NCBI RefSeq assembly: GCF_004208525.1
Contig: NZ_SGIT01000002.1
Span: forward strand, 620,001 to 684,000
DNA: 64,000 nt
Source of the DNA: Sphingobacterium corticibacterium
GTDB taxonomy: Bacteria; Bacteroidota; Bacteroidia; Sphingobacteriales; Sphingobacteriaceae
Direction of reading: 5' to 3'
Positions 1 through 64,000 of this stretch are shown in pieces. Numbering within the stretch: position 1 is the stretch's first letter; each line of letters opens with the position of its first letter. The translations under genes were made by a program, and so were the position numbers. The notes beneath the pieces were generated by a model. It had not been told where the DNA came from and made no database searches. It was given only the letters and a program-made list of their open reading frames with translations.

Positions 1-2
1 CC

Positions 3-890
3 TTAACCAGCTACCTGCAATCGCCACTACAGTTTTTCCTGAAGTACGTTGCCGAGATCAAGGAACCTCCCACCATTTCACAGGAGTTTGAAATGAATCG
101 GTTAGGCACGGTTATCCACAATGTGATGGAGACGATCTTGAAGCCCTACAAAGGATTGTCTGATTTTACACCTACGAAACAACTCGCATCTACCTTAGAT
201 CAGTTGGACAGCTTAGTAGTTCGCGAGATCGGCACACAATACCACAACGAATTATTAACGATCGACGACTTAAATAGCATGCAACGTATTATGCATAAAA
301 TCGCTTCCGCCTATGTCGCGGTCTATATTGAATACGACATTGCCCATTACAAAGCCTTTCGCATCATAGAACTGGAAAATGATGAGGATTACAGCATCGA
401 TTTCCCGATCCTTATCAACGGAAAAGAAGAAACCATCCGGCTGTTCGGTATCATTGACCGTGTAGATGAAGTCCTTACACACGAAAACCAAGTAAAAACC
501 CGCATAGTCGACTACAAAACTGGAGGCGACCAGGTAGAATTTAAGAGTCTGGAAAAGGTATTAGCCGCCAACACGGAAAACAAAGCGCTGGTACAAACCT
601 TATTCTACAGCTACGTATTTGAGCAGGTGACAGGACGGGCACAATTAGAACCGCACCTATACGTTGCACGGCGTATGCGGGAAGACGGAACATTGTTTTA
701 TAGCAAAGAGGTATTGGAAGCAGAAACCCTTGCACTTGCTAAAGAAGCCTTCATCCCTTTTCTACGCAGTACCTTGGAAGAGATTTTTAATCCCGATATC
801 CCGTTTAAGCATTCTCCCGAGAGTAAGGTCTACCCGTCAGACCCCTATACATTATTTTATCGAAATGCAGTGGAAGATGCAGAGGAGTGA
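3..890 (+). CDS. PD-(D/E)XK family nuclease, C-terminal part (5' end outside window)
   Basis: This is the last 295 residues of a nuclease of the PD-(D/E)XK superfamily, as found at the C-terminus of AddB/RecB-like recombination proteins. The frame is already open at the left edge (LTSYLQSPLQFFLKYV), a segment typical of the helix leading into this fold, so the first ATG inside the window (position 93) is not the real start. RLGTVIHNVME follows, then GIIDRVDEV and RIVDYKTGG, which supply the Asp and D-x-K residues of the metal-binding active site. It probably acts on DNA ends in recombinational repair together with a helicase subunit outside the window. Its TGA ends at 890 and the convergent neighbour's stop codon begins at 891, so the two genes abut with no spacer. 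The family call is firm; assignment to AddB specifically is inference. Confidence 0.85.
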   Translation, partial: LTSYLQSPLQFFLKYVAEIKEPPTISQEFEMNRLGTVIHNVMETILKPYKGLSDFTPTKQLASTLDQLDSLVVREIGTQYHNELLTIDDLNSMQRIMHKIASAYVAVYIEYDIAHYKAFRIIELENDEDYSIDFPILINGKEETIRLFGIIDRVDEVLTHENQVKTRIVDYKTGGDQVEFKSLEKVLAANTENKALVQTLFYSYVFEQVTGRAQLEPHLYVARRMREDGTLFYSKEVLEAETLALAKEAFIPFLRSTLEEIFNPDIPFKHSPESKVYPSDPYTLFYRNAVEDAEE

Positions 891-2969
891 TTACTCTACA
901 TTCTCCGCTTCTTTGCCAAACAGCCTTTCCAATAGACTTCTACGTCGGGCTTCGTCGCGTTCCATCTCTTTCATAATAGCCTCTTGTTCCGGATCAACCT
1001 CTCTGAAAGTGGTATCTATCAATCCTTTTGGTCTCGGCGGCCGTAATCCCGGTTCCAAAATAACACCGTAAAAACCATAGGCTTCCGGCACCAGTTCATC
1101 CTGCAGCTGCCCAAGCTTACTCATAATATAACCATACGTATTAAAATGCCGCTGTACCCAAGGTTTTAGATGTCCAGTATAGTCAAAAGAAGAAAGTCCA
1201 GTCTTCGGGCGAGGAATAATACTGGAGAGAAATAAACTCTCCCCGATGTTTAGCTGAGCAGGTGTTTTGCCAAAATAATAGGAAGATGCCTCCTGGATAC
1301 CATATACGTTTTTACCCCATTCAATCACATTTAAATATACCTCAAACATCCGGTCTTTGCTCACTTGTTCCGAGGTCTCCATGAGCCAAACCAACAAAAT
1401 CTCTTCAAATTTTCGCATCATGGTTTTGTTGCGGTTCAAAAAAACATTTTTCACCAACTGCATCGAGATGGTACTTGCTCCACGTTTGAACGCCCGTTCT
1501 TTCACATTCGTAGCGATAGATAGCTTAAACGCTTCTTCTTCAAATCCATTATGCTGATAGAAATAGGGATCTTCCGTATTCAGCACCGTTTTCTTCAAGA
1601 TAGAGGCCACTTGATCTAACGGCGTGAATGTTGGATTTGGAGGACCCACCACAATCTCCCGCATGAGGACGGTGTCTTCATATGCTTTATAGGTAAACGC
1701 CTGGTTTAATTGGCTGATATCCGCTTTTCCCCATTTGATGATTTTCAATTCCTTATCATCTATTTTGGAATGAAACACCAAACTATCCGGTTCCGCAAAA
1801 TTGATCGCAAAATCGAGATCATACGCTATTTTTCCTTCTACCTGGATGCCGTCCAATGTTTCAAACAACCCCTGCGGAATGGCGTCGAATAATTTTTGTG
1901 CTTCGAACTTACCAGTATGAACGGATAAACTCACTACTTTATCAGGTTTGGGAATAAATTTTACATAAGGTTGAAATTCAAATTCCTTCACCCGGATTTT
2001 ACTCGCTGGATCAATTTCTATGGCGGCTTTTCCGATATTCAGTTGTCCTTCTCCGATAGCTTCAGGAAGTACAATCTCATCCTCCGAAAGACGACGATGT
2101 TTCACATGCAGATTATCAAAAGACCATTTGCCGGCAAGTGTTAAAGAATCTGCCGTGATGCGTTTCACCTGTGCGAGATCAAACATTATTTTATCGAAAC
2201 TTACCCCTAGGCCAAATTTCCGACGTAGAAAAGGGAATTCGACATTTTCTTCCTCGGACGAAACTTCAACCCGTAGTTGCTGTTTATCAGGATTTACACG
2301 TCCACTCAAGTTCCACTGGGCATCATGGTCATTCAAAAAAAGGCTCGTTTCAAAATCGCCTCCGTCCATTACGGCTTCCGGCAACCGAATGCGTTGATGC
2401 ACACTATCATCTTGGTAGGAAAGCTGAAAATTCTCCAATTCCATATTGCGAGGGATCTTAAAGAAAATCTGCTTTATGATCCCATCAATCAACGCCGCAT
2501 AATTGCTTTCTACATCTTCTTCTACCCTAACCGTGGTATCTTTTGCTTGCTTTTGAAATAGAAAATCATAATTACTGATCGTATCGCGCTTTAAAAGAGT
2601 CACATCTGCATTTTGTAAAGCTAAATTTCCAATTTTCACATCACCAAATAGTAGCGGAAACAAACGCACCGACACGGCCATTCGCTCGATTTTTGCCAAA
2701 GTATCCCGCTGTTGCGGTATAACTTCGATGTCCCGGAAAGTAACAGTGGCCAGCCCCGTAAACGAATATTCCTGTACATTAAAATCGATATGATACCGAT
2801 CACGCAAGGTATTTTCTACTTTCACCATTGCCTCATCTAGCATTCGTGTACGAACCGACAGCGCTACTGTAAATCCTAATATCAACAGTAAAAGGAAAAT
2901 ACCGCCAGTTATTAGGATGATTTTCTTTTGTTTTCGTGTTAACGAAGGTAGCTTTTCGAATATCCTCAT
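891..2969 (-). CDS. Membrane-anchored GT51 peptidoglycan transglycosylase with AsmA-like region
   Basis: This 692-residue protein has a single N-terminal membrane segment (about residues 18-38), a long beta-rich region (about 45-440) and a GT51 glycosyltransferase domain (about 450-620). GT51 enzymes polymerise lipid II into glycan strands in the periplasm. The catalytic Glu lies in the NTEDPYFYQHNGF motif near residue 467; GASTISMQLVKN, KFEEILL and EVYLNVIEWG are further GT51 signatures. No penicillin-binding transpeptidase domain follows, so it is monofunctional. The middle region (for example FPLLFGDVKIGNLALQNADV) looks like AsmA/TamB-type repeats; a domain this long ahead of GT51 is unlike the short Escherichia coli MtgA. 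The start is the only ATG before the membrane segment. It is transcribed alone, convergent with the nuclease gene. The GT51 call is strong; the AsmA-like label rests on pattern only. Confidence 0.9.
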   Translation of the reverse strand: MRIFEKLPSLTRKQKKIILITGGIFLLLLILGFTVALSVRTRMLDEAMVKVENTLRDRYHIDFNVQEYSFTGLATVTFRDIEVIPQQRDTLAKIERMAVSVRLFPLLFGDVKIGNLALQNADVTLLKRDTISNYDFLFQKQAKDTTVRVEEDVESNYAALIDGIIKQIFFKIPRNMELENFQLSYQDDSVHQRIRLPEAVMDGGDFETSLFLNDHDAQWNLSGRVNPDKQQLRVEVSSEEENVEFPFLRRKFGLGVSFDKIMFDLAQVKRITADSLTLAGKWSFDNLHVKHRRLSEDEIVLPEAIGEGQLNIGKAAIEIDPASKIRVKEFEFQPYVKFIPKPDKVVSLSVHTGKFEAQKLFDAIPQGLFETLDGIQVEGKIAYDLDFAINFAEPDSLVFHSKIDDKELKIIKWGKADISQLNQAFTYKAYEDTVLMREIVVGPPNPTFTPLDQVASILKKTVLNTEDPYFYQHNGFEEEAFKLSIATNVKERAFKRGASTISMQLVKNVFLNRNKTMMRKFEEILLVWLMETSEQVSKDRMFEVYLNVIEWGKNVYGIQEASSYYFGKTPAQLNIGESLFLSSIIPRPKTGLSSFDYTGHLKPWVQRHFNTYGYIMSKLGQLQDELVPEAYGFYGVILEPGLRPPRPKGLIDTTFREVDPEQEAIMKEMERDEARRRSLLERLFGKEAENVE

Positions 2970-3016
2970 ACCAATCTATTTCGGTTTAAAAATAGAATAT
3001 TTTTCTGAAAGTATAT

Positions 3017-3047
3017 AACAAAAGAGGGCGGCCTTTATGCCACCCTC
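3017..3047 (-). terminator. Rho-independent terminator of PUL A
   Basis: An inverted repeat (GAGGG-x-GGC, 6-base loop, GCC-x-CCCTC) at 3024-3047 is followed on the minus strand by TTTTGTT. It lies about 30 bp after the stop of the GH16 gene, the last gene of the PUL A operon, and so should end that transcript before the transglycosylase gene. Confidence 0.75.
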
Positions 3048-3075
3048 ATCATCTAAATTTTTTCGTACAAGTTGC

Positions 3076-5124
3076 TTACGGATTCAACAAATCATATACT
3101 CGCACATAGTCTATCTGCAACTGCGCAGGGAAAGCTTCGTCATCTATCCCCTGCTGCCCTCCCCAATTACCACCGACAGCCAGATTCAACAGCCAGTGAA
3201 ACTTCTGGTCGAAAGGCCATACTTTATATCCTGTGCCTTCATTAGGAAAATTGAACAACTGCACATCATCCACAAAACCACGTATGTATGCCGGCGTCCA
3301 ATCTACCCGAAAGGTATGAAACTCCGTCGTTGCATTTTCAATTTTCTTAAAAGCAGTTTTTTGTGTTCCGATAACATGATTGTAATCTTCCGTATGCACA
3401 CTGATGTGTACAACATCCTGATCATACCCTACATGCTCCAGAATATCTATTTCGCCTGATGCCGGCCAGTCCCCATACGTCCAGTCGGTAGGCAACATCC
3501 AAGCAGCGGGCCAGGTTCCGCGGCCCTGTGGTACTTTGGCTTTGACCTCAAATCGACCGTATAAAAAATCGCCCTTCCCTTTGCTTATCAAGCGTGTAGA
3601 GGTATATTCGCTACCTTCGTATGCTTCTTTACGGGCGGTAATGGTTAACAGGCCGTCCGCTACCTTTACATTTTCGGAACGCGCTTCGGTATAATACTGC
3701 AATTCATTGTTGCCCCAACCACTTCCTCCGATATCATAGCTCCATTTTTCCGTATTGGGAAGCCCTTCATAATCAAACTCGTCTGCCCATACAGGATGCT
3801 CCGTAAAACGATATGCTTGTGAAGCAAATGTATCAACAGCTGATGTAACATAAAAAGGGATATTCGCCGTTGCCACATTGTTGTGTCCGTCCGTCACATA
3901 AACAAACAGACGATAGGCTCCTACTTGATCCGGAGCTGTCAACCGTGCTCGCATACCATCTTCTGCTGTCACTAAGCCTGACAGGGCCGCCGGACGTTCC
4001 TCCCGGTCCCCGCCTTCTTTCAAATCTGTGCTTTCTTCCAAAAGCTCCCAACGTACTGCCAGCTTATCGTCATCCGGATCAGATACAGAAGCGGAGATGG
4101 CATAGCTTTTTCCAGGCTCAACGACAGGAAAATCTGACGCCCGCTTACCATCTAATGTCAATGCCTCCAAATGGGGAGCCCTATTTGCTGGCCAACCTCC
4201 CGACCAGAGATACTGCATCACATCCACTACTTCGTTTTCCTCTCCGTCTTCCGTAAAAAGCCCATACCAAGTGGGCGTTCGTTCCTGTTTTTGTCCCCAA
4301 AGAAAGACATAAGAACCCAAACAAGATTTGTCATTTGCGATGGAAGCCTGATAACGCTGTTTGTATACCATCGCTTTTTCTCTGCTTGTTTCCTCTATCG
4401 GTGCCCCCCAGGGTGTCGAAACAACTTCCCAATGTCCGGTAGGACCCCATTCCGTAACGATATATGCTTTGTTCCATCCAGCATCTTTGATCTGTTGGGG
4501 TACAGAAGCAAGACCGCCGTATACCTGCACAGCAATCAAATCCAGTGCTGGGCATCGTTCTTTAATGTAATCGATTTCCTTTTTGTTCACACCGGCTAAC
4601 ATGGTTGTCACCAAGTGGTTTCCATCCACTTGATGAATCATGTTAGCAATATCGTTGACTGCATCCCACACTTTCGGATTGGTATAATGCAAATTCAGTT
4701 CATTGCCAATACCCCAAGCCAGAAGTGCCGGATGGTCCTTATACTTCAAGATGACCTCACGCGTTGCTTCCAATTGTTTTGCCACGGCTTCACCATTATT
4801 ATAATCAAACCCGTGACGTTCCGTTTGTATGGAAAGTCCTAATGTAACAGTCAGCCCTAAATCATATGCCTCATCCAGAATTCGACCCGCATCGTGAGGG
4901 CTCCAAGTCCGTATAGAGTTTCCACCGTAAGCCTTTAAACGTTTCAGATACTGACTCCCACCCGCACCCTTTATAAAGTAAGGCTTTCCTCCTCTCATTA
5001 ACGTATAATCGCCCTTTTGTTGTACAATCGTCGTCTTGATGGGCTTATTTTTCTTTGCGGAGACGAGCGGAATTCCCAGAAAAAAAGGTAGCGCCACATA
5101 TAATAACATTCTGAATAGCATCAT
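3076..5124 (-). CDS. Two-domain secreted glycosidase: TIM-barrel glycosidase fused to GH16 laminarinase-type domain
   Basis: This is a 682-residue exported enzyme with a signal peptide (about 1-24). Residues about 35-315 form a retaining TIM-barrel glycosidase of the GH2/GH5/GH72-like clan, with acid/base Glu in WGIGNELN (about 140) and nucleophile Glu in VTEWGPTG (about 224). A linker with an Ig/PKD-like segment (NAISASVSDPDDD-type, about 320-430) follows. Residues about 445-682 are a GH16 domain with the laminarinase-type signature GEIDILEHVG near 558-564. The GH16 half should cut beta-1,3- or mixed-linked glucan; the N-terminal half may process or transglycosylate the products. It is the last gene of the regulator-SusC-SusD operon, 22 bp after SusD, which supports a surface or periplasmic glucanase role. 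The GH16 identity is strong; the exact family of the first domain is not resolved. Confidence 0.88.
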   Translation of the reverse strand: MMLFRMLLYVALPFFLGIPLVSAKKNKPIKTTIVQQKGDYTLMRGGKPYFIKGAGGSQYLKRLKAYGGNSIRTWSPHDAGRILDEAYDLGLTVTLGLSIQTERHGFDYNNGEAVAKQLEATREVILKYKDHPALLAWGIGNELNLHYTNPKVWDAVNDIANMIHQVDGNHLVTTMLAGVNKKEIDYIKERCPALDLIAVQVYGGLASVPQQIKDAGWNKAYIVTEWGPTGHWEVVSTPWGAPIEETSREKAMVYKQRYQASIANDKSCLGSYVFLWGQKQERTPTWYGLFTEDGEENEVVDVMQYLWSGGWPANRAPHLEALTLDGKRASDFPVVEPGKSYAISASVSDPDDDKLAVRWELLEESTDLKEGGDREERPAALSGLVTAEDGMRARLTAPDQVGAYRLFVYVTDGHNNVATANIPFYVTSAVDTFASQAYRFTEHPVWADEFDYEGLPNTEKWSYDIGGSGWGNNELQYYTEARSENVKVADGLLTITARKEAYEGSEYTSTRLISKGKGDFLYGRFEVKAKVPQGRGTWPAAWMLPTDWTYGDWPASGEIDILEHVGYDQDVVHISVHTEDYNHVIGTQKTAFKKIENATTEFHTFRVDWTPAYIRGFVDDVQLFNFPNEGTGYKVWPFDQKFHWLLNLAVGGNWGGQQGIDDEAFPAQLQIDYVRVYDLLNP

Positions 5125-5146
5125 GGAGTATTTAGATTTAAACGTT

Positions 5147-6697
5147 TTATCTTAAATTGGGATTAGCATCTATCTGTGTTTGCGGAATAGGGATAAATTC
5201 GCTCTTACCGGGCACAAATCTAGCTCCAAACACCTCCGTAGCTTTACCGGTACGCACCAAATCATTGAAGCGCTCTCCCCACCATTCACAAGCAAATTCA
5301 GCACGTCTTTCATCGATGATCTGATCTAAGGTCACATTGGAAATCGGTTCTAATTCAGCACGCTCACGAACCAATCGGAAAGGTTCATCACCATTCTGCC
5401 CCTTCCGTACCTTTGCTTCAGCATTCAGCAACAGTGCATCCGCATATCGCAGGATACGTACGTTATTATTCGCACCATATTCCATGCGGCCCGGTGTCAT
5501 ATCCGACTTCGGTAAATACGCCTTCCCGTTGAAATATTTGACACCAAACTCATTGCCATACACCTGATCTCCGCTGGGTGTCGTGGCAAAAGTAGTCGGA
5601 TTTCCATCCTCACCGCAATATTGAATCGTAGCCTTCAACCGTTCGGCATCACCTCGCGCGGTCAGGAAGTCGACTATATTCTGTGAAGGTGGTACCCAAC
5701 CTGCTCCCGATATCGGACTTCCCTTCTGGTCCCCCGGAGGGCCCTGCCATCTAAAAAATGTTCCCCAGTCTATCCCCGGACGTACAATGTCACCCGTCCC
5801 AAGACCAAAGTCAGAATATTGTAGCTCAAACAAAGATTCATCAGCTAATTTACCCTTGATCTTAAACAACTCGTATAAATCCGGGTAGAGCGAAAATTTA
5901 TTACTGCTGATAATCTCATTGGTCGCCTCGAGTACATCATCCCAATAGGGGCTACTATTATCATTCCCGGCAAGATCCGCTGCCGCCTTCGCTTTAAGCA
6001 GCAAAGCAGAATAACGTGTAACGGCCCCAATGTGTTTTGATTGGTTCGGACGGGCATCTTCCAGATCCGGTACACAAGCATTCATTTCATCCAAGATAAA
6101 TTGCCGCACAGCATCCTTAGTGCTTTTGTTAATAGTAGCCAAACTGCCGATATCCTCGCTGTCGATCAGAATAGGCACATCCCCAAAAAGTCGGGAAGCC
6201 ATCAGATGGGCATAGGCTCTCAAAAAACGGACCTCGGCTTTGTATTGTCTATTGAGAGCCAAATCCGCTGCATTTCCCTCCGGAATATGTTCAGCGAACT
6301 GATCTAGCTCAACAAGCGCATTGTTCGCGGCAATAGCCAGTCCATAATAGCTGTTCCAAGACTGGTTTAGTCCCCAATAAGATTGTACGGTCACATCACT
6401 CTGGAAATTTTTAATCGCCATCAGTTCGGGGTTATCATTGGGAGTAGGCGCTCCCTGCTGATAGTCATCATCCCGGACGCAACGGATAGAAAGATCTATC
6501 CAGTGAACGAGATTATCATCTGCTGCCGAACGGTACACACCAGATACCGGGGCATACATCTGCGCCGTATTTGTATAGTCGATTTCTTCTGAACGTTGTT
6601 GGTTCTCCAGGGGTTTATCCAGAAATTTGCTGCAACCTGCTAAAGAAAAGCTACTTGTAATACATGCCCCCAACAAAATATATTGTACTGTGTTCAT
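5147..6697 (-). CDS. SusD-like surface glycan-binding lipoprotein (PUL A)
   Basis: This is a 516-residue SusD/RagB family lipoprotein with the lipobox SLAGC near residue 22, followed by SKFLDKP, the usual mature N-terminus of this family. It has the SusD architecture: an N-terminal helical TPR-like region (for example VRFLRAYAHLMASRLFGDVPI) and a C-terminal RagB part with ERRAEFACEWWGERFNDLVRTG. SusD proteins cap the SusC channel and bind the oligosaccharide at the cell surface. It follows SusC by 19 bp and precedes the GH16 fusion enzyme, so its ligand is probably a beta-1,3-glucan. The substrate is inferred from the neighbouring enzyme only. Confidence 0.92.
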   Translation of the reverse strand: MNTVQYILLGACITSSFSLAGCSKFLDKPLENQQRSEEIDYTNTAQMYAPVSGVYRSAADDNLVHWIDLSIRCVRDDDYQQGAPTPNDNPELMAIKNFQSDVTVQSYWGLNQSWNSYYGLAIAANNALVELDQFAEHIPEGNAADLALNRQYKAEVRFLRAYAHLMASRLFGDVPILIDSEDIGSLATINKSTKDAVRQFILDEMNACVPDLEDARPNQSKHIGAVTRYSALLLKAKAAADLAGNDNSSPYWDDVLEATNEIISSNKFSLYPDLYELFKIKGKLADESLFELQYSDFGLGTGDIVRPGIDWGTFFRWQGPPGDQKGSPISGAGWVPPSQNIVDFLTARGDAERLKATIQYCGEDGNPTTFATTPSGDQVYGNEFGVKYFNGKAYLPKSDMTPGRMEYGANNNVRILRYADALLLNAEAKVRKGQNGDEPFRLVRERAELEPISNVTLDQIIDERRAEFACEWWGERFNDLVRTGKATEVFGARFVPGKSEFIPIPQTQIDANPNLR

Positions 6698-6716
6698 ATT
6701 TTTAATCCTTTATAAG

Positions 6717-9700
6717 TTAGAAAGATAGCCTTAGACCTAAACTGTATGAAGATGCAATTGGATAAACATTCGCATCAAATCCCATTTCTGCCACTTCGGG
6801 TGTAAAACCGTTGTATTTGGTGAAGATAAATGGTCTATCTGCCGTTAGAAATATCCGTGCAGGTATACCTTTTGCCAAATCCACATTATATCCTAGTTGA
6901 ATATTCTGTATACGCAGATATGCTCCACTTTCCACAAAGAAAGAGCTCGCCTGCAAATTCCACGGTGCTACCGAACCTGCTGCCGAAGGAGAAGAATTGC
7001 TTGTTCCCTCACCCGTCCACAAATCCTTGATAAAGGCAGCATCCGCATTCATCTGGCTATATTTCCGGCGCATAGCCCGATTCAGATTATGAATCTTATT
7101 ACCAGCTACGCCTTGAAATGCGATACTGAAATCGAACTTTTTATAATCCAATGCGATATTGAAGCCATATGTCAGTTTAGGCAAGTAGTTTCCCAAGTTG
7201 ACGCGGTCTTCTTCGTCCAGCTCACCATTTTGATTTTGGTCCTTGTATTTCAGATAACCCGGGAGGATAGGATTGTCCGGATTTTGCGTGTTGTATGTAC
7301 TTGCTATCGGATCAGCCTCAATCTGTGCCTGGTTTTGATAGACACCCTCTACCTCATAACCATAGTAGAAATTAATCGGCTGGTCGAGTTCAATCCGAGA
7401 AGGAAATTCCGCCGACCACTCTGGATAACCATTCAGGATACTTTCAAGCCCCCCAAGGTTATTCACTCGATTTTTCAGCGTAGTGAGGTTTCCACCTATA
7501 GCATAGCCGAAGTCATCTTTTCGATCTTTCCATTGCAGGCCGATCTCCCATCCACTATTGGTTACACTACCCCAGTTGCCATATACACGATCCCAGGAGA
7601 ACGGAATCGGACGGTCGAAGGCCAGATCGTTCGTTTTCCGGTGATAATAATCCACCGTTCCACTCAGGCGGTTATTCAACAAGGCGAAATCCAGACCTCC
7701 ATCCCACTCTTCCACCACTTCCCAACGCACATGCGTAAAGAATTTGCTGATGCGGTATCCCGGAATACGGCTACCGTTTGTGGTGCCTATACTCCCGAAT
7801 ATCCCCGAATAGTTATTTCCCGAAAAGACGGTTGCATAGCCGGCATTGGGCTGGATACCATCATTCCCCAATTTACCCCAGCTTCCGCGGATTTTAAGTT
7901 GATTGAACAGCGTTTGGCTTTCCATAAATTTCTCCCGGCTCAATACCCAGCCTAAGCCCAAAGAAGGGAAATAACCCCATTTCGTCTGATACTTGGAGCT
8001 TCCGTCGGCGCGGAAAGTAGCGGTTAGTAAGTACTTATTATCATAGTCATAGGTACCCCGCGTAAAGTATGAGATTCCGGCATTCCGAAAACCACCCTCA
8101 CCATAGCCCGTTGCCGAGGCCGTTCCCTGCGCACCCACACCGATATACCAGAATTCTTCCGATTCCGGCACATCATTAGCCTGTACCCAAGTCTCCCGCC
8201 AACGATCCTCCCTTGTCGATTGTCCCAAAAGCACAGACCAATGGTGTTTTTCTTTTCCGTCCTTATAGGTCAGCAAGTTGTCGAAGATATAGTTTGTACT
8301 ACGCTGCTGGGCAGAACGCAGAAAAGAATTGTTGTTACGCTGGTCGTTGTCGATATAATATACCGGCTGATAGTTGATGTTATGTGTAGAGTGATAACGT
8401 TGGCTCCATTGGGTGCGAAACGTCAGCTTATCTTTCCACAGCTGAATCTCCGCATACGCACTTGGCAATATCTGGAATCCCTTCGTCTGGTTGTTGTTAT
8501 AATATGCTGTAGCGACGGGATTTGCAAACCAGAAGCTGGAAGGCATACCAATAACCGTACTGGATCCAAATTTTTCCGGTTGAGCCAGTTCTAACGATGG
8601 ATCATAAACCGGATAGAGTGGTGAAGCAAAATAAGCCTGGCGAAAAGCCGCATTATTCGCCGAATAATTACGGAAATTATTGAAGTGTGCGGTGAAACCG
8701 AGTTTCAGCCAATCGGTGACATGCGCCTCTGTTTGCATCCGAATATTATACTTACGATGATCATTTCTAGCATCCATAATCCCGTCCTGATCAAGGTAAT
8801 TTACACCGAAGGTGTAGGTAATTTTATCTGCACCGCCCTGTATATCAAGATTATGATTAGTCAATAATGCTTTTGAACGCAACAATTCTTTATACCAGTC
8901 GGTATCCATGGCCGGATTTTCGGCTGTTCCACCAAATTTGCTGACCGAATTATTCACAAACGCTTCATTTCCGGTCGCCATGGCATAAGCAGCAAATTCC
9001 TGTGCATTCGCCATCTTCAGCACATTCGTTGGCGACTGGAAACCGACGTAACCATTGTAGGTTATCCGCGGTTTCATATTCAGCGTTCCCTTCTTGGTGG
9101 TTACCAAAATCACACCGTTCGCTGCTCGCACACCATAGATAGCCGCTCCGGAAGCATCTTTTAATACAGACATCTCGGCAATATCATTGGGATTCAGGAA
9201 GTCGATATTATCCATAAACATCCCGTCCACCACATAAAGTGGACTTTCGTTGTTGAACGACCCTACACCTCTTATCCGAACAGTGGGTGATGTCCCGGGA
9301 GCGCCAGAGCTGACCACCTGCACTCCTGTTACGGAGCCTTGCAACGCCTCCATGGGATTAGTTACCGTACGTTTACCCATTTCCTCCATATCTACCGTAG
9401 CGATTGGCGCTGTGAGATCACCTTTCCGTTGCGTGCCGTATCCCACCACGACGACTTCTTCCAGCTCGTCCGAACCTTCCTGCAATCGAACATCATAAAC
9501 ACCACTCTGTGTCACCACAATCTGGGAAGAGAGCATCCCCAATTGGGAGAATACTAAAGTGGCTCTATTCCCGGCTACCTCCAAGGCATACTGTCCAGAT
9601 TGATCTGTACTGGTAGCCGTATTACTCCCTTGAACAGCTACCGTGACACCCGCTAACGGTTCTTGATTAACGGCAGACGTGACCCGTCCCCGTACTTGCA

Positions 9701-9776
9701 TTGTCTGTGCCGTAAGTTCCATAACAGAAAAGCACATACACAGCAACATACATGCATGTAAAATTCTAATCCTCAT
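6717..9776 (-). CDS. SusC/RagA TonB-dependent oligosaccharide importer (PUL A)
   Basis: This 1019-residue outer-membrane receptor has a signal peptide (about 1-23, ending LTAQ), a carboxypeptidase-regulatory-like domain (about 27-110; GRVTSAVNQEPLAGVTVAVQG), the SusC signature EEVVVVGYGTQRKGDL, a plug domain (VDGMFMDNIDFLNPNDIAEM, SVLKDASGAAIYGVRAANGV) and a TonB beta-barrel ending in LGLRLSF. It has no STN signalling domain, which agrees with control by the adjacent one-component regulator and not by an anti-sigma factor. It is the first structural gene of PUL A, followed 19 bp later by its SusD partner. It should import oligosaccharides released by the GH16 enzyme, using energy from TonB-ExbBD. 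Confidence 0.95.
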   Translation of the reverse strand: MRIRILHACMLLCMCFSVMELTAQTMQVRGRVTSAVNQEPLAGVTVAVQGSNTATSTDQSGQYALEVAGNRATLVFSQLGMLSSQIVVTQSGVYDVRLQEGSDELEEVVVVGYGTQRKGDLTAPIATVDMEEMGKRTVTNPMEALQGSVTGVQVVSSGAPGTSPTVRIRGVGSFNNESPLYVVDGMFMDNIDFLNPNDIAEMSVLKDASGAAIYGVRAANGVILVTTKKGTLNMKPRITYNGYVGFQSPTNVLKMANAQEFAAYAMATGNEAFVNNSVSKFGGTAENPAMDTDWYKELLRSKALLTNHNLDIQGGADKITYTFGVNYLDQDGIMDARNDHRKYNIRMQTEAHVTDWLKLGFTAHFNNFRNYSANNAAFRQAYFASPLYPVYDPSLELAQPEKFGSSTVIGMPSSFWFANPVATAYYNNNQTKGFQILPSAYAEIQLWKDKLTFRTQWSQRYHSTHNINYQPVYYIDNDQRNNNSFLRSAQQRSTNYIFDNLLTYKDGKEKHHWSVLLGQSTREDRWRETWVQANDVPESEEFWYIGVGAQGTASATGYGEGGFRNAGISYFTRGTYDYDNKYLLTATFRADGSSKYQTKWGYFPSLGLGWVLSREKFMESQTLFNQLKIRGSWGKLGNDGIQPNAGYATVFSGNNYSGIFGSIGTTNGSRIPGYRISKFFTHVRWEVVEEWDGGLDFALLNNRLSGTVDYYHRKTNDLAFDRPIPFSWDRVYGNWGSVTNSGWEIGLQWKDRKDDFGYAIGGNLTTLKNRVNNLGGLESILNGYPEWSAEFPSRIELDQPINFYYGYEVEGVYQNQAQIEADPIASTYNTQNPDNPILPGYLKYKDQNQNGELDEEDRVNLGNYLPKLTYGFNIALDYKKFDFSIAFQGVAGNKIHNLNRAMRRKYSQMNADAAFIKDLWTGEGTSNSSPSAAGSVAPWNLQASSFFVESGAYLRIQNIQLGYNVDLAKGIPARIFLTADRPFIFTKYNGFTPEVAEMGFDANVYPIASSYSLGLRLSF

Positions 9777-9849
9777 AAGTTGAATTGTTTAACATGGTTT
9801 ATAAAATTTAGTTTCGCTGTTGTTCTCCCTAGTGCGGAGAACTATAATC

Positions 9850-9999
9850 CAAAAATAGGGCGGTAATTCGGTAAAGCATATTTTTTCCGAGACTACAATT
9901 ACCACTACAAAAGATCATATTGGAAGAAAAAAAGTGTAAAACACCACTACAAACACGCTACACCAAAAAAATAAAACACTTATTATCAGTATACTACAA
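9850..9999 (-). promoter_or_regulatory. Upstream region of PUL A susC with four TTGTAGT boxes
   Basis: The 241-bp gap between the regulator gene and susC contains TTGTAGT (minus strand) four times: complements of 9892-9898, 9904-9910, 9946-9952 and 9993-9999. Two of them extend to TTGTAGTGGT. A -7-like TATTTTTG sits at 9857-9850, about 75 bp before the susC ATG, but no TTG lies 19-21 bp upstream of it, so activator-dependent initiation is plausible. The boxes are candidate sites for the LuxR-type regulator encoded next door; this is inference. Confidence 0.45.
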
Positions 10000-10017
10000 A
10001 AAAAACATCATCACCCG

Positions 10018-12918
10018 TTACTCATCACTCCTCGTATATTGCATCAGATAATCATACAGGATAACCTCCGAATCGATCTTTAATTTTTTTCGCAGGCGAT
10101 AACGGCTTACTTCCACCGCCTTGACCGTGACATGCATGAGTTGGGCAATTTCTTTGGAGAGCAGATTCATCCGTAATAAAGCACATAGTTTCAATTCATT
10201 TGCTGTCAGATCAGGATGTTGTTTTTTAAGCTTAAAGAAGAAATTTTCATTCGCATGGTGGATATGCGCATTAAATTTCTCCCAATCATCATTTGTTCTT
10301 TCCGCAGAGCGGATAAGACGAATCAATTGCCGAAAGTTTTGTTGCCCCTCCTTGTCTTCCAGTCGATTCATTGTTTGCGTGACGTTATCCTTAATTTTAT
10401 GCAGTACTTCGCCACGCTGAATGATATTCATGGTTAAATTGGCCAATTCTTTGTCCTTGAAACCTAATTCAGCTTCCAGCTTTTCGTTACGAAGTTTGAT
10501 AACCTCTTTTTCTTTCTTTTCAATTTCCAATTGTCGCACGTGGAGCTCATCTCGATGTCTTTCTTTTAGATTTTTACGCTGTAACCCTAGCAGCCAGAAA
10601 ATAAATACGAGTAGCAGCCCAACGTACAACATATAACTAATCGGATGCGCATACCAAGGGGGTGCAACACGAAACGAAAATCGCTGTTCCTCTGATTCAT
10701 TCCCCATCCCGTTTCTAGATTTCACTTTAAAAACATAGGTTCCTGCCGGCAGATTAGTATATTCTTTTTCACTCCTATTGCTCCAGGCCGACCATTTTGT
10801 TTCCAGCCCCTCCAACATATAACTGAACTCCACTTGCTCCTGTTGATCATACATGGTGGAACTAAAGTTAAATTGAAGAGAATTAAAGGTGTAGCGCAAC
10901 TCTTTGTCTGGTACATCTAGATGGTGATAACCCCCAAACAACAATTGTTCTTTTTTATCGCTATCAAACGCTTTCACCATACGGAGAAGCATACTAGGTT
11001 TCGATGCATGTGCCTGATAAGCTTTATAATTCAATATTATACCGCCCTTTTGTCCACTTATAAATACATTCTCTGCATCATGTACATAAACCGACTCAAA
11101 TCCGCCTAATATTTCCCCGTTCAATTCTGGAAAATAAGAAACTGTATACGGCGATTCTTCTAGCGGGCGGGAGAAATCTAATAAGCCTAGTCTTTTATTG
11201 CTCGCAAACCATACGTTTCCCATCTTATCCTCCGTCATGTACTGAATAGGTATATCAACAAGTGCCTGATATTGTTTCGTCGGCATAAAGTTATCGTGTT
11301 CGGCATCATATATATACACGCCCTTGGGCGTCGAAACAAGAATATCATTTCGAATATGGAAGACATAGTTGTGCAATATAGCAGGTAATCCGTCCTCGAC
11401 CTCATAACGCTTGTGCTGGATGATTTTCTTAAAGTCTGCCGACAAGGATAGCCTAAAAACACCTCGATAAGGGTGTGACACCCACACCACGTGGTTTTTA
11501 TCATCATAGTACACAAATCTTAACGTTTCGTCCGAACCGCTGATAGGTCCATTATCCACAAAATTCCGACCGTCGAATAAAAGATGTCGTAATCCTAGAT
11601 AAGAACCCACCACCACATTCTGGGATGGGAAAACTCGGGAAGTCGCCTGATATGTCCAGATCCCCGTAGCGGTATGAATCGGCCTTACTTCATCATCTAC
11701 CACCTCAAAAATTCCCTCTTCATGTCCAATTAGCAAGCGCCCATTCACCTCCTGGACAGACCATATTTGGCCATCGCTATGCCTAATCTTTTCAAACTTT
11801 GCTTCGGACATGCCGATATTATCCAACGCATTGCCTCTATACGGGGTTGCATACAAACCGTTGGATGTTCCGAGATATAACTTATGATTGAAAATGCGTA
11901 GACTATAGGTTCCCAGCTTCGTATTTTGGTCAGGATAAATATATTTTATGGCGCTATTGACTGCAATATAATCAATCCCATCGTCTAAAGCTAACCATAG
12001 ATTTCCATTTCTGTCTTTAAATATATCGCGGATATTATTCGTTTGCAACCCCTCTCCGTAACTATATCGCTGAACAATCTCACCGCTTTTATCGATGATC
12101 AACATCCCGCCGGGATACATACTCACGGCAAACAAATCATTTCCTAAAAATCGGATACTGGAAATTCGGTTTGTCGAAAACCGGGAATCCATAGATGTTG
12201 GTTTCGGAACAAAATTGCCTTTTATTAAGTAAAAAAGACCATCTTTCATCGTCGCAACCAATAAGGTATCAACCCCATAAGCAGCTATACCCGTGATGAT
12301 CGCACCTTTTTTCAACGGATTTTTTTCGGCTATTGTTTTCCACACACCATTTTCGTAGTGCATAACCCCTCTTTCCATATCCTGCGCATACAATGCACCT
12401 TCAACAGATGCCATATACTGCCAGCTGCTATGCGATCGATCTACATTGATTTTGTCCTGATAATAATGAAAGATATGGTTATTAGCTTGAAAAAAGATGT
12501 GCTCTCCCGATAAGGCAATATGCCATACATCTGCAAATTTCCTGTCCTTCACAGGGATTTTCTCCACTAGAGAATGATAAATCAACATGCCCTTTTCATC
12601 GGCCGCGAAATATCCTATCTCATCTTGTCCCCCGACATAAATTCTTCCCTTTCCGTCATAACAAACCGAGCGCACAATAGTCAAATTGGGCAATGGGTAC
12701 ACATGCCAGTATCGTCCGTCAAAAGAAAGTAACCCTTCATTATTAGCGAAATACATAATACCCTGTGTATCTTGGGTTATACCCCAGTTTTGGACACCTC
12801 CCTGATATGCTTTACTAGAATAATTTACGATCTGCGGCATCGCAATCGTGCGTTGCGCATCGGCTTTCCCACAAAAAATCAAAAGGAAAATTGAAAGAAG
12901 AAATATATATCTGTTCAT
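10018..12918 (-). CDS. Membrane-tethered propeller/Y_Y_Y regulator with LuxR-type HTH
   Basis: This 966-residue protein looks like a one-component trans-membrane regulator. In order it has a signal peptide (about 1-22), a periplasmic two-component-regulator-type beta-propeller (repeats such as GITQDTQGIMYFANNEGL and IFKDRNGNLWLALDDGI, to about 680), a triple-tyrosine Y_Y_Y domain (about 690-755; YTNLPAGTYVFKVKS), one membrane segment (about 759-778), a cytoplasmic coiled coil and a C-terminal LuxR/FixJ-like helix-turn-helix (about 895-955; LTANELKLCALLRMNLLSKE). The histidine-kinase, receiver and AraC modules of a hybrid two-component system are absent. It sits directly upstream of susC in the same direction, so it probably senses an oligosaccharide in the periplasm and activates PUL A. 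Confidence 0.9.
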   Translation of the reverse strand: MNRYIFLLSIFLLIFCGKADAQRTIAMPQIVNYSSKAYQGGVQNWGITQDTQGIMYFANNEGLLSFDGRYWHVYPLPNLTIVRSVCYDGKGRIYVGGQDEIGYFAADEKGMLIYHSLVEKIPVKDRKFADVWHIALSGEHIFFQANNHIFHYYQDKINVDRSHSSWQYMASVEGALYAQDMERGVMHYENGVWKTIAEKNPLKKGAIITGIAAYGVDTLLVATMKDGLFYLIKGNFVPKPTSMDSRFSTNRISSIRFLGNDLFAVSMYPGGMLIIDKSGEIVQRYSYGEGLQTNNIRDIFKDRNGNLWLALDDGIDYIAVNSAIKYIYPDQNTKLGTYSLRIFNHKLYLGTSNGLYATPYRGNALDNIGMSEAKFEKIRHSDGQIWSVQEVNGRLLIGHEEGIFEVVDDEVRPIHTATGIWTYQATSRVFPSQNVVVGSYLGLRHLLFDGRNFVDNGPISGSDETLRFVYYDDKNHVVWVSHPYRGVFRLSLSADFKKIIQHKRYEVEDGLPAILHNYVFHIRNDILVSTPKGVYIYDAEHDNFMPTKQYQALVDIPIQYMTEDKMGNVWFASNKRLGLLDFSRPLEESPYTVSYFPELNGEILGGFESVYVHDAENVFISGQKGGIILNYKAYQAHASKPSMLLRMVKAFDSDKKEQLLFGGYHHLDVPDKELRYTFNSLQFNFSSTMYDQQEQVEFSYMLEGLETKWSAWSNRSEKEYTNLPAGTYVFKVKSRNGMGNESEEQRFSFRVAPPWYAHPISYMLYVGLLLVFIFWLLGLQRKNLKERHRDELHVRQLEIEKKEKEVIKLRNEKLEAELGFKDKELANLTMNIIQRGEVLHKIKDNVTQTMNRLEDKEGQQNFRQLIRLIRSAERTNDDWEKFNAHIHHANENFFFKLKKQHPDLTANELKLCALLRMNLLSKEIAQLMHVTVKAVEVSRYRLRKKLKIDSEVILYDYLMQYTRSDE

Positions 12919-13009
12919 CCGTATCCGGCTATATCGTTAGCATTGGTAGACGAAGATAGCAAAATCCCTTTAGATGACAATTTAGCTTAACAACAAATCG
13001 ATGACAAGA

Positions 13010-13034
13010 TTGTCTCTTTCAATGTGTAAATTTG
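13010..13034 (+). promoter_or_regulatory. Candidate promoter of mrp
   Basis: TAAATTTG at 13027-13034 matches the Bacteroidota -7 consensus TAnnTTTG and lies about 20 bp before the mrp ATG at 13055. The only nearby TTG (13010-13012) is 14 bp away, shorter than the usual spacing of about 20, so the -33 assignment is weak. Confidence 0.4.
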
Positions 13035-13054
13035 TAACGTAACAAACCATCGTC

Positions 13055-14116
13055 ATGATTACAAAAGAACAAATATTACATGCTTTGAGTCACGTAGAAG
13101 AGCCCGATCTAAAAAAAGATCTCGTGACGTTGAACATGATTCAAAATGTAGAAATTCTACCCGATAAGATTAAGTTTGATGTGGTGTTAACCACCCCCGC
13201 CTGCCCTTTGAAAGGGCATATCGAACATGCCTGCCGGAACGCTATTGGTCTTTTTGTAAGCAAGGAGGTGGAAGTCGACATCAATATGACGTCTAGGGTG
13301 GTTGGCGTAGATGCGGCACAATTGGATGGCATTAAAAACATTATTTTGGTTTCGTCAGGAAAAGGCGGTGTGGGTAAATCGACCGTGGCGAGTAATTTGG
13401 CATTAGCATTGGCAGAAAGCGGAGCGAAAACAGGCTTACTGGATGCTGATATTTATGGTCCTTCGTTACCGTTGATGTTCGGGTTAGAAGGTACACGTCC
13501 AGCATCCATTCAAATTAATGGGAAACAGAAAATAGCCCCCGTAGAGAAATTTGGATTGAAACTATTATCCATTGGTTTTTTCACAGACCCCAACCAGCCC
13601 ATACCGTGGCGGGGACCGATGGCTACATCCGCTATCAAGCAACTCTTTGGCGACGCCCACTGGGGTGAATTGGATTATCTCGTTGTCGATATGCCTCCCG
13701 GAACAGGTGATATACATATTACGGTGGCACAGTCATATCCTATCTCTGGTGCGGTTATCGTGACCACACCACAACAGGTTGCCTTAGCCGATACGATGAA
13801 GGGTATGGCCATGTTCCGTATGGAAGGCATCAACATTCCTATTATTGGTATTGTAGAAAATATGTCGCATTTCACACCAGCTGAATTACCGGACAACAAG
13901 TATTATATTTTTGGCAAAGACGGTGGAAAACGTCTGGCAGAAGACAACAACGTTCCTTTTTTAGGTGAAATACCATTGGTAAAAGCCGTCGCCGATGCGG
14001 GTGACAATGGTTTTCCTATCCTTTTAGATGCGGATGAGCCTGTTGTCAACGCCTTTAAAGAAATAGCCGGTCGTACGGCGCAGGAATTGAGCATATTAGC
14101 AAATCAAGTGGATTAA
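13055..14116 (+). CDS. mrp: Mrp/ApbC-type Fe-S cluster carrier ATPase
   Basis: This 353-residue protein has an N-terminal MIP18/DUF59 domain (about 1-85; ALSHVEEPDLKKDLVTLNMI) and a P-loop ATPase domain of the Mrp/NBP35 family. The deviant Walker A motif SSGKGGVGKSTVASN lies near 98-112, the DADIYGPS motif near 130 and VDMPPGTGDIHI near 210. The family carries and delivers iron-sulfur clusters in the cytoplasm. The CxxC bridging motif that many homologues have near the C-terminus is not seen here. It is one of only two plus-strand genes complete in the window, transcribed divergently from the PUL A regulator; its stop overlaps that of glk. It has no evident link to the glycan loci. Confidence 0.94.
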   Translation: MITKEQILHALSHVEEPDLKKDLVTLNMIQNVEILPDKIKFDVVLTTPACPLKGHIEHACRNAIGLFVSKEVEVDINMTSRVVGVDAAQLDGIKNIILVSSGKGGVGKSTVASNLALALAESGAKTGLLDADIYGPSLPLMFGLEGTRPASIQINGKQKIAPVEKFGLKLLSIGFFTDPNQPIPWRGPMATSAIKQLFGDAHWGELDYLVVDMPPGTGDIHITVAQSYPISGAVIVTTPQQVALADTMKGMAMFRMEGINIPIIGIVENMSHFTPAELPDNKYYIFGKDGGKRLAEDNNVPFLGEIPLVKAVADAGDNGFPILLDADEPVVNAFKEIAGRTAQELSILANQVD

Positions 14117-15150
14117 ACACCAAAAGCGCCGTAATAACCAGCACCGATCAATGCGGCCTGACTATTTAAAATAACGCTGATAGAGACCTTTTCCAACAGA
14201 TGCGTCATATGTGCATTTTGGATGAACTGTTCCCGGAAAAGATCTTTTTTCAGCAATGGAAATATCCTCGGCGGAATACCTCCCCCCAGCCATAAGCCCC
14301 CTACCGCTTTATGTTTCAGGACCAAACTGGCAGACTCACGTGCCATGTAGCTTACGAAAAGGTCCATCGCTAAACTACAGGTAGCATCTAATTCCCGCAT
14401 AGCGGCATGGCTAATTACCGCCGCCGGGTTATCGTTGTTTTTGAAATTTTCTTTCAACCAAGCGGGTTCGTTATGTCCTTTGGCATCCCGTAGGAATTTA
14501 TATATCCTGTATATCCCAGGTCCGGATACAACATGCTCCCAACTGATAATTTCATCTTCTTGTTGTAAATATTTCAATAATTCGACGTCAAGATCAGTTC
14601 GTGGCGCAAATTCACTATGCCCACCTTCGGTTGCAAACGGACGATGATACGTTCCATCCCAAAATATTCCTGCCTCGCCCAATCCTGTCCCTGGCGCTAA
14701 TACCGCCATATTACCATGGCTTGTGTCGGAACTTTCAAACAAAGGCACCGTGTCTTCCACACTTAACCCCACCAAACCATATGCCGTTGCCTCTAAATCA
14801 TTGATAATGGATACTTTTTCGACATCAAATTCAGTCTTTAACGAGGCAGCATCCAATTCCCAAGAGAGATTGGTTAATGTTACCTTGTTCTCCAATACAG
14901 GCCCAGCCACGCCAATCGACAACACATCCGGTCTGCCGTCATTATCCGTTGCCAAAAATTTTTGTAAAATCTCTTCAAAGGTACCCATCGAACGAGACCC
15001 AAATATTTCTTCCCGGATCAAAGAGAGCGCATTACCTTTTACTTCAAAAACGCCGAAACTCGTCTTAGTTCCTCCTATATCGACCGCCAAAATCTTCTTT
15101 CCGTTTCGGGAACTATCTTCTTGATGTGGCAAATAAAATCTATATGACAT
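14113..15150 (-). CDS. glk: Glucokinase (Glk family)
   Basis: This 345-residue kinase of the Glk glucokinase family phosphorylates glucose with ATP in the cytoplasm. The phosphate-binding loop AVDIGGTKTSFGVFE lies at about residues 23-37, followed by LSIGVAGPV, the sugar-binding SIINDLEATAYG (about 112-123), APGTGLGEAG and EGGHSEFAP. GGLWLGGGIPPRI is the C-terminal adenosine motif. Its TAA and the TAA of mrp are the two strands of the same TTAA (14113-14116), so the genes are convergent and interlocked. Its 5' end faces the 21-bp repeat array, so its promoter must lie in or before that array. A glucan-utilising organism would need this step after glucan breakdown, but linkage to PUL A is only by distance. 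Confidence 0.93.
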   Translation of the reverse strand: MSYRFYLPHQEDSSRNGKKILAVDIGGTKTSFGVFEVKGNALSLIREEIFGSRSMGTFEEILQKFLATDNDGRPDVLSIGVAGPVLENKVTLTNLSWELDAASLKTEFDVEKVSIINDLEATAYGLVGLSVEDTVPLFESSDTSHGNMAVLAPGTGLGEAGIFWDGTYHRPFATEGGHSEFAPRTDLDVELLKYLQQEDEIISWEHVVSGPGIYRIYKFLRDAKGHNEPAWLKENFKNNDNPAAVISHAAMRELDATCSLAMDLFVSYMARESASLVLKHKAVGGLWLGGGIPPRIFPLLKKDLFREQFIQNAHMTHLLEKVSISVILNSQAALIGAGYYGAFGV

Positions 15151-15674
15151 CGTTTATGTGATTGTTACGCTATAATACGAATATTTTTAAGAGTATGCAA
15201 CTGTGTTATCTATCGTATCAAAAGTTTTGGCGCAACCCGGACGGAAATGCTACGTCGGCGCACGGATGTGCAGCATCGGCGGACGGAAGTGTCACGTCGT
15301 CGTCCGTCGACATCATTTCGTTGCCCTTCCTGATGGAACTTCCGGCCATCTTGTTTGCATCGGTGTACGGGATGACCATTCCGGTGCCCAACATGTATGT
15401 ATTGCCGTATACCGTGAACGTTTTGATGTACAGAAGTTGCTTCCTGGCGTATGGGGACATTCGCAAGAAGGACGAAAGTATCTATCAATGCATGGAAGAA
15501 TAAGTTTTCCTGCACAGAGAAATAAGCGGAAAGACCATCTTTATCACTTCTCCGAACGGATTGGCCACATTTCCGTGCGACGACATTATGTCGTCGCCTG
15601 ACGAACTGTTCAAGCCGTACGACGACACCACTTCGGCGGACGGGAAAACATCAAAAAGATATTTCTTTGCGATT

Positions 15675-15688
15675 ATGTACATGTACAT
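15675..15688. repeat. Perfect 14-bp palindrome inside the 21-bp array
   Basis: ATGTACATGTACAT is a perfect palindrome at the point where the array consensus changes from the C-rich to the TGT/ACAT-rich type. It may be a cruciform or dimer-binding site, or simply a product of the ACAT/ATGT half-motifs of the second sub-array. Confidence 0.55.
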
Positions 15689-15859
15689 GCGAATGCCCGC
15701 ACGGAACAATTAGATTTTGTGCCTTGACAAAGCGGCGATGTTCGGCGCATTGTTCATTCTGTCAGGATAGATTACGCGTATGTTCCCTGCATATTGGGCT
15801 AACTACTGTGCCTTCGCAATGCATGCACGCAACAAGTCCATTTTGTAAGGTAACATTTC

Positions 15860-15902
15860 GGTTATGTCACGCAACAATTACGTTGTGTAACGTGACATAG
15901 CC
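15860..15902. repeat. Long hairpin within the 21-bp array
   Basis: The arms at 15860-15871 and 15891-15902 pair over 12 bp with one G-T mismatch (GGTTATGTCACG against CGTGACATAGCC), and an inner ACAA/TTGT stem encloses a 5-base loop. The arms belong to neighbouring 21-bp units in opposite orientation, which shows that the unit itself is quasi-palindromic. No T-run follows on either strand, so it is not a standard terminator. Confidence 0.6.
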
Positions 15903-15997
15903 GACAACTACAGTAACTTATTGATTATGTCACTGTACATAGACGTTAACTACATTGCGGTAAACGCTATGTACACGTACGGCGGAGCTATGTATAT

Positions 15998-16285
15998 TTA
16001 CAAAATGGGGGACTTATCATCGATTTAGAAAGGAAAAATCTATAGAGCTATTGGAATTAAACATAAATACCATAATTTTTGCAGGATTATAATCCTTAAA
16101 TATCATAATAGGACGGGAATAAGATTTTAATCTAACGCGGAGTTTAAGGCTATATCCCCAGTAATGTGGAAGATTTTTGCTTTGAATTACGCTATGATGT
16201 AAAATATAAAACCGTGCTTTTAGGTTTAAATAGCCCCATGTAAAATCATTCCATAAGATAGGGCAACATACTTTCTGTGTTGAGT
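15998..16285. other. AT-rich non-coding stretch after the array
   Basis: No convincing gene, RNA gene or repeat is seen here. The base composition becomes AT-rich (for example at 16060-16110 and 16200-16230) and the 21-bp phase fades after about 16018. It separates the array from the 3' end of locus B. Confidence 0.5.
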
Positions 16286-16321
16286 AAACATAGGGAGAGT
16301 CATGACAACTCTCCTATGTTT
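16286..16321 (-). terminator. Terminator-like hairpin after the DUF4302 gene
   Basis: The arms AAACATAGG(G)AGAGT (16286-16300) and ACTCTCCTATGTTT (16308-16321) pair with one bulged G around a short loop. The hairpin begins 14 bp after the DUF4302 stop codon, the end of the locus B operon. The minus-strand tail has only TTT inside the stem, so termination by this element alone is uncertain. Confidence 0.55.
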
Positions 16322-16334
16322 AAAAAATAACCAA

Positions 16335-17654
16335 TTAATTATTCAAAGGATCATAGATATCACCATTGAGTATGAGCTCTATCGTATTTGTTGGATCTTC
16401 CTTATCTGTTAATAACATTACGGATGGTTTCTCCAATTGATCCGATGTGATAACAAATGTTCTATTATTCAACATTTGCACCAAGTACACAATAGCATTG
16501 CTCCAATATGCTATATCAAAAGCAGCAGTAGAATAATAAGAACCTGTAAAGGCAAAACTAATCTCGTCTACTGTACCATTCACCGGAACCATATTATAAC
16601 CAAAATATGCTGCTGAAGATTGTCCATTCACGGAAAGGAAAGGAGCAAAGCCGGTGAAACCTGGTGCAATTTGTGTACTGAAATCACCGATATCTACATA
16701 ATTAAGCGTATAACCGAAATTTTGAAATCGGGTTCGTCCCTGACTCCACCAATATTGCCCTTCAGCACCTAAGCCGCTATACCGCATTGCCCATGTATTA
16801 GTTCTGAACCATACATTCAACGGTGTAATATCTGGCACAATCTTAAAAGTTGCATTGTCATTTGTATAGTATCCATAAGGATAAGCAGTCGTTGGTTCTA
16901 CGAATTTTAAGGTCTTAAATGTTACGCCTTCCATTTCCTGTTCGGCATAAAACTCCAGTCCGCCCGGTATCACACGAAAAGACATTTCGTTGCCACTGGC
17001 ATCCTTCGGGTTACGAAAAACTCGGATCGGTGAGGAATAAGGCATATCCAACAAATCTCCCGAGGCATCTTCCAGTTTAAAAACGCCAAATTCACCAAAT
17101 TGAGCCGCAGCTTCTTGATAAGCCTCCCCTTGTTGCTCAAACTCGTCGCCGCTTAACGGCAGCATCACGACTTCCGTACCACTTTTCTTGCCTTTAAGAA
17201 CAACCGAATCTGCTGTTGCTTTCAGCACGATAAATTCAAAATCACCCTTCATTCCAGTATCATCGGCACCAATCCTTCCATTGTCCATTCCAGGTTCGGA
17301 AAACCAATGGATAGCTTTATTATAGCCATTGAAAGATAAAACGGGACCAGTGTCATGAATCACAGAATAGGTACTCGTCTCCGAGCTTTCAATCGCATCC
17401 GAAACCATCGTCACCTGTGCGTTGGAAATAAACTTCGTAAAAATGGTGTAACCACCAAACTCTTGATTGTCGCTCGGGTAATACGTCATTACCCAGCCCG
17501 CTTCATTGCCCTGGAGGACTCCGTATGCATTGGCAATCGCTTCCGTCATCCGCACCGAGGCATTCTCCTCGAAGATACGGTCCTGCTCGCGTTTACATGA
17601 CGTTATCAGTAAAACCGGAAGCAAAAACGTAAATATGATGTGTTTTAACTTCAT
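16335..17654 (-). CDS. DUF4302 lipoprotein (locus B)
   Basis: This 439-residue lipoprotein has the lipobox LLITSC near residue 20 and resembles the DUF4302 family, whose members sit at the end of SusC/SusD operons in Bacteroidota. Recognisable features are the N-terminal helix-strand segment NAYGVLQGNEAGWVMTYYP and a long beta-rich body (GGYTIFTKF, NGYNKAIHWF, DFEFIVLKATADSVVLKG). The biochemical role of the family is not known to me; surface exposure next to a receptor pair suggests ligand binding. It starts 6 bp after the metallopeptidase gene and is the last gene of the operon. Confidence 0.8.
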   Translation of the reverse strand: MKLKHIIFTFLLPVLLITSCKREQDRIFEENASVRMTEAIANAYGVLQGNEAGWVMTYYPSDNQEFGGYTIFTKFISNAQVTMVSDAIESSETSTYSVIHDTGPVLSFNGYNKAIHWFSEPGMDNGRIGADDTGMKGDFEFIVLKATADSVVLKGKKSGTEVVMLPLSGDEFEQQGEAYQEAAAQFGEFGVFKLEDASGDLLDMPYSSPIRVFRNPKDASGNEMSFRVIPGGLEFYAEQEMEGVTFKTLKFVEPTTAYPYGYYTNDNATFKIVPDITPLNVWFRTNTWAMRYSGLGAEGQYWWSQGRTRFQNFGYTLNYVDIGDFSTQIAPGFTGFAPFLSVNGQSSAAYFGYNMVPVNGTVDEISFAFTGSYYSTAAFDIAYWSNAIVYLVQMLNNRTFVITSDQLEKPSVMLLTDKEDPTNTIELILNGDIYDPLNN

Positions 17655-17660
17655 AATTTT

Positions 17661-18563
17661 TTAGTTTAAAGATGTTTGATCAAAATTGGGCAAATCTGCC
17701 TGTCTGGCTAAAATTTCGTCTCTTAACACATCCAGATCGATATCCCAAACCGTTTGGAAGTACGTTCGTACAATGTCCAATTTCGTCTCTATGATTATCT
17801 TACCCTCTTCACCTCCTTGACTGATACGCTGTTCCCATTGCGCCGGGGATAGCGTGATATAATACGAATATGTTTCGACAAAATCCTCGTTAGCTTCTTT
17901 GGAAGCATAAGGAGAAACAAATCCGTCTGCAGCGGCTAAGGCGTCCGCTGAGGAGCCGGTATAGATGTCGCTCCACGCATCCGCCACATAACCGGCGCCG
18001 GTAATCTCCTTAAATGAAGCCGGGTAATCTCTCGTCTGGTGCAGAATATGCGCAAATTCGTGATGCATCGTATGGAAATAGTAATAGTTCAAAAAATCCG
18101 CATCCATACCCGTTTCCTCCGTGAGATTATTTAATAGATAGAGCGAAACCTTAACGCCTCCTTCAGCTGTACCCAATACAAACGTTCCGTTATTCCGATA
18201 CCCCGCCGAACCGATGTAGTTCAGTAACTTGGGAAAATACGACCGTATAAAGTCCTTACTGCCCGTAATCTCATCATACGGTGCGATACCGAGATAATAC
18301 AATAGCTTAGTCATGCGTACCGAACTCTCGTAACTCGCCGGACTGAGGTTATAGTCCAAATCCGACTCCGCTTCAACAAACTTATACACGATGGCAATAT
18401 TATAATCTTTTGTAAACTGGTGTTCAATATAGTTATCCAGTTCGTTTGTCGCCACTTCGAGATCCTGGAAAACACTCGTTGGATCTAAACGTTCTTCTTT
18501 GCAGGAAAAAAGTAACAAAGAAGATAACAACAAAATATTTAGTTTCTTTATCATGTTCATCAT
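17661..18563 (-). CDS. Putative zinc metallopeptidase lipoprotein (locus B)
   Basis: This 300-residue lipoprotein has a signal ending in LLFSC (Cys about 21) and an HExxH zinc motif in HHEFAHILHQ (about residues 166-175), as in the SusD-associated 'putative zinc-binding metallopeptidase' family. The Glu of HExxH is the expected catalytic base; the third zinc ligand is not identified. Its ATG overlaps the susD stop in TAATG (18561-18565), so translation is probably coupled. The pairing of a peptidase with SusC/D points to a peptide or glycoprotein substrate, or to processing of a surface protein, and not to a plain polysaccharide. That is inference. Confidence 0.85.
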   Translation of the reverse strand: MMNMIKKLNILLLSSLLLFSCKEERLDPTSVFQDLEVATNELDNYIEHQFTKDYNIAIVYKFVEAESDLDYNLSPASYESSVRMTKLLYYLGIAPYDEITGSKDFIRSYFPKLLNYIGSAGYRNNGTFVLGTAEGGVKVSLYLLNNLTEETGMDADFLNYYYFHTMHHEFAHILHQTRDYPASFKEITGAGYVADAWSDIYTGSSADALAAADGFVSPYASKEANEDFVETYSYYITLSPAQWEQRISQGGEEGKIIIETKLDIVRTYFQTVWDIDLDVLRDEILARQADLPNFDQTSLN

Positions 18564-20149
18564 TATCTAGGATTAGGAGTTAAACCTGCAGAAATTACAT
18601 CCAATGGGATCTGTAATGCCGCTCTGTTATCGCGCGCAACCAGTTTAGTGTCGTTTTCTACGACAGAGACTGTGGTACCTGTCGTAATCAGCCGTCGTGC
18701 AACTTCAATACCATAACGCTTCACATCAAACCAACGCAACCCCATGTGCATGGTCTCTATCCGGCGGATATACAATAAGGCATGGAGCATATTTTCCTGC
18801 GTACCCGCCTCAAACGGAACCATCTCCGGACTCAGTCTCTTTTTTGGCGTAGGTTCGTCTGGCTCATAATATTCCAAACCATCCGCCCATTCGTTGATAC
18901 TTTCTACGGTAAACGTTGCCGGTGGATTCGCTAAGGTATTATCTACCCAACGCTTCATATCGACTACTGCTTCTTCATAGCGTTTCAAGTGGATCAATGC
19001 TTCCGCACGGACCAACATCGTTTCTTCTGTGGTAAAGGGTGCATAGGCCCCTCTGCTATAACCAATACCGGCGACAACGTCGGTATATTCAAACTGATAG
19101 GAAACTCGGGGAAATAGATGTTTATCCAGATTCGTTCCCGAATACACAAACACCTGCGGAATATATCCGGTGGCCGTCCGTTTACCATAAGGAGCTTCTG
19201 CGAGCATGGTCTCTGTGTTACTGATAAACGCTCCATGGGCAAACCGAGCACCAGTATAATAATTTCCAAAGTATAAACCGTGGCTCGTTCCCGCCGTCGC
19301 TAACATTAAATTAGCTTTTATGGAACTTCGATTGTAGGCAATGGCAGCCGGTGTAACTTCTACTGCACTCGCGGCGATAGTACGGTTATCCCGCAATAAA
19401 GGTGAAGGATTGGAGCCAATAGCGGCAGTAGCATAACTAATTGCTTTTTCCCAATCCTGCATATACAAGGCAATGCGTGCCGCCAGTGCATTGGCCGCCC
19501 TGGAGTTCATGTGGTATTTTGGTGTTTCACCGTAGGACGCGTCATCAATCAGCGGTAATGCTTCTTCCAAATCACGTACCATATAATCGTACACTTCTTG
19601 CACCGTGTTGCGCTCGTATTGTGGATTCAGCTCGTCTTCGGTTTCTAACATGTAGGTGATACCTAAATCTGTCGCTGCATGATCTTTATGATAATGCTGT
19701 GCAAATAGGTTAACCAAAATAAAGTGAGAATATGCCCTCGCTGCCAAAGCCTCTCCACGCTGCGCATTTAAGCTTGCCGGATTTCCCATTTCCTCGATCG
19801 CGCCCAACGCCGCATTCGCACTGGAGATAGCTTTATAACAAGCTTCCCAAACTTCTTTGGGGCTGTCGTCCGTATTTTCGGTCACATCGTTCCAACGAAA
19901 CAATTGTTCCAGATCCCGTTCGTTATACGGATTGCTTATTCCATAATCATCTATATTATCCGATGAAAACTCGGCTGACACCAAATAAGCTGTTGCAGGA
20001 TAAGCCGACACCAAAACTTTATCAATTTTAGCCTCGGTATCCAGTTTTGCGCGGTTGTCGGGCATCTCATCCAAAAATTTATCACAGGAGAAGAAGCCCA
20101 ACCCACAGATTAAGGCTATCGCTAAATATAATTTGTTCTTTCTTTTCAT
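18563..20149 (-). CDS. SusD/RagB-like lipoprotein (locus B)
   Basis: This 528-residue SusD/RagB protein has the lipobox FFSC near residue 22, followed by DKFLDEMPDN. The helical SusD body is evident (ALAARAYSHFILVNLFAQHY, NALAARIALYMQDWEKAISYA), as is the C-terminal segment RRIETMHMGLRWFDVKRYG. It is the surface cap of the STN-type SusC encoded 24 bp upstream. No carbohydrate-active enzyme lies in this operon, so the ligand may be non-carbohydrate. Its stop codon overlaps the metallopeptidase start by one base. Confidence 0.92.
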   Translation of the reverse strand: MKRKNKLYLAIALICGLGFFSCDKFLDEMPDNRAKLDTEAKIDKVLVSAYPATAYLVSAEFSSDNIDDYGISNPYNERDLEQLFRWNDVTENTDDSPKEVWEACYKAISSANAALGAIEEMGNPASLNAQRGEALAARAYSHFILVNLFAQHYHKDHAATDLGITYMLETEDELNPQYERNTVQEVYDYMVRDLEEALPLIDDASYGETPKYHMNSRAANALAARIALYMQDWEKAISYATAAIGSNPSPLLRDNRTIAASAVEVTPAAIAYNRSSIKANLMLATAGTSHGLYFGNYYTGARFAHGAFISNTETMLAEAPYGKRTATGYIPQVFVYSGTNLDKHLFPRVSYQFEYTDVVAGIGYSRGAYAPFTTEETMLVRAEALIHLKRYEEAVVDMKRWVDNTLANPPATFTVESINEWADGLEYYEPDEPTPKKRLSPEMVPFEAGTQENMLHALLYIRRIETMHMGLRWFDVKRYGIEVARRLITTGTTVSVVENDTKLVARDNRAALQIPLDVISAGLTPNPR

Positions 20150-20173
20150 TTCAATCCTTTCTTAAAGTTTCCA

Positions 20174-23100
20174 TTACAATCCCAAACGTAATGTCAATGT
20201 ATACTGTCTAGCCATCGGTGCAGCTACACCTCCCGCGTTGACAAACTCCGGATCCTGCCCATTCAGCTTCTTATCCGCATAAATCAGGAATAGGTTGGTC
20301 GCGTTGAAACGTAAACCTAATGAATTTACCTTCCATGCATTTACCCAATTTTTGGGCAATTCGTAGGATAAGGAAACATCTTTTAAGCGAATAAAATCAC
20401 CTTTCGCAGTACGTACGGAGGAATAATTGTAGGCATTAAACGTATACTGAAGGTCGTTGTTATATGCTCTGTTCTGCCCTTTGGAAGAAACAAGCGGCAC
20501 ATTCGTATAGGCTTCGTCTCCCGGCACCATCCAGCGGTCTGCAAACTCTTTAGTAGATGCCGTCAAATCATCGTACTCGTGCTTAAATACTGGATTTAAA
20601 CGAACGACGTTTCCAAAAGAATATGTCATAAACACATTCAAGCCAAAGTTTTTGTAATTGAACTGGTTGCCCCAGCCTCCAGTATGGATCGGATCGGTCG
20701 GTCCTTCATATTTTAGATAATCGATTCTATCCCGCTCTTGGAAGTATATATCCGTTGTGGTTTCTTCATTATCCGGACCTAAGAAAACAGGCAAACCTTC
20801 GTTGTTCAAACGAACAAAAGGAATAGAGTACAATCCTCTTGACGGCCCGCCTTCTTGAGCAAAGCCCGTACCTGTGATCAAATCAATGACTTGACTGCGC
20901 GTATCCAGACGGGTAACTTCTGTTTTCACATGAGAATAAATCAAATTAGATTGCCATTTAAACTGGCCATCCCGGAAAATATGTCCGGTTAAGCTCAATT
21001 CCGCTCCACTCGATTTCATGTCGGCGACATTCCCCATTTTGGAGATTACACCAGTCATTCCCTGTGTATTCACCACGCCAATTAAGTCGAAGTTATTCCG
21101 TTTGAACCAGTCAAATTCAATATTAATGCGGTTGTCTACAAGACCTATCGATGTTCCGATATTGAGCTCATGTTTTTTCTCATACGTCAGTTCCGAGTTT
21201 GCCGGATCCATAATCTGCAAACCCGATTCCGTATCACTCGCTGTCGGCCTCCATGGGTTATACGAGGCATAAATCGCATGCGAGTTAGTGACATCTGCCG
21301 GCCCTCTATCCCCTGTCAAGCTATAGGAAGCTTTCAACGTCAAATGGGATAACGCCGGGAAAAGATCTGTGAAAAAGTCCTCTTCGTGCGCATTCCATGC
21401 ACCCGCCACGTTAAAACTAGGCATCCATCTAGCCGAGATAGCTTCTCCTAGCTTGTTGGACCCTTCATAACGGAAGGTACCATTCAAAATATATTTACCC
21501 GCATACGAATAAGTCAGGTTGGTAAAAAATGCCGCTTGCTTATACTTGGTGTTCGTCGGGTCGTTGTCCTTGTTCCGGTTTACATGAAAATAGGGGGTAT
21601 TTTCTTCCTGACCTCTTTTAAACACGCGATAATCTGTAAATGGGCTTTCACCCAATTCATATTGCAGCCCCCAACCACGGAACCACGTATTATTCCGGTC
21701 GGATGCCGTCAATTCAGAACCAGCAAAGGCACTTACGATATGATTGTAATTGAAGGTTTTATTATACTGTGCTGTGAAACGGAACAATTGTTCGAACATA
21801 GTATAATCCGTACGGTTGTAGATACCGCCTTCCGGCAATACGGAGATGGGCTGTGCATACGGATTGTCGGGATCGGTATATAAGAATGGGTTTTTATCTC
21901 GTATCACAGTGGTTCCAAAATCAATACCTGCTCTATACGCCTGTGCTTGATTGGACAAATCTTTTACATAATGGTGCTGTGCGGTGGACTGATAACGTAC
22001 CGAACCAAAAGCACCTAATTCCAATTCCGGAACAACCTTCCATTTCAAGTCTCCTTGGAAACGGAGATCGGTCACATTCACGTCCATATAATTGTTTTCC
22101 AACTCGTGCAGAATATTGAACGGCGCATAGTTGCGGGTATAGAAGACGTTCGGATCAAGTGTACGCGAGCTGTTCATCGCATAGGCATAGGGGTTGATAT
22201 CAAAATCACGTTTTACTTCCCCGAAAACCACGTCTGTCGTCTGCCCTAACGTTCCGGGCGCTTGTTGCTGACGATAAGAGCCATTCGTGATGATATTTAA
22301 GCGAAGATTATCCGAGATATTATAGTTGGCATTCAAATTACCTGTGTAGCGGTTAACCCCACTTCGCTTGGTCCACCCCGGATCTACCAAGGCACTGATG
22401 GACGAATAATACTGTGATTTTTCGGTACCGGACGACATGCTCACCGAATGGTTGTGTTGTACACTCGGCTGAAACAATTGGCTAAACCAATCCGTGTTAC
22501 GGTATTCTGCTTCTCGCAGGAAGTTGTTGACATGATGCCTGTTAGTAAACAAATCGTTCACAACCTCACCAGTCTGTATACGACGATACAAATCGCCATA
22601 CACACCACTGTTGGCTTCTGTCAACAGATCTCCTAAGCGGATATCTTGTTTCGGATAAACATCTTGATAAACTGACATCTGCTCCTGCGAGTTCATGATA
22701 TTGAATTCGGAATATCGTGGTATAGCACGAATAGTGTATTCACCCGTATAGTTTAACGAGCTACGTCCGGCCGTTCCTTTTTTTGTCGTGATGACAATAA
22801 CCCCCGCCATCGCACGGGCACCATATATCGAGGTTGCTGAACCGTCTTTCAAAATCTGGAACGATTCGATATCATGCATGTTCAAACCGGCTACGGCAGA
22901 ACTGATTAACGTCAGGGCATCTCCAGAAGAAAGTGCATCTGCATTAACATCTGCGACGTCTTCTACAATAACGCCATCGATAACCCACAACGGCTTTGAG
23001 GCACCGTAAATAGATGTAGCACCGCGCACGCGGATTTTCGGCGCTGTACCAAACGTCCCCGTTACGTTTTGCACAGAGACTCCGGCTACACGACCTTCCA

Positions 23101-23860
23101 GTCCACGGCTGGGGTCAATCTGTCCACCAATCTGTGCAGCTTCACCCGAAATCTGTGAAGTTGCACCGGTAAACAAACGACGGTCTACCCGTTGGCCCAT
23201 CCCCGTGACGACCACTTCTTCGATCGCTTGGTCTTCCGCCATCAGCTGTACATTCAACGTCCGTTGATTGCTTACAGGTATATCTTTCGTCAAATAACCT
23301 ACGTAGCGAAACGTTAAAGTACTGCCGCTGGGAACATTAATCGAGAAATTACCACTTTCATTGGTTGTGGTACCTTGTGAGGTTCCTTTTACACCAATAG
23401 ATACACCGGCAAGAGGCTCTCCGTTCATCGAAGTCACCCGGCCTGTGATGGGGCTTTGTACATCAACTGCGATAGTGGCGGCGTTGGGTGTCATCTCCCT
23501 ATAATTTACCGTAACAGTACCCGCAATGATCTTAAACGAGTAATTCTGAGTCGGCAACATCATGTGCAGTGCATCTTTTACATCCGTTTCACGTATATTA
23601 AGGCTAATACGCGATGACTTCGCTATCACATCATCATTGTACAAAAATTTCAGACTGGTTTGTCTGCTAATCTGCTGGAAAGCATCTTCCAGCTTCACAT
23701 TCTTTAATGAGAGTGATACTTTCTGTGCAGTTCCTTCTGCATAGGCACAGGTCATGAAAACCAGCAGGAGAAATGTTGTAATTTTCATCGTTCGGAGAAT
23801 TAAGACAATAGGCGGCTTCCATGCTTCTTTTCGTCTTTTGTCAAATAAGAAGTAATTCAT
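20174..23860 (-). CDS. SusC-like TonB receptor with STN signalling domain (locus B)
   Basis: This 1228-residue outer-membrane receptor has a long basic N-region and a hydrophobic signal (MKITTFLLLVFMTCAYA, residues 25-41), usual for this subgroup. An STN (secretin/TonB short N-terminal) domain follows (about 47-120; LKNVKLEDAFQQISRQTS), then a carboxypeptidase-regulatory domain (about 135-215), the EEVVVTGMGQRVDRR signature, the plug (GATSIYGASKPLWVIDGVIVEDV) and the barrel ending in TLTLRLGL. The STN domain normally contacts the periplasmic end of a FecR anti-sigma factor, and fecR and an ECF sigma gene lie directly upstream. This therefore looks like a complete ligand-sensing import system. 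Confidence 0.95.
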   Translation of the reverse strand: MNYFLFDKRRKEAWKPPIVLILRTMKITTFLLLVFMTCAYAEGTAQKVSLSLKNVKLEDAFQQISRQTSLKFLYNDDVIAKSSRISLNIRETDVKDALHMMLPTQNYSFKIIAGTVTVNYREMTPNAATIAVDVQSPITGRVTSMNGEPLAGVSIGVKGTSQGTTTNESGNFSINVPSGSTLTFRYVGYLTKDIPVSNQRTLNVQLMAEDQAIEEVVVTGMGQRVDRRLFTGATSQISGEAAQIGGQIDPSRGLEGRVAGVSVQNVTGTFGTAPKIRVRGATSIYGASKPLWVIDGVIVEDVADVNADALSSGDALTLISSAVAGLNMHDIESFQILKDGSATSIYGARAMAGVIVITTKKGTAGRSSLNYTGEYTIRAIPRYSEFNIMNSQEQMSVYQDVYPKQDIRLGDLLTEANSGVYGDLYRRIQTGEVVNDLFTNRHHVNNFLREAEYRNTDWFSQLFQPSVQHNHSVSMSSGTEKSQYYSSISALVDPGWTKRSGVNRYTGNLNANYNISDNLRLNIITNGSYRQQQAPGTLGQTTDVVFGEVKRDFDINPYAYAMNSSRTLDPNVFYTRNYAPFNILHELENNYMDVNVTDLRFQGDLKWKVVPELELGAFGSVRYQSTAQHHYVKDLSNQAQAYRAGIDFGTTVIRDKNPFLYTDPDNPYAQPISVLPEGGIYNRTDYTMFEQLFRFTAQYNKTFNYNHIVSAFAGSELTASDRNNTWFRGWGLQYELGESPFTDYRVFKRGQEENTPYFHVNRNKDNDPTNTKYKQAAFFTNLTYSYAGKYILNGTFRYEGSNKLGEAISARWMPSFNVAGAWNAHEEDFFTDLFPALSHLTLKASYSLTGDRGPADVTNSHAIYASYNPWRPTASDTESGLQIMDPANSELTYEKKHELNIGTSIGLVDNRINIEFDWFKRNNFDLIGVVNTQGMTGVISKMGNVADMKSSGAELSLTGHIFRDGQFKWQSNLIYSHVKTEVTRLDTRSQVIDLITGTGFAQEGGPSRGLYSIPFVRLNNEGLPVFLGPDNEETTTDIYFQERDRIDYLKYEGPTDPIHTGGWGNQFNYKNFGLNVFMTYSFGNVVRLNPVFKHEYDDLTASTKEFADRWMVPGDEAYTNVPLVSSKGQNRAYNNDLQYTFNAYNYSSVRTAKGDFIRLKDVSLSYELPKNWVNAWKVNSLGLRFNATNLFLIYADKKLNGQDPEFVNAGGVAAPMARQYTLTLRLGL

Positions 23861-23916
23861 ACATTTGAGTAATTGAGTTAATGTGTAAGGTTCATTGCTT
23901 TATTTAACTTGATTTC

Positions 23917-23942
23917 AACAGGGGTGCTGCAACATCCCTGTT
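23917..23942 (-). repeat. Hairpin between fecR and the locus B susC
   Basis: AACAGGG and CCCTGTT pair over 7 bp, and G-T, T-A and G-C pairs can extend the stem inward to a 6-base loop. It lies in the 122-bp gap between fecR and susC. No T-run follows on the minus strand, so a role in differential expression (processing or partial termination) is only a possibility. Confidence 0.45.
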
Positions 23943-23982
23943 TCTTGTTAAATACAATTGTTTCGTTTGTTGTTGTAAATTT

Positions 23983-25143
23983 CTATTTCTTCATTCGTTC
24001 TTGTTTAGTGATTAATAATTTATTAGAGTTTAGTGTAAATTTTAAATCGCTGACAAATGCCAACATGGTTAATACTTCAGATAGATTGACGTCCCGCCCG
24101 ATTTCACCGGAATAAGTATTATGCAACGGTACATCCTGTGCTAAAGAAATATCTATATTATACCAGCGTTTCAGTTGGTTGGCAATATGGACAATATGAT
24201 CATTCCTGAAATAGAATACGTTATTTTTCCAGGCAAGATCCCTTTGTAAGTTCGTTGTTCTCACCTTTAAATCTCCATCGCTCCACTCCGCACTTTGTCC
24301 GGGTACGATGACCACCGATTGTGCCTCATTAATTACCTTCACACTACCTTCCGCCAATGAAGTTCTGACATTTTTCCCATAAGCGGATACATTAAAATGT
24401 GTTCCCAACACACGAATATCCACTTCTTCCGTTTCCACAAAGAATGGTCTTTCCGTATCTTTTGCCACTTCAAAATAGGCCTCGCCTTTTAGATATACAC
24501 GTCGTTCAGTATCTCCGAAATGCTCCGGAAACCGGAGTTCACTCGCGGCATTGACCCACACGGCTGTTCCATCTGATAAGGTTATCTTAAAGAAATTGGC
24601 TGCAGGAACGACTAACGTATGGAAAATGAGTTCACGTGTAACAGACTCATTAGAAAAGTCTAATTCATTCTCTATAATAGATGAACTCGAAGCGATATTA
24701 AGCGTATCATCTACTTTCACCTCTTTACCATTTGCGAGGATGATTTTGGCTCCTAAAAGAGCTGGACGCACATCATCTGCCGCTATACTGAGCGCTGGAG
24801 CAGCGGCCTTTTTTTCATCGTTGATACCCGTCCTAAGAAACCATACAGATAAACTTAAAGAGCAAATGAGTGCAATAGTTGCCGCCACACGCCACAAAAA
24901 ATGATTACGGTATTTTTTTTCTTGTTTCCTTTCAATACGTTGCCATGCAGATTCCTCATCCAGGTTGTCGAGCCAATCGAGTTTCATGGACACGTCTTTT
25001 GTCATTAGTTCATCAAACAACTCTTTGTTATTGGGATGGGCCTGTATCCATGCATCCAATACGTGCTGTTCGTAGCTATCGAGCGGTTCATTTCTGAAAC
25101 GCTTGGTAATTATATGTGCGATATTGAATGGGTTGGTATCCAT
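23983..25143 (-). CDS. FecR-type anti-sigma factor (locus B)
   Basis: This 386-residue inner-membrane protein has an N-terminal cytoplasmic anti-sigma region (about 1-75; LDAWIQAHPNNKELFDEL), one membrane segment (about 82-102), a periplasmic FecR domain (about 175-275; ITLSDGTAVWVNAASELRFP, RVYLKGEAYFEVAKD, PFFVETEEVDIRVLGTHFNV) and a C-terminal DUF4974-like domain that resembles STN. It should hold the ECF sigma factor inactive until ligand-loaded SusC signals through its STN domain. It lies between the sigma gene (192 bp upstream) and susC (122 bp downstream). Confidence 0.94.
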   Translation of the reverse strand: MDTNPFNIAHIITKRFRNEPLDSYEQHVLDAWIQAHPNNKELFDELMTKDVSMKLDWLDNLDEESAWQRIERKQEKKYRNHFLWRVAATIALICSLSLSVWFLRTGINDEKKAAAPALSIAADDVRPALLGAKIILANGKEVKVDDTLNIASSSSIIENELDFSNESVTRELIFHTLVVPAANFFKITLSDGTAVWVNAASELRFPEHFGDTERRVYLKGEAYFEVAKDTERPFFVETEEVDIRVLGTHFNVSAYGKNVRTSLAEGSVKVINEAQSVVIVPGQSAEWSDGDLKVRTTNLQRDLAWKNNVFYFRNDHIVHIANQLKRWYNIDISLAQDVPLHNTYSGEIGRDVNLSEVLTMLAFVSDLKFTLNSNKLLITKQERMKK

Positions 25144-25335
25144 AATTTAAGTTAAGAAACCTAAATCAGGATTTGGGGTGACAAGAAATCTGCTTTTCTT
25201 TTTTTTCCATAAAAAAATAAACAAAATCTCGCCACTTTAAAATTTTGAATGAGGGGATATTGCATACATAGTATTCCTACATATTTCAAAATTTTATATG
25301 TGGCATTTCATGTTAAGGAGGGAATTGTGCAATTC

Positions 25336-25872
25336 TCACAATGTACTAAGTGCCAGCAAAAACATCCAGAAGTAATTGAAATTCAGTTTTTCGCGCAAGA
25401 CACTAAGCCCTCGGCGCTTTTGTGTTTTTATGGTATTAATACTGATCTCTAATTCTTGGGCGATTTCTTCATTAGAGTAGCCATCCACATAACTCATGAC
25501 CATAATCTTTCTGCACCCTTCGGGAAGTTTTTCCAAAGCGTCATAAATTGCTGTCATAAACTCTGCCCGAATAATCTGATGTTCGTAATCGATGTCGTCC
25601 GATTCTGTAAACACCGTACGTTCCCAGAATTTTCGCACGACTTTGTTATGACGGCTCAGATTGAATACAGCATGTTTGATCGAACTATACAGAAAAGATT
25701 TTATCGCATTTTCATCATCTGGCAGTTCCGTTTTGTTGTTTAAGTAAGAAACGAACGCGTCCTGCGCCAAATCTTCCGCAGTTTTCTCATCCTGCACCAT
25801 TTGCCAGGCAAAATAGCATAATGCACGGTAATGCTTTTTGAAAATGAGCCTATCTTGATCTGTAGCTTTCAT
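25336..25872 (-). CDS. ECF RNA polymerase sigma factor (locus B)
   Basis: This 178-residue ECF sigma factor has a region 2 helix set (about 10-75; CYFAWQMVQDEKTAEDLAQD, AIKSFLYSSIKHAVFN) and a region 4 helix-turn-helix (about 110-160; LPEGCRKIMVMSYVDGYSNE, then EEIAQELEISINTIKT). I take the ATG at 25872 as the start; the frame also opens with an upstream TTG at 25878, which is less likely. It should direct RNA polymerase to the locus B SusC/D promoter when released by the FecR protein encoded next. A single-gene transcript or an operon with fecR are both possible across the 192-bp gap. Confidence 0.93.
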   Translation of the reverse strand: MKATDQDRLIFKKHYRALCYFAWQMVQDEKTAEDLAQDAFVSYLNNKTELPDDENAIKSFLYSSIKHAVFNLSRHNKVVRKFWERTVFTESDDIDYEHQIIRAEFMTAIYDALEKLPEGCRKIMVMSYVDGYSNEEIAQELEISINTIKTQKRRGLSVLREKLNFNYFWMFLLALSTL

Positions 25873-25919
25873 GGACAAGTCGCTTACAATTTAAAAAAGT
25901 CAGTAAGTTAGTTGCAATT

Positions 25920-25927
25920 CAAAGCTA
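25920..25927 (-). promoter_or_regulatory. Candidate -7 box for the ECF sigma gene
   Basis: TAGCTTTG (minus strand) fits the Bacteroidota -7 consensus TAnnTTTG and lies about 48 bp before the sigma ATG. No TTG is found about 20 bp further upstream, so this is a one-box match only. Confidence 0.3.
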
Positions 25928-26069
25928 AATATACAAAATTTTATTATGTACGCTAATTTTTGTGCGATTTCAGTAAAAAGTCGACTAAAAGCAAACATAG
26001 GTCTTTCCTCTTCACTTCTTATAACAGAAATGATAAAGAAAAACCTTTCACTATTTTGCCGAATCCTAT

Positions 26070-26726
26070 CTATGGCAGCACAAACACCAATTCTCCTTTC
26101 TGTTTTTCTTTGTAGAACACTATTGTACACAGGTTTTTACTCCGGTCAATGGTCAATATTTCCAATTTTGTCAACGATATCTCTTGTTTATTCTCTTCGC
26201 CAATAATACGAAGTGTTGCTCTTGGTTTTACGCCAACAGCAAATTCACCATTCCATGACAGCACAAATTGCTTCTTTTCGGTGACATTTGTCATCGCAAC
26301 CTTATTTCCCATAATCGTTGTACTCCATTGGTTAGCTTGCTCCAAAGCAATAAGACCATCCCAATAAAACCGGGGATCGTCTGCGCTAAGTACGGCCGGA
26401 ATCACTTTGACATCCACCGCTGCTTTTCTCCCTGTTCCATCCATGATGAAAAGTCGTTCCTCACCATAGTTTTCCGTTGCTGTAAATGTAATTGTATTCC
26501 CGACGATCTCTACCTCAACCAACGACGTCTCCGAAACGGTATAGTCTCCGTTACCACTTATAACTTCTACCGTTGACGTGTAACTTTCCAGTATTTCGAT
26601 ACTGTTTTTGTCCAGCTCCAACGCCTGCAACGGTACCGCCTTTTCTTTTTCGCAAGCTGCCACTACACTTCCGCATAACAACAAAAGCATAATGAAGCGT
26701 ATATCTATCCTATATTTCATAATCAT
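26070..26726 (-). CDS. Small lipoprotein with Ig-like beta domain (locus C end)
   Basis: This 218-residue lipoprotein has the lipobox SVVAAC near residue 24. I do not recognise a family with certainty. The first half (LELDKNSIEILESYTSTVEV, SGNGDYTVSE) resembles bacterial Ig-like/BACON-type domains found on surface glycan-binding proteins; the second half is beta-rich (FVLSWNGEF, KLEILTIDRSKNLCTIVFY). It starts 15 bp after the PL9 gene and ends the operon, the usual place for an accessory surface-binding or enzyme-associated lipoprotein. Glycan binding is inferred from position only. Confidence 0.75.
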   Translation of the reverse strand: MIMKYRIDIRFIMLLLLCGSVVAACEKEKAVPLQALELDKNSIEILESYTSTVEVISGNGDYTVSETSLVEVEIVGNTITFTATENYGEERLFIMDGTGRKAAVDVKVIPAVLSADDPRFYWDGLIALEQANQWSTTIMGNKVAMTNVTEKKQFVLSWNGEFAVGVKPRATLRIIGEENKQEISLTKLEILTIDRSKNLCTIVFYKEKQKGELVFVLP

Positions 26727-26741
26727 CTTATTCTAACTTCC

Positions 26742-28286
26742 TTATTTCGTTATTTTCAACCGGATCACATCGCCACTTGCGGTAACCGCACGAAGATCAA
26801 CCTCTCCTTCGTATACCGTCAAATTCACTCGACCTGTATTAAAAGGAACCCGTGTACCATTGACAAAAAAGCTGTTAAAACGTCCTGCACCATTCCCAAC
26901 GATCCGCGCCACATTATGTTCAATGACAATGGTCGGTTCTTCAATCCATTCATAAGACGTGACACTACCCAGAGGTGTATAGAAATATCCCATCCCCGCT
27001 GCATAAAATGCACTGCTCGTCTTCAATTTCAAAAAATCGATATCCGGCAAGCTACCATCAGCTTGACGTGGCCACAAAAGTTGGGTTTCATCCAGACTCA
27101 TAAAATCATCCGCCGTTACTTCCATATTCACCGGCAGAAAGGAGTTATTGCTTATTTGAGAAAGCTCCTGATTTACATTCACCATATGTTGGCCTGCCGT
27201 ACGCGGGCTATAGGATAGGTTATGCCGAATAATATGTCCATACCCATCCACATCTACAGCTTCCTCTCTGGATTTGCGCGTCAACATATTAAAGTTAGAA
27301 GGATTCCGATACCCCGTATTGTTTTCCCATAGGATTCCACCTAGATGGTGATTCGCATATAATCCTTGATTACGGTTTTGAAAGGCAATATTATTCCGGA
27401 CAACATGCATCGGTATGGCCGATGGTGCATCCGCATTCTCTCCCATACCATAGCCTCCTGCTTTTATACCCGTTCCATCTCCCGCAGTTTCAAAGGTTCC
27501 CGGTTTATAGCCATTATAAAACGCCCAACAGTTTTCAATCGTATAAGCGGCATAAGCACTGATTAAATCGAAGCCATCGTCACTGTTCCACCAGGCTCTA
27601 CAGCCGCGGAACACATTGCCCGTGCTGGTCGTGTTTGTCGGGTGCCCCCCAAAACCATCCACATTCCCTCCGCGACCACCGTCAGAAACATAGTCCCAGT
27701 TATTATAAGCGTCACAGTTCAAGACCAAGTTATTTGAACCTCGCACCAAATAAAAGCCGATCGCCATCCCATCGTGCATGGCGAGGTTTTCATAGATATT
27801 ATTGTTTCCCCCATCGTTTCGGAAGCATTCAGACTGCGTATGTCCTACGATGGTCACTTGTGTGCCGATCACTTCAAAGTTTTTGAAATGCAGATTGGAG
27901 CCGCTGACGTAAAAGACAACCACCCGACGATCTGCCGGCTTCACGTCCGACATATCGAATATCGGACGCTCACCTTCGTAACCGTAATAATGTATCCGTT
28001 GGTTTTCACTCGCCCCACTTTTACTCATATCAAACACATGTGCCCATACGCTTCCACTGGTGGGTGTCATAATCTGCTCCGGCTTGATCCGATACGTTCC
28101 ACCGCGGAAATATACCGTATCACCGGATTGCACCAGCGACTGCGCTTTGTTCAGCGTTGCAAAAGGTTCTCCCTTTGTTCCGGCATTATTATCATCTCCG
28201 TCCACGGCAATGTAATAGGTATGTGCGGACACCGAAAAACCTATCGTGCATAGCATTATTAAAATAAAAAGAATATTTTTTTTCAT
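26742..28286 (-). CDS. PL9-like pectate lyase (right-handed beta-helix)
   Basis: This 514-residue secreted protein has a signal peptide (about 1-21) and an AVDGDDNNAGTKGEPFATL start typical of PL9-type beta-helix lyases. Parallel beta-helix rungs run from about 90 to 400, and a small C-terminal beta domain follows (about 440-514). GDGTGIKAGGYG near residue 274 corresponds to the family's catalytic Lys region, and WNSDDGFDL is another PL9 hallmark; acidic residues around it would bind calcium. PL9 enzymes cleave homogalacturonan, or in some members rhamnogalacturonan, by beta-elimination. It lies 15 bp after SusD and is the only recognisable degradative enzyme in the left half of locus C. The exact specificity is not decided by the sequence. 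Confidence 0.88.
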   Translation of the reverse strand: MKKNILFILIMLCTIGFSVSAHTYYIAVDGDDNNAGTKGEPFATLNKAQSLVQSGDTVYFRGGTYRIKPEQIMTPTSGSVWAHVFDMSKSGASENQRIHYYGYEGERPIFDMSDVKPADRRVVVFYVSGSNLHFKNFEVIGTQVTIVGHTQSECFRNDGGNNNIYENLAMHDGMAIGFYLVRGSNNLVLNCDAYNNWDYVSDGGRGGNVDGFGGHPTNTTSTGNVFRGCRAWWNSDDGFDLISAYAAYTIENCWAFYNGYKPGTFETAGDGTGIKAGGYGMGENADAPSAIPMHVVRNNIAFQNRNQGLYANHHLGGILWENNTGYRNPSNFNMLTRKSREEAVDVDGYGHIIRHNLSYSPRTAGQHMVNVNQELSQISNNSFLPVNMEVTADDFMSLDETQLLWPRQADGSLPDIDFLKLKTSSAFYAAGMGYFYTPLGSVTSYEWIEEPTIVIEHNVARIVGNGAGRFNSFFVNGTRVPFNTGRVNLTVYEGEVDLRAVTASGDVIRLKITK

Positions 28287-28301
28287 CGTTTTTGGTTTAA
28301 A

Positions 28302-30080
28302 TTATTCCCCTACATCCCATTTAAACGGCAAATACCAGTTTTCACGACTCATCAATTTGCTGCGAACCGCATCTGCTTGTGGGTGTCCTTCCTTGCTCAA
28401 TTTCTCATAAATCTTATTTGCCAGAAAAGATGGATCGTTCCGGCGCATCGCTATGCGTAGCAAATCCTCCCAACGGCTGCCTTCAAAGGCCATTTCCAAA
28501 GCAGCTTCCTCAATCAGGTAATTCTCAATCTGTGTTAGGCTGTCTGTCGGATTGACTTCCTTGATGGTTACGTAAGCCCTTCCACGAATACCCGCATGCC
28601 GGTGCCAGGTAGCACGGAAATGCGGGTTATTCCCGTTCCGCGCGTCGAAGTCGTACGGAAAGGGCAAAAAGGTTTGCATGACATCAGTTTTGTCTGTTAG
28701 GTTTGGATCATCGTAAGCACTGCCTATGGTACCGTTTAAGAATGCTGCCGCAAGCTTATGGTGTCCATCCCGATTGGCAGCCTCAGCAAAGCGCAAATGC
28801 AGTTTTGCTGCACGATACAGATGCCATTTGCCATCACGCTGAAATTTATCGATAGGTAACATCGTTTCGATATCTGAAAACTCGTCCGTATATTTTGTCA
28901 CAACCCCTTCCTGTCCCATCATGGACACCGATAAATCCCGTCGTGCGTCGTAAGGCACGCCGTTCCGTTGGGTTTGGCTATTCCATAAATCGAGTGACTC
29001 CAAGCTCGGTTTCAATAGGTGGTCGCCTCCATTCGCCGCAAACAAGCTGATGAATGGATTCTGCGGACTAAAATTACTACTAAAGGGTAAGGACCATACC
29101 CATTCCGTATTCCACAGCTCATCCTGCGTACGCGAAAACATAGACCGCCAGCCCTGTGTCTTGCTGTTAATCAGTGTACGTACATCCTGTTCCCGATAGC
29201 GCAAATACCCCACTGCAATATCATTGTTGGTTGCCACTTCTGCCCATTTAATCTTATACCGATCGTAACGGAAGTTGTCGTTCCCTAAATTATCATAGCT
29301 GGTCATCACCAGCTTATAATATTCTGCCGCGCTCTGGTAATCGTTGTTCCACAAATGCAGATCGCCTAATAGGGCCTGCTTATTGATATAGAAGCGCTCC
29401 ATATTATATCCGTCCACCGCATACATCAGGGATTCTGTACTTGCATAAAGCAGCTTATAGGGAATGGATTCCATATCGGCGATAAGCTTCGTCAGCAACT
29501 GCTCAAATTCCAATAGTGGATATTTGTCCTTATCCAGTACCGCATCCGTATCTTCCAACGGATCGGTGATATAGGGTACGCGTCCGAAGTGTATGCCCAA
29601 TTGCAGATATACCCAGCTCCGCACGGCCATAATATCCGAATAGCGTTGATTATACTCTTCCGGCGTAAACTTATTTTCCGCGCGCATCACCTGAAAATTC
29701 GCCAGGACATCGTTACAATTGAGAATGACCTCGTAAAACTTACGTGGATTCACGTATGGATTATCCGCGCTGATGGCGCCAACATCGTTTGTATTGATTT
29801 CCTTTAAATAGGGGTTTGCCCGGTTGGTCACCGTAAGCAAATCTGCACGCAACTCATTCCAAAGAATGTGTTGTTCGGCCAGCGACAATAGCTTACCATA
29901 CACGCCGATAACGGCAGCATCTGCATCGTATATATTTCGATACATCTGTTCTTTGACTAAGACCTCATCCGGTTCCACGTCCAAGAACTTGCTGCAAGAA
30001 GGCAAGGCGAGACATGCCAGCGCAGCATATAGACCATATAGGGTGATACGTTTCATTTTTATGATTCTTATCATGTTCAT
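28302..30080 (-). CDS. SusD-like lipoprotein, pair 2 of locus C
   Basis: This 592-residue SusD/RagB protein has the lipobox ALPSC followed by SKFLDVEPDE. The start may be the ATG at 30080 or the inner ATG at 30056 (MKRITLYG); the latter gives a more compact signal peptide. SusD features are VRSWVYLQLGIHFGRVPYIT, KQALLGDLHLWNNDYQSAAEYYK and EAALEMAFEGSRWEDLLRIAMR. It is 16 bp downstream of the second SusC and upstream of the PL9 lyase, so its ligand is probably an oligogalacturonide or rhamnogalacturonan oligosaccharide. Confidence 0.92.
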   Translation of the reverse strand: MNMIRIIKMKRITLYGLYAALACLALPSCSKFLDVEPDEVLVKEQMYRNIYDADAAVIGVYGKLLSLAEQHILWNELRADLLTVTNRANPYLKEINTNDVGAISADNPYVNPRKFYEVILNCNDVLANFQVMRAENKFTPEEYNQRYSDIMAVRSWVYLQLGIHFGRVPYITDPLEDTDAVLDKDKYPLLEFEQLLTKLIADMESIPYKLLYASTESLMYAVDGYNMERFYINKQALLGDLHLWNNDYQSAAEYYKLVMTSYDNLGNDNFRYDRYKIKWAEVATNNDIAVGYLRYREQDVRTLINSKTQGWRSMFSRTQDELWNTEWVWSLPFSSNFSPQNPFISLFAANGGDHLLKPSLESLDLWNSQTQRNGVPYDARRDLSVSMMGQEGVVTKYTDEFSDIETMLPIDKFQRDGKWHLYRAAKLHLRFAEAANRDGHHKLAAAFLNGTIGSAYDDPNLTDKTDVMQTFLPFPYDFDARNGNNPHFRATWHRHAGIRGRAYVTIKEVNPTDSLTQIENYLIEEAALEMAFEGSRWEDLLRIAMRRNDPSFLANKIYEKLSKEGHPQADAVRSKLMSRENWYLPFKWDVGE

Positions 30081-30096
30081 TCTTTTAACTATTATC

Positions 30097-33000
30097 CTAA
30101 AATCCAGCTTTGATACCCACTTGTATTGTCCTGAATTGCGGTGTCATACCAATATCGATACCTTGGCTATAGATCGAGCTGTTGGCACTAAATTCCGGAT
30201 CATATCCTAGGTATTTCGAAACCGTAAACAAGTTGTTGACCGTCAGAAAAGCATCAAATGATTTCAGAATATCGCGATTAACCGGCACATGGTAACCAAA
30301 ATTGATCGTGCGCAAGCGCAGGTACGAACCATCTTCTATCCAGCGATCGGAGAATTCCGCATTATTTAACGGATCGCCCCAGTTCGCCCGCGGTATATTG
30401 GTCTGCTGTCCTTCCTCTTTCCAGCGGTAGTTCACTGCGATGCTTTGGTTGTGATAGGAAGATACATTTTCCAAGCGATGGCGTGTCGCGTTGTACACAT
30501 CATTGCCGAGCGAATAAGTAAACAGCGCATGCATTGAAAAACGTTTGTAGCGCAGCGTCGTGTGCAATGAACCGAACCAATCGGGATTAGGGTTACCGAT
30601 CACCACCCGGTCTTTCTCATCGATGATATTATCGCCATTTTGATCGACGAAATGCACATCTCCCGCTTCAAACGGCAGCAAACTACCGTCTGTTAAACGT
30701 CTGCTCAAACCGGTATTCGCTGCATCACGTGCGGTTGCAAATACGCCGTAAGTCTGCAAACCGTAAAACTGGTTTGCTGCACCGCCTTCTTCCGTAATCA
30801 TACGCGCACCGTAATACGTCGTTTCAAATGCGCCACCGGGTAGGGTCAACACTTTATTCCGATAGGCCGCCAGTTGTAGCCCCATATCCCACTTCAGATT
30901 CGGCTTGTTGATCAAACGTCCTGTGATATTCAAATCGAGTCCATTATTCCGCATTGCCGCACCATTTGTAAAGGCTAAATCCATACCCGTCTGCGCCGAT
31001 AGCGCCTGATAGGTAATCATATCCTTAAAACGGTGATTATAAATATCCAACGATACATTGACACGTTCTTTCGCCAATGACAGATCAAGCCCCAGATTAG
31101 TTTTGAAGGCACGCTCCCATTGTAGCGCAGGGTTTCCGATATTCCCGCGGATAAGTCCCTGTACCCCCAGAAAATTCTGGGAAATATAATAGGTACGCGC
31201 GGCATAATCTCCAATATCGTCATTTCCCGACACCCCATAAGAAGCCCGTAGTTTCAGGAGATTAATAACATCGGTACGAAAAAAATCCTCAGCCGAAACC
31301 ATCCAAGCCGCATGGAGCGCTGTATTCAATGCAAAAGCATCTTTACCCAGTTTCAAAGCACCATGACGCGCCTCGTTACCAAAGCGTGAGGAACCATCTA
31401 AGGCCGCATCCCAACGCACCATATAGCGTTCTTTATATGCATATTCATGCGACATATAGGTATTCATCCAGTTCGCATTACCAAATCCACCACGGATCTG
31501 GCGCAACAAATTGCTTCCGCCCGTTACATTCACGTAATTATCGTTTGCCGTATTAAACGCCAAACCATAATCATACTCCGCATTGCGCTGCTGTACCCGG
31601 AAACCAACGCGGTTGCTTAACCGATGGTCTGTCCCGAAGGTATTGTTAGCACTAAAGTAGGTCTCATTAAATAATCCAAACAACTTCCGGTTCTGGACAC
31701 CCGCTTCATTCCGTATCTCCGCCGTCGGTTGATCTTCGGAAAACACGCCCAGCTCCGGTAAGAAAAAATTCTCCCGGCCTTTATCGTATACCAATCCGGC
31801 GATCGTACGCAAGGCATAACGCTCATTAAATTGATAGTTGAAATGCAAATTCCCCACAAAACGGTAACTCTGGTTCTGTCCTATCGTGTTCTCACTAACC
31901 AACACCGCCGGATTACTCTGATTAAAGACATCCACATCGGCAAATACCGGCGACATGTTGCCCTGTTCATCAAAACCATAAGGTGCCAGAAACGGTGATT
32001 TCACGAGTGCCTGATATAGCGGACTGGAATACGAATCCACTCCTTGGTTTCGAATATGATGTCGATTGTAGGAAAAAGAGAGGTTGCTCTGCATTGTAAA
32101 TTTTTCTGATAAGGTAAGATCCCCATTCAGGCGCATGTTATAGCGGGTTAGGTCGTCATACTGCAAGACTCCCCGATCATTCGTATAACCGGCCGACAAC
32201 GCATACTGCGCAATATTATCTCCCCCCGCTACTTTCAGATAATAGTTTTGGTTGATACTATGATCCATGACCTCCGATTGCCAGTCGGTTTCATTCATAT
32301 AGCTATAGCGCTCGGTATTTTCGGCATCCAGTTTATAATATGGTAACCGCGCAATAGAATCAGCTCCCAACCCCTGTGTACTCAACAATTCCGACAAGTA
32401 GTTTCGATATCCCCTGCTGTCCATCACCGGTAGGTTTTTCGGCTTGTTGTTGAAACCAGTCGTCGCCAGAAAATCAATCCGTGTCGCCAGCTCTTTCGCA
32501 CGGGCAGTAGTAATAAAGATGACCCCATTACTCCCTTTGGCACCATATAGTGCCGATCCATCTTTTAATACCGTGATGTTATCAATGTCTTTCACATCGA
32601 TATTGGCCAGACCGGATTCACGGTAATTGGCGAGTAGCTCGGCACTATAATCCTCATCATCGTAGAGCACACCATCTACCACCAAAAGCGGTTTGGATGT
32701 ACCATAAAACGAATTGATCCCGCGAAGGCTTAGATTTGCACCGGTGTTGGTTGTCCCCGAATTACGCACCACATTCAAACCGGCAATTTTCCCTTGCAGG
32801 AACTGCGCCGTATTATCATTGGAAGTCGTTTTCCAACGGTATTTCCCTAAATCCACCGTCTGCACCGCCGCAACCTGCGACAGCACACTTTGTTTTTCAT
32901 TAAACAAGACTGCTTCCTGGCGAATAGGGTTGTAGTCTTCTTCGTATAACCAGATCTCCAGATTGGATTCTCCGGTCTTCGCAAATACGATTTTCTCTTG

Positions 33001-33297
33001 ATAACCCGGTGCATTGATGGTTATTTTAGCCGTCGGCGAAGGCAGTTTGAGGGAGAACGTTCCATCATCTTCTGTAATGGCTGCCGAGAAACCAACCACC
33101 TGCACGTTGGCTCCTATTACCGGTGCCCCGCTATCTGCCACCCGGACGGTTCCCGAAATCGTCAATTCCTGAACAGCCCCCGCTGCTATCTCCAGTTTTA
33201 CGGATGGCGTGACCGATCGTGCCTGCAACGACCCGACCGACATGCAGGTGGCTAATGCCGCACCTCCGATAAATAGTTTATATTTCAATTGCATCAT
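30097..33297 (-). CDS. SusC-like TonB receptor, pair 2 of locus C (divergent N-terminus)
   Basis: This 1066-residue receptor has a signal peptide (about 1-27), a carboxypeptidase-regulatory domain (about 45-118; ISGTVRVADSGAPVIGANVQ), a plug (about 140-265; FLQGKIAGLNVVRNSG, KPLLVVDGVLYDDED, TVLKDGSALYGAKGSNGVIF) and a TonB barrel ending in RTIQVGIKAGF. The usual EEVVVVGYG stretch after the regulatory domain is missing and is replaced by RQEAVLFNEKQSVLSQVAAV, so the TonB-contact region diverges from the other three receptors here. It lies 9 bp after a fasciclin lipoprotein and 16 bp before its SusD. It belongs to the pectin operon. Confidence 0.92.
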   Translation of the reverse strand: MMQLKYKLFIGGAALATCMSVGSLQARSVTPSVKLEIAAGAVQELTISGTVRVADSGAPVIGANVQVVGFSAAITEDDGTFSLKLPSPTAKITINAPGYQEKIVFAKTGESNLEIWLYEEDYNPIRQEAVLFNEKQSVLSQVAAVQTVDLGKYRWKTTSNDNTAQFLQGKIAGLNVVRNSGTTNTGANLSLRGINSFYGTSKPLLVVDGVLYDDEDYSAELLANYRESGLANIDVKDIDNITVLKDGSALYGAKGSNGVIFITTARAKELATRIDFLATTGFNNKPKNLPVMDSRGYRNYLSELLSTQGLGADSIARLPYYKLDAENTERYSYMNETDWQSEVMDHSINQNYYLKVAGGDNIAQYALSAGYTNDRGVLQYDDLTRYNMRLNGDLTLSEKFTMQSNLSFSYNRHHIRNQGVDSYSSPLYQALVKSPFLAPYGFDEQGNMSPVFADVDVFNQSNPAVLVSENTIGQNQSYRFVGNLHFNYQFNERYALRTIAGLVYDKGRENFFLPELGVFSEDQPTAEIRNEAGVQNRKLFGLFNETYFSANNTFGTDHRLSNRVGFRVQQRNAEYDYGLAFNTANDNYVNVTGGSNLLRQIRGGFGNANWMNTYMSHEYAYKERYMVRWDAALDGSSRFGNEARHGALKLGKDAFALNTALHAAWMVSAEDFFRTDVINLLKLRASYGVSGNDDIGDYAARTYYISQNFLGVQGLIRGNIGNPALQWERAFKTNLGLDLSLAKERVNVSLDIYNHRFKDMITYQALSAQTGMDLAFTNGAAMRNNGLDLNITGRLINKPNLKWDMGLQLAAYRNKVLTLPGGAFETTYYGARMITEEGGAANQFYGLQTYGVFATARDAANTGLSRRLTDGSLLPFEAGDVHFVDQNGDNIIDEKDRVVIGNPNPDWFGSLHTTLRYKRFSMHALFTYSLGNDVYNATRHRLENVSSYHNQSIAVNYRWKEEGQQTNIPRANWGDPLNNAEFSDRWIEDGSYLRLRTINFGYHVPVNRDILKSFDAFLTVNNLFTVSKYLGYDPEFSANSSIYSQGIDIGMTPQFRTIQVGIKAGF

Positions 33298-33306
33298 CTA
33301 ATTGGT

Positions 33307-34758
33307 TTAGTTGGTTTTTTGTTTCGGTACAAAGCGCAGATAGTCCAGTACCAGTGTATTGTTGCCTGCTGTCGTAGTTGCAGCTGATTGCAATACCGGA
33401 ACAATCCGGTTGTAGTCTGCCAGATTAAACTCTCCGAGGTAAACCTCATCGTAGCTATTCCGTTCTACATTGGTATATGGAAACACATAAATTCGCTCTC
33501 TGACTTCTACATCAGGATCCTCTTCGCTCGGACGCGTATCAAATTCAAAAATACCGACCTGCTGCTGGAATACATTGGTCTGTACATCGTTCAGCGCTCG
33601 CCAATATACATCGTAGGTTGTACTGTACATCCGAGGGGTCCGATATACGATCTGCAGACTAGAAACACCGTGATTTTGCACCATAATATCCTTAAAAAAC
33701 TCGCCGTAAGGGTCTTTCCGTATCCGGTGGAAGGTACTCGCGGTAACAGATTCGGAAAAGCCCCAAGGCTCTTCTCCTTGCACATAGGTATCTATTAGCT
33801 TATTGACAACGGGCAGCGTTGATCTATCTAACACATGCACCCAACCGTTGCTTAACCGCACAGACTGGCTGATAGCCGATTTATCTACCGGAAACGACAC
33901 ATTCGATGCACTCAGTAGCATAGCTGGTAAATTGTCTTTGCTATATGCCTGTTTAAAAAGCATATCTTTTACTATTTCGTATTGACCAATGGCATAGGAG
34001 GAATCGGCATGGTTACGGTAGTTTACATAGGGTAAAAACTGCGCTACCTCTGCTGTAAAATCTTCATCCTTCAATATAAAATAGGTAAAATGCTGGTTTT
34101 CATTCCGCACATCACCCACTTCCCGCAGGAATTCGTTGTTTAAGTAGTAGTCTTCGGGATCTTCAACTACGGCCGTATCATAAAGGTTGTATTCATTGAG
34201 ACTGAGAATAAACGCATTCTGCAGCTCATCGCTATGTGCATTCATATATTCCCATAGGCTTTGTCTCGGCGTCAATACGTCTGTAATGATGTGATACATT
34301 CCATCAGCTCCCGCCTGGTTCGACTTGCTAAAGGCTGCCCCATCGATTTCGCTGTTTACGAAATCCAAGGTCTTCCCACTAAGCATCGTTAGGCGAACAG
34401 TATCCGCGGAGGCATTCAAACGATGGGTGGATACGGCAATATGATTTTTCACAAAATTTACCCGAGTTTCCGGATCATCGGGCAACCCGGCCAATGCAGC
34501 CTGCATCCGGCTATTTTCCGGAACAAAAACCGTATACGCATTATTCCCATCCAATATTTCGTCTACGCCCGAAGTGCGTAGCAACTTCATAAACTCGCTG
34601 GCCTCAGATTCTTGGTCCAAACGTTCCAACAGCGGTTCGTTCGTCAGTCCCTCGTTATCCCGCGCATGTTCATCCCAGGGGTCTGAGCAACCAACTTGCA
34701 GTAATAGGATACAGATCAATCCTATCAAAGGTGTTAATATATGGTGTTTTTTCATCAT
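33307..34758 (-). CDS. Fasciclin-domain lipoprotein with C-terminal beta-sandwich
   Basis: This 483-residue lipoprotein has the lipobox LLQVGC near residue 24. A fasciclin (Fas1) domain occupies about residues 40-170, with the H1-like motif NAYTVFVPENSRMQAAL and the H2-like GMYHIITDVLTP. A second, weaker Fas1-like segment follows, and the C-terminus (about 350-483) is a beta-sandwich ending LVLDYLRFVP that looks like a carbohydrate-binding module. It stands 9 bp before the pair 2 susC. Fas1 lipoproteins beside SusC/D are probable surface adhesion or glycan-capture subunits; this role is inferred. Confidence 0.85.
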   Translation of the reverse strand: MMKKHHILTPLIGLICILLLQVGCSDPWDEHARDNEGLTNEPLLERLDQESEASEFMKLLRTSGVDEILDGNNAYTVFVPENSRMQAALAGLPDDPETRVNFVKNHIAVSTHRLNASADTVRLTMLSGKTLDFVNSEIDGAAFSKSNQAGADGMYHIITDVLTPRQSLWEYMNAHSDELQNAFILSLNEYNLYDTAVVEDPEDYYLNNEFLREVGDVRNENQHFTYFILKDEDFTAEVAQFLPYVNYRNHADSSYAIGQYEIVKDMLFKQAYSKDNLPAMLLSASNVSFPVDKSAISQSVRLSNGWVHVLDRSTLPVVNKLIDTYVQGEEPWGFSESVTASTFHRIRKDPYGEFFKDIMVQNHGVSSLQIVYRTPRMYSTTYDVYWRALNDVQTNVFQQQVGIFEFDTRPSEEDPDVEVRERIYVFPYTNVERNSYDEVYLGEFNLADYNRIVPVLQSAATTTAGNNTLVLDYLRFVPKQKTN

Positions 34759-34840
34759 TTTTTCATTTATCTCTCAACTCGATCATAAAATGCATTTTGC
34801 TCCGATCTAAAACAGTATCAATTACGAGATTATGGAATGT

Positions 34841-35296
34841 CTAATTCGGATAATATGTCGGAAAAACATAAAAACTAAAATTTGGGTCATATCGAAATAA
34901 TGCGCCTACATGTGCATAAAACGGCTTCGGCTCCGTATAATTCAAATAGACACTACCTGAAAATTTTTTTGAACCCGTATAAGGATACGGTGTATATAAT
35001 ACGTCCCACCAAGCTGATTCAGTGTGAGGTTCGTCAAGCTCCGCATGTATCGAAAACTCATCGACTTCTTCCCAAAAAGCAAGGTTTACTGTAACTTCAT
35101 ACGTCAATGTATGACCATCAGAGAGTAATTCATATTTTCCAGAAAATTTACCATCTCCAGAGTCAAAAGTCAATTTATTATCGTCATAATAGGTTACATA
35201 ATTAGAGCCTACATTTTCCCACCATTCAATACGTTGTCCAAAGCTAATGTTACATAATAGTATTATGGATGCTATTATTAAAGTTATTCTTTTCAT
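34841..35296 (-). CDS. Small secreted protein of unknown function between two fasciclin genes
   Basis: This 151-residue protein has a clear signal peptide (about 1-20, ending ISFG-QR) and a mature part rich in aromatic residues and predicted beta strands (RIEWWENVGSNYVTYYDD, LTYEVTVNLAFWEEV). I recognise no family. Its DNA is visibly more AT-rich than the flanking Fas1 genes, and it interrupts an otherwise tight operon (41 bp and 82 bp gaps), which suggests a later insertion. It may bind glycan or form part of the surface complex; there is no direct evidence. Confidence 0.7.
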   Translation of the reverse strand: MKRITLIIASIILLCNISFGQRIEWWENVGSNYVTYYDDNKLTFDSGDGKFSGKYELLSDGHTLTYEVTVNLAFWEEVDEFSIHAELDEPHTESAWWDVLYTPYPYTGSKKFSGSVYLNYTEPKPFYAHVGALFRYDPNFSFYVFPTYYPN

Positions 35297-35337
35297 AATA
35301 TAAATATTTTAAAATTTGTCACTGTATCTTATTCTTT

Positions 35338-36987
35338 TTACGGGTAAACAGCATTGCCTTGCGTATCAAACTGCGGATAAAGTTGTTCTTGGTCTATCGG
35401 GATAAACTGAATAAAATCTAACCAAAACTGAGCGTTTACATTAGTATTTGTTTCAAAACGTAAAGTATGTCTATCGGTAACATCAATATCCACAATACCC
35501 ACCATTTTACAATTGTAATTATTGACGCCCGAAAGGTTGCCGGCAACATGCTTTTTATAACCTAATGCTTCTAACTCTCGATCAGGCAATGTACGTATCC
35601 GATATTCTCCAAGATTGAGCGAGCGCGATAATTTTACACCATTAAGATAGGTATCAACAGTATTGCCTCCATTTTGACGCCACCCAACCCAAACTTTATA
35701 TCTGCCCCGCACAATAACTGGGGTCTTAAACTCGACCCATGGAATAACCGCAGTTCTTAACGTAATCTGTAATCTATCACCGTTCACAGCCCCTTGCATA
35801 TTTGAGGCAGTCGAAAGCAGATAAGCTATCGTGGCGTTATCTGCACCACCCCATGTCACGTCACGAAGAAAACCTTTCGACATAACCAAATCACTTCTCC
35901 CGTAAGCGCCCGCTACCCGAATTTCAGGTTGATCCGCTGGATCCCAATCCACGCGAAAAGGTGAACGTTGCTTGATATAGATATCGTCTTTAATATAATG
36001 CAACACACCATTAACGGTCGTATTGTCGCTGGCTTCCCGGTCTACTTCCGCACCTTCCTCCAATTCGCCAAGCCATTCTTCTTCGTTCAATAGGATCTTC
36101 TCCCGATCCACTTTGACCAAGAGTACCTCCCTCGGAACCTGTGTGGTATGCGAACTGGAAAATGCTAAATCGGATACGTATTTCAAATCCGGCAACACAT
36201 GGTACGCAATATGCATATACAAGCTATCCTCCGGATTTGTTGGATTTCCGGTGTGGTTGTATTTGTCAACTAAATCTTGTATCGTGTTGAAACCCCGTTG
36301 GGCAAAAGCCGTATTGCTCACGGCGAGTACCGAGAAAAACTGTTCCGCTACCCGTTGATTGAGCAAGGCATCCAAACCGGTCAGGTGCAAGGCTTCAGCA
36401 AAAAGACTGAGGTTCGGGTCGGCTTCAATTTCCTCCATCACCGTGTTCGTGACTTTCGTAAACACCTTATCGACGCCGTGTACCACACCATTGCCCGTGC
36501 GGACATTCGGCATAATAATTTTCGATTCCTTGTTGAGGACGAAATAGGACTCCCCATCTATATTTTGCACCGCCGTGGTGATAAACATCCCGAACACAGA
36601 GTTGCGTTGAATCTTGCCATCCCGAAACTGTCCTGTAGATACAGTGTCCTGTATAATATGGAGGTTAACCAGATCTTTCACATCGCTTTTCGAGAGATCA
36701 CCCACGCTACCCTTTCCCTCGCTTTGCAAAAAAGCTTGCATCGCGTTGTTGTTCGGTGCGAATACTGTATACGTTCCCCAAGCATCCAGATAAGAAGCTG
36801 CCCCAGCCTGTACAATCGCTTCGGCAAAGAGGCTGTAATCCTCCTGCGCCGCGAGGAAACTGTTGATATTCGGGCTGGTATCCGTTGTTTCCGTGAAATT
36901 TTCCTTTGTACAGGAAAATAGCAACATAAAAAGCCCCGTCCATACGCATAGACTGATGCTCGATTTTAATATTTTCTTCATCTTCAT
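35338..36987 (-). CDS. Fasciclin-domain lipoprotein with C-terminal binding-type domain
   Basis: This 549-residue lipoprotein has the lipobox LLFSC near residue 22. Two Fas1 domains (YTVFAPNNNAMQAFL in the first, FFSVLAVSNTAFAQRGF in the second) are followed by a beta-sandwich (about 390-549) with PVIVRGRYKVWVGWRQNGGN and a C-terminal FWLDFIQFIPID, resembling the end of the neighbouring Fas1 protein. I place the start at 36987, where GGAG sits 5 bp upstream; a longer frame open to 37140 would overlap the SusD gene and lacks a signal peptide. It lies 13 bp after the pair 1 susD. Confidence 0.86.
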   Translation of the reverse strand: MKMKKILKSSISLCVWTGLFMLLFSCTKENFTETTDTSPNINSFLAAQEDYSLFAEAIVQAGAASYLDAWGTYTVFAPNNNAMQAFLQSEGKGSVGDLSKSDVKDLVNLHIIQDTVSTGQFRDGKIQRNSVFGMFITTAVQNIDGESYFVLNKESKIIMPNVRTGNGVVHGVDKVFTKVTNTVMEEIEADPNLSLFAEALHLTGLDALLNQRVAEQFFSVLAVSNTAFAQRGFNTIQDLVDKYNHTGNPTNPEDSLYMHIAYHVLPDLKYVSDLAFSSSHTTQVPREVLLVKVDREKILLNEEEWLGELEEGAEVDREASDNTTVNGVLHYIKDDIYIKQRSPFRVDWDPADQPEIRVAGAYGRSDLVMSKGFLRDVTWGGADNATIAYLLSTASNMQGAVNGDRLQITLRTAVIPWVEFKTPVIVRGRYKVWVGWRQNGGNTVDTYLNGVKLSRSLNLGEYRIRTLPDRELEALGYKKHVAGNLSGVNNYNCKMVGIVDIDVTDRHTLRFETNTNVNAQFWLDFIQFIPIDQEQLYPQFDTQGNAVYP

Positions 36988-37000
36988 CGTTCTCCTATCG

Positions 37001-38494
37001 TTAATTTCCATAAAAAGGGTTCTGTTCCAATACCCCGCCACTACGTTGCATTTCGATATAATAAATCGGCAGGTAATGGCTATTGACATCCCTGTATTTC
37101 GCCAGCATGGACTGTTGTCGATCGGGAGGCGCAAAACCAACGATCATACTGGTGATCAAATCGATCCGCTCGTAGTTATTCCGACCGGCATTCCGCAATA
37201 CATCAAACCAGCGTTTTCCTTCGTACGCAAATTCCCGGGCACGCTCCTCCACGATAAAGGTCGTGATCCCCTGCTGATCATCGGCTCCCGGATTCAAATC
37301 TGTTCCTTGCATTGCATTTCCACGCTCGCGGATCATATAAATCAAGTCTAAAGCCTCCTGTCCGCGGTTCAGGCCATTCAGCGCCTCTGCTTTCATCAGC
37401 AGCACATCCGCATAACGATACACCATCCAATGCGTATAGGATTCTTCCAACGATTTAGTCTGCGTCCGGTTTAGGCCATGATACTTGTAAATCATATTGG
37501 TCGCGGTAGACAGTGCACCCCGGTCGCCCCGCACATCAAAGTTTTCAGGATCAGCCGCATCAAATTGGAATAAAACTTCATACACATTTTGTCCTGCCGT
37601 ATAAATGGCGTTCTGCCGAAACAACGCATAAAACGGATTTAGTTGCTGCCGGTCATATTGCAATTCAAAAATTCCTTCTATGGAATTGCCCTGACCGAAG
37701 AGTTCGCTCAACCACGTCGATGCATCGCCGGATACCAATTCAAATATCTCGGCATCAATAATCTTATCACAAACATCCGTTGCTTTTTGAAATTCGTCTT
37801 GCCACAGGTAGGTATCCGCCAGCAGTGCATTTACGGTATAACGGGTAATTTTTCCTTTATCTGCCGCCGTGTTTCCGAACGTTTCGCGCACCATTGGTTC
37901 AGCCCGGACTAAATCGGCTACGACCGCGTCCAACACGTTACGTTGCGGTGATTTAGCGATAGCCGCCAAATCCTCATCCGAGGCCGTATAGGTTAACTTA
38001 ATCGGCACATCACCCCAGATACGTGCCAGATTCAGATACATCCAGGCTCGGATCGCTAAGGCTTCGCCTATATAAGCATCGAGATCTGCTTGTGTAAACG
38101 TCGGATCAAGCTCTTTAACGCCCGGAGCATTGTCGATCACGTTATTACAATAATTAATAATCCGATAAAAGGTTCCCCAATTGCTAAACGAGTTGGTCGG
38201 CAACATATCCGCAAATCGGTATTCGGTATACGGTTGAGGAGCGAATGTGCTCACCTCGACCATGTCGGTACGGATCTCGCCGTGCATAAACAACTCTTGC
38301 GTCAAGGGGCTCGTAATTAAAGAGATATAAAGTCCATTGACCGCCGCACGCACCTGCTCTTTTGTTTGCCAGTAGTCTTCCGCCACCACGCCTTCCTGCG
38401 GTTTCAGATCCAGCCATTTGCTACAGGAACCCAAGCTTAGGAGCGCGAATGCCAGTGCCGGAATTGCTAGTTTTTTTGATAATATATTCATCAT
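37001..38494 (-). CDS. SusD-like lipoprotein, pair 1 of locus C
   Basis: This 497-residue SusD/RagB protein has the lipobox LSLGSC followed by SKWLDLKPQEGV. I choose the ATG at 38494 (or 38491); a longer frame reaching 38584 runs into the susC coding region and hides the signal peptide. SusD hallmarks are ALAIRAWMYLNLARIWGDVPI, VNALLADTYLWQDEFQKATD and EERAREFAYEGKRWFDVLRN. It starts 16 bp after the pair 1 susC stop and 13 bp before a fasciclin gene, and so is part of the pectin operon driven from the promoter near 44.27 kb. Confidence 0.92.
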   Translation of the reverse strand: MMNILSKKLAIPALAFALLSLGSCSKWLDLKPQEGVVAEDYWQTKEQVRAAVNGLYISLITSPLTQELFMHGEIRTDMVEVSTFAPQPYTEYRFADMLPTNSFSNWGTFYRIINYCNNVIDNAPGVKELDPTFTQADLDAYIGEALAIRAWMYLNLARIWGDVPIKLTYTASDEDLAAIAKSPQRNVLDAVVADLVRAEPMVRETFGNTAADKGKITRYTVNALLADTYLWQDEFQKATDVCDKIIDAEIFELVSGDASTWLSELFGQGNSIEGIFELQYDRQQLNPFYALFRQNAIYTAGQNVYEVLFQFDAADPENFDVRGDRGALSTATNMIYKYHGLNRTQTKSLEESYTHWMVYRYADVLLMKAEALNGLNRGQEALDLIYMIRERGNAMQGTDLNPGADDQQGITTFIVEERAREFAYEGKRWFDVLRNAGRNNYERIDLITSMIVGFAPPDRQQSMLAKYRDVNSHYLPIYYIEMQRSGGVLEQNPFYGN

Positions 38495-38510
38495 AACATC
38501 TTCTTCTAGG

Positions 38511-41500
38511 TTAAAAACTTGTCGATAAACCGAATGTAAAGCGCATCGTCGGTGGCGTACGCGAGTTATCACGTGCCAATCCAAAAATGCCCTTCTCCAT
38601 ATTGACTTCCGGATCCTGCCCCAAATAGCGCGTCCAGGTATAGAAATTTTCGCCCGTTACATATAGGCGCAGATTACTCATGCCTATACGATCAATCAAG
38701 CTTCCGCGGTTAAAGGTATAACTGACCGTCGCCGAGCGGAACCGGAGGAATGAAGCGTCTTCGACATAGCGGTCAGATCCCAACCAATTATACCCCATAC
38801 CCATCAATGCCCGTGGTATATCCGTGACATCGCCTTCTTTCCGCCAACGGCGCAATACAGCTGTGGATTGGTTATCGTAATTTGTCATCTTTGTCGTGTG
38901 CATCAATGCATCGTTGATGGCTTCGTATCCTAAACGGAAGTTAAAAAACAGGTTAATCCGTAAGCTGTTCTTAATGGTAATCGACGGACCGAATCCTCCT
39001 GTAAATTTGGGATTGGAATTACCGAGGTATACAATATCCCGTTCATCAATACTTCCGTCATGGTTAATATCCGCATATTTCGCATCGCCTGGTTGGAATA
39101 CATAATCGGTATAGGGGTAGTTAAACCGCATATACACGGGTTCGCCATCCGGTCCATATATCGATTGGCCATTCACATCCTTTGCGATGGTTTCGTCCAA
39201 CGTGGAATACACGCCTTCATATCGGTAGCCGTAAAAAGAACCAATAGGATTATTAATCCGTAGATACCGCTTGTAATCACCGTTATTCGTACCTGTACCC
39301 GCTTCGTTCACAAAAAACTCCGGCACTTCGCGCACCACGTTCAGGTTTCGTGCAATATTGAATGCAAAGTCCACCATCAAATCTTTGGTACGATACGGTG
39401 TCGCGTTCAAGTTCAATTCCCAACCCTGATTGTCCATCACACCGTAGTTCAGCCAAATACTTTCAAATCCCGAGGTGTTGGGTACGCCAAGGTTGTCGAA
39501 CAACATATCGGTGGTACGGTTCCGGTAGAATTCCATATCCAGGCGAAAACGTCGCTTCCACATTTCCAGATTCAATCCTACATTGGCCCCTTTCACACGT
39601 TCGAATTTGAGGTTCCGATACGCCATATTTGCGGGAACCGTACCCGCTTCGCCTAGATATGTTTGGTCGTAACTGATGATATTGCTGTAAAAGAGGTAAT
39701 CATTACGGGGTGCTTTTCCGGAATGTCCGTAACTTGCGCGGAAACTCAGCTCATCGATAAAAGGTAAGTTCTCCATAAAGCGTTCGCCGGAAACACGCCA
39801 TCGTGTAGAAATCGACGGAAAATAACCATAACGGTAGTTGGCTCCGAATTTAGAGTTTCCATCCCCACGCACACCCACGTTGACGATATAGCGGTCTAAG
39901 AATTTGTATTGCGTACTGAAGACGGCTCCAATGGATCGAGATTGACCTTCTCCCCCTCGCAAAGATAATTCGTTATTTTGCGTCCGGCCCGGATTGGACG
40001 GATCGGTCAGCAAGATTGAAGCTGTATTCGAAATCATCGATTCATAGCTCAACCCACGGAAATCGTCCGTTTGCCAGGAGAACAACATCTGTAGGTCATG
40101 CTTCATTTTATCGCCCAGATTTGGCGTATAAATTAAGTTTGATTTGGTCTGTATCCGAAAATCGTCGCGATCAGATTCTCCTGCACGATTCACCACCGTT
40201 TCCGTATAAGGCCTACCCGTAGCTAGCTGCGGTAAAAAATTATTTACGCGTGTATTATTCATATCGAACATCACGCTAAAATCAGAAAACAAGATTCCCT
40301 TAATCAGCTCATAACGCAGATTAAAAGTCGGCGTAATCCGTTCACCCATGTGTTTATTATAGGCATAGTCTGCCATAGCCGCCGGATTATACGTACCTGG
40401 ATACGCGCCTTGAATATTCCGGTCGGGCGAAAAGTAAACCGGCATGAGGTTGCCATAGGGATCATACTCATACAAACTCATGTTCGGCATTTTAACATAG
40501 GCAGCACCCCGGATATTATCTTGATCATCCTTGGAATTGACATAGTTCCGGTCGGTTACCGTATGGGTATAAGCAATATCCGTACGGAATTTAATACGTT
40601 CGGAGATATCATAATCGAGATTCAAGCGGGCAGATATACGATTTAAGCCAGAACCAACCGTTACCCCACGCTGGCCTAAATAAGCGACCGAAGAATAATA
40701 GCGTGCTTTCTCTCCACCACCTTGTATAGAGAAGGTATGATCATTGGACAAGCCCGTCTGATTAATGGCTTTAATCCAGTCGGTGTTCTGGCTATAATTA
40801 TTATAATAATAGACATCCCCCGGATCGTATTGAAACTCTTTACTCGCCAACGTGTTCAACGGTAGCCCCGTCCGGTTCATGTACATTTCAGGGATGAGTG
40901 ATGAGTATTGGTCACCACTCAGTAACGGAATAGCACTGGGTACCGTTGACATCGCACCTCGGAAAGAATAACCAATTCGCGGCTTTGACATGGTTCCACG
41001 CTTTGTGGTGATGAGCAGGACACCATTGGATCCTCGGGATCCCCACATAGCCGTTGCCGCGGCATCCTTTAATACCGATATCGTTTCTATATCCGCCGGA
41101 GCGACATTCAGTAACTGCGCATAGGCATCTTCATCTGCTGCCCCAAAGTTAAAATCACCGGGCACCTCCGTTTCGTAGGGCATTCCGTCGACCACGATCA
41201 ACGGTTCCGCACTACCACTCAGCGATGAGGTTCCGCGTATACGAATCGACATTCCCGACCCGGGATCGCCGGAATTGGCGGCGATATCAACACCCGGCAA
41301 ACGTCCCTGCAAAGCTTCATCGATGGAACTGGATTGCATTTCCTGCAACACGCTCGCATTAATGGTAGCCGTTGCTGTCGTTAAATCACGAGCAGAAATA
41401 TTTAATAAGCCTGTGTTGGGCTGTGTTCCACCTACGCCAGTGATAACCACTTCTTCGATTTGACTATCACTCGTGCTCAACTCCATGTTGATCTGATTTC

Positions 41501-41783
41501 TACTGTTGATACGCACCACCTGCGCATTATAGCTGATAAACGAGAAATTCAATCGATTCAATGCGGTGGTAACCGCTAAGGCATAGTTACCTTCTATATC
41601 TGTTGTTGTCGCAGCCACCGTACGGTTGTCGGCACTCAATTCAGACACCGTAACACCCGCCAACGGTTGTTTGGATGTTGCATCAACCACTTTTCCACGC
41701 ACAATATGTTGCGCGAAAGCCGTATGCCCTACACAGCACATCCAAAACAATAAAAGTGTAAAACTATAGGTTAATTGTCTCAT
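38511..41783 (-). CDS. SusC-like TonB receptor, pair 1 of locus C
   Basis: This 1090-residue receptor has a signal peptide (about 1-24, ending AFAQ), a carboxypeptidase-regulatory domain (about 26-105; GKVVDATSKQPLAGVTVSEL), the EEVVITGVGGTQPNTG signature, a plug (SSSIDEALQGRLPGVDIAAN, EPLIVVDGMPYETEV, SVLKDAAATAMWGSRGSNG) and a barrel ending in RFTFGLSTSF. No STN domain is present, so it does not signal through FecR. It follows the large fasciclin protein by 9 bp and precedes its SusD by 16 bp. It should import pectin-derived oligosaccharides. Confidence 0.95.
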   Translation of the reverse strand: MRQLTYSFTLLLFWMCCVGHTAFAQHIVRGKVVDATSKQPLAGVTVSELSADNRTVAATTTDIEGNYALAVTTALNRLNFSFISYNAQVVRINSRNQINMELSTSDSQIEEVVITGVGGTQPNTGLLNISARDLTTATATINASVLQEMQSSSIDEALQGRLPGVDIAANSGDPGSGMSIRIRGTSSLSGSAEPLIVVDGMPYETEVPGDFNFGAADEDAYAQLLNVAPADIETISVLKDAAATAMWGSRGSNGVLLITTKRGTMSKPRIGYSFRGAMSTVPSAIPLLSGDQYSSLIPEMYMNRTGLPLNTLASKEFQYDPGDVYYYNNYSQNTDWIKAINQTGLSNDHTFSIQGGGEKARYYSSVAYLGQRGVTVGSGLNRISARLNLDYDISERIKFRTDIAYTHTVTDRNYVNSKDDQDNIRGAAYVKMPNMSLYEYDPYGNLMPVYFSPDRNIQGAYPGTYNPAAMADYAYNKHMGERITPTFNLRYELIKGILFSDFSVMFDMNNTRVNNFLPQLATGRPYTETVVNRAGESDRDDFRIQTKSNLIYTPNLGDKMKHDLQMLFSWQTDDFRGLSYESMISNTASILLTDPSNPGRTQNNELSLRGGEGQSRSIGAVFSTQYKFLDRYIVNVGVRGDGNSKFGANYRYGYFPSISTRWRVSGERFMENLPFIDELSFRASYGHSGKAPRNDYLFYSNIISYDQTYLGEAGTVPANMAYRNLKFERVKGANVGLNLEMWKRRFRLDMEFYRNRTTDMLFDNLGVPNTSGFESIWLNYGVMDNQGWELNLNATPYRTKDLMVDFAFNIARNLNVVREVPEFFVNEAGTGTNNGDYKRYLRINNPIGSFYGYRYEGVYSTLDETIAKDVNGQSIYGPDGEPVYMRFNYPYTDYVFQPGDAKYADINHDGSIDERDIVYLGNSNPKFTGGFGPSITIKNSLRINLFFNFRLGYEAINDALMHTTKMTNYDNQSTAVLRRWRKEGDVTDIPRALMGMGYNWLGSDRYVEDASFLRFRSATVSYTFNRGSLIDRIGMSNLRLYVTGENFYTWTRYLGQDPEVNMEKGIFGLARDNSRTPPTMRFTFGLSTSF

Positions 41784-41792
41784 AATCTGGAT

Positions 41793-44021
41793 TTAATTGT
41801 TGTAGTTTAAATATCCATTCAGTTCGTGCAACACAATACGGTCGCTCAGGTATAGATCAGGCGTATAAACTGTGGGTATCGTTCGCCCTTTTCTATCCAC
41901 AAAACGCAAATTCCCGACCGCATTGGACACATTGACTGTCAACGCTTCATCGTTTTCATCTTTCATCAAGGTGATGGCCGATAAGATGTCCTGATTACCG
42001 TTGGCAGCGATGTTAACATTCGTTAGGATATGATATTTAATAAAACTTTCGATCTGGAATTTGCCCACGATATCGCCCGTCAATGGATCGGCAGGCAAGA
42101 CCCCATCGTCGATTGCTTGCTGTATCGCTTCATTATTGGGCATCAACAAAGTATACGAACTTCCGCCCGCCACTCCGGTGATCACCCGGTCGTTGGCAAT
42201 ATACAGCGGTGACCTTAATACATACTCCCAAAAACGGCTAACATTTGGATTCTCTGTTGCTATACGTGCCATCGCTTCCCCTGCCGTTTCACTAGAGAAC
42301 TCTAAAAGATTGTTCACATAATAGACACGCCCGTTGTTGCCGAATTTCGCTGTCCCGACAATCTGTACCGGTTCCTGCAAGCGTTCGTTACCGGCAGCAT
42401 AAATATTACCGTTATTCCATTTGATGAATTCTCCCGGCAATGCGCGATCACCTGTTTGGACAAAGCCTCGCGTGTTGCCAACATTCGCTAACTCATCATT
42501 TGGCGTTTCCACAATATGGCTATATAACAAACGCGCGAGCCGTGTCTGTGTTTGACCATGTCCTATTGTGTTCCCGTTACGATCTATCCACGACCATTCA
42601 TTTAACCGTTCATTATAGGAATAACCCAAGCTATTAAGTAAGCTATTGGAAAACAAAAACAACGTGAAATTCGTACCCGGATTAATCACTAAACGTTTGT
42701 GTTCACGTTCCAACAGCATGAGCATCAACGAATAATCCGGATCTAAAATTACGTGCTTATATACCGTATTGAACAAATCGGATTCCTGTATTTTGTTTGT
42801 ACCATAAAAGAAACCATTACTCAATATCTGTTTGTCTGTTACATCCGTTTTCGTAAAGCGGGCAGGTTCTTCATGTAGGTTGGTTTTTGTCTCGAACTGG
42901 CTGGGCCATACCGCACTCTGCCATAACATCGTATTGACCAGGTCTGCCATGACGCTTTTGGGCACCCGATTTAACGTTTTGTAATGCTCCAAAAATACAG
43001 TTCGTATCCAAGGTTCTATGACATCATTGGTTGGAATAAACATGCTGTAACCATCCTGCTGTCCATCGTTATCTGCTTCTTTGAGAAAATTCTCATTGTT
43101 TGGTGAAAAAGCTAGTAACGGATCGTATACCTTGATATATACCTCTTCTACCTGCCCAGTACGGTATTCATAGGTCTTGCTCGCCGCTGCACTGTACTCG
43201 TATGTCACGAAAAACTGGTTTAAGATCGAATCCCGGAAAAAGCTATACGCATCATGCTCCTTTAGGTATTGATCCAAACTCGGACGCGGTAATGTCACGA
43301 CGTCCACCTCATGTATCACCCCATTCTCGGCGATGATATCGGCTTTTGCCACAGCTCCCCCCATAAAGAAGAAGTTTGATGCCGCTAAAGAGGGGTAAAA
43401 GAATTGGTAATCATCCACAGAAAGACTGTTAAACTGCCGGTACTTCTCGTGGAAATAGGTAACATATTTATTATTGTTATCACCATCCACATAATACGGT
43501 GTTCCAAAGTTAACCGTCATGTTGTTCCGGTTTGAAGCACCTACAACGATCTCCCTTTCTACACCATTCATTTTCACTTTCTCTTTGCGAAAGCCATCGT
43601 AATAGGCCGTACGCCTCCGGAATCCCAGGCCTTCCTCCCAGCCTAAACTAGATTGGTAATCCGAAATACGATTGGTTTGGAAAGCATTATACACCAAGGC
43701 ATAGCGCACGACTTGCTCCGCAATAGCATCCGGCACCTGATCGACATTCGCATAATTATGCTCCTGCAGAAATTTGTTGACCGCATCATCATTAGGTGCA
43801 AACAATGTCCAATACCCCGCTTGGTTGAGGGTTTCCATATAACCCGCCTTTTCGATTAACCGGCGGAACTGGGAAAATCTCCCTTCCTCTTCCAGACGGG
43901 TATATATGGGTGACTCTAGATCATCTGGGCGGCTGTAATAGTCATCGAAAGCTTCTTTCCGACAGCTCAGGCAGAATGCTGTTAACAGTCCCAATAACAA
44001 GGTTAATTTGTAAAAACGCAT
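41793..44021 (-). CDS. Large lipoprotein with four fasciclin-like domains
   Basis: This 742-residue lipoprotein has the lipobox FCLSC near residue 20. Four Fas1-type H1 motifs can be seen: YWTLFAPNDDAVNKFL (about 69-84), GYSMFIPTNDVIEPWI (about 325-340), NFTLFLFSNSLLNSLGY (about 450) and SYTLLMPNNEAIQQAI (about 622-637). It is the first gene of the ten-gene left operon of locus C, about 240 nt after a mapped-by-sequence promoter, and stands 9 bp before susC. Such a surface protein could present or capture polysaccharide for the two receptor pairs; the role is inferred from context. Confidence 0.87.
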   Translation of the reverse strand: MRFYKLTLLLGLLTAFCLSCRKEAFDDYYSRPDDLESPIYTRLEEEGRFSQFRRLIEKAGYMETLNQAGYWTLFAPNDDAVNKFLQEHNYANVDQVPDAIAEQVVRYALVYNAFQTNRISDYQSSLGWEEGLGFRRRTAYYDGFRKEKVKMNGVEREIVVGASNRNNMTVNFGTPYYVDGDNNNKYVTYFHEKYRQFNSLSVDDYQFFYPSLAASNFFFMGGAVAKADIIAENGVIHEVDVVTLPRPSLDQYLKEHDAYSFFRDSILNQFFVTYEYSAAASKTYEYRTGQVEEVYIKVYDPLLAFSPNNENFLKEADNDGQQDGYSMFIPTNDVIEPWIRTVFLEHYKTLNRVPKSVMADLVNTMLWQSAVWPSQFETKTNLHEEPARFTKTDVTDKQILSNGFFYGTNKIQESDLFNTVYKHVILDPDYSLMLMLLEREHKRLVINPGTNFTLFLFSNSLLNSLGYSYNERLNEWSWIDRNGNTIGHGQTQTRLARLLYSHIVETPNDELANVGNTRGFVQTGDRALPGEFIKWNNGNIYAAGNERLQEPVQIVGTAKFGNNGRVYYVNNLLEFSSETAGEAMARIATENPNVSRFWEYVLRSPLYIANDRVITGVAGGSSYTLLMPNNEAIQQAIDDGVLPADPLTGDIVGKFQIESFIKYHILTNVNIAANGNQDILSAITLMKDENDEALTVNVSNAVGNLRFVDRKGRTIPTVYTPDLYLSDRIVLHELNGYLNYNN

Positions 44022-44265
44022 ACCATAGTTTTATAGGTTTATCAAAATTTAAGTATTACTATTTTTCTTTCGTTAGTCAAGTTTTTTCCAGTTTGATAAA
44101 TTATCGGTGTATACCATTCCTAGGCGGAAAGCATAGTTCCATCTACCATCATCTCACAGCGTCGACTAAATTCTATTTACTTATTCGGTTTTTTTGTATA
44201 GTTTTTTTTACTTCTTCTCAATTACTGTTTATCGTTAGTTTTTATGGTTATTTAATTATTTATAT
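44022..44265 (-). other. Long untranslated leader of the pectin SusC/D operon
   Basis: The promoter at 44266-44310 would start transcription near 44260, leaving a leader of about 240 nt before the first ATG at 44021. I see no gene in it and no riboswitch that I can name. It is AT-rich at its 5' part and more mixed near 44100-44170. By contrast, two other promoters of the same type have leaders of only about 30 nt. Confidence 0.5.
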
Positions 44266-44310
44266 CAAATATATTACGAAGTCTTTGGAGCGGCAACCTG
44301 TGGCATCCTG
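44266..44310 (-). promoter_or_regulatory. Locus C operator-promoter 1 (before fasciclin/SusC operon)
   Basis: On the minus strand two tandem 10-bp half-sites, CAGGATGCCA and CAGGTTGCCG (44310-44291), overlap the -33 TTG (44296-44294). Exactly 20 bp on is the -7 box TATATTTG (44273-44266), a full match to TAnnTTTG. Three further copies with the same geometry occur in this locus. The layout suggests an activator contacting RNA polymerase at the -33 region. Confidence 0.8.
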
Positions 44311-44319
44311 CGCCCGATA

Positions 44320-44406
44320 TTAATAAACCCATACAGATGTTGTCTGTGCATAAGCACTTAGACCCGCAAACCAACATACGATTCCTAATACAACCTGCAT
44401 TTTCAT
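44320..44406 (-). pseudogene. Orphan signal-peptide reading frame, relic of a secreted protein gene
   Basis: A 28-codon frame on the minus strand reads MKMQVVLGIVCWFAGLSAYA-QTTSVWVY and stops. It is a textbook Sec signal peptide with an AYA-Q cleavage site and only eight residues after it. It lies between the stop of a GH2 gene (44476) and operator-promoter 1; its stop is 10 bp from the operator. The simplest reading is that a deletion removed the body of an exported enzyme or binding protein and joined its 5' end to the promoter region of the next operon. A short secreted peptide is possible but less likely. Confidence 0.65.
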
Positions 44407-44475
44407 CACTAACATCTTTTAATTATAACTCACTTCATCCTATTTTTTATTATCTCTCAGCGCTTTAATTACACT

Positions 44476-47349
44476 TTATTTTAAACTTATACCAAATTCA
44501 CCAATAAACGGTTCGCCCGTATCAGTCAAAAGCAGGGGGAAAGAATCATCCGGTTTACGTCCTTTTTCAGGTTTACTAAGCACTTCCGACAGTATGTTTA
44601 TTACATCCGGACTAGCAGCATTGTGCCCCATATAACCAACGTGCGAAATATGCACACCGCCTACACTACCCGAACGTTCTATCCAACGAGTAGCCTTTTT
44701 CCCAATAACATCAGCACTACCAGTTTCACCACCCCATACACCAAGAATCGGTGCAGAACGCTTATTCGGATAAGCGTTCCAAGGACCTAATCCGAGCCAG
44801 CGGATGTTATTCATTTCCGGCATTGTTTTCAACGACATTCCCACTATAGGAAGACTCGGGGCAAACACTTTCGGCAAAATTTCATAACGAACATTCAATC
44901 TTCCGTCCGTCGATATCGTGTATTGATAATCGGTGGTAAAGCTTGTCGTATCGTTCACTATATATTCAACTTTTGCGTCTATAGTGACCTTGTCGGCTTC
45001 CTCGCTGATATTCCAAGATTTCACCGACGGTGTGTTACGATTCATGTCCGGTATATAGCGTATCAATTTGTTACCGATAACACTTGCGGCACCGTGATCG
45101 GGCTTCTCCCATAAGGTGGGAGTCAATTCTGTAATCAACAAATTATGATGTAGCGCAGCAGACACAAGATGACCTGTCATCGGGTTGAATACATAACGTA
45201 CGTTACCCACGTCTACGGTTGTCATTTCGTCTTTCGTCAACACGATATGTTCTTTCCCATCAAGCAGATTATCGGGAATATTCAACGGACAGAGCTCCAC
45301 AGCTTTACGTGTGATTTCCTGTCCGTCAGCTCCCGTGAAAATAAACCATGCATAATACGTCTTACCCTGGGTAACACGTTTGATTTCTTTAATCGGTAGA
45401 TCGAATACCCCTTCAGCATGAGGTTTTCCGTTGATTGTACTGGTACCGCTCGCTAACGTTTTATCGTCCTCACGGAGCGACCAGTCAATCTTAATATTAT
45501 TCAAATCAGTGAAGTCAAAATCATTCTGAATCGGAATGCGCACAGTAGATTGACCGGGAGTGAATTCCATTTTATCCACGACAGGATAAACCTGCGCATA
45601 GACGGCTTTTACTTCCCAAAAATCTCGGGTTTTGTTTCGGTACGAATCCACAATTCCATCCCATCCGGCAGCATCAATCCGCATATATTTATCATCACGA
45701 ACAATATTGTCATATTTTTTGTCAGGTCTGATGGTAGGTGTTTTTATCCCTTGATCTGCCCACATCCATATTGCACCGCCTGCTCCAGCGGGATGCCTCG
45801 TCAGCGCTTTCCATCTCGCTTCCAATCCTCCGAAACCTTCTGTTCCATAAGCGTGGGTATACTCCGTAGTAATGATAGGACGATTGGCTTGAGCAGCAAA
45901 CGTATCATATTCATGAGGTTGCCAGTAGTGTGCAGAAAGAATATCAATCTCCTCGGGAAGCCAAGATTCGTGCCTCCAAGGAATCAAAACGGGTCTCGTG
46001 GAATCGAGCGCTTTAAGAACTTTTATTGATGTGAGGTGAAAACTTGTCAACGGATCCTCATTGCCTACAGACCAATAAACGATTGATGGACTATTTATAT
46101 CGCGTGTAATCGTTTCATAGGTACGTACGAGGGCTGCATCCATGTAAGATGGGCCCTCACGTAGATGACCGGCGCCTCCTAAGGATACTTCGCTTCCCAC
46201 GTACATCCCCAATTCATCACATAACTCTATAAAACCTTTCGCATGCGTATAATGGGCCGTCCGCACGTAATTGATATTGGCTTCTTTCATCTTCATAATA
46301 TCTTCGAGCCAATGTTCATGCCTCGTAGCGCGTCCAACATCGGGATGTTCGTCATGGCGATTCACCCCCCGAAGTTTAACTGTCTGTCCGTTAATGCGAA
46401 ACACGCCGCCTTCTGTGGATATCTCTCTGAATCCGATCTTTTCCACACGCGAATGTATCGCCTGATCATTTTCCAAAAGTTCCGCTTTCAATGTGTAGAG
46501 ATAGGGGGTTTCCGCTGTCCAGTGCTTAGGAGATTCTACGCGGAAAGTCAGACTGATGTCTCGTCCTGTGGACGTGTGTGCCGGAACCTCTATAGTCCGC
46601 GCGGCGACTGAATTCCCCTCTTTATCAGAAAGTGTCAAACGGAGATGATAGGGTTCGCCAGGTGTTGGATAATTACCTGGAATCGTTTGTTTATTTCTAT
46701 CGTTTACCATGACACGAACTTTCAAATCCGCATCATCATAATTTTTATCAAAAACGGTTTGTGTCGTCACTTGATCGAGCCAGCGGTTGCTAGGCATTGC
46801 TTCCAGCGTTACGTCACGATAGATACCGGCAAGTGTCCAGTCATCGAACGTGTCGAATTTATATTCTCGACTTACTTGTCGCACGCGAACGGCCAATACA
46901 TTGGTACCTTTTTTTTTCAGCGCTCGACTGACGTCAAAAGCAAAAGATGTGTAGCCGCTATTGTGCTGTCCAAGATGCGTCCCGTTCAACCAGACCTCGG
47001 CTGAGGACCATACGCCTCCAAAGTGGAGCAGTACGCGTTTTTTATTCCAATCCGCTGGTATTTCAAATTCGCGAAGATAAAAACCTTCCGAACCTTTATC
47101 GTCGGGGTATCCTCGATACACGGGCTCTTCAAAGCCGAGAATTTCCCAGTTAGAAGGTACTGGAACCGATTGAAGCTTATTGCTTTTAAATCCCGGAACA
47201 TAAAATTCCGAGAGACCTTCTGCCTCCTTATCGGTTTGGGCTAGGGCAAATCGCCATGTTCCGTTTAGGTTAATATTATTCTGCGCATAAACACAAAAGG
47301 TTGAATTTGCTATTAGCAATAGCAACAAAAGAAAAATACGTGTAGACAT
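44476..47349 (-). CDS. GH2 beta-galactosidase-like enzyme (1 of 3)
   Basis: This 957-residue exported enzyme of the LacZ-like GH2 type has a signal peptide (about 1-22), a sugar-binding domain (about 25-190; NLNGTWRFAL, PVPSNWEILGFEEPVYRG), Ig-like domains, a TIM barrel (about 310-600) and a C-terminal domain like the beta-galactosidase small chain (LGLGPWNAYPNKRSAPILG). Acid/base Glu is in YWSVGNEDPL (about 429) and nucleophile Glu in ITTEYTHAYG (about 495). GH2 enzymes here would remove terminal beta-galactose from pectic galactan side chains. It follows the second GH2 gene by 90 bp. The precise sugar specificity is not fixed by sequence alone. Confidence 0.9.
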   Translation of the reverse strand: MSTRIFLLLLLLIANSTFCVYAQNNINLNGTWRFALAQTDKEAEGLSEFYVPGFKSNKLQSVPVPSNWEILGFEEPVYRGYPDDKGSEGFYLREFEIPADWNKKRVLLHFGGVWSSAEVWLNGTHLGQHNSGYTSFAFDVSRALKKKGTNVLAVRVRQVSREYKFDTFDDWTLAGIYRDVTLEAMPSNRWLDQVTTQTVFDKNYDDADLKVRVMVNDRNKQTIPGNYPTPGEPYHLRLTLSDKEGNSVAARTIEVPAHTSTGRDISLTFRVESPKHWTAETPYLYTLKAELLENDQAIHSRVEKIGFREISTEGGVFRINGQTVKLRGVNRHDEHPDVGRATRHEHWLEDIMKMKEANINYVRTAHYTHAKGFIELCDELGMYVGSEVSLGGAGHLREGPSYMDAALVRTYETITRDINSPSIVYWSVGNEDPLTSFHLTSIKVLKALDSTRPVLIPWRHESWLPEEIDILSAHYWQPHEYDTFAAQANRPIITTEYTHAYGTEGFGGLEARWKALTRHPAGAGGAIWMWADQGIKTPTIRPDKKYDNIVRDDKYMRIDAAGWDGIVDSYRNKTRDFWEVKAVYAQVYPVVDKMEFTPGQSTVRIPIQNDFDFTDLNNIKIDWSLREDDKTLASGTSTINGKPHAEGVFDLPIKEIKRVTQGKTYYAWFIFTGADGQEITRKAVELCPLNIPDNLLDGKEHIVLTKDEMTTVDVGNVRYVFNPMTGHLVSAALHHNLLITELTPTLWEKPDHGAASVIGNKLIRYIPDMNRNTPSVKSWNISEEADKVTIDAKVEYIVNDTTSFTTDYQYTISTDGRLNVRYEILPKVFAPSLPIVGMSLKTMPEMNNIRWLGLGPWNAYPNKRSAPILGVWGGETGSADVIGKKATRWIERSGSVGGVHISHVGYMGHNAASPDVINILSEVLSKPEKGRKPDDSFPLLLTDTGEPFIGEFGISLK

Positions 47350-47439
47350 AAAATACTATAGGTTTATTTTTTATAATTTGATTCTATGATACCGAAATCC
47401 TAATCGGCATCATAGATGGCCTTAAATTCCATATGAACC

Positions 47440-50439
47440 CTATTGGTCGTAACTATGATAAAAAGGTTGAAATGCTTTCGTTATTTTTTTATTATCTCCA
47501 AAAAGATCATTTAAAACCGAAGGCCATGTTGTCGTGGAAAATGGAACAATGGTAAACATTCCCTTTATACCATCACTTTCTTTAAATGAATATAAATCTT
47601 GAGGCCATTCGTATTTATTAAACACACTGGATACATGCGCGTTATGGCTAACAACAATTCCTTTTTCAGTTCGCTCCACAGCTATATTGGCTTTATTGGC
47701 AATCAACGCAAAGCCATTTCCATGTACGTCTGTAAACACGGCACATTCGACATCCTGGCGGTTGCCCGCAAAATAAAGATCGTTACTATTCAAATGATAA
47801 ACGCCAAATTCACTTAACCTATCCTTACCCGGATACGCCGCATAAGGTCCTTTTCCTATCCATTTAAATTCTGTAAACGAAGAGGGAATTACAAATGACA
47901 AACCCGTTTCCACCGCTTCTTCCTGACCCTTTGGCAATAAATTGTAATGAACATTAATGTATCCTCTATCAGAAAAATCATAGGTAATTTCTCCAGAAAT
48001 CGCCCTATTTTCCATAGAATCCGGTTGATAAGTATAATTAACACGTAACTGTTCAGCATCGTGTCGTATCACCTTCACTTTCGGATCTGTCAATAAAAAT
48101 GGATTCCATAATGTGTGTCGGATTTTAGATCTTCGAGATGTTGTTGTAGCATCCTGAGCCATGGATGGCTTACGCCCCACGCGTGCAAACATGCCGTCTG
48201 CGATCAGCAAAACTCCATTTCCATTCTTTAGTTGTGTTATTCCAGATTGTTCTTCAAATTCGAATTGGTAATCGTTTGATTCAACGGCATTCGCTTTAAG
48301 GATGGGCTTTGCATTTGGTGATCCAATCTTGTCGATCAAATCGACTGTACTTTTTTGTTGATACAGTGGATATGTTTTTTCATAAACTTGAAAATGTTCT
48401 TTATCTTCTACAGTTAATCTTAAATAATAAAATAATGCCGCAGGAGTTTCTGGTAAAGTTGTATTAATCGACGCTGTAATCGTTTCATGTGGGTTTCCTT
48501 TTAGAGGCACAATTCCTGAATTGATAATGGTTGTATCCGCGTAGAGTTCCCATTTAAATTTCACAGCTGCTAAATCTGTAAAATCATAACGGTTTTGTAT
48601 TTTTATTTCAAAATTTTGGTTCCCACCTCTAAAGTATAATGTATCATCTAGTGCCTTTACGGGCGTATAAATTTTCCGCATCTGAAAAAAATCGGTCTGC
48701 GGTGTTCTATCTGCATAAACAATTCCGTCTGTTCCCTGATTTCCTCCAGTATCATATATCGTATTTTCATCTGTCCATACATAGATAGTAGACTCCCCTT
48801 TCGATATTTTATTTTGGGATTTTCTCAAAATTCCTTGATCAAAAAGCTTCCAAACAGCTCCTCCCGCCAATTTAGGTTCTATATACATCACTTCATAAAT
48901 TTCCTCCGCCATTCCGAAATCCAGCCCCAGTGCGTGTGCATATTCGCTAGCGATCAGTGGTTGTTCAATTGTTTTTGCAAATTCTTTTATTTCAGATGGC
49001 TGCGGATAATGAAAATCAAGCATATCAATTGAATCAGGCAAGGCTTCCATCATATTTTTAAATACTGTTGGTGTTTGGGGGAAACAATACGGTCTCGTAT
49101 CATCTAGCGATTTCACATATCTGCCGGTAATCAATCCAATTTCCGTCACGGGATTCTCATTACCAACACTCCAGATAATAACTGATGGTCTATTTTTATC
49201 TCGCCAAATAGTCGCTTTTGCTCTTGTCTTCAAGATCGGCAGATAACTCGTGTCGGTCAGCAATTCATCTCCGTATCCATAAGGTATCTCATTCATCACA
49301 TAAAAACCCAGTGAATCGCATAATTCCAATAACCTAGGTTGTGGCGGATAATGTGCCGTGCGAATAAAATTAATGTTTCCTTTACGCATCAATTCTAAAT
49401 CTTTTTTCATCTCCGACTCTGTTATCGCACGCCCGTTACTAGGCGTAAGATTATGATGATTGATTCCTTTTAATTTAATCGGGCTGCCATTCAATTTAAG
49501 AACACCGTTTGTCCAAGTTACTTCTCTTATGCCAATTCGTTCCGTATATTTCTGTAGAACGGCGTCATTATCCTTTAATAACAAACGGAGTGTGTAGAGA
49601 TAGGGTGTTTCAGCAGTCCACAGTTTTGGATTTTCTACTTTTAATACACCGTTAACATATACGATATTAGATTTATTTTTTAACCCCTCGGGGGTTAAGA
49701 TAAATTTTTCAATGACCGTTCCCGAAGCATCTAGTAATTCTCCTTGGATATTTAATTTTTTTGAAAATTTCACGTTTGAGATTTTCTCAATCTTAGCCGA
49801 TATATCGATATTACTACTAGCCGGATTGACGCGCGTCTTAATAACTAAATCCTCTATATGCACAGGAGAAAGGGTAAATAACGTCACATCCCTATAAATT
49901 CCAGAAAGAGACCAATCGTCGTTCGTATCAAACTCCCAACCCTTAGGCTGTGTGATTACCTTCACCGCCAATGTATTTTCACCTCCTATATTCACATAAG
50001 GCGATATATCAAATGTCTGTAGATTAAAGGCACTCGCAAACTCACCTACATACTTTCCATTAACCCAAACCGTGTATCCGGTTTGGACACCACCGAACGC
50101 AATATAAATAGAATTGCCTTTCCAGTGCGTCGGGACATCAAATTGAGTTCGATAAAGACCTGTACCATTCTTGAGTTTTTTACCATATGTTGGTTCAGCA
50201 AAACCTTGTAGCTCCCAGTTGCTTGGAACATTAATTTTTGACCATGAATCGACATCATAATCCGGCTTGTAGAATAGCGAATCATCCGCTATGTCAGCGG
50301 AGGGAATATATTTGAAATACCACTTTCCATTCAAAGACTGCTTCGCGTCTTCTTCTGAAGGTATAAGTGTCTGCGCAAATAAACCACGAGAAAATGATGA
50401 ACAAATAAAAATAATGAGTAACGAAATTTTCAATTTCAT
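47440..50439 (-). CDS. GH2 beta-galactosidase-like enzyme (2 of 3)
   Basis: This 999-residue exported GH2 enzyme is a paralogue of its downstream neighbour. It has a signal peptide (about 1-22, ending LFAQ), a sugar-binding domain (SLNGKWYFKYIPS, NVPSNWELQGFAEPTYG), Ig-like domains, a TIM barrel and a C-terminal beta-galactosidase small-chain-like domain (FKWIGKGPYAAYPGKDRLS). Acid/base Glu is in IIWSVGNENPVTE (about 427) and nucleophile Glu in IASEYAHALG (about 498). Its DNA is more AT-rich than the right half of the locus. No copy of the tandem operator is seen in the 227-bp gap upstream, so its promoter is different or distant. Confidence 0.9.
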   Translation of the reverse strand: MKLKISLLIIFICSSFSRGLFAQTLIPSEEDAKQSLNGKWYFKYIPSADIADDSLFYKPDYDVDSWSKINVPSNWELQGFAEPTYGKKLKNGTGLYRTQFDVPTHWKGNSIYIAFGGVQTGYTVWVNGKYVGEFASAFNLQTFDISPYVNIGGENTLAVKVITQPKGWEFDTNDDWSLSGIYRDVTLFTLSPVHIEDLVIKTRVNPASSNIDISAKIEKISNVKFSKKLNIQGELLDASGTVIEKFILTPEGLKNKSNIVYVNGVLKVENPKLWTAETPYLYTLRLLLKDNDAVLQKYTERIGIREVTWTNGVLKLNGSPIKLKGINHHNLTPSNGRAITESEMKKDLELMRKGNINFIRTAHYPPQPRLLELCDSLGFYVMNEIPYGYGDELLTDTSYLPILKTRAKATIWRDKNRPSVIIWSVGNENPVTEIGLITGRYVKSLDDTRPYCFPQTPTVFKNMMEALPDSIDMLDFHYPQPSEIKEFAKTIEQPLIASEYAHALGLDFGMAEEIYEVMYIEPKLAGGAVWKLFDQGILRKSQNKISKGESTIYVWTDENTIYDTGGNQGTDGIVYADRTPQTDFFQMRKIYTPVKALDDTLYFRGGNQNFEIKIQNRYDFTDLAAVKFKWELYADTTIINSGIVPLKGNPHETITASINTTLPETPAALFYYLRLTVEDKEHFQVYEKTYPLYQQKSTVDLIDKIGSPNAKPILKANAVESNDYQFEFEEQSGITQLKNGNGVLLIADGMFARVGRKPSMAQDATTTSRRSKIRHTLWNPFLLTDPKVKVIRHDAEQLRVNYTYQPDSMENRAISGEITYDFSDRGYINVHYNLLPKGQEEAVETGLSFVIPSSFTEFKWIGKGPYAAYPGKDRLSEFGVYHLNSNDLYFAGNRQDVECAVFTDVHGNGFALIANKANIAVERTEKGIVVSHNAHVSSVFNKYEWPQDLYSFKESDGIKGMFTIVPFSTTTWPSVLNDLFGDNKKITKAFQPFYHSYDQ

Positions 50440-50666
50440 ATCTGAATAACTTAACTAGGTAATATAATATGTTTTCTGTCTTCTAAGATAGTTTGGTCAT
50501 ATGGAATCGAACGAATCCAAGAGTGTCCAAAGTATATCCAATCTCATGGACAACACAAAACCCTTAAATACAACACATTAAATAAAACAGAATAGTTATT
50601 AGGTTTATATTTGGCAGGAAAAAATGTGAAAAAACTGTAGATAAAAAGAACTTCTTGATTCCTCCG

Positions 50667-51893
50667 TTAAAACTGGAAATACGTTTCGCCCTCTAGTGAT
50701 TGTAAAGTGCATTTTTTTAAATAGCCATTCCCTTCAAATTCCATAAAAAGTCCTCTGAGCATACCAAGGGATTTTTCATATGTATCTTCAAAAATCTGTC
50801 GATCATTCACAAATAAGGTTACCCGTTTATCCTCATTTATCAACTTTACGGTATTCCAATTTTGCGTCTGGATTACAAATTCAGACAAGTTTGTCTTACT
50901 GCCTTCAAATACTTTTTCTCCCACTATATTTAGTACTCTAAAACTACAACCCGAATTAACAAATCTAAATCTGATGACTCCATCGGCACCAGTTATCTGA
51001 AACTGTGTACTATTACAATACAAACCTCCGTCCCTCGGTTTATTTTTAAAGGTCGTTTCAAACACAAAATTATCGGCCTCAGCATCTATATCCGTATAAT
51101 TGCATATCCTTGTAAAAAAGGAGGTCGTGGTATCCAATCCCATTTTATGCATTTGCAAACTGGAGATATGGAATACACTATCTTTCGTTTTTTTTATAAT
51201 GGGAAAAGCGTAATAGCGATCTGGCAATTCTCGTTGCCAATGGTATCCCAACGCTATCCAGCTGTTAGACGAGATGGAAACATCCTGGGAGGCCACCACC
51301 TTTTTTGATGCATATAACTTGGCGCGGAAAACATCCGGAAACAGGTAATTATGTGCTATCCGTTGACTCGTAGCCATATACTTCCTTGGGGATTTATCAC
51401 CAAAATCAATAAAAACACTGTCTCTGGTGGAAGGAAGTGTCACCTCAAAAAAGACCGTTGCCGGCAGTTCTCCTTCCATTCCTATAATGGAGATTTTAGC
51501 TTGTGTTTCATCCGATGATTGCCAGAAATATCCAAAAGTAAAAACAGCAATCAGGATAATTACCAAACCAATAGATAATCTAACTACATTTAGTTTCAGA
51601 AATGGTTTTTGCACTGTAATTGGAGACTCATTTGAAAAGTTCATTTCTTCTGTCCCCTCATTACCATATGTTCTCAATGCGTCAATTGTTGCCCGTTGCG
51701 GAAAGTAATCTTCATCCACGTCGATCTTTCCAAAAATTCGTTTAAGTGTATTGGTACTTATGACAACGTTTGTAGAACGCCTTATTTCGCGACGCAAATC
51801 ATCGTAATCACTGTGGCGCCACTCACTATAGCCCCCTCTATTAAAACGATATTCACATTTTTTAATAATAGCTATTAGTTCATCTCTCCTCAT
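50667..51893 (-). CDS. Membrane-tethered putative DNA-binding regulator with extracytoplasmic PKD and LamG-like domains
   Basis: I read this as a 408-residue protein starting at the ATG at 51893; a TTG at 51923 would add ten residues. Residues about 1-80 carry a helical domain with ISTNTLKRIFGKIDVDEDYF followed by PQRATIDALRTYGNEG, a pattern I associate with cytoplasmic helix-turn-helix-like heads of Bacteroidota proteins. One membrane segment follows (about 103-124). Outside are a PKD-like domain (about 135-220; PATVFFEVTLPSTRDSVFID) and a concanavalin/LamG-like beta-sandwich (about 250-408). The order suggests a single polypeptide that senses glycan outside and contacts DNA inside. It lies inside locus C, 73 bp after the PL26-like gene. 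DNA binding is unproven and no family name is known to me. Confidence 0.7.
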   Translation of the reverse strand: MRRDELIAIIKKCEYRFNRGGYSEWRHSDYDDLRREIRRSTNVVISTNTLKRIFGKIDVDEDYFPQRATIDALRTYGNEGTEEMNFSNESPITVQKPFLKLNVVRLSIGLVIILIAVFTFGYFWQSSDETQAKISIIGMEGELPATVFFEVTLPSTRDSVFIDFGDKSPRKYMATSQRIAHNYLFPDVFRAKLYASKKVVASQDVSISSNSWIALGYHWQRELPDRYYAFPIIKKTKDSVFHISSLQMHKMGLDTTTSFFTRICNYTDIDAEADNFVFETTFKNKPRDGGLYCNSTQFQITGADGVIRFRFVNSGCSFRVLNIVGEKVFEGSKTNLSEFVIQTQNWNTVKLINEDKRVTLFVNDRQIFEDTYEKSLGMLRGLFMEFEGNGYLKKCTLQSLEGETYFQF

Positions 51894-51966
51894 CAATGGA
51901 ACATTTATTTGTAAATTTAACAAATAATTGCTGCGCGCAGACTTGATATTCTCGAAACTATAGATG

Positions 51967-54729
51967 CTAATCTTCTAACTCATGCCCCACATCCCCATCG
52001 ATCGCATCGCCGGCAAACGCCAGACATTGCATCGCTGCCAAGCTCCATTGGGCAACCGCATTTGTAGACACCGGTGCCTCCTCCCGTTGGCTGAGTACTT
52101 CCGGAGGCCTAACAAGAACTACTGGTGGTATACCTAGTTTCATTCCCGCAGCACCGGCATAAAATTCCTTCCAAGCACGTTCCTTCAGTGCACGGTCTTT
52201 CAAAAACCAACCAGCATAGGCGGTAAGTTTGCTATGCCCCTGCCCTAGGTTGGGTGTTTTAAAGGTTTGATGAAGATGCTTTTTTTGCCAGGTTGCATCC
52301 GCATTATACCCCGCACAATATTGCAACCATGCTTTCGTAAATACTGGCACATCCAGCGAACCAATCAGTTCCGTACAGATTTCCGCCAAGCCAAACGCCG
52401 CACTGAGATGGGACACCCGAATATGCTGGTGCTTCACGCGTTCAAACATGCCGTTGTTCAAATCCATATTCGCCGAACTCGTAAAAAAACCATGAGGTTG
52501 GTTGCCAATGCTACGCATACTATTCAGCAAACGCTGTTTCACCTTTTCGTCACCCGTACGCTCCCATTCGGTAAACCAAGCGGATGCCAAAGCACCCCAA
52601 TCTGTACCGAACGACATACTCACCTTGCTATCATCTTTGGCGGCTATTTGACCTACCTTGCGACCGGGCACAATTTGCTTGAGCGTATGTGCTGCTTCGA
52701 TCTGTTCACGCATGAGGTCACCGATACGCTCATCAGCCGTGAGATAGTAAAGAAAACGTCGATTAATAACGGTGCTAATGCGCAGTTGCTTGGCACTGCA
52801 TCCCCAATGCATAACATTATGTCGTGAACCCAAGGGAGAAAAACGTCCGATATGATGCACATCAACTTCGCCAGTGTGCCGTGTCATCGCCTCCGCCATG
52901 CGGAACACATCATGCCTACCTGAGCGCAGAAAATAATACCATAACCAAAGGTCCGTGGATAATTCAGAATTGTCCCATGCGTATCCACCTACATCATACC
53001 GCCATACGTGACGATCCTGATCATAATTATGCATCACATCACCATAGTTCCAAAACCCATACCATCGGTGTTGCTCAATTTGCTTTTTGTAATAATCGAT
53101 ATAAAATGCCAGCTGCGCTTCGATAGCTTTTTCGGCATTACTTTTAGGCGGACCAACAGTATATGCCCCACCAAACACGCCACTTTGCTGATAGTGGATG
53201 GGAGCGCACACCAGCAACGGCGGATCTTGGATATGTTTGGCCATGAGCGCGAGTTCTTCATGGGTTGGTGTACGGTCTACGATACAGATTTCAAGCTCGC
53301 TGGTTCGGGCTATTCCATAGGGTGTACCAAATCCGGGTTCGTAGTCCTCGTAAGTGATATCTAACCCCTCCAACTGCTTTTCGTAGGTATCTTGTCCCAT
53401 GCCATCGTGGTAGAACCGGATATCCATGGCGGGAGCATCCGGTGCCCACATCCAGAGCGTGAGTTTAGCCGCATCGGTATGCGCGTGCCGAATGTCTATC
53501 TGTGCCGGAAAGCTTTGCCAAAAATTTCGAATACCAAATACAATCCCCCCATTAGCCCCACCGACATACCCACATCCAGCGGCACGTCGGCCGTGAGCGC
53601 AGGCCAACCATCCATGACCGGATGACGTTCGTTTACGGATTTCAAAACCATCTGGTGTAGATTGCGTGAGTGAATAGTCGCCAAAAGCAGGTATATAAGG
53701 TAAACCATTTGCCACACGGGAGTTGAATGTCGAAACCGGAGGAGCAGCCTTACCGGCAACCTGTGCATCACGAATTTCCTTTCCCGGATCGCGCCGTAAG
53801 CCCGTCAACCCCTTTACCGCCTCGCCAAACACCCCTCCATCCTCGGAACAGAATCGAATATGTCTGTCGTACAGGGCGTCTGTCATCGGCACCGTGAACT
53901 GCATCCCCAATCCATGGATGAAATCCTTGTATTCGTCTGCATCATACACTAACGTATGGACCATACGAATGGCAGCTGTATGGAGGTAACAATAAAATCG
54001 CACCGTAAACGGTAGCAGCTCACGCCCTGTATCCGAGTGGTGTATACCTGTTGTTTTGATGACCACGCGAACAGGCCCTTGATGCTCCACAACCGTCTCG
54101 TGGATTTCGCTCCGAAGTTCTTCGCTTAGCAGCGGTTCACCCATAGTCTGTTCCGGTAAGTTTTGCCACTGGAGTACCAATTGACCATCGGTAACGGTGG
54201 TTTGTTTACCTTGATGAATGGATCTGATTAAGATATTCCCCTTTTTGGAGAATACACATTGCATAGACCGCGTATCTACCTGAATTATATCGTCATCCTC
54301 CCTAACAGCAATTGCTTCATCTCCCGTATGGGATGAAGATCCTCCCTTACGCAAAACCAAGGCAGCTTTGCCATTTTCCTGATCCAATACAGCGGCGTGT
54401 GCCGACCATTTTACCGATCCGTCAGGCCACCGGGCCGTGACCCAATGTTGACTAGGTAGCGTGCCACCACCGGGGGCAACCAGTGTGAGCGCATTCGTTT
54501 CTTTCAGTTCTCCCTTACTCCACGGAACACCCCACGTCACACCTCGTGTTCTCTTGGGCGCATGTTCTCCCAACCAGTGTAAGTTTTTATCCTGTTGATA
54601 TTGCCTATCCCCGGCGAATGCATGAAATGGGACTGAACCACTGAGAGGCAAGGTGGATGCCAATATGGCCGACTGCTTTAGAAAATGCCTTCTCGACTGC
54701 TGATAATGGTTTCTTTTTTGTGGGCTCAT
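51967..54729 (-). CDS. PL26-like exo-rhamnogalacturonan lyase with Tat signal
   Basis: This 920-residue protein has a Tat-type signal (SRRHFLKQSAILASTLPLSG, about 12-31) and resembles the PcRGLX/PL26 exo-rhamnogalacturonan lyase family. It has an N-terminal RIFT-barrel-like domain (GVTWGVPWSKGELKETNALT, WPDGSVKWSAHAAVL), a beta-sandwich middle and a C-terminal alpha/alpha-toroid (about 520-900; RWYGFWNYGDVMHNYD, YAWDNSELSTDLWLWYYFL, RHNVMHWGCSAKQ). Such enzymes release unsaturated galacturonosyl-rhamnose from chain ends of rhamnogalacturonan-I. Its ATG is only 34 bp from the divergent DUF6250 ATG. The Tat signal implies folding before export, unlike the Sec-type neighbours. Confidence 0.85.
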   Translation of the reverse strand: MSPQKRNHYQQSRRHFLKQSAILASTLPLSGSVPFHAFAGDRQYQQDKNLHWLGEHAPKRTRGVTWGVPWSKGELKETNALTLVAPGGGTLPSQHWVTARWPDGSVKWSAHAAVLDQENGKAALVLRKGGSSSHTGDEAIAVREDDDIIQVDTRSMQCVFSKKGNILIRSIHQGKQTTVTDGQLVLQWQNLPEQTMGEPLLSEELRSEIHETVVEHQGPVRVVIKTTGIHHSDTGRELLPFTVRFYCYLHTAAIRMVHTLVYDADEYKDFIHGLGMQFTVPMTDALYDRHIRFCSEDGGVFGEAVKGLTGLRRDPGKEIRDAQVAGKAAPPVSTFNSRVANGLPYIPAFGDYSLTQSTPDGFEIRKRTSSGHGWLACAHGRRAAGCGYVGGANGGIVFGIRNFWQSFPAQIDIRHAHTDAAKLTLWMWAPDAPAMDIRFYHDGMGQDTYEKQLEGLDITYEDYEPGFGTPYGIARTSELEICIVDRTPTHEELALMAKHIQDPPLLVCAPIHYQQSGVFGGAYTVGPPKSNAEKAIEAQLAFYIDYYKKQIEQHRWYGFWNYGDVMHNYDQDRHVWRYDVGGYAWDNSELSTDLWLWYYFLRSGRHDVFRMAEAMTRHTGEVDVHHIGRFSPLGSRHNVMHWGCSAKQLRISTVINRRFLYYLTADERIGDLMREQIEAAHTLKQIVPGRKVGQIAAKDDSKVSMSFGTDWGALASAWFTEWERTGDEKVKQRLLNSMRSIGNQPHGFFTSSANMDLNNGMFERVKHQHIRVSHLSAAFGLAEICTELIGSLDVPVFTKAWLQYCAGYNADATWQKKHLHQTFKTPNLGQGHSKLTAYAGWFLKDRALKERAWKEFYAGAAGMKLGIPPVVLVRPPEVLSQREEAPVSTNAVAQWSLAAMQCLAFAGDAIDGDVGHELED

Positions 54730-54763
54730 TACTGTTTTGGTATTTGTTTGTTATTTTTGTTCT

Positions 54764-55459
54764 ATGAAATTTGTCTATACGATTCTCTTTCCTATTTGGG
54801 TAACCGTTATCCTCACAGCATGCCAAAGTCGTTCGACTAGCTCTGCTGAAACTGAGCTACTCTTCGAGGAGACCTTCGAAAATGGATTAGATAGTTCTCG
54901 GTGGGTAGTCGAGATTGAACCCAAACCAGACTCACGTGTTTACGTGGCTGACGGCAAACTTTGGCTGGATACTTATGGTGGAGTGACGGTATGGCTAAAC
55001 TATCGGTTAGATGGGAATGTCGCCATTGAATACGATCGCACCGTGGTGATAGACACCGGTGCGAACGATCGGCTTTCAGACCTAAATCAGTTTTGGATGG
55101 CCACGGATCCAAAAAATGACAATTTGTTTTCCCGATCAGGTGTGTTTGAAAGCTATGATTCATTATCGTTATATTATGTGGGCATGGGCGGTAACACCAA
55201 TACGACCACCCGTTTCCGAAAATATGAAGGCGATGGAACCAAACCCCTAATCTACGAACACGATAGCAGACTGGAATCCAACCGTACCTACCGTATCCGC
55301 ACGGAAGTAATTAACGGCATCACCACTTTTTCGGTGGATGGTCAAGAGCTATTCCGTCATAGTGATCCGGATCCGTTAACATCAGGTTATTTCGGGTTTC
55401 GTTCTACGTATTCCCGCCAAGCGATTGACAACCTGCGCATCTATCAGCTCCATGATTAG
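54764..55459 (+). CDS. DUF6250 lipoprotein
   Basis: This 231-residue lipoprotein has the lipobox VILTAC near residue 19 and a concanavalin-like beta-sandwich (LLFEETFENGLDSSRWVVEI, WLDTYGGVTVWLNYRLDG, RTYRIRTEVINGITTFSVDG) matching the DUF6250 family, often annotated beside rhamnogalacturonan enzymes. I choose the ATG at 54764 because the signal peptide starts there; the frame also opens with TTG at 54737. It is the only plus-strand gene of locus C and stands 34 bp from the divergent PL26-like start, with a minus-strand promoter aimed at its 3' end. It may be a glycan-binding protein or a rhamnogalacturonan-active enzyme; the catalytic role is not shown by the sequence. Confidence 0.82.
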   Translation: MKFVYTILFPIWVTVILTACQSRSTSSAETELLFEETFENGLDSSRWVVEIEPKPDSRVYVADGKLWLDTYGGVTVWLNYRLDGNVAIEYDRTVVIDTGANDRLSDLNQFWMATDPKNDNLFSRSGVFESYDSLSLYYVGMGGNTNTTTRFRKYEGDGTKPLIYEHDSRLESNRTYRIRTEVINGITTFSVDGQELFRHSDPDPLTSGYFGFRSTYSRQAIDNLRIYQLHD

Positions 55460-55508
55460 CCCTCGGCATAATTCGCCGTAAAATTGCCATTATAAGTTTA
55501 TTCTCTTA

Positions 55509-55553
55509 CGAAGTTATCTTTTTGTCAAAACGGCAGCAACCTGTGGCGTCCTG
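55509..55553 (-). promoter_or_regulatory. Locus C operator-promoter 2 (reads antisense through DUF6250)
   Basis: The minus-strand half-sites CAGGACGCCA and CAGGTTGCTG (55553-55534) carry TTG at 55539-55537. The -7 box TAACTTCG (55516-55509), one mismatch from TAnnTTTG, is again 20 bp away. Transcription would begin near 55503 and run leftward. The first minus-strand gene it meets is the PL26-like lyase at 54729, after about 770 nt that are antisense to the DUF6250 gene. Confidence 0.7.
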
Positions 55554-55569
55554 CTTGGTAAAGTTCTTT

Positions 55570-56892
55570 TTAATTCCCATCCGGCTTCACATCACTGTTC
55601 TTAATACTCAGCGGCCATTCCCATAGCTGAGGTCTATCGGGTTTTATAGGATCGTAGTTTTTAAAGTCAATCATATGTTTGCGAATGTTTAAATGGTTGT
55701 CGATGATGCCTTGAAGCACCATCTTCGCAATTTGATAAGCGCCATACGTATTGAAGTGTGTATTGTCTTGCAGCGGTGCTGGTTGATCGGGAAATGTATT
55801 GGCAGCATAATGAACCAGTGCTTGCTTGGAGCCTTCCACCCCTAAGGTTTCATAGAATGTACGTGTCATTTTATTCAGATCGATCAAAGGGACCCTTAAT
55901 TCCTGCGCAACCTTTCGGGCAGCATCGGGATAATCGCCTAATGTATATTGCAATGTACCGTTTGTATCAAAAGCGCGTCTAGCGGTAGAGGTTAAAATAA
56001 CAGGCGTTCCGCCGACAGCACGAAATTCCTTAACAAACTGACGCATCCTTTCCGTATAGCCTTTATATGCACCTGCTTGCTCTCCTCTTTCTTTCTGATC
56101 GTTATGCCCGAATTCGATAAAAAGATAATCGCCGGGTTTGGCAACAGACAGAATTTTATCCAGCCGTTTGGAGGATAAAAATGAGCTTAATGCCAAACCG
56201 GATTCCGCATGGTTGGCTACGGCAATGTGTGCATCAAAAAATCGCGGAATCATCTGCCCCCACGATGCCCAAGGTTCGTGTTCTTGGTTCACGACAGTAG
56301 AGTTACCAGCTAGAAAAATGGTCGGCACATCATTTACCTGCTCCACGCGTATGTAGCTGATGTTGTTTGTATGCTGAAATTCTAAGGTAAGCTTATCATC
56401 CCAGTCTAATTTCTCCAATTCCCGTGGCTTTTTCAGGCTTACATATTCCCCCTCACGAATCCGTGCATCTTTTCTGTTGACGATAAAGCTTTTTTCTACG
56501 GTCTTATGCTGCCTAATCTCGACCTTCTCCAACTGTAAACGTCTCGATTCGGAGCGTACGGTACTCTTGAACGTGCTATCACGCAGACCTTGGTATCCAA
56601 CGGTTACTTTATAGTTACCTTCGGGCACATCGACAGAGAAATAGAAGGGCTGTTTGCTAAACAAGGTATGGCTATCTTTCGATATGCTGACATGTTTTTC
56701 GGTACCATATTCAAATCCATACTGTCCGTTTTCCTCGTAAGGTTCAGCAGTTTGTATTACAGTGGAGCGATCGCTATATGCCTTGCCAAAACTGAATTCA
56801 CTAAATTCATTGCTTATTTTTTGTGTAAATCCTTTACTACTGATAAACAGCAAACCTATATAGATGACAATGACGAAAATATTTTTTTGCAT
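55570..56892 (-). CDS. CE12-like rhamnogalacturonan acetylesterase (SGNH hydrolase)
   Basis: This 440-residue exported esterase has a signal peptide (MQKNIFVIVIYIGLLFISS), an N-terminal beta-sandwich (about 25-185; FSFGKAYSDRSTVIQTAEPY, FYFSVDVPEGNYKVTVGYQG) and an SGNH hydrolase domain (about 190-400). Catalytic Ser is in LAGNSTV (about 197), the GHND block lies near 262 and the Asp-His pair in DNTHFN (about 376-380). It should remove acetyl groups from galacturonate in rhamnogalacturonan before lyase attack. I take the ATG at 56892; the ATG at 56928 lies upstream of the predicted transcription start and gives no better signal peptide. It is controlled by operator-promoter 3, about 34 nt upstream. 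Confidence 0.88.
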   Translation of the reverse strand: MQKNIFVIVIYIGLLFISSKGFTQKISNEFSEFSFGKAYSDRSTVIQTAEPYEENGQYGFEYGTEKHVSISKDSHTLFSKQPFYFSVDVPEGNYKVTVGYQGLRDSTFKSTVRSESRRLQLEKVEIRQHKTVEKSFIVNRKDARIREGEYVSLKKPRELEKLDWDDKLTLEFQHTNNISYIRVEQVNDVPTIFLAGNSTVVNQEHEPWASWGQMIPRFFDAHIAVANHAESGLALSSFLSSKRLDKILSVAKPGDYLFIEFGHNDQKERGEQAGAYKGYTERMRQFVKEFRAVGGTPVILTSTARRAFDTNGTLQYTLGDYPDAARKVAQELRVPLIDLNKMTRTFYETLGVEGSKQALVHYAANTFPDQPAPLQDNTHFNTYGAYQIAKMVLQGIIDNHLNIRKHMIDFKNYDPIKPDRPQLWEWPLSIKNSDVKPDGN

Positions 56893-56931
56893 CTGATTCG
56901 ATTTTGTTATTTGATTTATCGTTGGCATCCC

Positions 56932-56976
56932 CTAAGGTCGTATTTTGTCGCGTCGACGGCAACCTGTGGTCTCCTG
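56932..56976 (-). promoter_or_regulatory. Locus C operator-promoter 3 (before the acetylesterase gene)
   Basis: The minus-strand half-sites CAGGAGACCA and CAGGTTGCCG (56976-56957) contain TTG at 56962-56960. At 20 bp lies GACCTTAG (56939-56932), a weaker -7 box with two mismatches to TAnnTTTG. The predicted start near 56926 leaves a leader of about 34 nt to the ATG at 56892. Confidence 0.7.
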
Positions 56977-56987
56977 TTTCAAGTGGC

Positions 56988-57941
56988 TTATTGCAATCCC
57001 TCCAAGATAGCCTCTGAGACAGCAAACGTAGTACCATGCCGTATTCCTTTGGGAAAAGAAACAGCATCAGAAACATCTTCCCAGTTTTTCATATCCTGGG
57101 AGCGCACCGCTCCGTATTTACGATCGGTATATTTATCAAAATATACATATACATAATCGTCTACGATCAAGGGAGCCGGACCTTCGGCCCAATAATCGCC
57201 TGTAATCGGAGCTGAAACGTTCGTCGGAAAGTCAAAAGGTTTATCATGAGATGTTACCCGGATATTTTTCTCCGGTGGTGCCGAGTTTTCGTTTTTCACA
57301 AAGAGATAATAGGTATTGTCTTTCTGGAGTATAGCACCGTCTATAACGCTAAATCCGGGCTCAAAAAACAACTTGGTTTCACTGAACGTCTTGAAATCTT
57401 TCGTTGTTACATAATATTGGCGATGGTTCAGTCCTTTTTCACTTTCGGATGTCGGTAATTCGGGAAACGCACCCGGAATAGTGGATGCCCAAAAAATATA
57501 AAACGTTTTGTCTTTACCATCATAAAACAACTCGGGTGCCCATGCGTTCCTAGCGCCTTCATATTTTTCCATTACCGGAATGTTGTGTTGTTCTGACCAG
57601 TTCTTCAGGTCCTTAGACGATGCATAGCCAATACCCTGATCCCACCAACCGGTGGTCCAGACCATGTGGAACGTTCCTGCATCATCCTGTACGATGCTCG
57701 GGTCCCGCATCAGTTTATCTTTTCCGATTTGCGGCTCTAAGATAACAGCATCCTTACATAATGCTTCCCATTGCAATCCATCACGGCTATAGGCCAGATG
57801 CAACCCATCGCCATTGCCTTTAAAATACGACATCAGATAGACATTTCTGTTGTCTCTTTCTGGATTTTCCTTACTGGTGTTTGGCGTACAAGAACAAAGA
57901 TACCCTATCATAAGGCACATCAATCCAAATATTGGTTTCAT
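56988..57941 (-). CDS. GH43-like five-bladed propeller glycosidase lipoprotein (1)
   Basis: This 317-residue lipoprotein (LCSC near residue 18) has the five-bladed propeller fold of the GH43 clan. Blade motifs include NVYLMSYFKGNGDGLHLAYS, the acidic RDPSIVQDDAGTFHMVWTTG, NAWAPELFYDGKDKTFYIFW and DYWAEGPAPLIVDDYVYVYF. The Asp in RDPSIV and the Glu in AEGPA are good candidates for the base and acid. In a pectin locus it would remove arabinofuranosyl or galactosyl side chains. It starts 10 bp after its paralogue and ends the GH2-GH43-GH43 operon; the next gene has its own operator-promoter. The subfamily is not determined. Confidence 0.85.
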   Translation of the reverse strand: MKPIFGLMCLMIGYLCSCTPNTSKENPERDNRNVYLMSYFKGNGDGLHLAYSRDGLQWEALCKDAVILEPQIGKDKLMRDPSIVQDDAGTFHMVWTTGWWDQGIGYASSKDLKNWSEQHNIPVMEKYEGARNAWAPELFYDGKDKTFYIFWASTIPGAFPELPTSESEKGLNHRQYYVTTKDFKTFSETKLFFEPGFSVIDGAILQKDNTYYLFVKNENSAPPEKNIRVTSHDKPFDFPTNVSAPITGDYWAEGPAPLIVDDYVYVYFDKYTDRKYGAVRSQDMKNWEDVSDAVSFPKGIRHGTTFAVSEAILEGLQ

Positions 57942-57951
57942 TATTTCTTTT

Positions 57952-59037
57952 TTATTTTTTTAACTGTATGTATACGGGCTTATCTCGATCACAGTGGATT
58001 ACCCCATCTTGAAACTCCAGTTCTGCCACCTGTATCGAACTGCGTCGAACATTGTACGCATCGTTGGCCGCACCGGCTCCACCATCATTTCCTGCCGTTC
58101 TACCGGGATGCGTAAAATAAAAGATATAGGCTTTATCATCTTGCACAACGACATCGGCATGCAATCCTTTCGTACCGTCGTCAACCCCTTTACCCGGTTC
58201 CCGCAGGATATTATCTGGTTGCCGTTGCCATTCGTTCAAATCAACAGAAGAGTAGACACCTAGCCCATCCCAGTGATCGATGATCATAAAGTAGCGGTCA
58301 TGCCAATAAAATACTTTCGGGCCTTCACCCGCTTGACCATTAAAGGCTTTACCTAAATCCTCCCATTGGTATAGATCCTTGCTTCGGGCGGAGTAGATGG
58401 ATTTCCCATCCCGCTCGTTATTGTAATACATATACCACCAATCGTCCTCTCCTTTGAAAACACCCGCATCAATAACACGATCCGAAGCCAGTTTCAAAAC
58501 GGACTCTTCTTTCCAATCGATCAAGTTATCGCTCGTCAAGTGGACAATATCCCGCGGATGACGCCAATCGGAGAACGTACCGGGAACGACGGTCAAATAC
58601 ATGTGATAACGTCCATTGTCTTCAATCACATCGGGCGCCCAATAGGTATAATCTTCTTTGCCATAGGTGATATTCGCATTGGCACGGTACTGCCAACTCG
58701 CACCGCCATCTGTGGATTCAGCAATTCCAATAGGCGTGCCGTGCACCCAATCCACTTCGTTGGCAACCTCTATATTGGCCCTCCGGTTCGTATAAAACAT
58801 AAACCATCGGTTTTCTTCTTTATTCCAGATAACAACCGGATCGGCAGCCCCATCGTAAATGGTATCGCGATAAAGTGGTTTATTCGCCAATTTTGCCGTA
58901 TCTGTGCTTTCATTATTGGACATACAGCCAAACAAGGCCAAAGATGCCAGCAGACAAACAGCCCATTTTTTTATAGTGTTCAATTTACTCGTTTTTTTGT
59001 TTATAATCCTTAAAGATAAGTTATTCTTCAACAGCAT
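57952..59037 (-). CDS. GH43-like propeller glycosidase lipoprotein (2)
   Basis: This 361-residue lipoprotein has the lipobox LALFGC near residue 38 after a rather long basic N-region. The propeller motifs fit the GH43/GH32 clan: DGAADPVVIWNKEENRWFMF (candidate base Asp), YTYWAPDVIEDNGRYHMYLT, DAGVFKGEDDWWYMYYN and GEGPKVFYWHDRYFMIID (candidate acid Glu). It differs from its downstream paralogue enough to suggest another linkage or sugar. It starts 8 bp after the GH2 gene, so it is co-transcribed from operator-promoter 4. Specificity is unknown. Confidence 0.84.
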   Translation of the reverse strand: MLLKNNLSLRIINKKTSKLNTIKKWAVCLLASLALFGCMSNNESTDTAKLANKPLYRDTIYDGAADPVVIWNKEENRWFMFYTNRRANIEVANEVDWVHGTPIGIAESTDGGASWQYRANANITYGKEDYTYWAPDVIEDNGRYHMYLTVVPGTFSDWRHPRDIVHLTSDNLIDWKEESVLKLASDRVIDAGVFKGEDDWWYMYYNNERDGKSIYSARSKDLYQWEDLGKAFNGQAGEGPKVFYWHDRYFMIIDHWDGLGVYSSVDLNEWQRQPDNILREPGKGVDDGTKGLHADVVVQDDKAYIFYFTHPGRTAGNDGGAGAANDAYNVRRSSIQVAELEFQDGVIHCDRDKPVYIQLKK

Positions 59038-59045
59038 GTATCATT

Positions 59046-61943
59046 CTATTTTTTATTCCGGTTAGAATTTGGCATTAATTCATCCGGGCTGTCTACCGTA
59101 TAAATTTTATACTGTTGCTTCGAGGGGCTAACCATAATGTCCTCGACGACCGCCATATCTACCTCTTCCGTCGGATCAAACTTATCCGAACCCATGTATG
59201 TGATTAAACTTTTAAACAATTGCTTTGATGCCGGCCTGTCTATATCGGCGTGTAAATCTGCACTGCTCATGACCAGTTTTCCGTTGCCAACCTTCGCTTC
59301 GAAAACCAAGCCGAGCCTTCTGTTAATGAACCAGGTATCGATAGGTTGTACCAGCGGACGGAAGCCTACCGGAAAATCTTCAAGAATCATGACCTGTGCC
59401 CGGTTTTGAATATCCCACCATTGCAGATCAGAATGATAGCTCGTGGGGAATTGCGAAAAGGCATCGCTTTCACTGTCGATTAGCATTCCCGTGACATGTG
59501 GTGGACGCATCTTAAACCACGATGTGTTCCAAAACACCGGCAGGAAATGCATCTCCACCTCTTTACCCTTTACAACTTGACCCGATACGTTGAGGAACAC
59601 TTTACCACCGTTGTTCAAGATTTCTTTGGCTTGATCGTCCAAGACGGTGGTGTAATGGATGTCCGTTTCCATTTCTACCACCTTTTCGGGGTAAACCCAA
59701 AAGTCCCAATCATTGAGAAAATCGGTACCTGCCACCGACACTTCCAACCTCAACTGTGATGGTGCTGTAACCGTGTGTAAGGGATAGGAAATATGACCCA
59801 CCGGTATCCCATTTCCGTTGGAGATCATACCGACATCCAGATTACCGGACGCTAGGGATTTTCCTTCAGTATCCTTTATTGCCCAATTCAGTACGGCATT
59901 TTCTATAGGCGCAACGCCGGAATGGAAGAGGTCTATCTGTACATCGAGACGCTCGTTATTTGTAAAGACAAATTTTGGAAAGCGTGCCAAAGGCACCGTG
60001 CTATTGCAGAAACGGGCGAACGCTGCCGGCTCGATGTAGCCTTTCTCCTCCCAAAAGGCATCCAGCACCCCGACCAAGGCCGACCCTTGCCCAGGAAAAT
60101 CCTGCAGGCCGAGCAGCTGAAAACCTGCATAACCAGGTGTTCGGAGGATCTTCTCCATATCATGTTTATAACAGAGTACCTGTAATTTTCCGGAAGCCAT
60201 CAGAAATTCATGGGCTTGTTTACCCATTCCTTGATCCGTCAAATCCTGACGAAAAAGCTCCAAGTTTTTGGCACGATAGGCCCCCGTATATTTCTGTATT
60301 TCGTCAAAATTAGGGAAAACACAATACTGACCGTTTTCATGTGCAACAAAAGGCGCATCAAACTTGGATATCGCCTCCCTGAAATCCGATACGGTCTCCG
60401 GTCGCTTATCCCAGGAAAGCCCCCTTACCCCACCCCTGACCTGAAATTCGGCATGTGGCACTACCGGCCAGCTACCGCCTACGCTCATCCCTGTATAAAC
60501 CCGTCGGCTGTCTTTACTTTTCCAGTAATCCACAAACTCATTCAGGTACCTTACCTGATCGCCTGCCGGTTCATTTCCGGCCGATAACATCACAAACGAG
60601 GCATAGTTCCCATATTTTTCGACCATCCGATCGGTTTCGTCATACAGATACTGATCGATAGGCTCACCCACACCGATCTTAACGCCGTGGTTCGGCCAAC
60701 TTGGCCCTTCGGGCTGCAGGTACATGCCCACGATATCAGCAGCTATAAATGCCGCCTCGGGTGGGCACCAGGAGTGGAAACGTATGTGGTTCAATCCATG
60801 GGATTTCGCGGTTTCAAAAATGTCTTTCCAAGCTTCGACGGTCGTAGCCGGATAGCCTGTGAGCGGAAATTCGCCATTATGCAGCGTCCCCCTTAAGAAC
60901 ACGGGTCGCCCGTTGATCAGAAACCTATTCCCTTCTATTGTAAATTCGCGCATACCGAACTGCAATTCCTTTATGCTTTTCTCCTTGCCGGTTTTAAGTG
61001 TAGCGGTAAGTGTATACAGTGCTGGATTAAATTCATCCCAAACCTGCATTTTATTGCTGAAAGGTAAATCGACAGACAACGTATCCGTATCTCCGGACCC
61101 TACGGAAAAGTCTGCCGTAACTTGGTCCGTCTTATCTTTTTCAGGACTATTAAAACTATTCGCCGAAAGGACAATCTCACCCGAAGCACGGTCTGCCCCA
61201 CTGTTTTTAAGGACAATCCTCACCTGCGCTTTTCTATTTTTTAAATCTGGAAAAACCTGGATCTCGTCAAAATAGATGGGCGAACCCGCTTCAAGCGACA
61301 ACTTGCCTACCAGCCCGTTCCAATTTCCTTGGGTATGATCGCTCACACTATGCGAATCGGGACCAACATTGATAAGCAAACGGTTATCCACCCGAATGGA
61401 GATCCGATGTTTCCCCGGCGCCATGTTCCTTGGCAGTTCAAATTCGTGTGCTGCCACTAAGCTGTTTGCCATCCCTATTTCTTTGCCGTCAATCCAGACA
61501 CGTGTTTCTATATGTGCTCGCTCCAGATGAAGGACGACCCTTCTACCCTTCCAGTTCTCCGGAATAGTTATTTCCTTTTGGTACCATGCGGCACCGACAT
61601 AGTGCTTCGCAGGCGTTAGCCAAAAAGGGATATGGATGTTGCCCGGCTGGCGATATTTTTCCAGTTTGGGATTAAAATAAAAAGAACTGTCATAAATGCT
61701 ACCTGTCCACTGTGTTTCCAGTGTGATGTCGTCGCCGATATTTTGCTCGATCAGTGATCCGGGTAACTTTACATCGCCGGCAAGGGTTTGACTGAACCAT
61801 TGGTCTTTTATACCCCGATCTGTTTTATCGAGCGCAAAACGCCAAATACCAGAGAGATCCAGAAAATGTTGCTGCGCCTGTAAAGCGGAAACAGTAAGCA
61901 GAAAAAGGGCGATAAAAAACAAGTATCTATACATGGCAGCCAT
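59046..61943 (-). CDS. GH2-type glycosidase of divergent subgroup (3 of 3)
   Basis: This 965-residue exported enzyme has a signal peptide (MYRYLFFIALFLLTVSALQA). It shows the GH2 order: sugar-binding domain (HFLDLSGIWRFALD, AAWYQKEITIPENWKGRRVV), Ig-like domain, and TIM barrel with acid/base Glu in MLSAGNEPAGD (about 457) and nucleophile Glu in VAHENGQYC (about 536). A long C-terminal part (about 700-965) is unlike the LacZ small chain of the other two GH2 proteins. The start at 61943 (or 61934) is chosen because operator-promoter 4 lies inside the longer frame that begins at 62006. First gene of the GH2-GH43-GH43 operon. The substrate sugar is not resolved. Confidence 0.86.
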   Translation of the reverse strand: MAAMYRYLFFIALFLLTVSALQAQQHFLDLSGIWRFALDKTDRGIKDQWFSQTLAGDVKLPGSLIEQNIGDDITLETQWTGSIYDSSFYFNPKLEKYRQPGNIHIPFWLTPAKHYVGAAWYQKEITIPENWKGRRVVLHLERAHIETRVWIDGKEIGMANSLVAAHEFELPRNMAPGKHRISIRVDNRLLINVGPDSHSVSDHTQGNWNGLVGKLSLEAGSPIYFDEIQVFPDLKNRKAQVRIVLKNSGADRASGEIVLSANSFNSPEKDKTDQVTADFSVGSGDTDTLSVDLPFSNKMQVWDEFNPALYTLTATLKTGKEKSIKELQFGMREFTIEGNRFLINGRPVFLRGTLHNGEFPLTGYPATTVEAWKDIFETAKSHGLNHIRFHSWCPPEAAFIAADIVGMYLQPEGPSWPNHGVKIGVGEPIDQYLYDETDRMVEKYGNYASFVMLSAGNEPAGDQVRYLNEFVDYWKSKDSRRVYTGMSVGGSWPVVPHAEFQVRGGVRGLSWDKRPETVSDFREAISKFDAPFVAHENGQYCVFPNFDEIQKYTGAYRAKNLELFRQDLTDQGMGKQAHEFLMASGKLQVLCYKHDMEKILRTPGYAGFQLLGLQDFPGQGSALVGVLDAFWEEKGYIEPAAFARFCNSTVPLARFPKFVFTNNERLDVQIDLFHSGVAPIENAVLNWAIKDTEGKSLASGNLDVGMISNGNGIPVGHISYPLHTVTAPSQLRLEVSVAGTDFLNDWDFWVYPEKVVEMETDIHYTTVLDDQAKEILNNGGKVFLNVSGQVVKGKEVEMHFLPVFWNTSWFKMRPPHVTGMLIDSESDAFSQFPTSYHSDLQWWDIQNRAQVMILEDFPVGFRPLVQPIDTWFINRRLGLVFEAKVGNGKLVMSSADLHADIDRPASKQLFKSLITYMGSDKFDPTEEVDMAVVEDIMVSPSKQQYKIYTVDSPDELMPNSNRNKK

Positions 61944-61975
61944 CGTCTTTATAATCGATTCACATTTGGTATTTC

Positions 61976-62020
61976 CAAAGATATCGAGTTGCTTTGTCAT
62001 GGGCAACCTGTAGCAACCTG
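61976..62020 (-). promoter_or_regulatory. Locus C operator-promoter 4 (before GH2-GH43-GH43)
   Basis: The minus-strand half-sites CAGGTTGCTA and CAGGTTGCCC (62020-62001) contain TTG at 62006-62004. Exactly 20 bp on is TATCTTTG (61983-61976), a full match to TAnnTTTG. The predicted start near 61970 leaves about 27 nt before the ATG at 61943. Here the two half-sites are most alike (8 of 10 bases). Confidence 0.8.
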
Positions 62021-62038
62021 CTCCTCAATCCCCCATCC

Positions 62039-62066
62039 GGCGCTTTCACCTCATGTGGAAAGCACC
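62039..62066 (-). terminator. Hairpin at the stop codon of the Gfo/Idh gene
   Basis: GGCGCTTTC and GAAAGCACC pair over 9 bp with one mismatch, beginning at the last base of the stop codon. No T-run follows, so it may separate or stabilise transcripts and is not a standard terminator. It lies just upstream of operator-promoter 4. Confidence 0.4.
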
Positions 62067-63235
62067 TATTCTACCCAATCCACCCATTTTGTATCGTCAT
62101 TCCAACCCGCTTTTACAATCGTTTCAATAAACTGCATCCCCCTCACGCCGTCGTGTACATTGGGAAAGTCCAGCATTTCCGCTGTTGGCTGCTCGCCTGC
62201 TTTGTACGCTGCCACCGTCAGCGCGAAATTACGGTAAATATTAGCGAAAGCTTCGATAAAGCCTTCCGGATGTCCTCCCGGCGTCCGTATATTCCATTGG
62301 GCGCGTTGGCTTAAATAAGGATAGTCTCCACCGATATAAATAATCTGCTCGGGGTTATGGCTGGTATTGAAGAATAACTTATTGGGATCTTCCTGCACCC
62401 ATTTTAGGCTGCCCTTCTCTCCATAAACACGGATATTAATATTATTTGCATTGCCAATAGCGATCTGACTTGCCGCCAGCAACGCTTTCACACCTTGTTC
62501 CATCCGCATCATGGCTGTTCCATCGTCGTCAATAGGGCGTCCGGGCACAAAGGTATTCAGTTCAGCACACATTTCTTCAACCTTCAATCCAGAGATATAT
62601 TCACAAAGATGCCAAGCGTGCGTACCGATGTCGCCCATACAGCCTGCCTTCCCCGACAGACTGGGATCGGTACGCCAACCAGCGTTGTTTCCACTTTCGA
62701 TTTCGATACGTTCTGCCAGCCAACCTTGCGGATATTCTACATAAATGCGACGTAGCTTACCAAGTTCCCCTGCGGCTATTCTCGTCTTCATTTCTTTGAC
62801 CGCCGGATAGCCAGCGTAGACATGCGTCACGGCTAATACCAACCCCGTTTCCGCTACTTTTTGCTGCAATATCTTCGCTTCTTCCAAGCAGAACGTCATA
62901 GGTTTATCCAGTACGACATGCATTCCGTTGTCCAAGGCGAGCATAGCGGGTTCAAAATGATGGTTGTTCGGCGTGACAATAACGACGAAATCCATACGCT
63001 CCTCTTCTGGCAGCGCGATCTCCCCCGCAAACATCTCCTGATAGGAGTTATATATACGGTTGTCTGGAAGATTATAAAACCTTCCGGACTCTTTCGAGAC
63101 TTCCGGCTTTGAACTGAAACAACCACAAACCAATTCAATCTTATTTTCCATGAGCGCCGCCCGCAGATGAATCGCACCGATAAAACCGGTAAGTCCGCCG
63201 CCAACCATGCCCATCTTTAGTTTTCTACTTTTCAT
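62066..63235 (-). CDS. Gfo/Idh/MocA family oxidoreductase
   Basis: This 389-residue cytoplasmic NAD(P)-dependent sugar oxidoreductase has an N-terminal Rossmann fold (MGMVGGGLTGFIGAIHLRAA, about 8-27), the family Lys in VVLDKPMTF (about 112-120) and a C-terminal alpha/beta domain. GDIGTHAWHLCEYISG contains the usual catalytic-site Asp and His (about 205-220). It follows the TIM-barrel isomerase gene by 18 bp in one operon, a common pairing in inositol or unusual-sugar catabolism. It reads toward locus C but is separated from it by a hairpin and operator-promoter 4. The substrate is unknown. Confidence 0.9.
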   Translation of the reverse strand: MKSRKLKMGMVGGGLTGFIGAIHLRAALMENKIELVCGCFSSKPEVSKESGRFYNLPDNRIYNSYQEMFAGEIALPEEERMDFVVIVTPNNHHFEPAMLALDNGMHVVLDKPMTFCLEEAKILQQKVAETGLVLAVTHVYAGYPAVKEMKTRIAAGELGKLRRIYVEYPQGWLAERIEIESGNNAGWRTDPSLSGKAGCMGDIGTHAWHLCEYISGLKVEEMCAELNTFVPGRPIDDDGTAMMRMEQGVKALLAASQIAIGNANNINIRVYGEKGSLKWVQEDPNKLFFNTSHNPEQIIYIGGDYPYLSQRAQWNIRTPGGHPEGFIEAFANIYRNFALTVAAYKAGEQPTAEMLDFPNVHDGVRGMQFIETIVKAGWNDDTKWVDWVE

Positions 63236-63253
63236 ATTTCACGATAAACAGGA

Positions 63254-64000
63254 TTAATCTTTTGCAAAAAAAGCATCAAAAGCATGCTTTGAAGCTTGAA
63301 AATCGATGCGTTTCGTAAACGTACAGGACTCCCGCGCACCATGCTCACGGTCCATGGCACTATCTTCCCATTCTATAGATAGCGGTCCTTGATAACCAAT
63401 AACGTTCAGTGCGCGAATGATATCTTCAAAATTGATTTTACCTCTCCCTACGCTTCTGAAATTCCAATAACGGCGGGGGTCTCCAAAAGGAACATGCCCG
63501 CCAAATACCCCCACCTGTTTGGGTGTGTCGCTCCAATAGACATCTTTCATGTGTACATGAAAAATCCGCTCTGGAAACTGATATATAAAATCCACGTAAT
63601 CCACACCTTGATACCCCAGATGACTTGGATCGTAATTAAATCCGAACGCAGGGTGATGATCGACTGCTTCTAATGCTCTACGAGCCGAAAAGGTATCAAA
63701 AGCAATCTCCGTAGGATGTACTTCCAGCGCGAAGCGGACACCTATTTTCTCAAACGCATCCAGAATGGGAATGAAACGGCGGGCAAATGCTTTATACCCC
63801 TCTTCAATCATCGATTCGGGAACGGGGGGAAACGCATATAACAAATGCCATATTGGGCTTCCCGTAAACCCCACGACTGTATTTACACCTAATGCTTTTG
63901 CGGCTTTTGCTGTTAATATCAATTCTTCTGCCGCACGTTGCCGAACACCATCGGGCTCGCCGTCGCCCCATATATAAGCCGGTAAAATACCTTTGTGCCG
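63254..64000 (-). CDS. Sugar phosphate isomerase/epimerase-like TIM barrel (5' end outside window)
   Basis: This is the last 248 residues of an AP-endonuclease-2-type TIM barrel (sugar phosphate isomerase/epimerase family). The frame continues to the right edge ([20 protein letters not shown]), so no start is seen; the TTG at 63922 is internal. Metal and substrate residues are visible in [11 protein letters not shown] (Glu), [12 protein letters not shown] (Asp, His), HVHMKDVYW (His) and SIEWEDS (Glu). It probably interconverts a keto-sugar or inositol derivative for the oxidoreductase encoded next. The exact reaction is not determined. Confidence 0.88.

Follow-up and report, generated by a model that had tools for sequence, protein, structure and literature searches.

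Control of glycan loci in Bacteroidota is usually ascribed to HTCS, to ECF sigma/anti-sigma factors and to SusR. Repression from palindromic sites is the mode of many GntR proteins, and AraR of Bacillus subtilis, too, is a repressor with palindromic operators. Within the GntR family, MocR and a few other members are known to use direct repeats as their sites (PMC4494728, PMC5320631). In Bacteroides, RG-I loci have been assigned to HTCS, namely HTCS_Rgu-1 and HTCS_Rgu-2, with repeats ~20-21 bp apart (PMC3878776). Rhamnose use has been attributed to AraC-, DeoR- or LacI-type regulators, among them the AraC-type RhaR in Bacteroides (PMC3870299), and the word GntR is absent from that paper.

Here we describe an operator in a window of 64,000 nucleotides (C4:620001-684000) from the 5.1-Mb genome of Sphingobacterium corticibacterium, which is assembled in 11 contigs, and trace it beyond the window to a candidate GntR-family regulator; positions prefixed C4 or C6 are contig coordinates, all others are window coordinates. 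As with HTCS_Rgu-1 and HTCS_Rgu-2, the loci concerned are rhamnogalacturonan loci in which direct repeats precede SusC/D and enzyme operons, but unlike these AraC-type regulators with repeats of ~20-21 bp, the candidate is a GntR protein, the period is 10 bp, and HTCS genes are apparent targets. The combination of a GntR DNA-binding domain with head-to-tail repeats resembles TauR and the MocR type, TauR being an activator whose box CTGGACYTAA also has 10 letters (PMC5320631, PMC4494728), whereas the sensor is LacI/AraR-like and not the aminotransferase-like, PLP-binding domain of MocR. With AraR of B. subtilis the candidate shares a GntR-type DNA-binding domain and a LacI/PBP-like sugar domain (fold match 3tb6), but its presumed sites are rigid direct repeats, placed as for an activator, and not palindromic operators. 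A rhamnose regulon is also the field of RhaR, and DeoR-type RhaR sites are likewise direct repeats with 10-11 bp periodicity (PMC3870299), but the protein family differs from the DeoR and AraC types. FucR (BT1272) and ManR (BT2103) of B. thetaiotaomicron, compared by listing alone, are also listed as GntR-family monosaccharide regulators in Bacteroidota, and their sugars differ from those of this system. Searches of open-licence papers, a limited body, yielded no account of the GntR-operator pair.

Operator copies and target genes in the window

The initial annotation had described four tandem pairs of half-sites in the window, and their coordinates and strand were all correct (Table 1). CAGG is indeed invariant in eight of eight half-sites, the distance TTG-N20-box is exact in all four copies, and the mismatches to the box had been counted correctly, with TATATTTG and TATCTTTG perfect, one mismatch in TAACTTCG and two in GACCTTAG. 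The consensus CAGGWTGCCR was drawn too tightly, being exact in three of the eight half-sites, and is better given as CAGGAYRC for the first half and CAGGWTGC for the second. All four copies fall between genes, as had been claimed, according to gene calls based on ORFs; mechanical ORFs that overlap copies 1, 3 and 4 on the opposite strand were regarded as spurious. The mechanically assigned start of the GH2 ORF (TTG at 62006 or ATG at 62000) runs into copy 4 as well, but the gene likely begins at 61943, with an in-frame ATG that lies beyond the -7 box, and the GDSL esterase may start further inside its ORF than called. The proposal of a shared operator with fixed promoter geometry, in an activator-like position before the fasciclin-SusC/D operon, the GDSL esterase and the GH2-GH43 operon, was borne out. 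A different control system is present in the same window, where genes for a FecR-type anti-sigma and an ECF sigma factor lie beside a SusC-like gene (23983-25878).

Table 1. Operator copies, -7 boxes, genes downstream of them and the candidate regulator
Feature	Position	Strand	Remarks
Operator copy 1	44291..44310	-	CAGGATGCCA CAGGTTGCCG; block kept at the orthologous place in a relative (G175)
-7 box of copy 1	44266..44273	-	TATATTTG; 37 bp from the operator's first base
Fasciclin-domain protein, operon head	41793..44021	-	likely target of copy 1; leader ~245 bp
SusC	38511-41783	-	copy 1 operon, downstream of the fasciclin-domain gene
SusD	37001-38584	-	same operon as the fasciclin-domain gene and SusC
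Operator copy 2	55534..55553	-	CAGGACGCCA CAGGTTGCTG; corresponding block in G175, G223 and G090
-7 box of copy 2	55509..55516	-	TAACTTCG; 1 mismatch
PcRGLX-type rhamnogalacturonan lyase	51967..54729	-	regulation by copy 2 doubtful; leader of 780 bp, mostly antisense to DUF6250
DUF6250 gene	54737..55459	+	Pfam PF19763, E 1.5e-62; between copy 2 and the lyase; arranged alike in G175
Operator copy 3	56957..56976	-	CAGGAGACCA CAGGTTGCCG
-7 box of copy 3	56932..56939	-	GACCTTAG; 2 mismatches
GDSL-type esterase	55570..56928	-	target of copy 3; called start 4 bp past the box
Operator copy 4	62001..62020	-	CAGGTTGCTA CAGGTTGCCC; related block in G175
-7 box of copy 4	61976..61983	-	TATCTTTG
GH2-family enzyme	59046..61943	-	target of copy 4; start re-set to an in-frame ATG beyond the box
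Two GH43-family genes	57952-59037, 56988-57941	-	after the GH2 gene, same operon (GH2-GH43)
GntR-family candidate regulator	C4:790091-791155		~106 kb beyond the window; GntR domain and LacI/AraR-like sugar domain

The rhamnogalacturonan lyase, which had been named as a probable target, is a doubtful one for copy 2, because ~780 bp separate it from that site, most of them taken up, here and in one relative, by the DUF6250 gene on the opposite strand, so that a transcript starting at copy 2 would be mainly antisense to DUF6250 before it reached the lyase. A similar site stands directly before genes other than the lyase in G223 and G090. In G162, a DUF6250 homologue is found on the strand of the lyase, directly downstream of it.

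Sites across the genome

The four copies had been taken as those of one locus, but they are part of about 15 sites in their own locus, joined by a variant at the rhamnose operon and at a SusC gene, and the architecture is family-wide. The block RCAGGAYRCNRCAGGWTGC-N19-TAnnTTnG occurs as ten strong and five weaker sites over a rhamnogalacturonan-I (RG-I) locus of ~185 kb; two further weaker matches lie on contig C6 and almost none elsewhere in the genome, giving a total set of about seventeen. Whole-genome scans were pattern searches, and the search for the full block with at most two mismatches returned 11 matches, more than chance would give and all intergenic by the gene calls; ten fell within C4:664-849 kb, the other on C6. 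A weight matrix, run over 400 kb only, gave the ten strong sites, from which it had itself been built, scores well clear of all others and of those from column-permuted matrices; the same scan suggested the five weaker sites, and those before HTCS2 and before a GH28 gene reappear at matching positions in relatives. Each site is followed by a codirectional gene, as called from ORFs, and the sites persist in relatives while the surrounding genes change.

The genes behind the sites comprise SusC/D operons, rhamnogalacturonan lyases (including PL11-type), GH28, GH43, GH88, GH106, GH78 and GH2 enzymes, the GDSL esterase and two HTCS genes, and from this list the regulon appears to be one of RG-I breakdown and not of pectin in general; the pectin regulon of the initial annotation thus narrows in substrate to RG-I and L-rhamnose. 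At C4:790043 (L150), the two half-sites CAGGACGCCG CAGGATGCAA may be preceded by a third, CACGACGTGA, which is also present in G223. Near FecR- and ECF-sigma-like genes, sites were seen in two other genomes (L092 and L093, in G076 and G066), which suggests a cascade into ECF control.

Upstream of C4:802664, before rhaT, the -7 box is preceded at the usual distance by a variant repeat of the CATGACAG type, and such a repeat stands before rhaT in this genome and in the four others first examined (also L081, L128, L131, L137). In the loci anchored on the GntR gene, 19 of 20 CATG-type sites are directly before rhaT and the remaining one is before HTCS2. Matches to rhamnose kinase, isomerase and transporter families were obtained for the genes at C4:796738-802664, those to the kinase and isomerase scoring below curated cut-offs, and the name RhaEW is based on length and neighbourhood. 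Two weak sites of the genome are hybrids, with CAGG first and CATG second. A SusC gene within the RG-I locus also has a CATG-type site in front of it, at C4:752618, with one mismatch.

Geometry of operator and promoter

The half-sites stand head-to-tail; their period of 10 bp is rigid, and so is the distance of 19 bp that separates them from the -7 box. A primary-sigma -7 box (TAnnTTTG or close) is found at one fixed place, the full TAnnTT lying exactly at +37 from the first base in 79 of 117 distinct core matches, with at most four at any other offset. Because part of the 117 matches had been fetched by a pattern that contains the box, the GntR-anchored set, obtained without selection for the box, is the cleaner test, and in those loci the 10-bp period was found in 31 sequences vs 0-1 at other spacings and the 19-bp spacer in 36 vs 0-2 for other lengths.

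The overlap with the -33 element, which had been pointed out for the four copies, holds, but TTG does not appear to be an obligate -33 element, since it is present in 66 of 104 sites and absent from 38, none of these with another -33 element at that spacing; among CATG-type sites, 16 of 17 lack it. In Flavobacterium, the -7 box has been mapped to -12 to -5 in the study that is also the source of the consensus (PMC9723704), and with the box placed likewise the operator would be centred near -40. A site that overlaps -33 at a fixed distance from the -7 box, a distance counted here to the box and not to a mapped start, has the geometry of class II activators. Neither a second upstream repeat as in HTCS sites nor any further upstream element showed conservation, and the search for palindromic GntR sites yielded direct repeats only, the few inverted-repeat matches resembling coding sequence.

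The candidate GntR-family regulator

The candidate combines an N-terminal winged helix (Pfam PF00392, E 3.9e-11) with a C-terminal periplasmic-binding-protein domain (Pfam PF13377) that scores just over or under the cut-off. Its structure model (pLDDT 88) matches LacI/PurR folds best, the AraR effector domain 3tb6 being among the matches, and its closest named matches come from Sphingobacterium micropteri and S. arenae. The stretch around the recognition helix hardly varies among 26 homologues, paralogues included, and neither does the half-site.

GntR homologues occur in or beside the site clusters of the seven other genomes from which site-bearing stretches were fetched. Among 80 loci fetched by similarity to the GntR protein alone, the exact architecture was found 41 times in 32 loci, most of them with one exact site close beside the GntR gene, and the reversed control gave 0. 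A wider exact pattern had matches in 189 of 300 genomes and its reversed control in none; in the family scan, too, the reversed pattern came out near zero. At least three RG-I-type sites were present in 0 of 79 GntR-negative genomes vs 98 of 222 GntR-positive ones, kinship being ignored, and within Sphingobacterium, again ignoring kinship, the wider exact pattern gave a site in 55 of 55 genomes with a close GntR vs 0 of 13 others. In 35 genomes of other genera a close GntR is present with no exact site. Part of this profile could be co-inheritance, because the GntR gene travels with the RG-I and rhamnose genes.

The genome holds at least two GntR paralogues. The second, at C6:204137-205150 (L121), is 62% identical and lies beside an arabinose operon, ~16-19 kb from the two weaker sites at C6:220145 and 223001 (L117); no tandem repeat was seen at the arabinose promoter in the sequence examined there.

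Discussion

In the mechanism that we propose, operator and promoter would form a single block, in which two head-to-tail 10-bp half-sites (CAGGAYRCNR and CAGGWTGC) are followed by a primary-sigma -7 box, the second half-site lying in the -33 region and 19 bp before the box. The block would be bound by a GntR-family protein whose C-terminal sugar-binding domain is LacI/AraR-like; in response to a sugar, probably L-rhamnose, this protein would then act in the manner of class II activators, with its site centred near -40. In this scheme the regulon would couple uptake and breakdown of RG-I, two HTCS genes and, via CATGACAG, rhaT-rhaEW-rhaI-rhaK. While the operator, its rigid geometry, the target genes, the family-wide conservation and the linkage to the GntR gene can be read from the DNA itself, binding by such a protein and sugar-dependent activation of the RG-I and rhamnose genes are what we consider probable.

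It is conceivable that the GntR protein binds this operator but represses, blocking the -33 region until the sugar releases it, since most known GntR and LacI/AraR-type proteins are repressors and the site does overlap the -33 region. A repressor, however, has no need of base-exact spacing to the -7 box, and the 38 of 104 sites without TTG or a substitute, together with the 16 of 17 CATG-type sites without TTG, make the bare promoters look weak. We infer activation rather than repression because of this exact spacing and these 38 sites, and regard repression as unlikely. The operator might also be bound by an HTCS regulator of the locus, through its AraC-type DNA-binding domain, as is thought for the RG-I loci of Bacteroides, where HTCS motifs are direct repeats too (PMC3878776); two HTCS genes are present in the locus, and the presence of HTCS2 correlates with the number of sites within the genus. 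Yet genomes without HTCS2 have up to 9 sites, both HTCS genes carry a site of their own upstream and so look like targets, and the repeats follow each other at 10 bp, not ~21 bp, and lack a conserved partner further upstream. Moreover, AraC-type regulator genes are present at the site loci of this genome, but the stretches with sites that were fetched from the seven other genomes showed neither such a gene nor an AraC-type domain, and we hold binding by an HTCS to be quite improbable. In distribution profiles of HTCS1, HTCS2 and the AraC protein at C4:767567, none of the three fitted as the regulator, HTCS1 and this AraC protein fitting worse than HTCS2; another AraC protein is encoded at C4:785146.

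Linkage is not binding, and the GntR gene, as a stable member of RG-I and rhamnose loci, could be a conserved neighbour of sites that some other regulator binds. Against this, the exact architecture adjoins the GntR gene across Sphingobacteriaceae and Chitinophagaceae, at RG-I and rhamnose promoters, and the profile is perfect within the genus Sphingobacterium, so that we give such a regulator very little likelihood. Although the motif is short and is present four times in the window, an origin by chance or as a repeat element with no regulatory role has practically no probability, in view of the fixed spacing and of sites that are kept in relatives while neighbouring genes change, and it is refuted by the reversed control, with 0 in 300 genomes vs 189 with matches.

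Activation by the GntR protein, which we favour over these alternatives, would represent a further layer of control in two largely environmental families. More tentatively, we propose that a GntR/LacI-type sensor acts as a class II activator that commands rhamnose catabolism and the whole RG-I machinery, HTCS genes included, from one monosaccharide signal across Sphingobacteriaceae and Chitinophagaceae, and that it may stand above the HTCS systems, not beside them. The operator appears sharp enough for regulons to be read directly from genome sequence, and its CAGG and CATG variants would provide a natural series for the way in which GntR proteins read direct repeats. For these bacteria, such a layer would mean that a cytoplasmic monosaccharide sensor keeps the breakdown of the polymer in step with the use of the sugar released from it.
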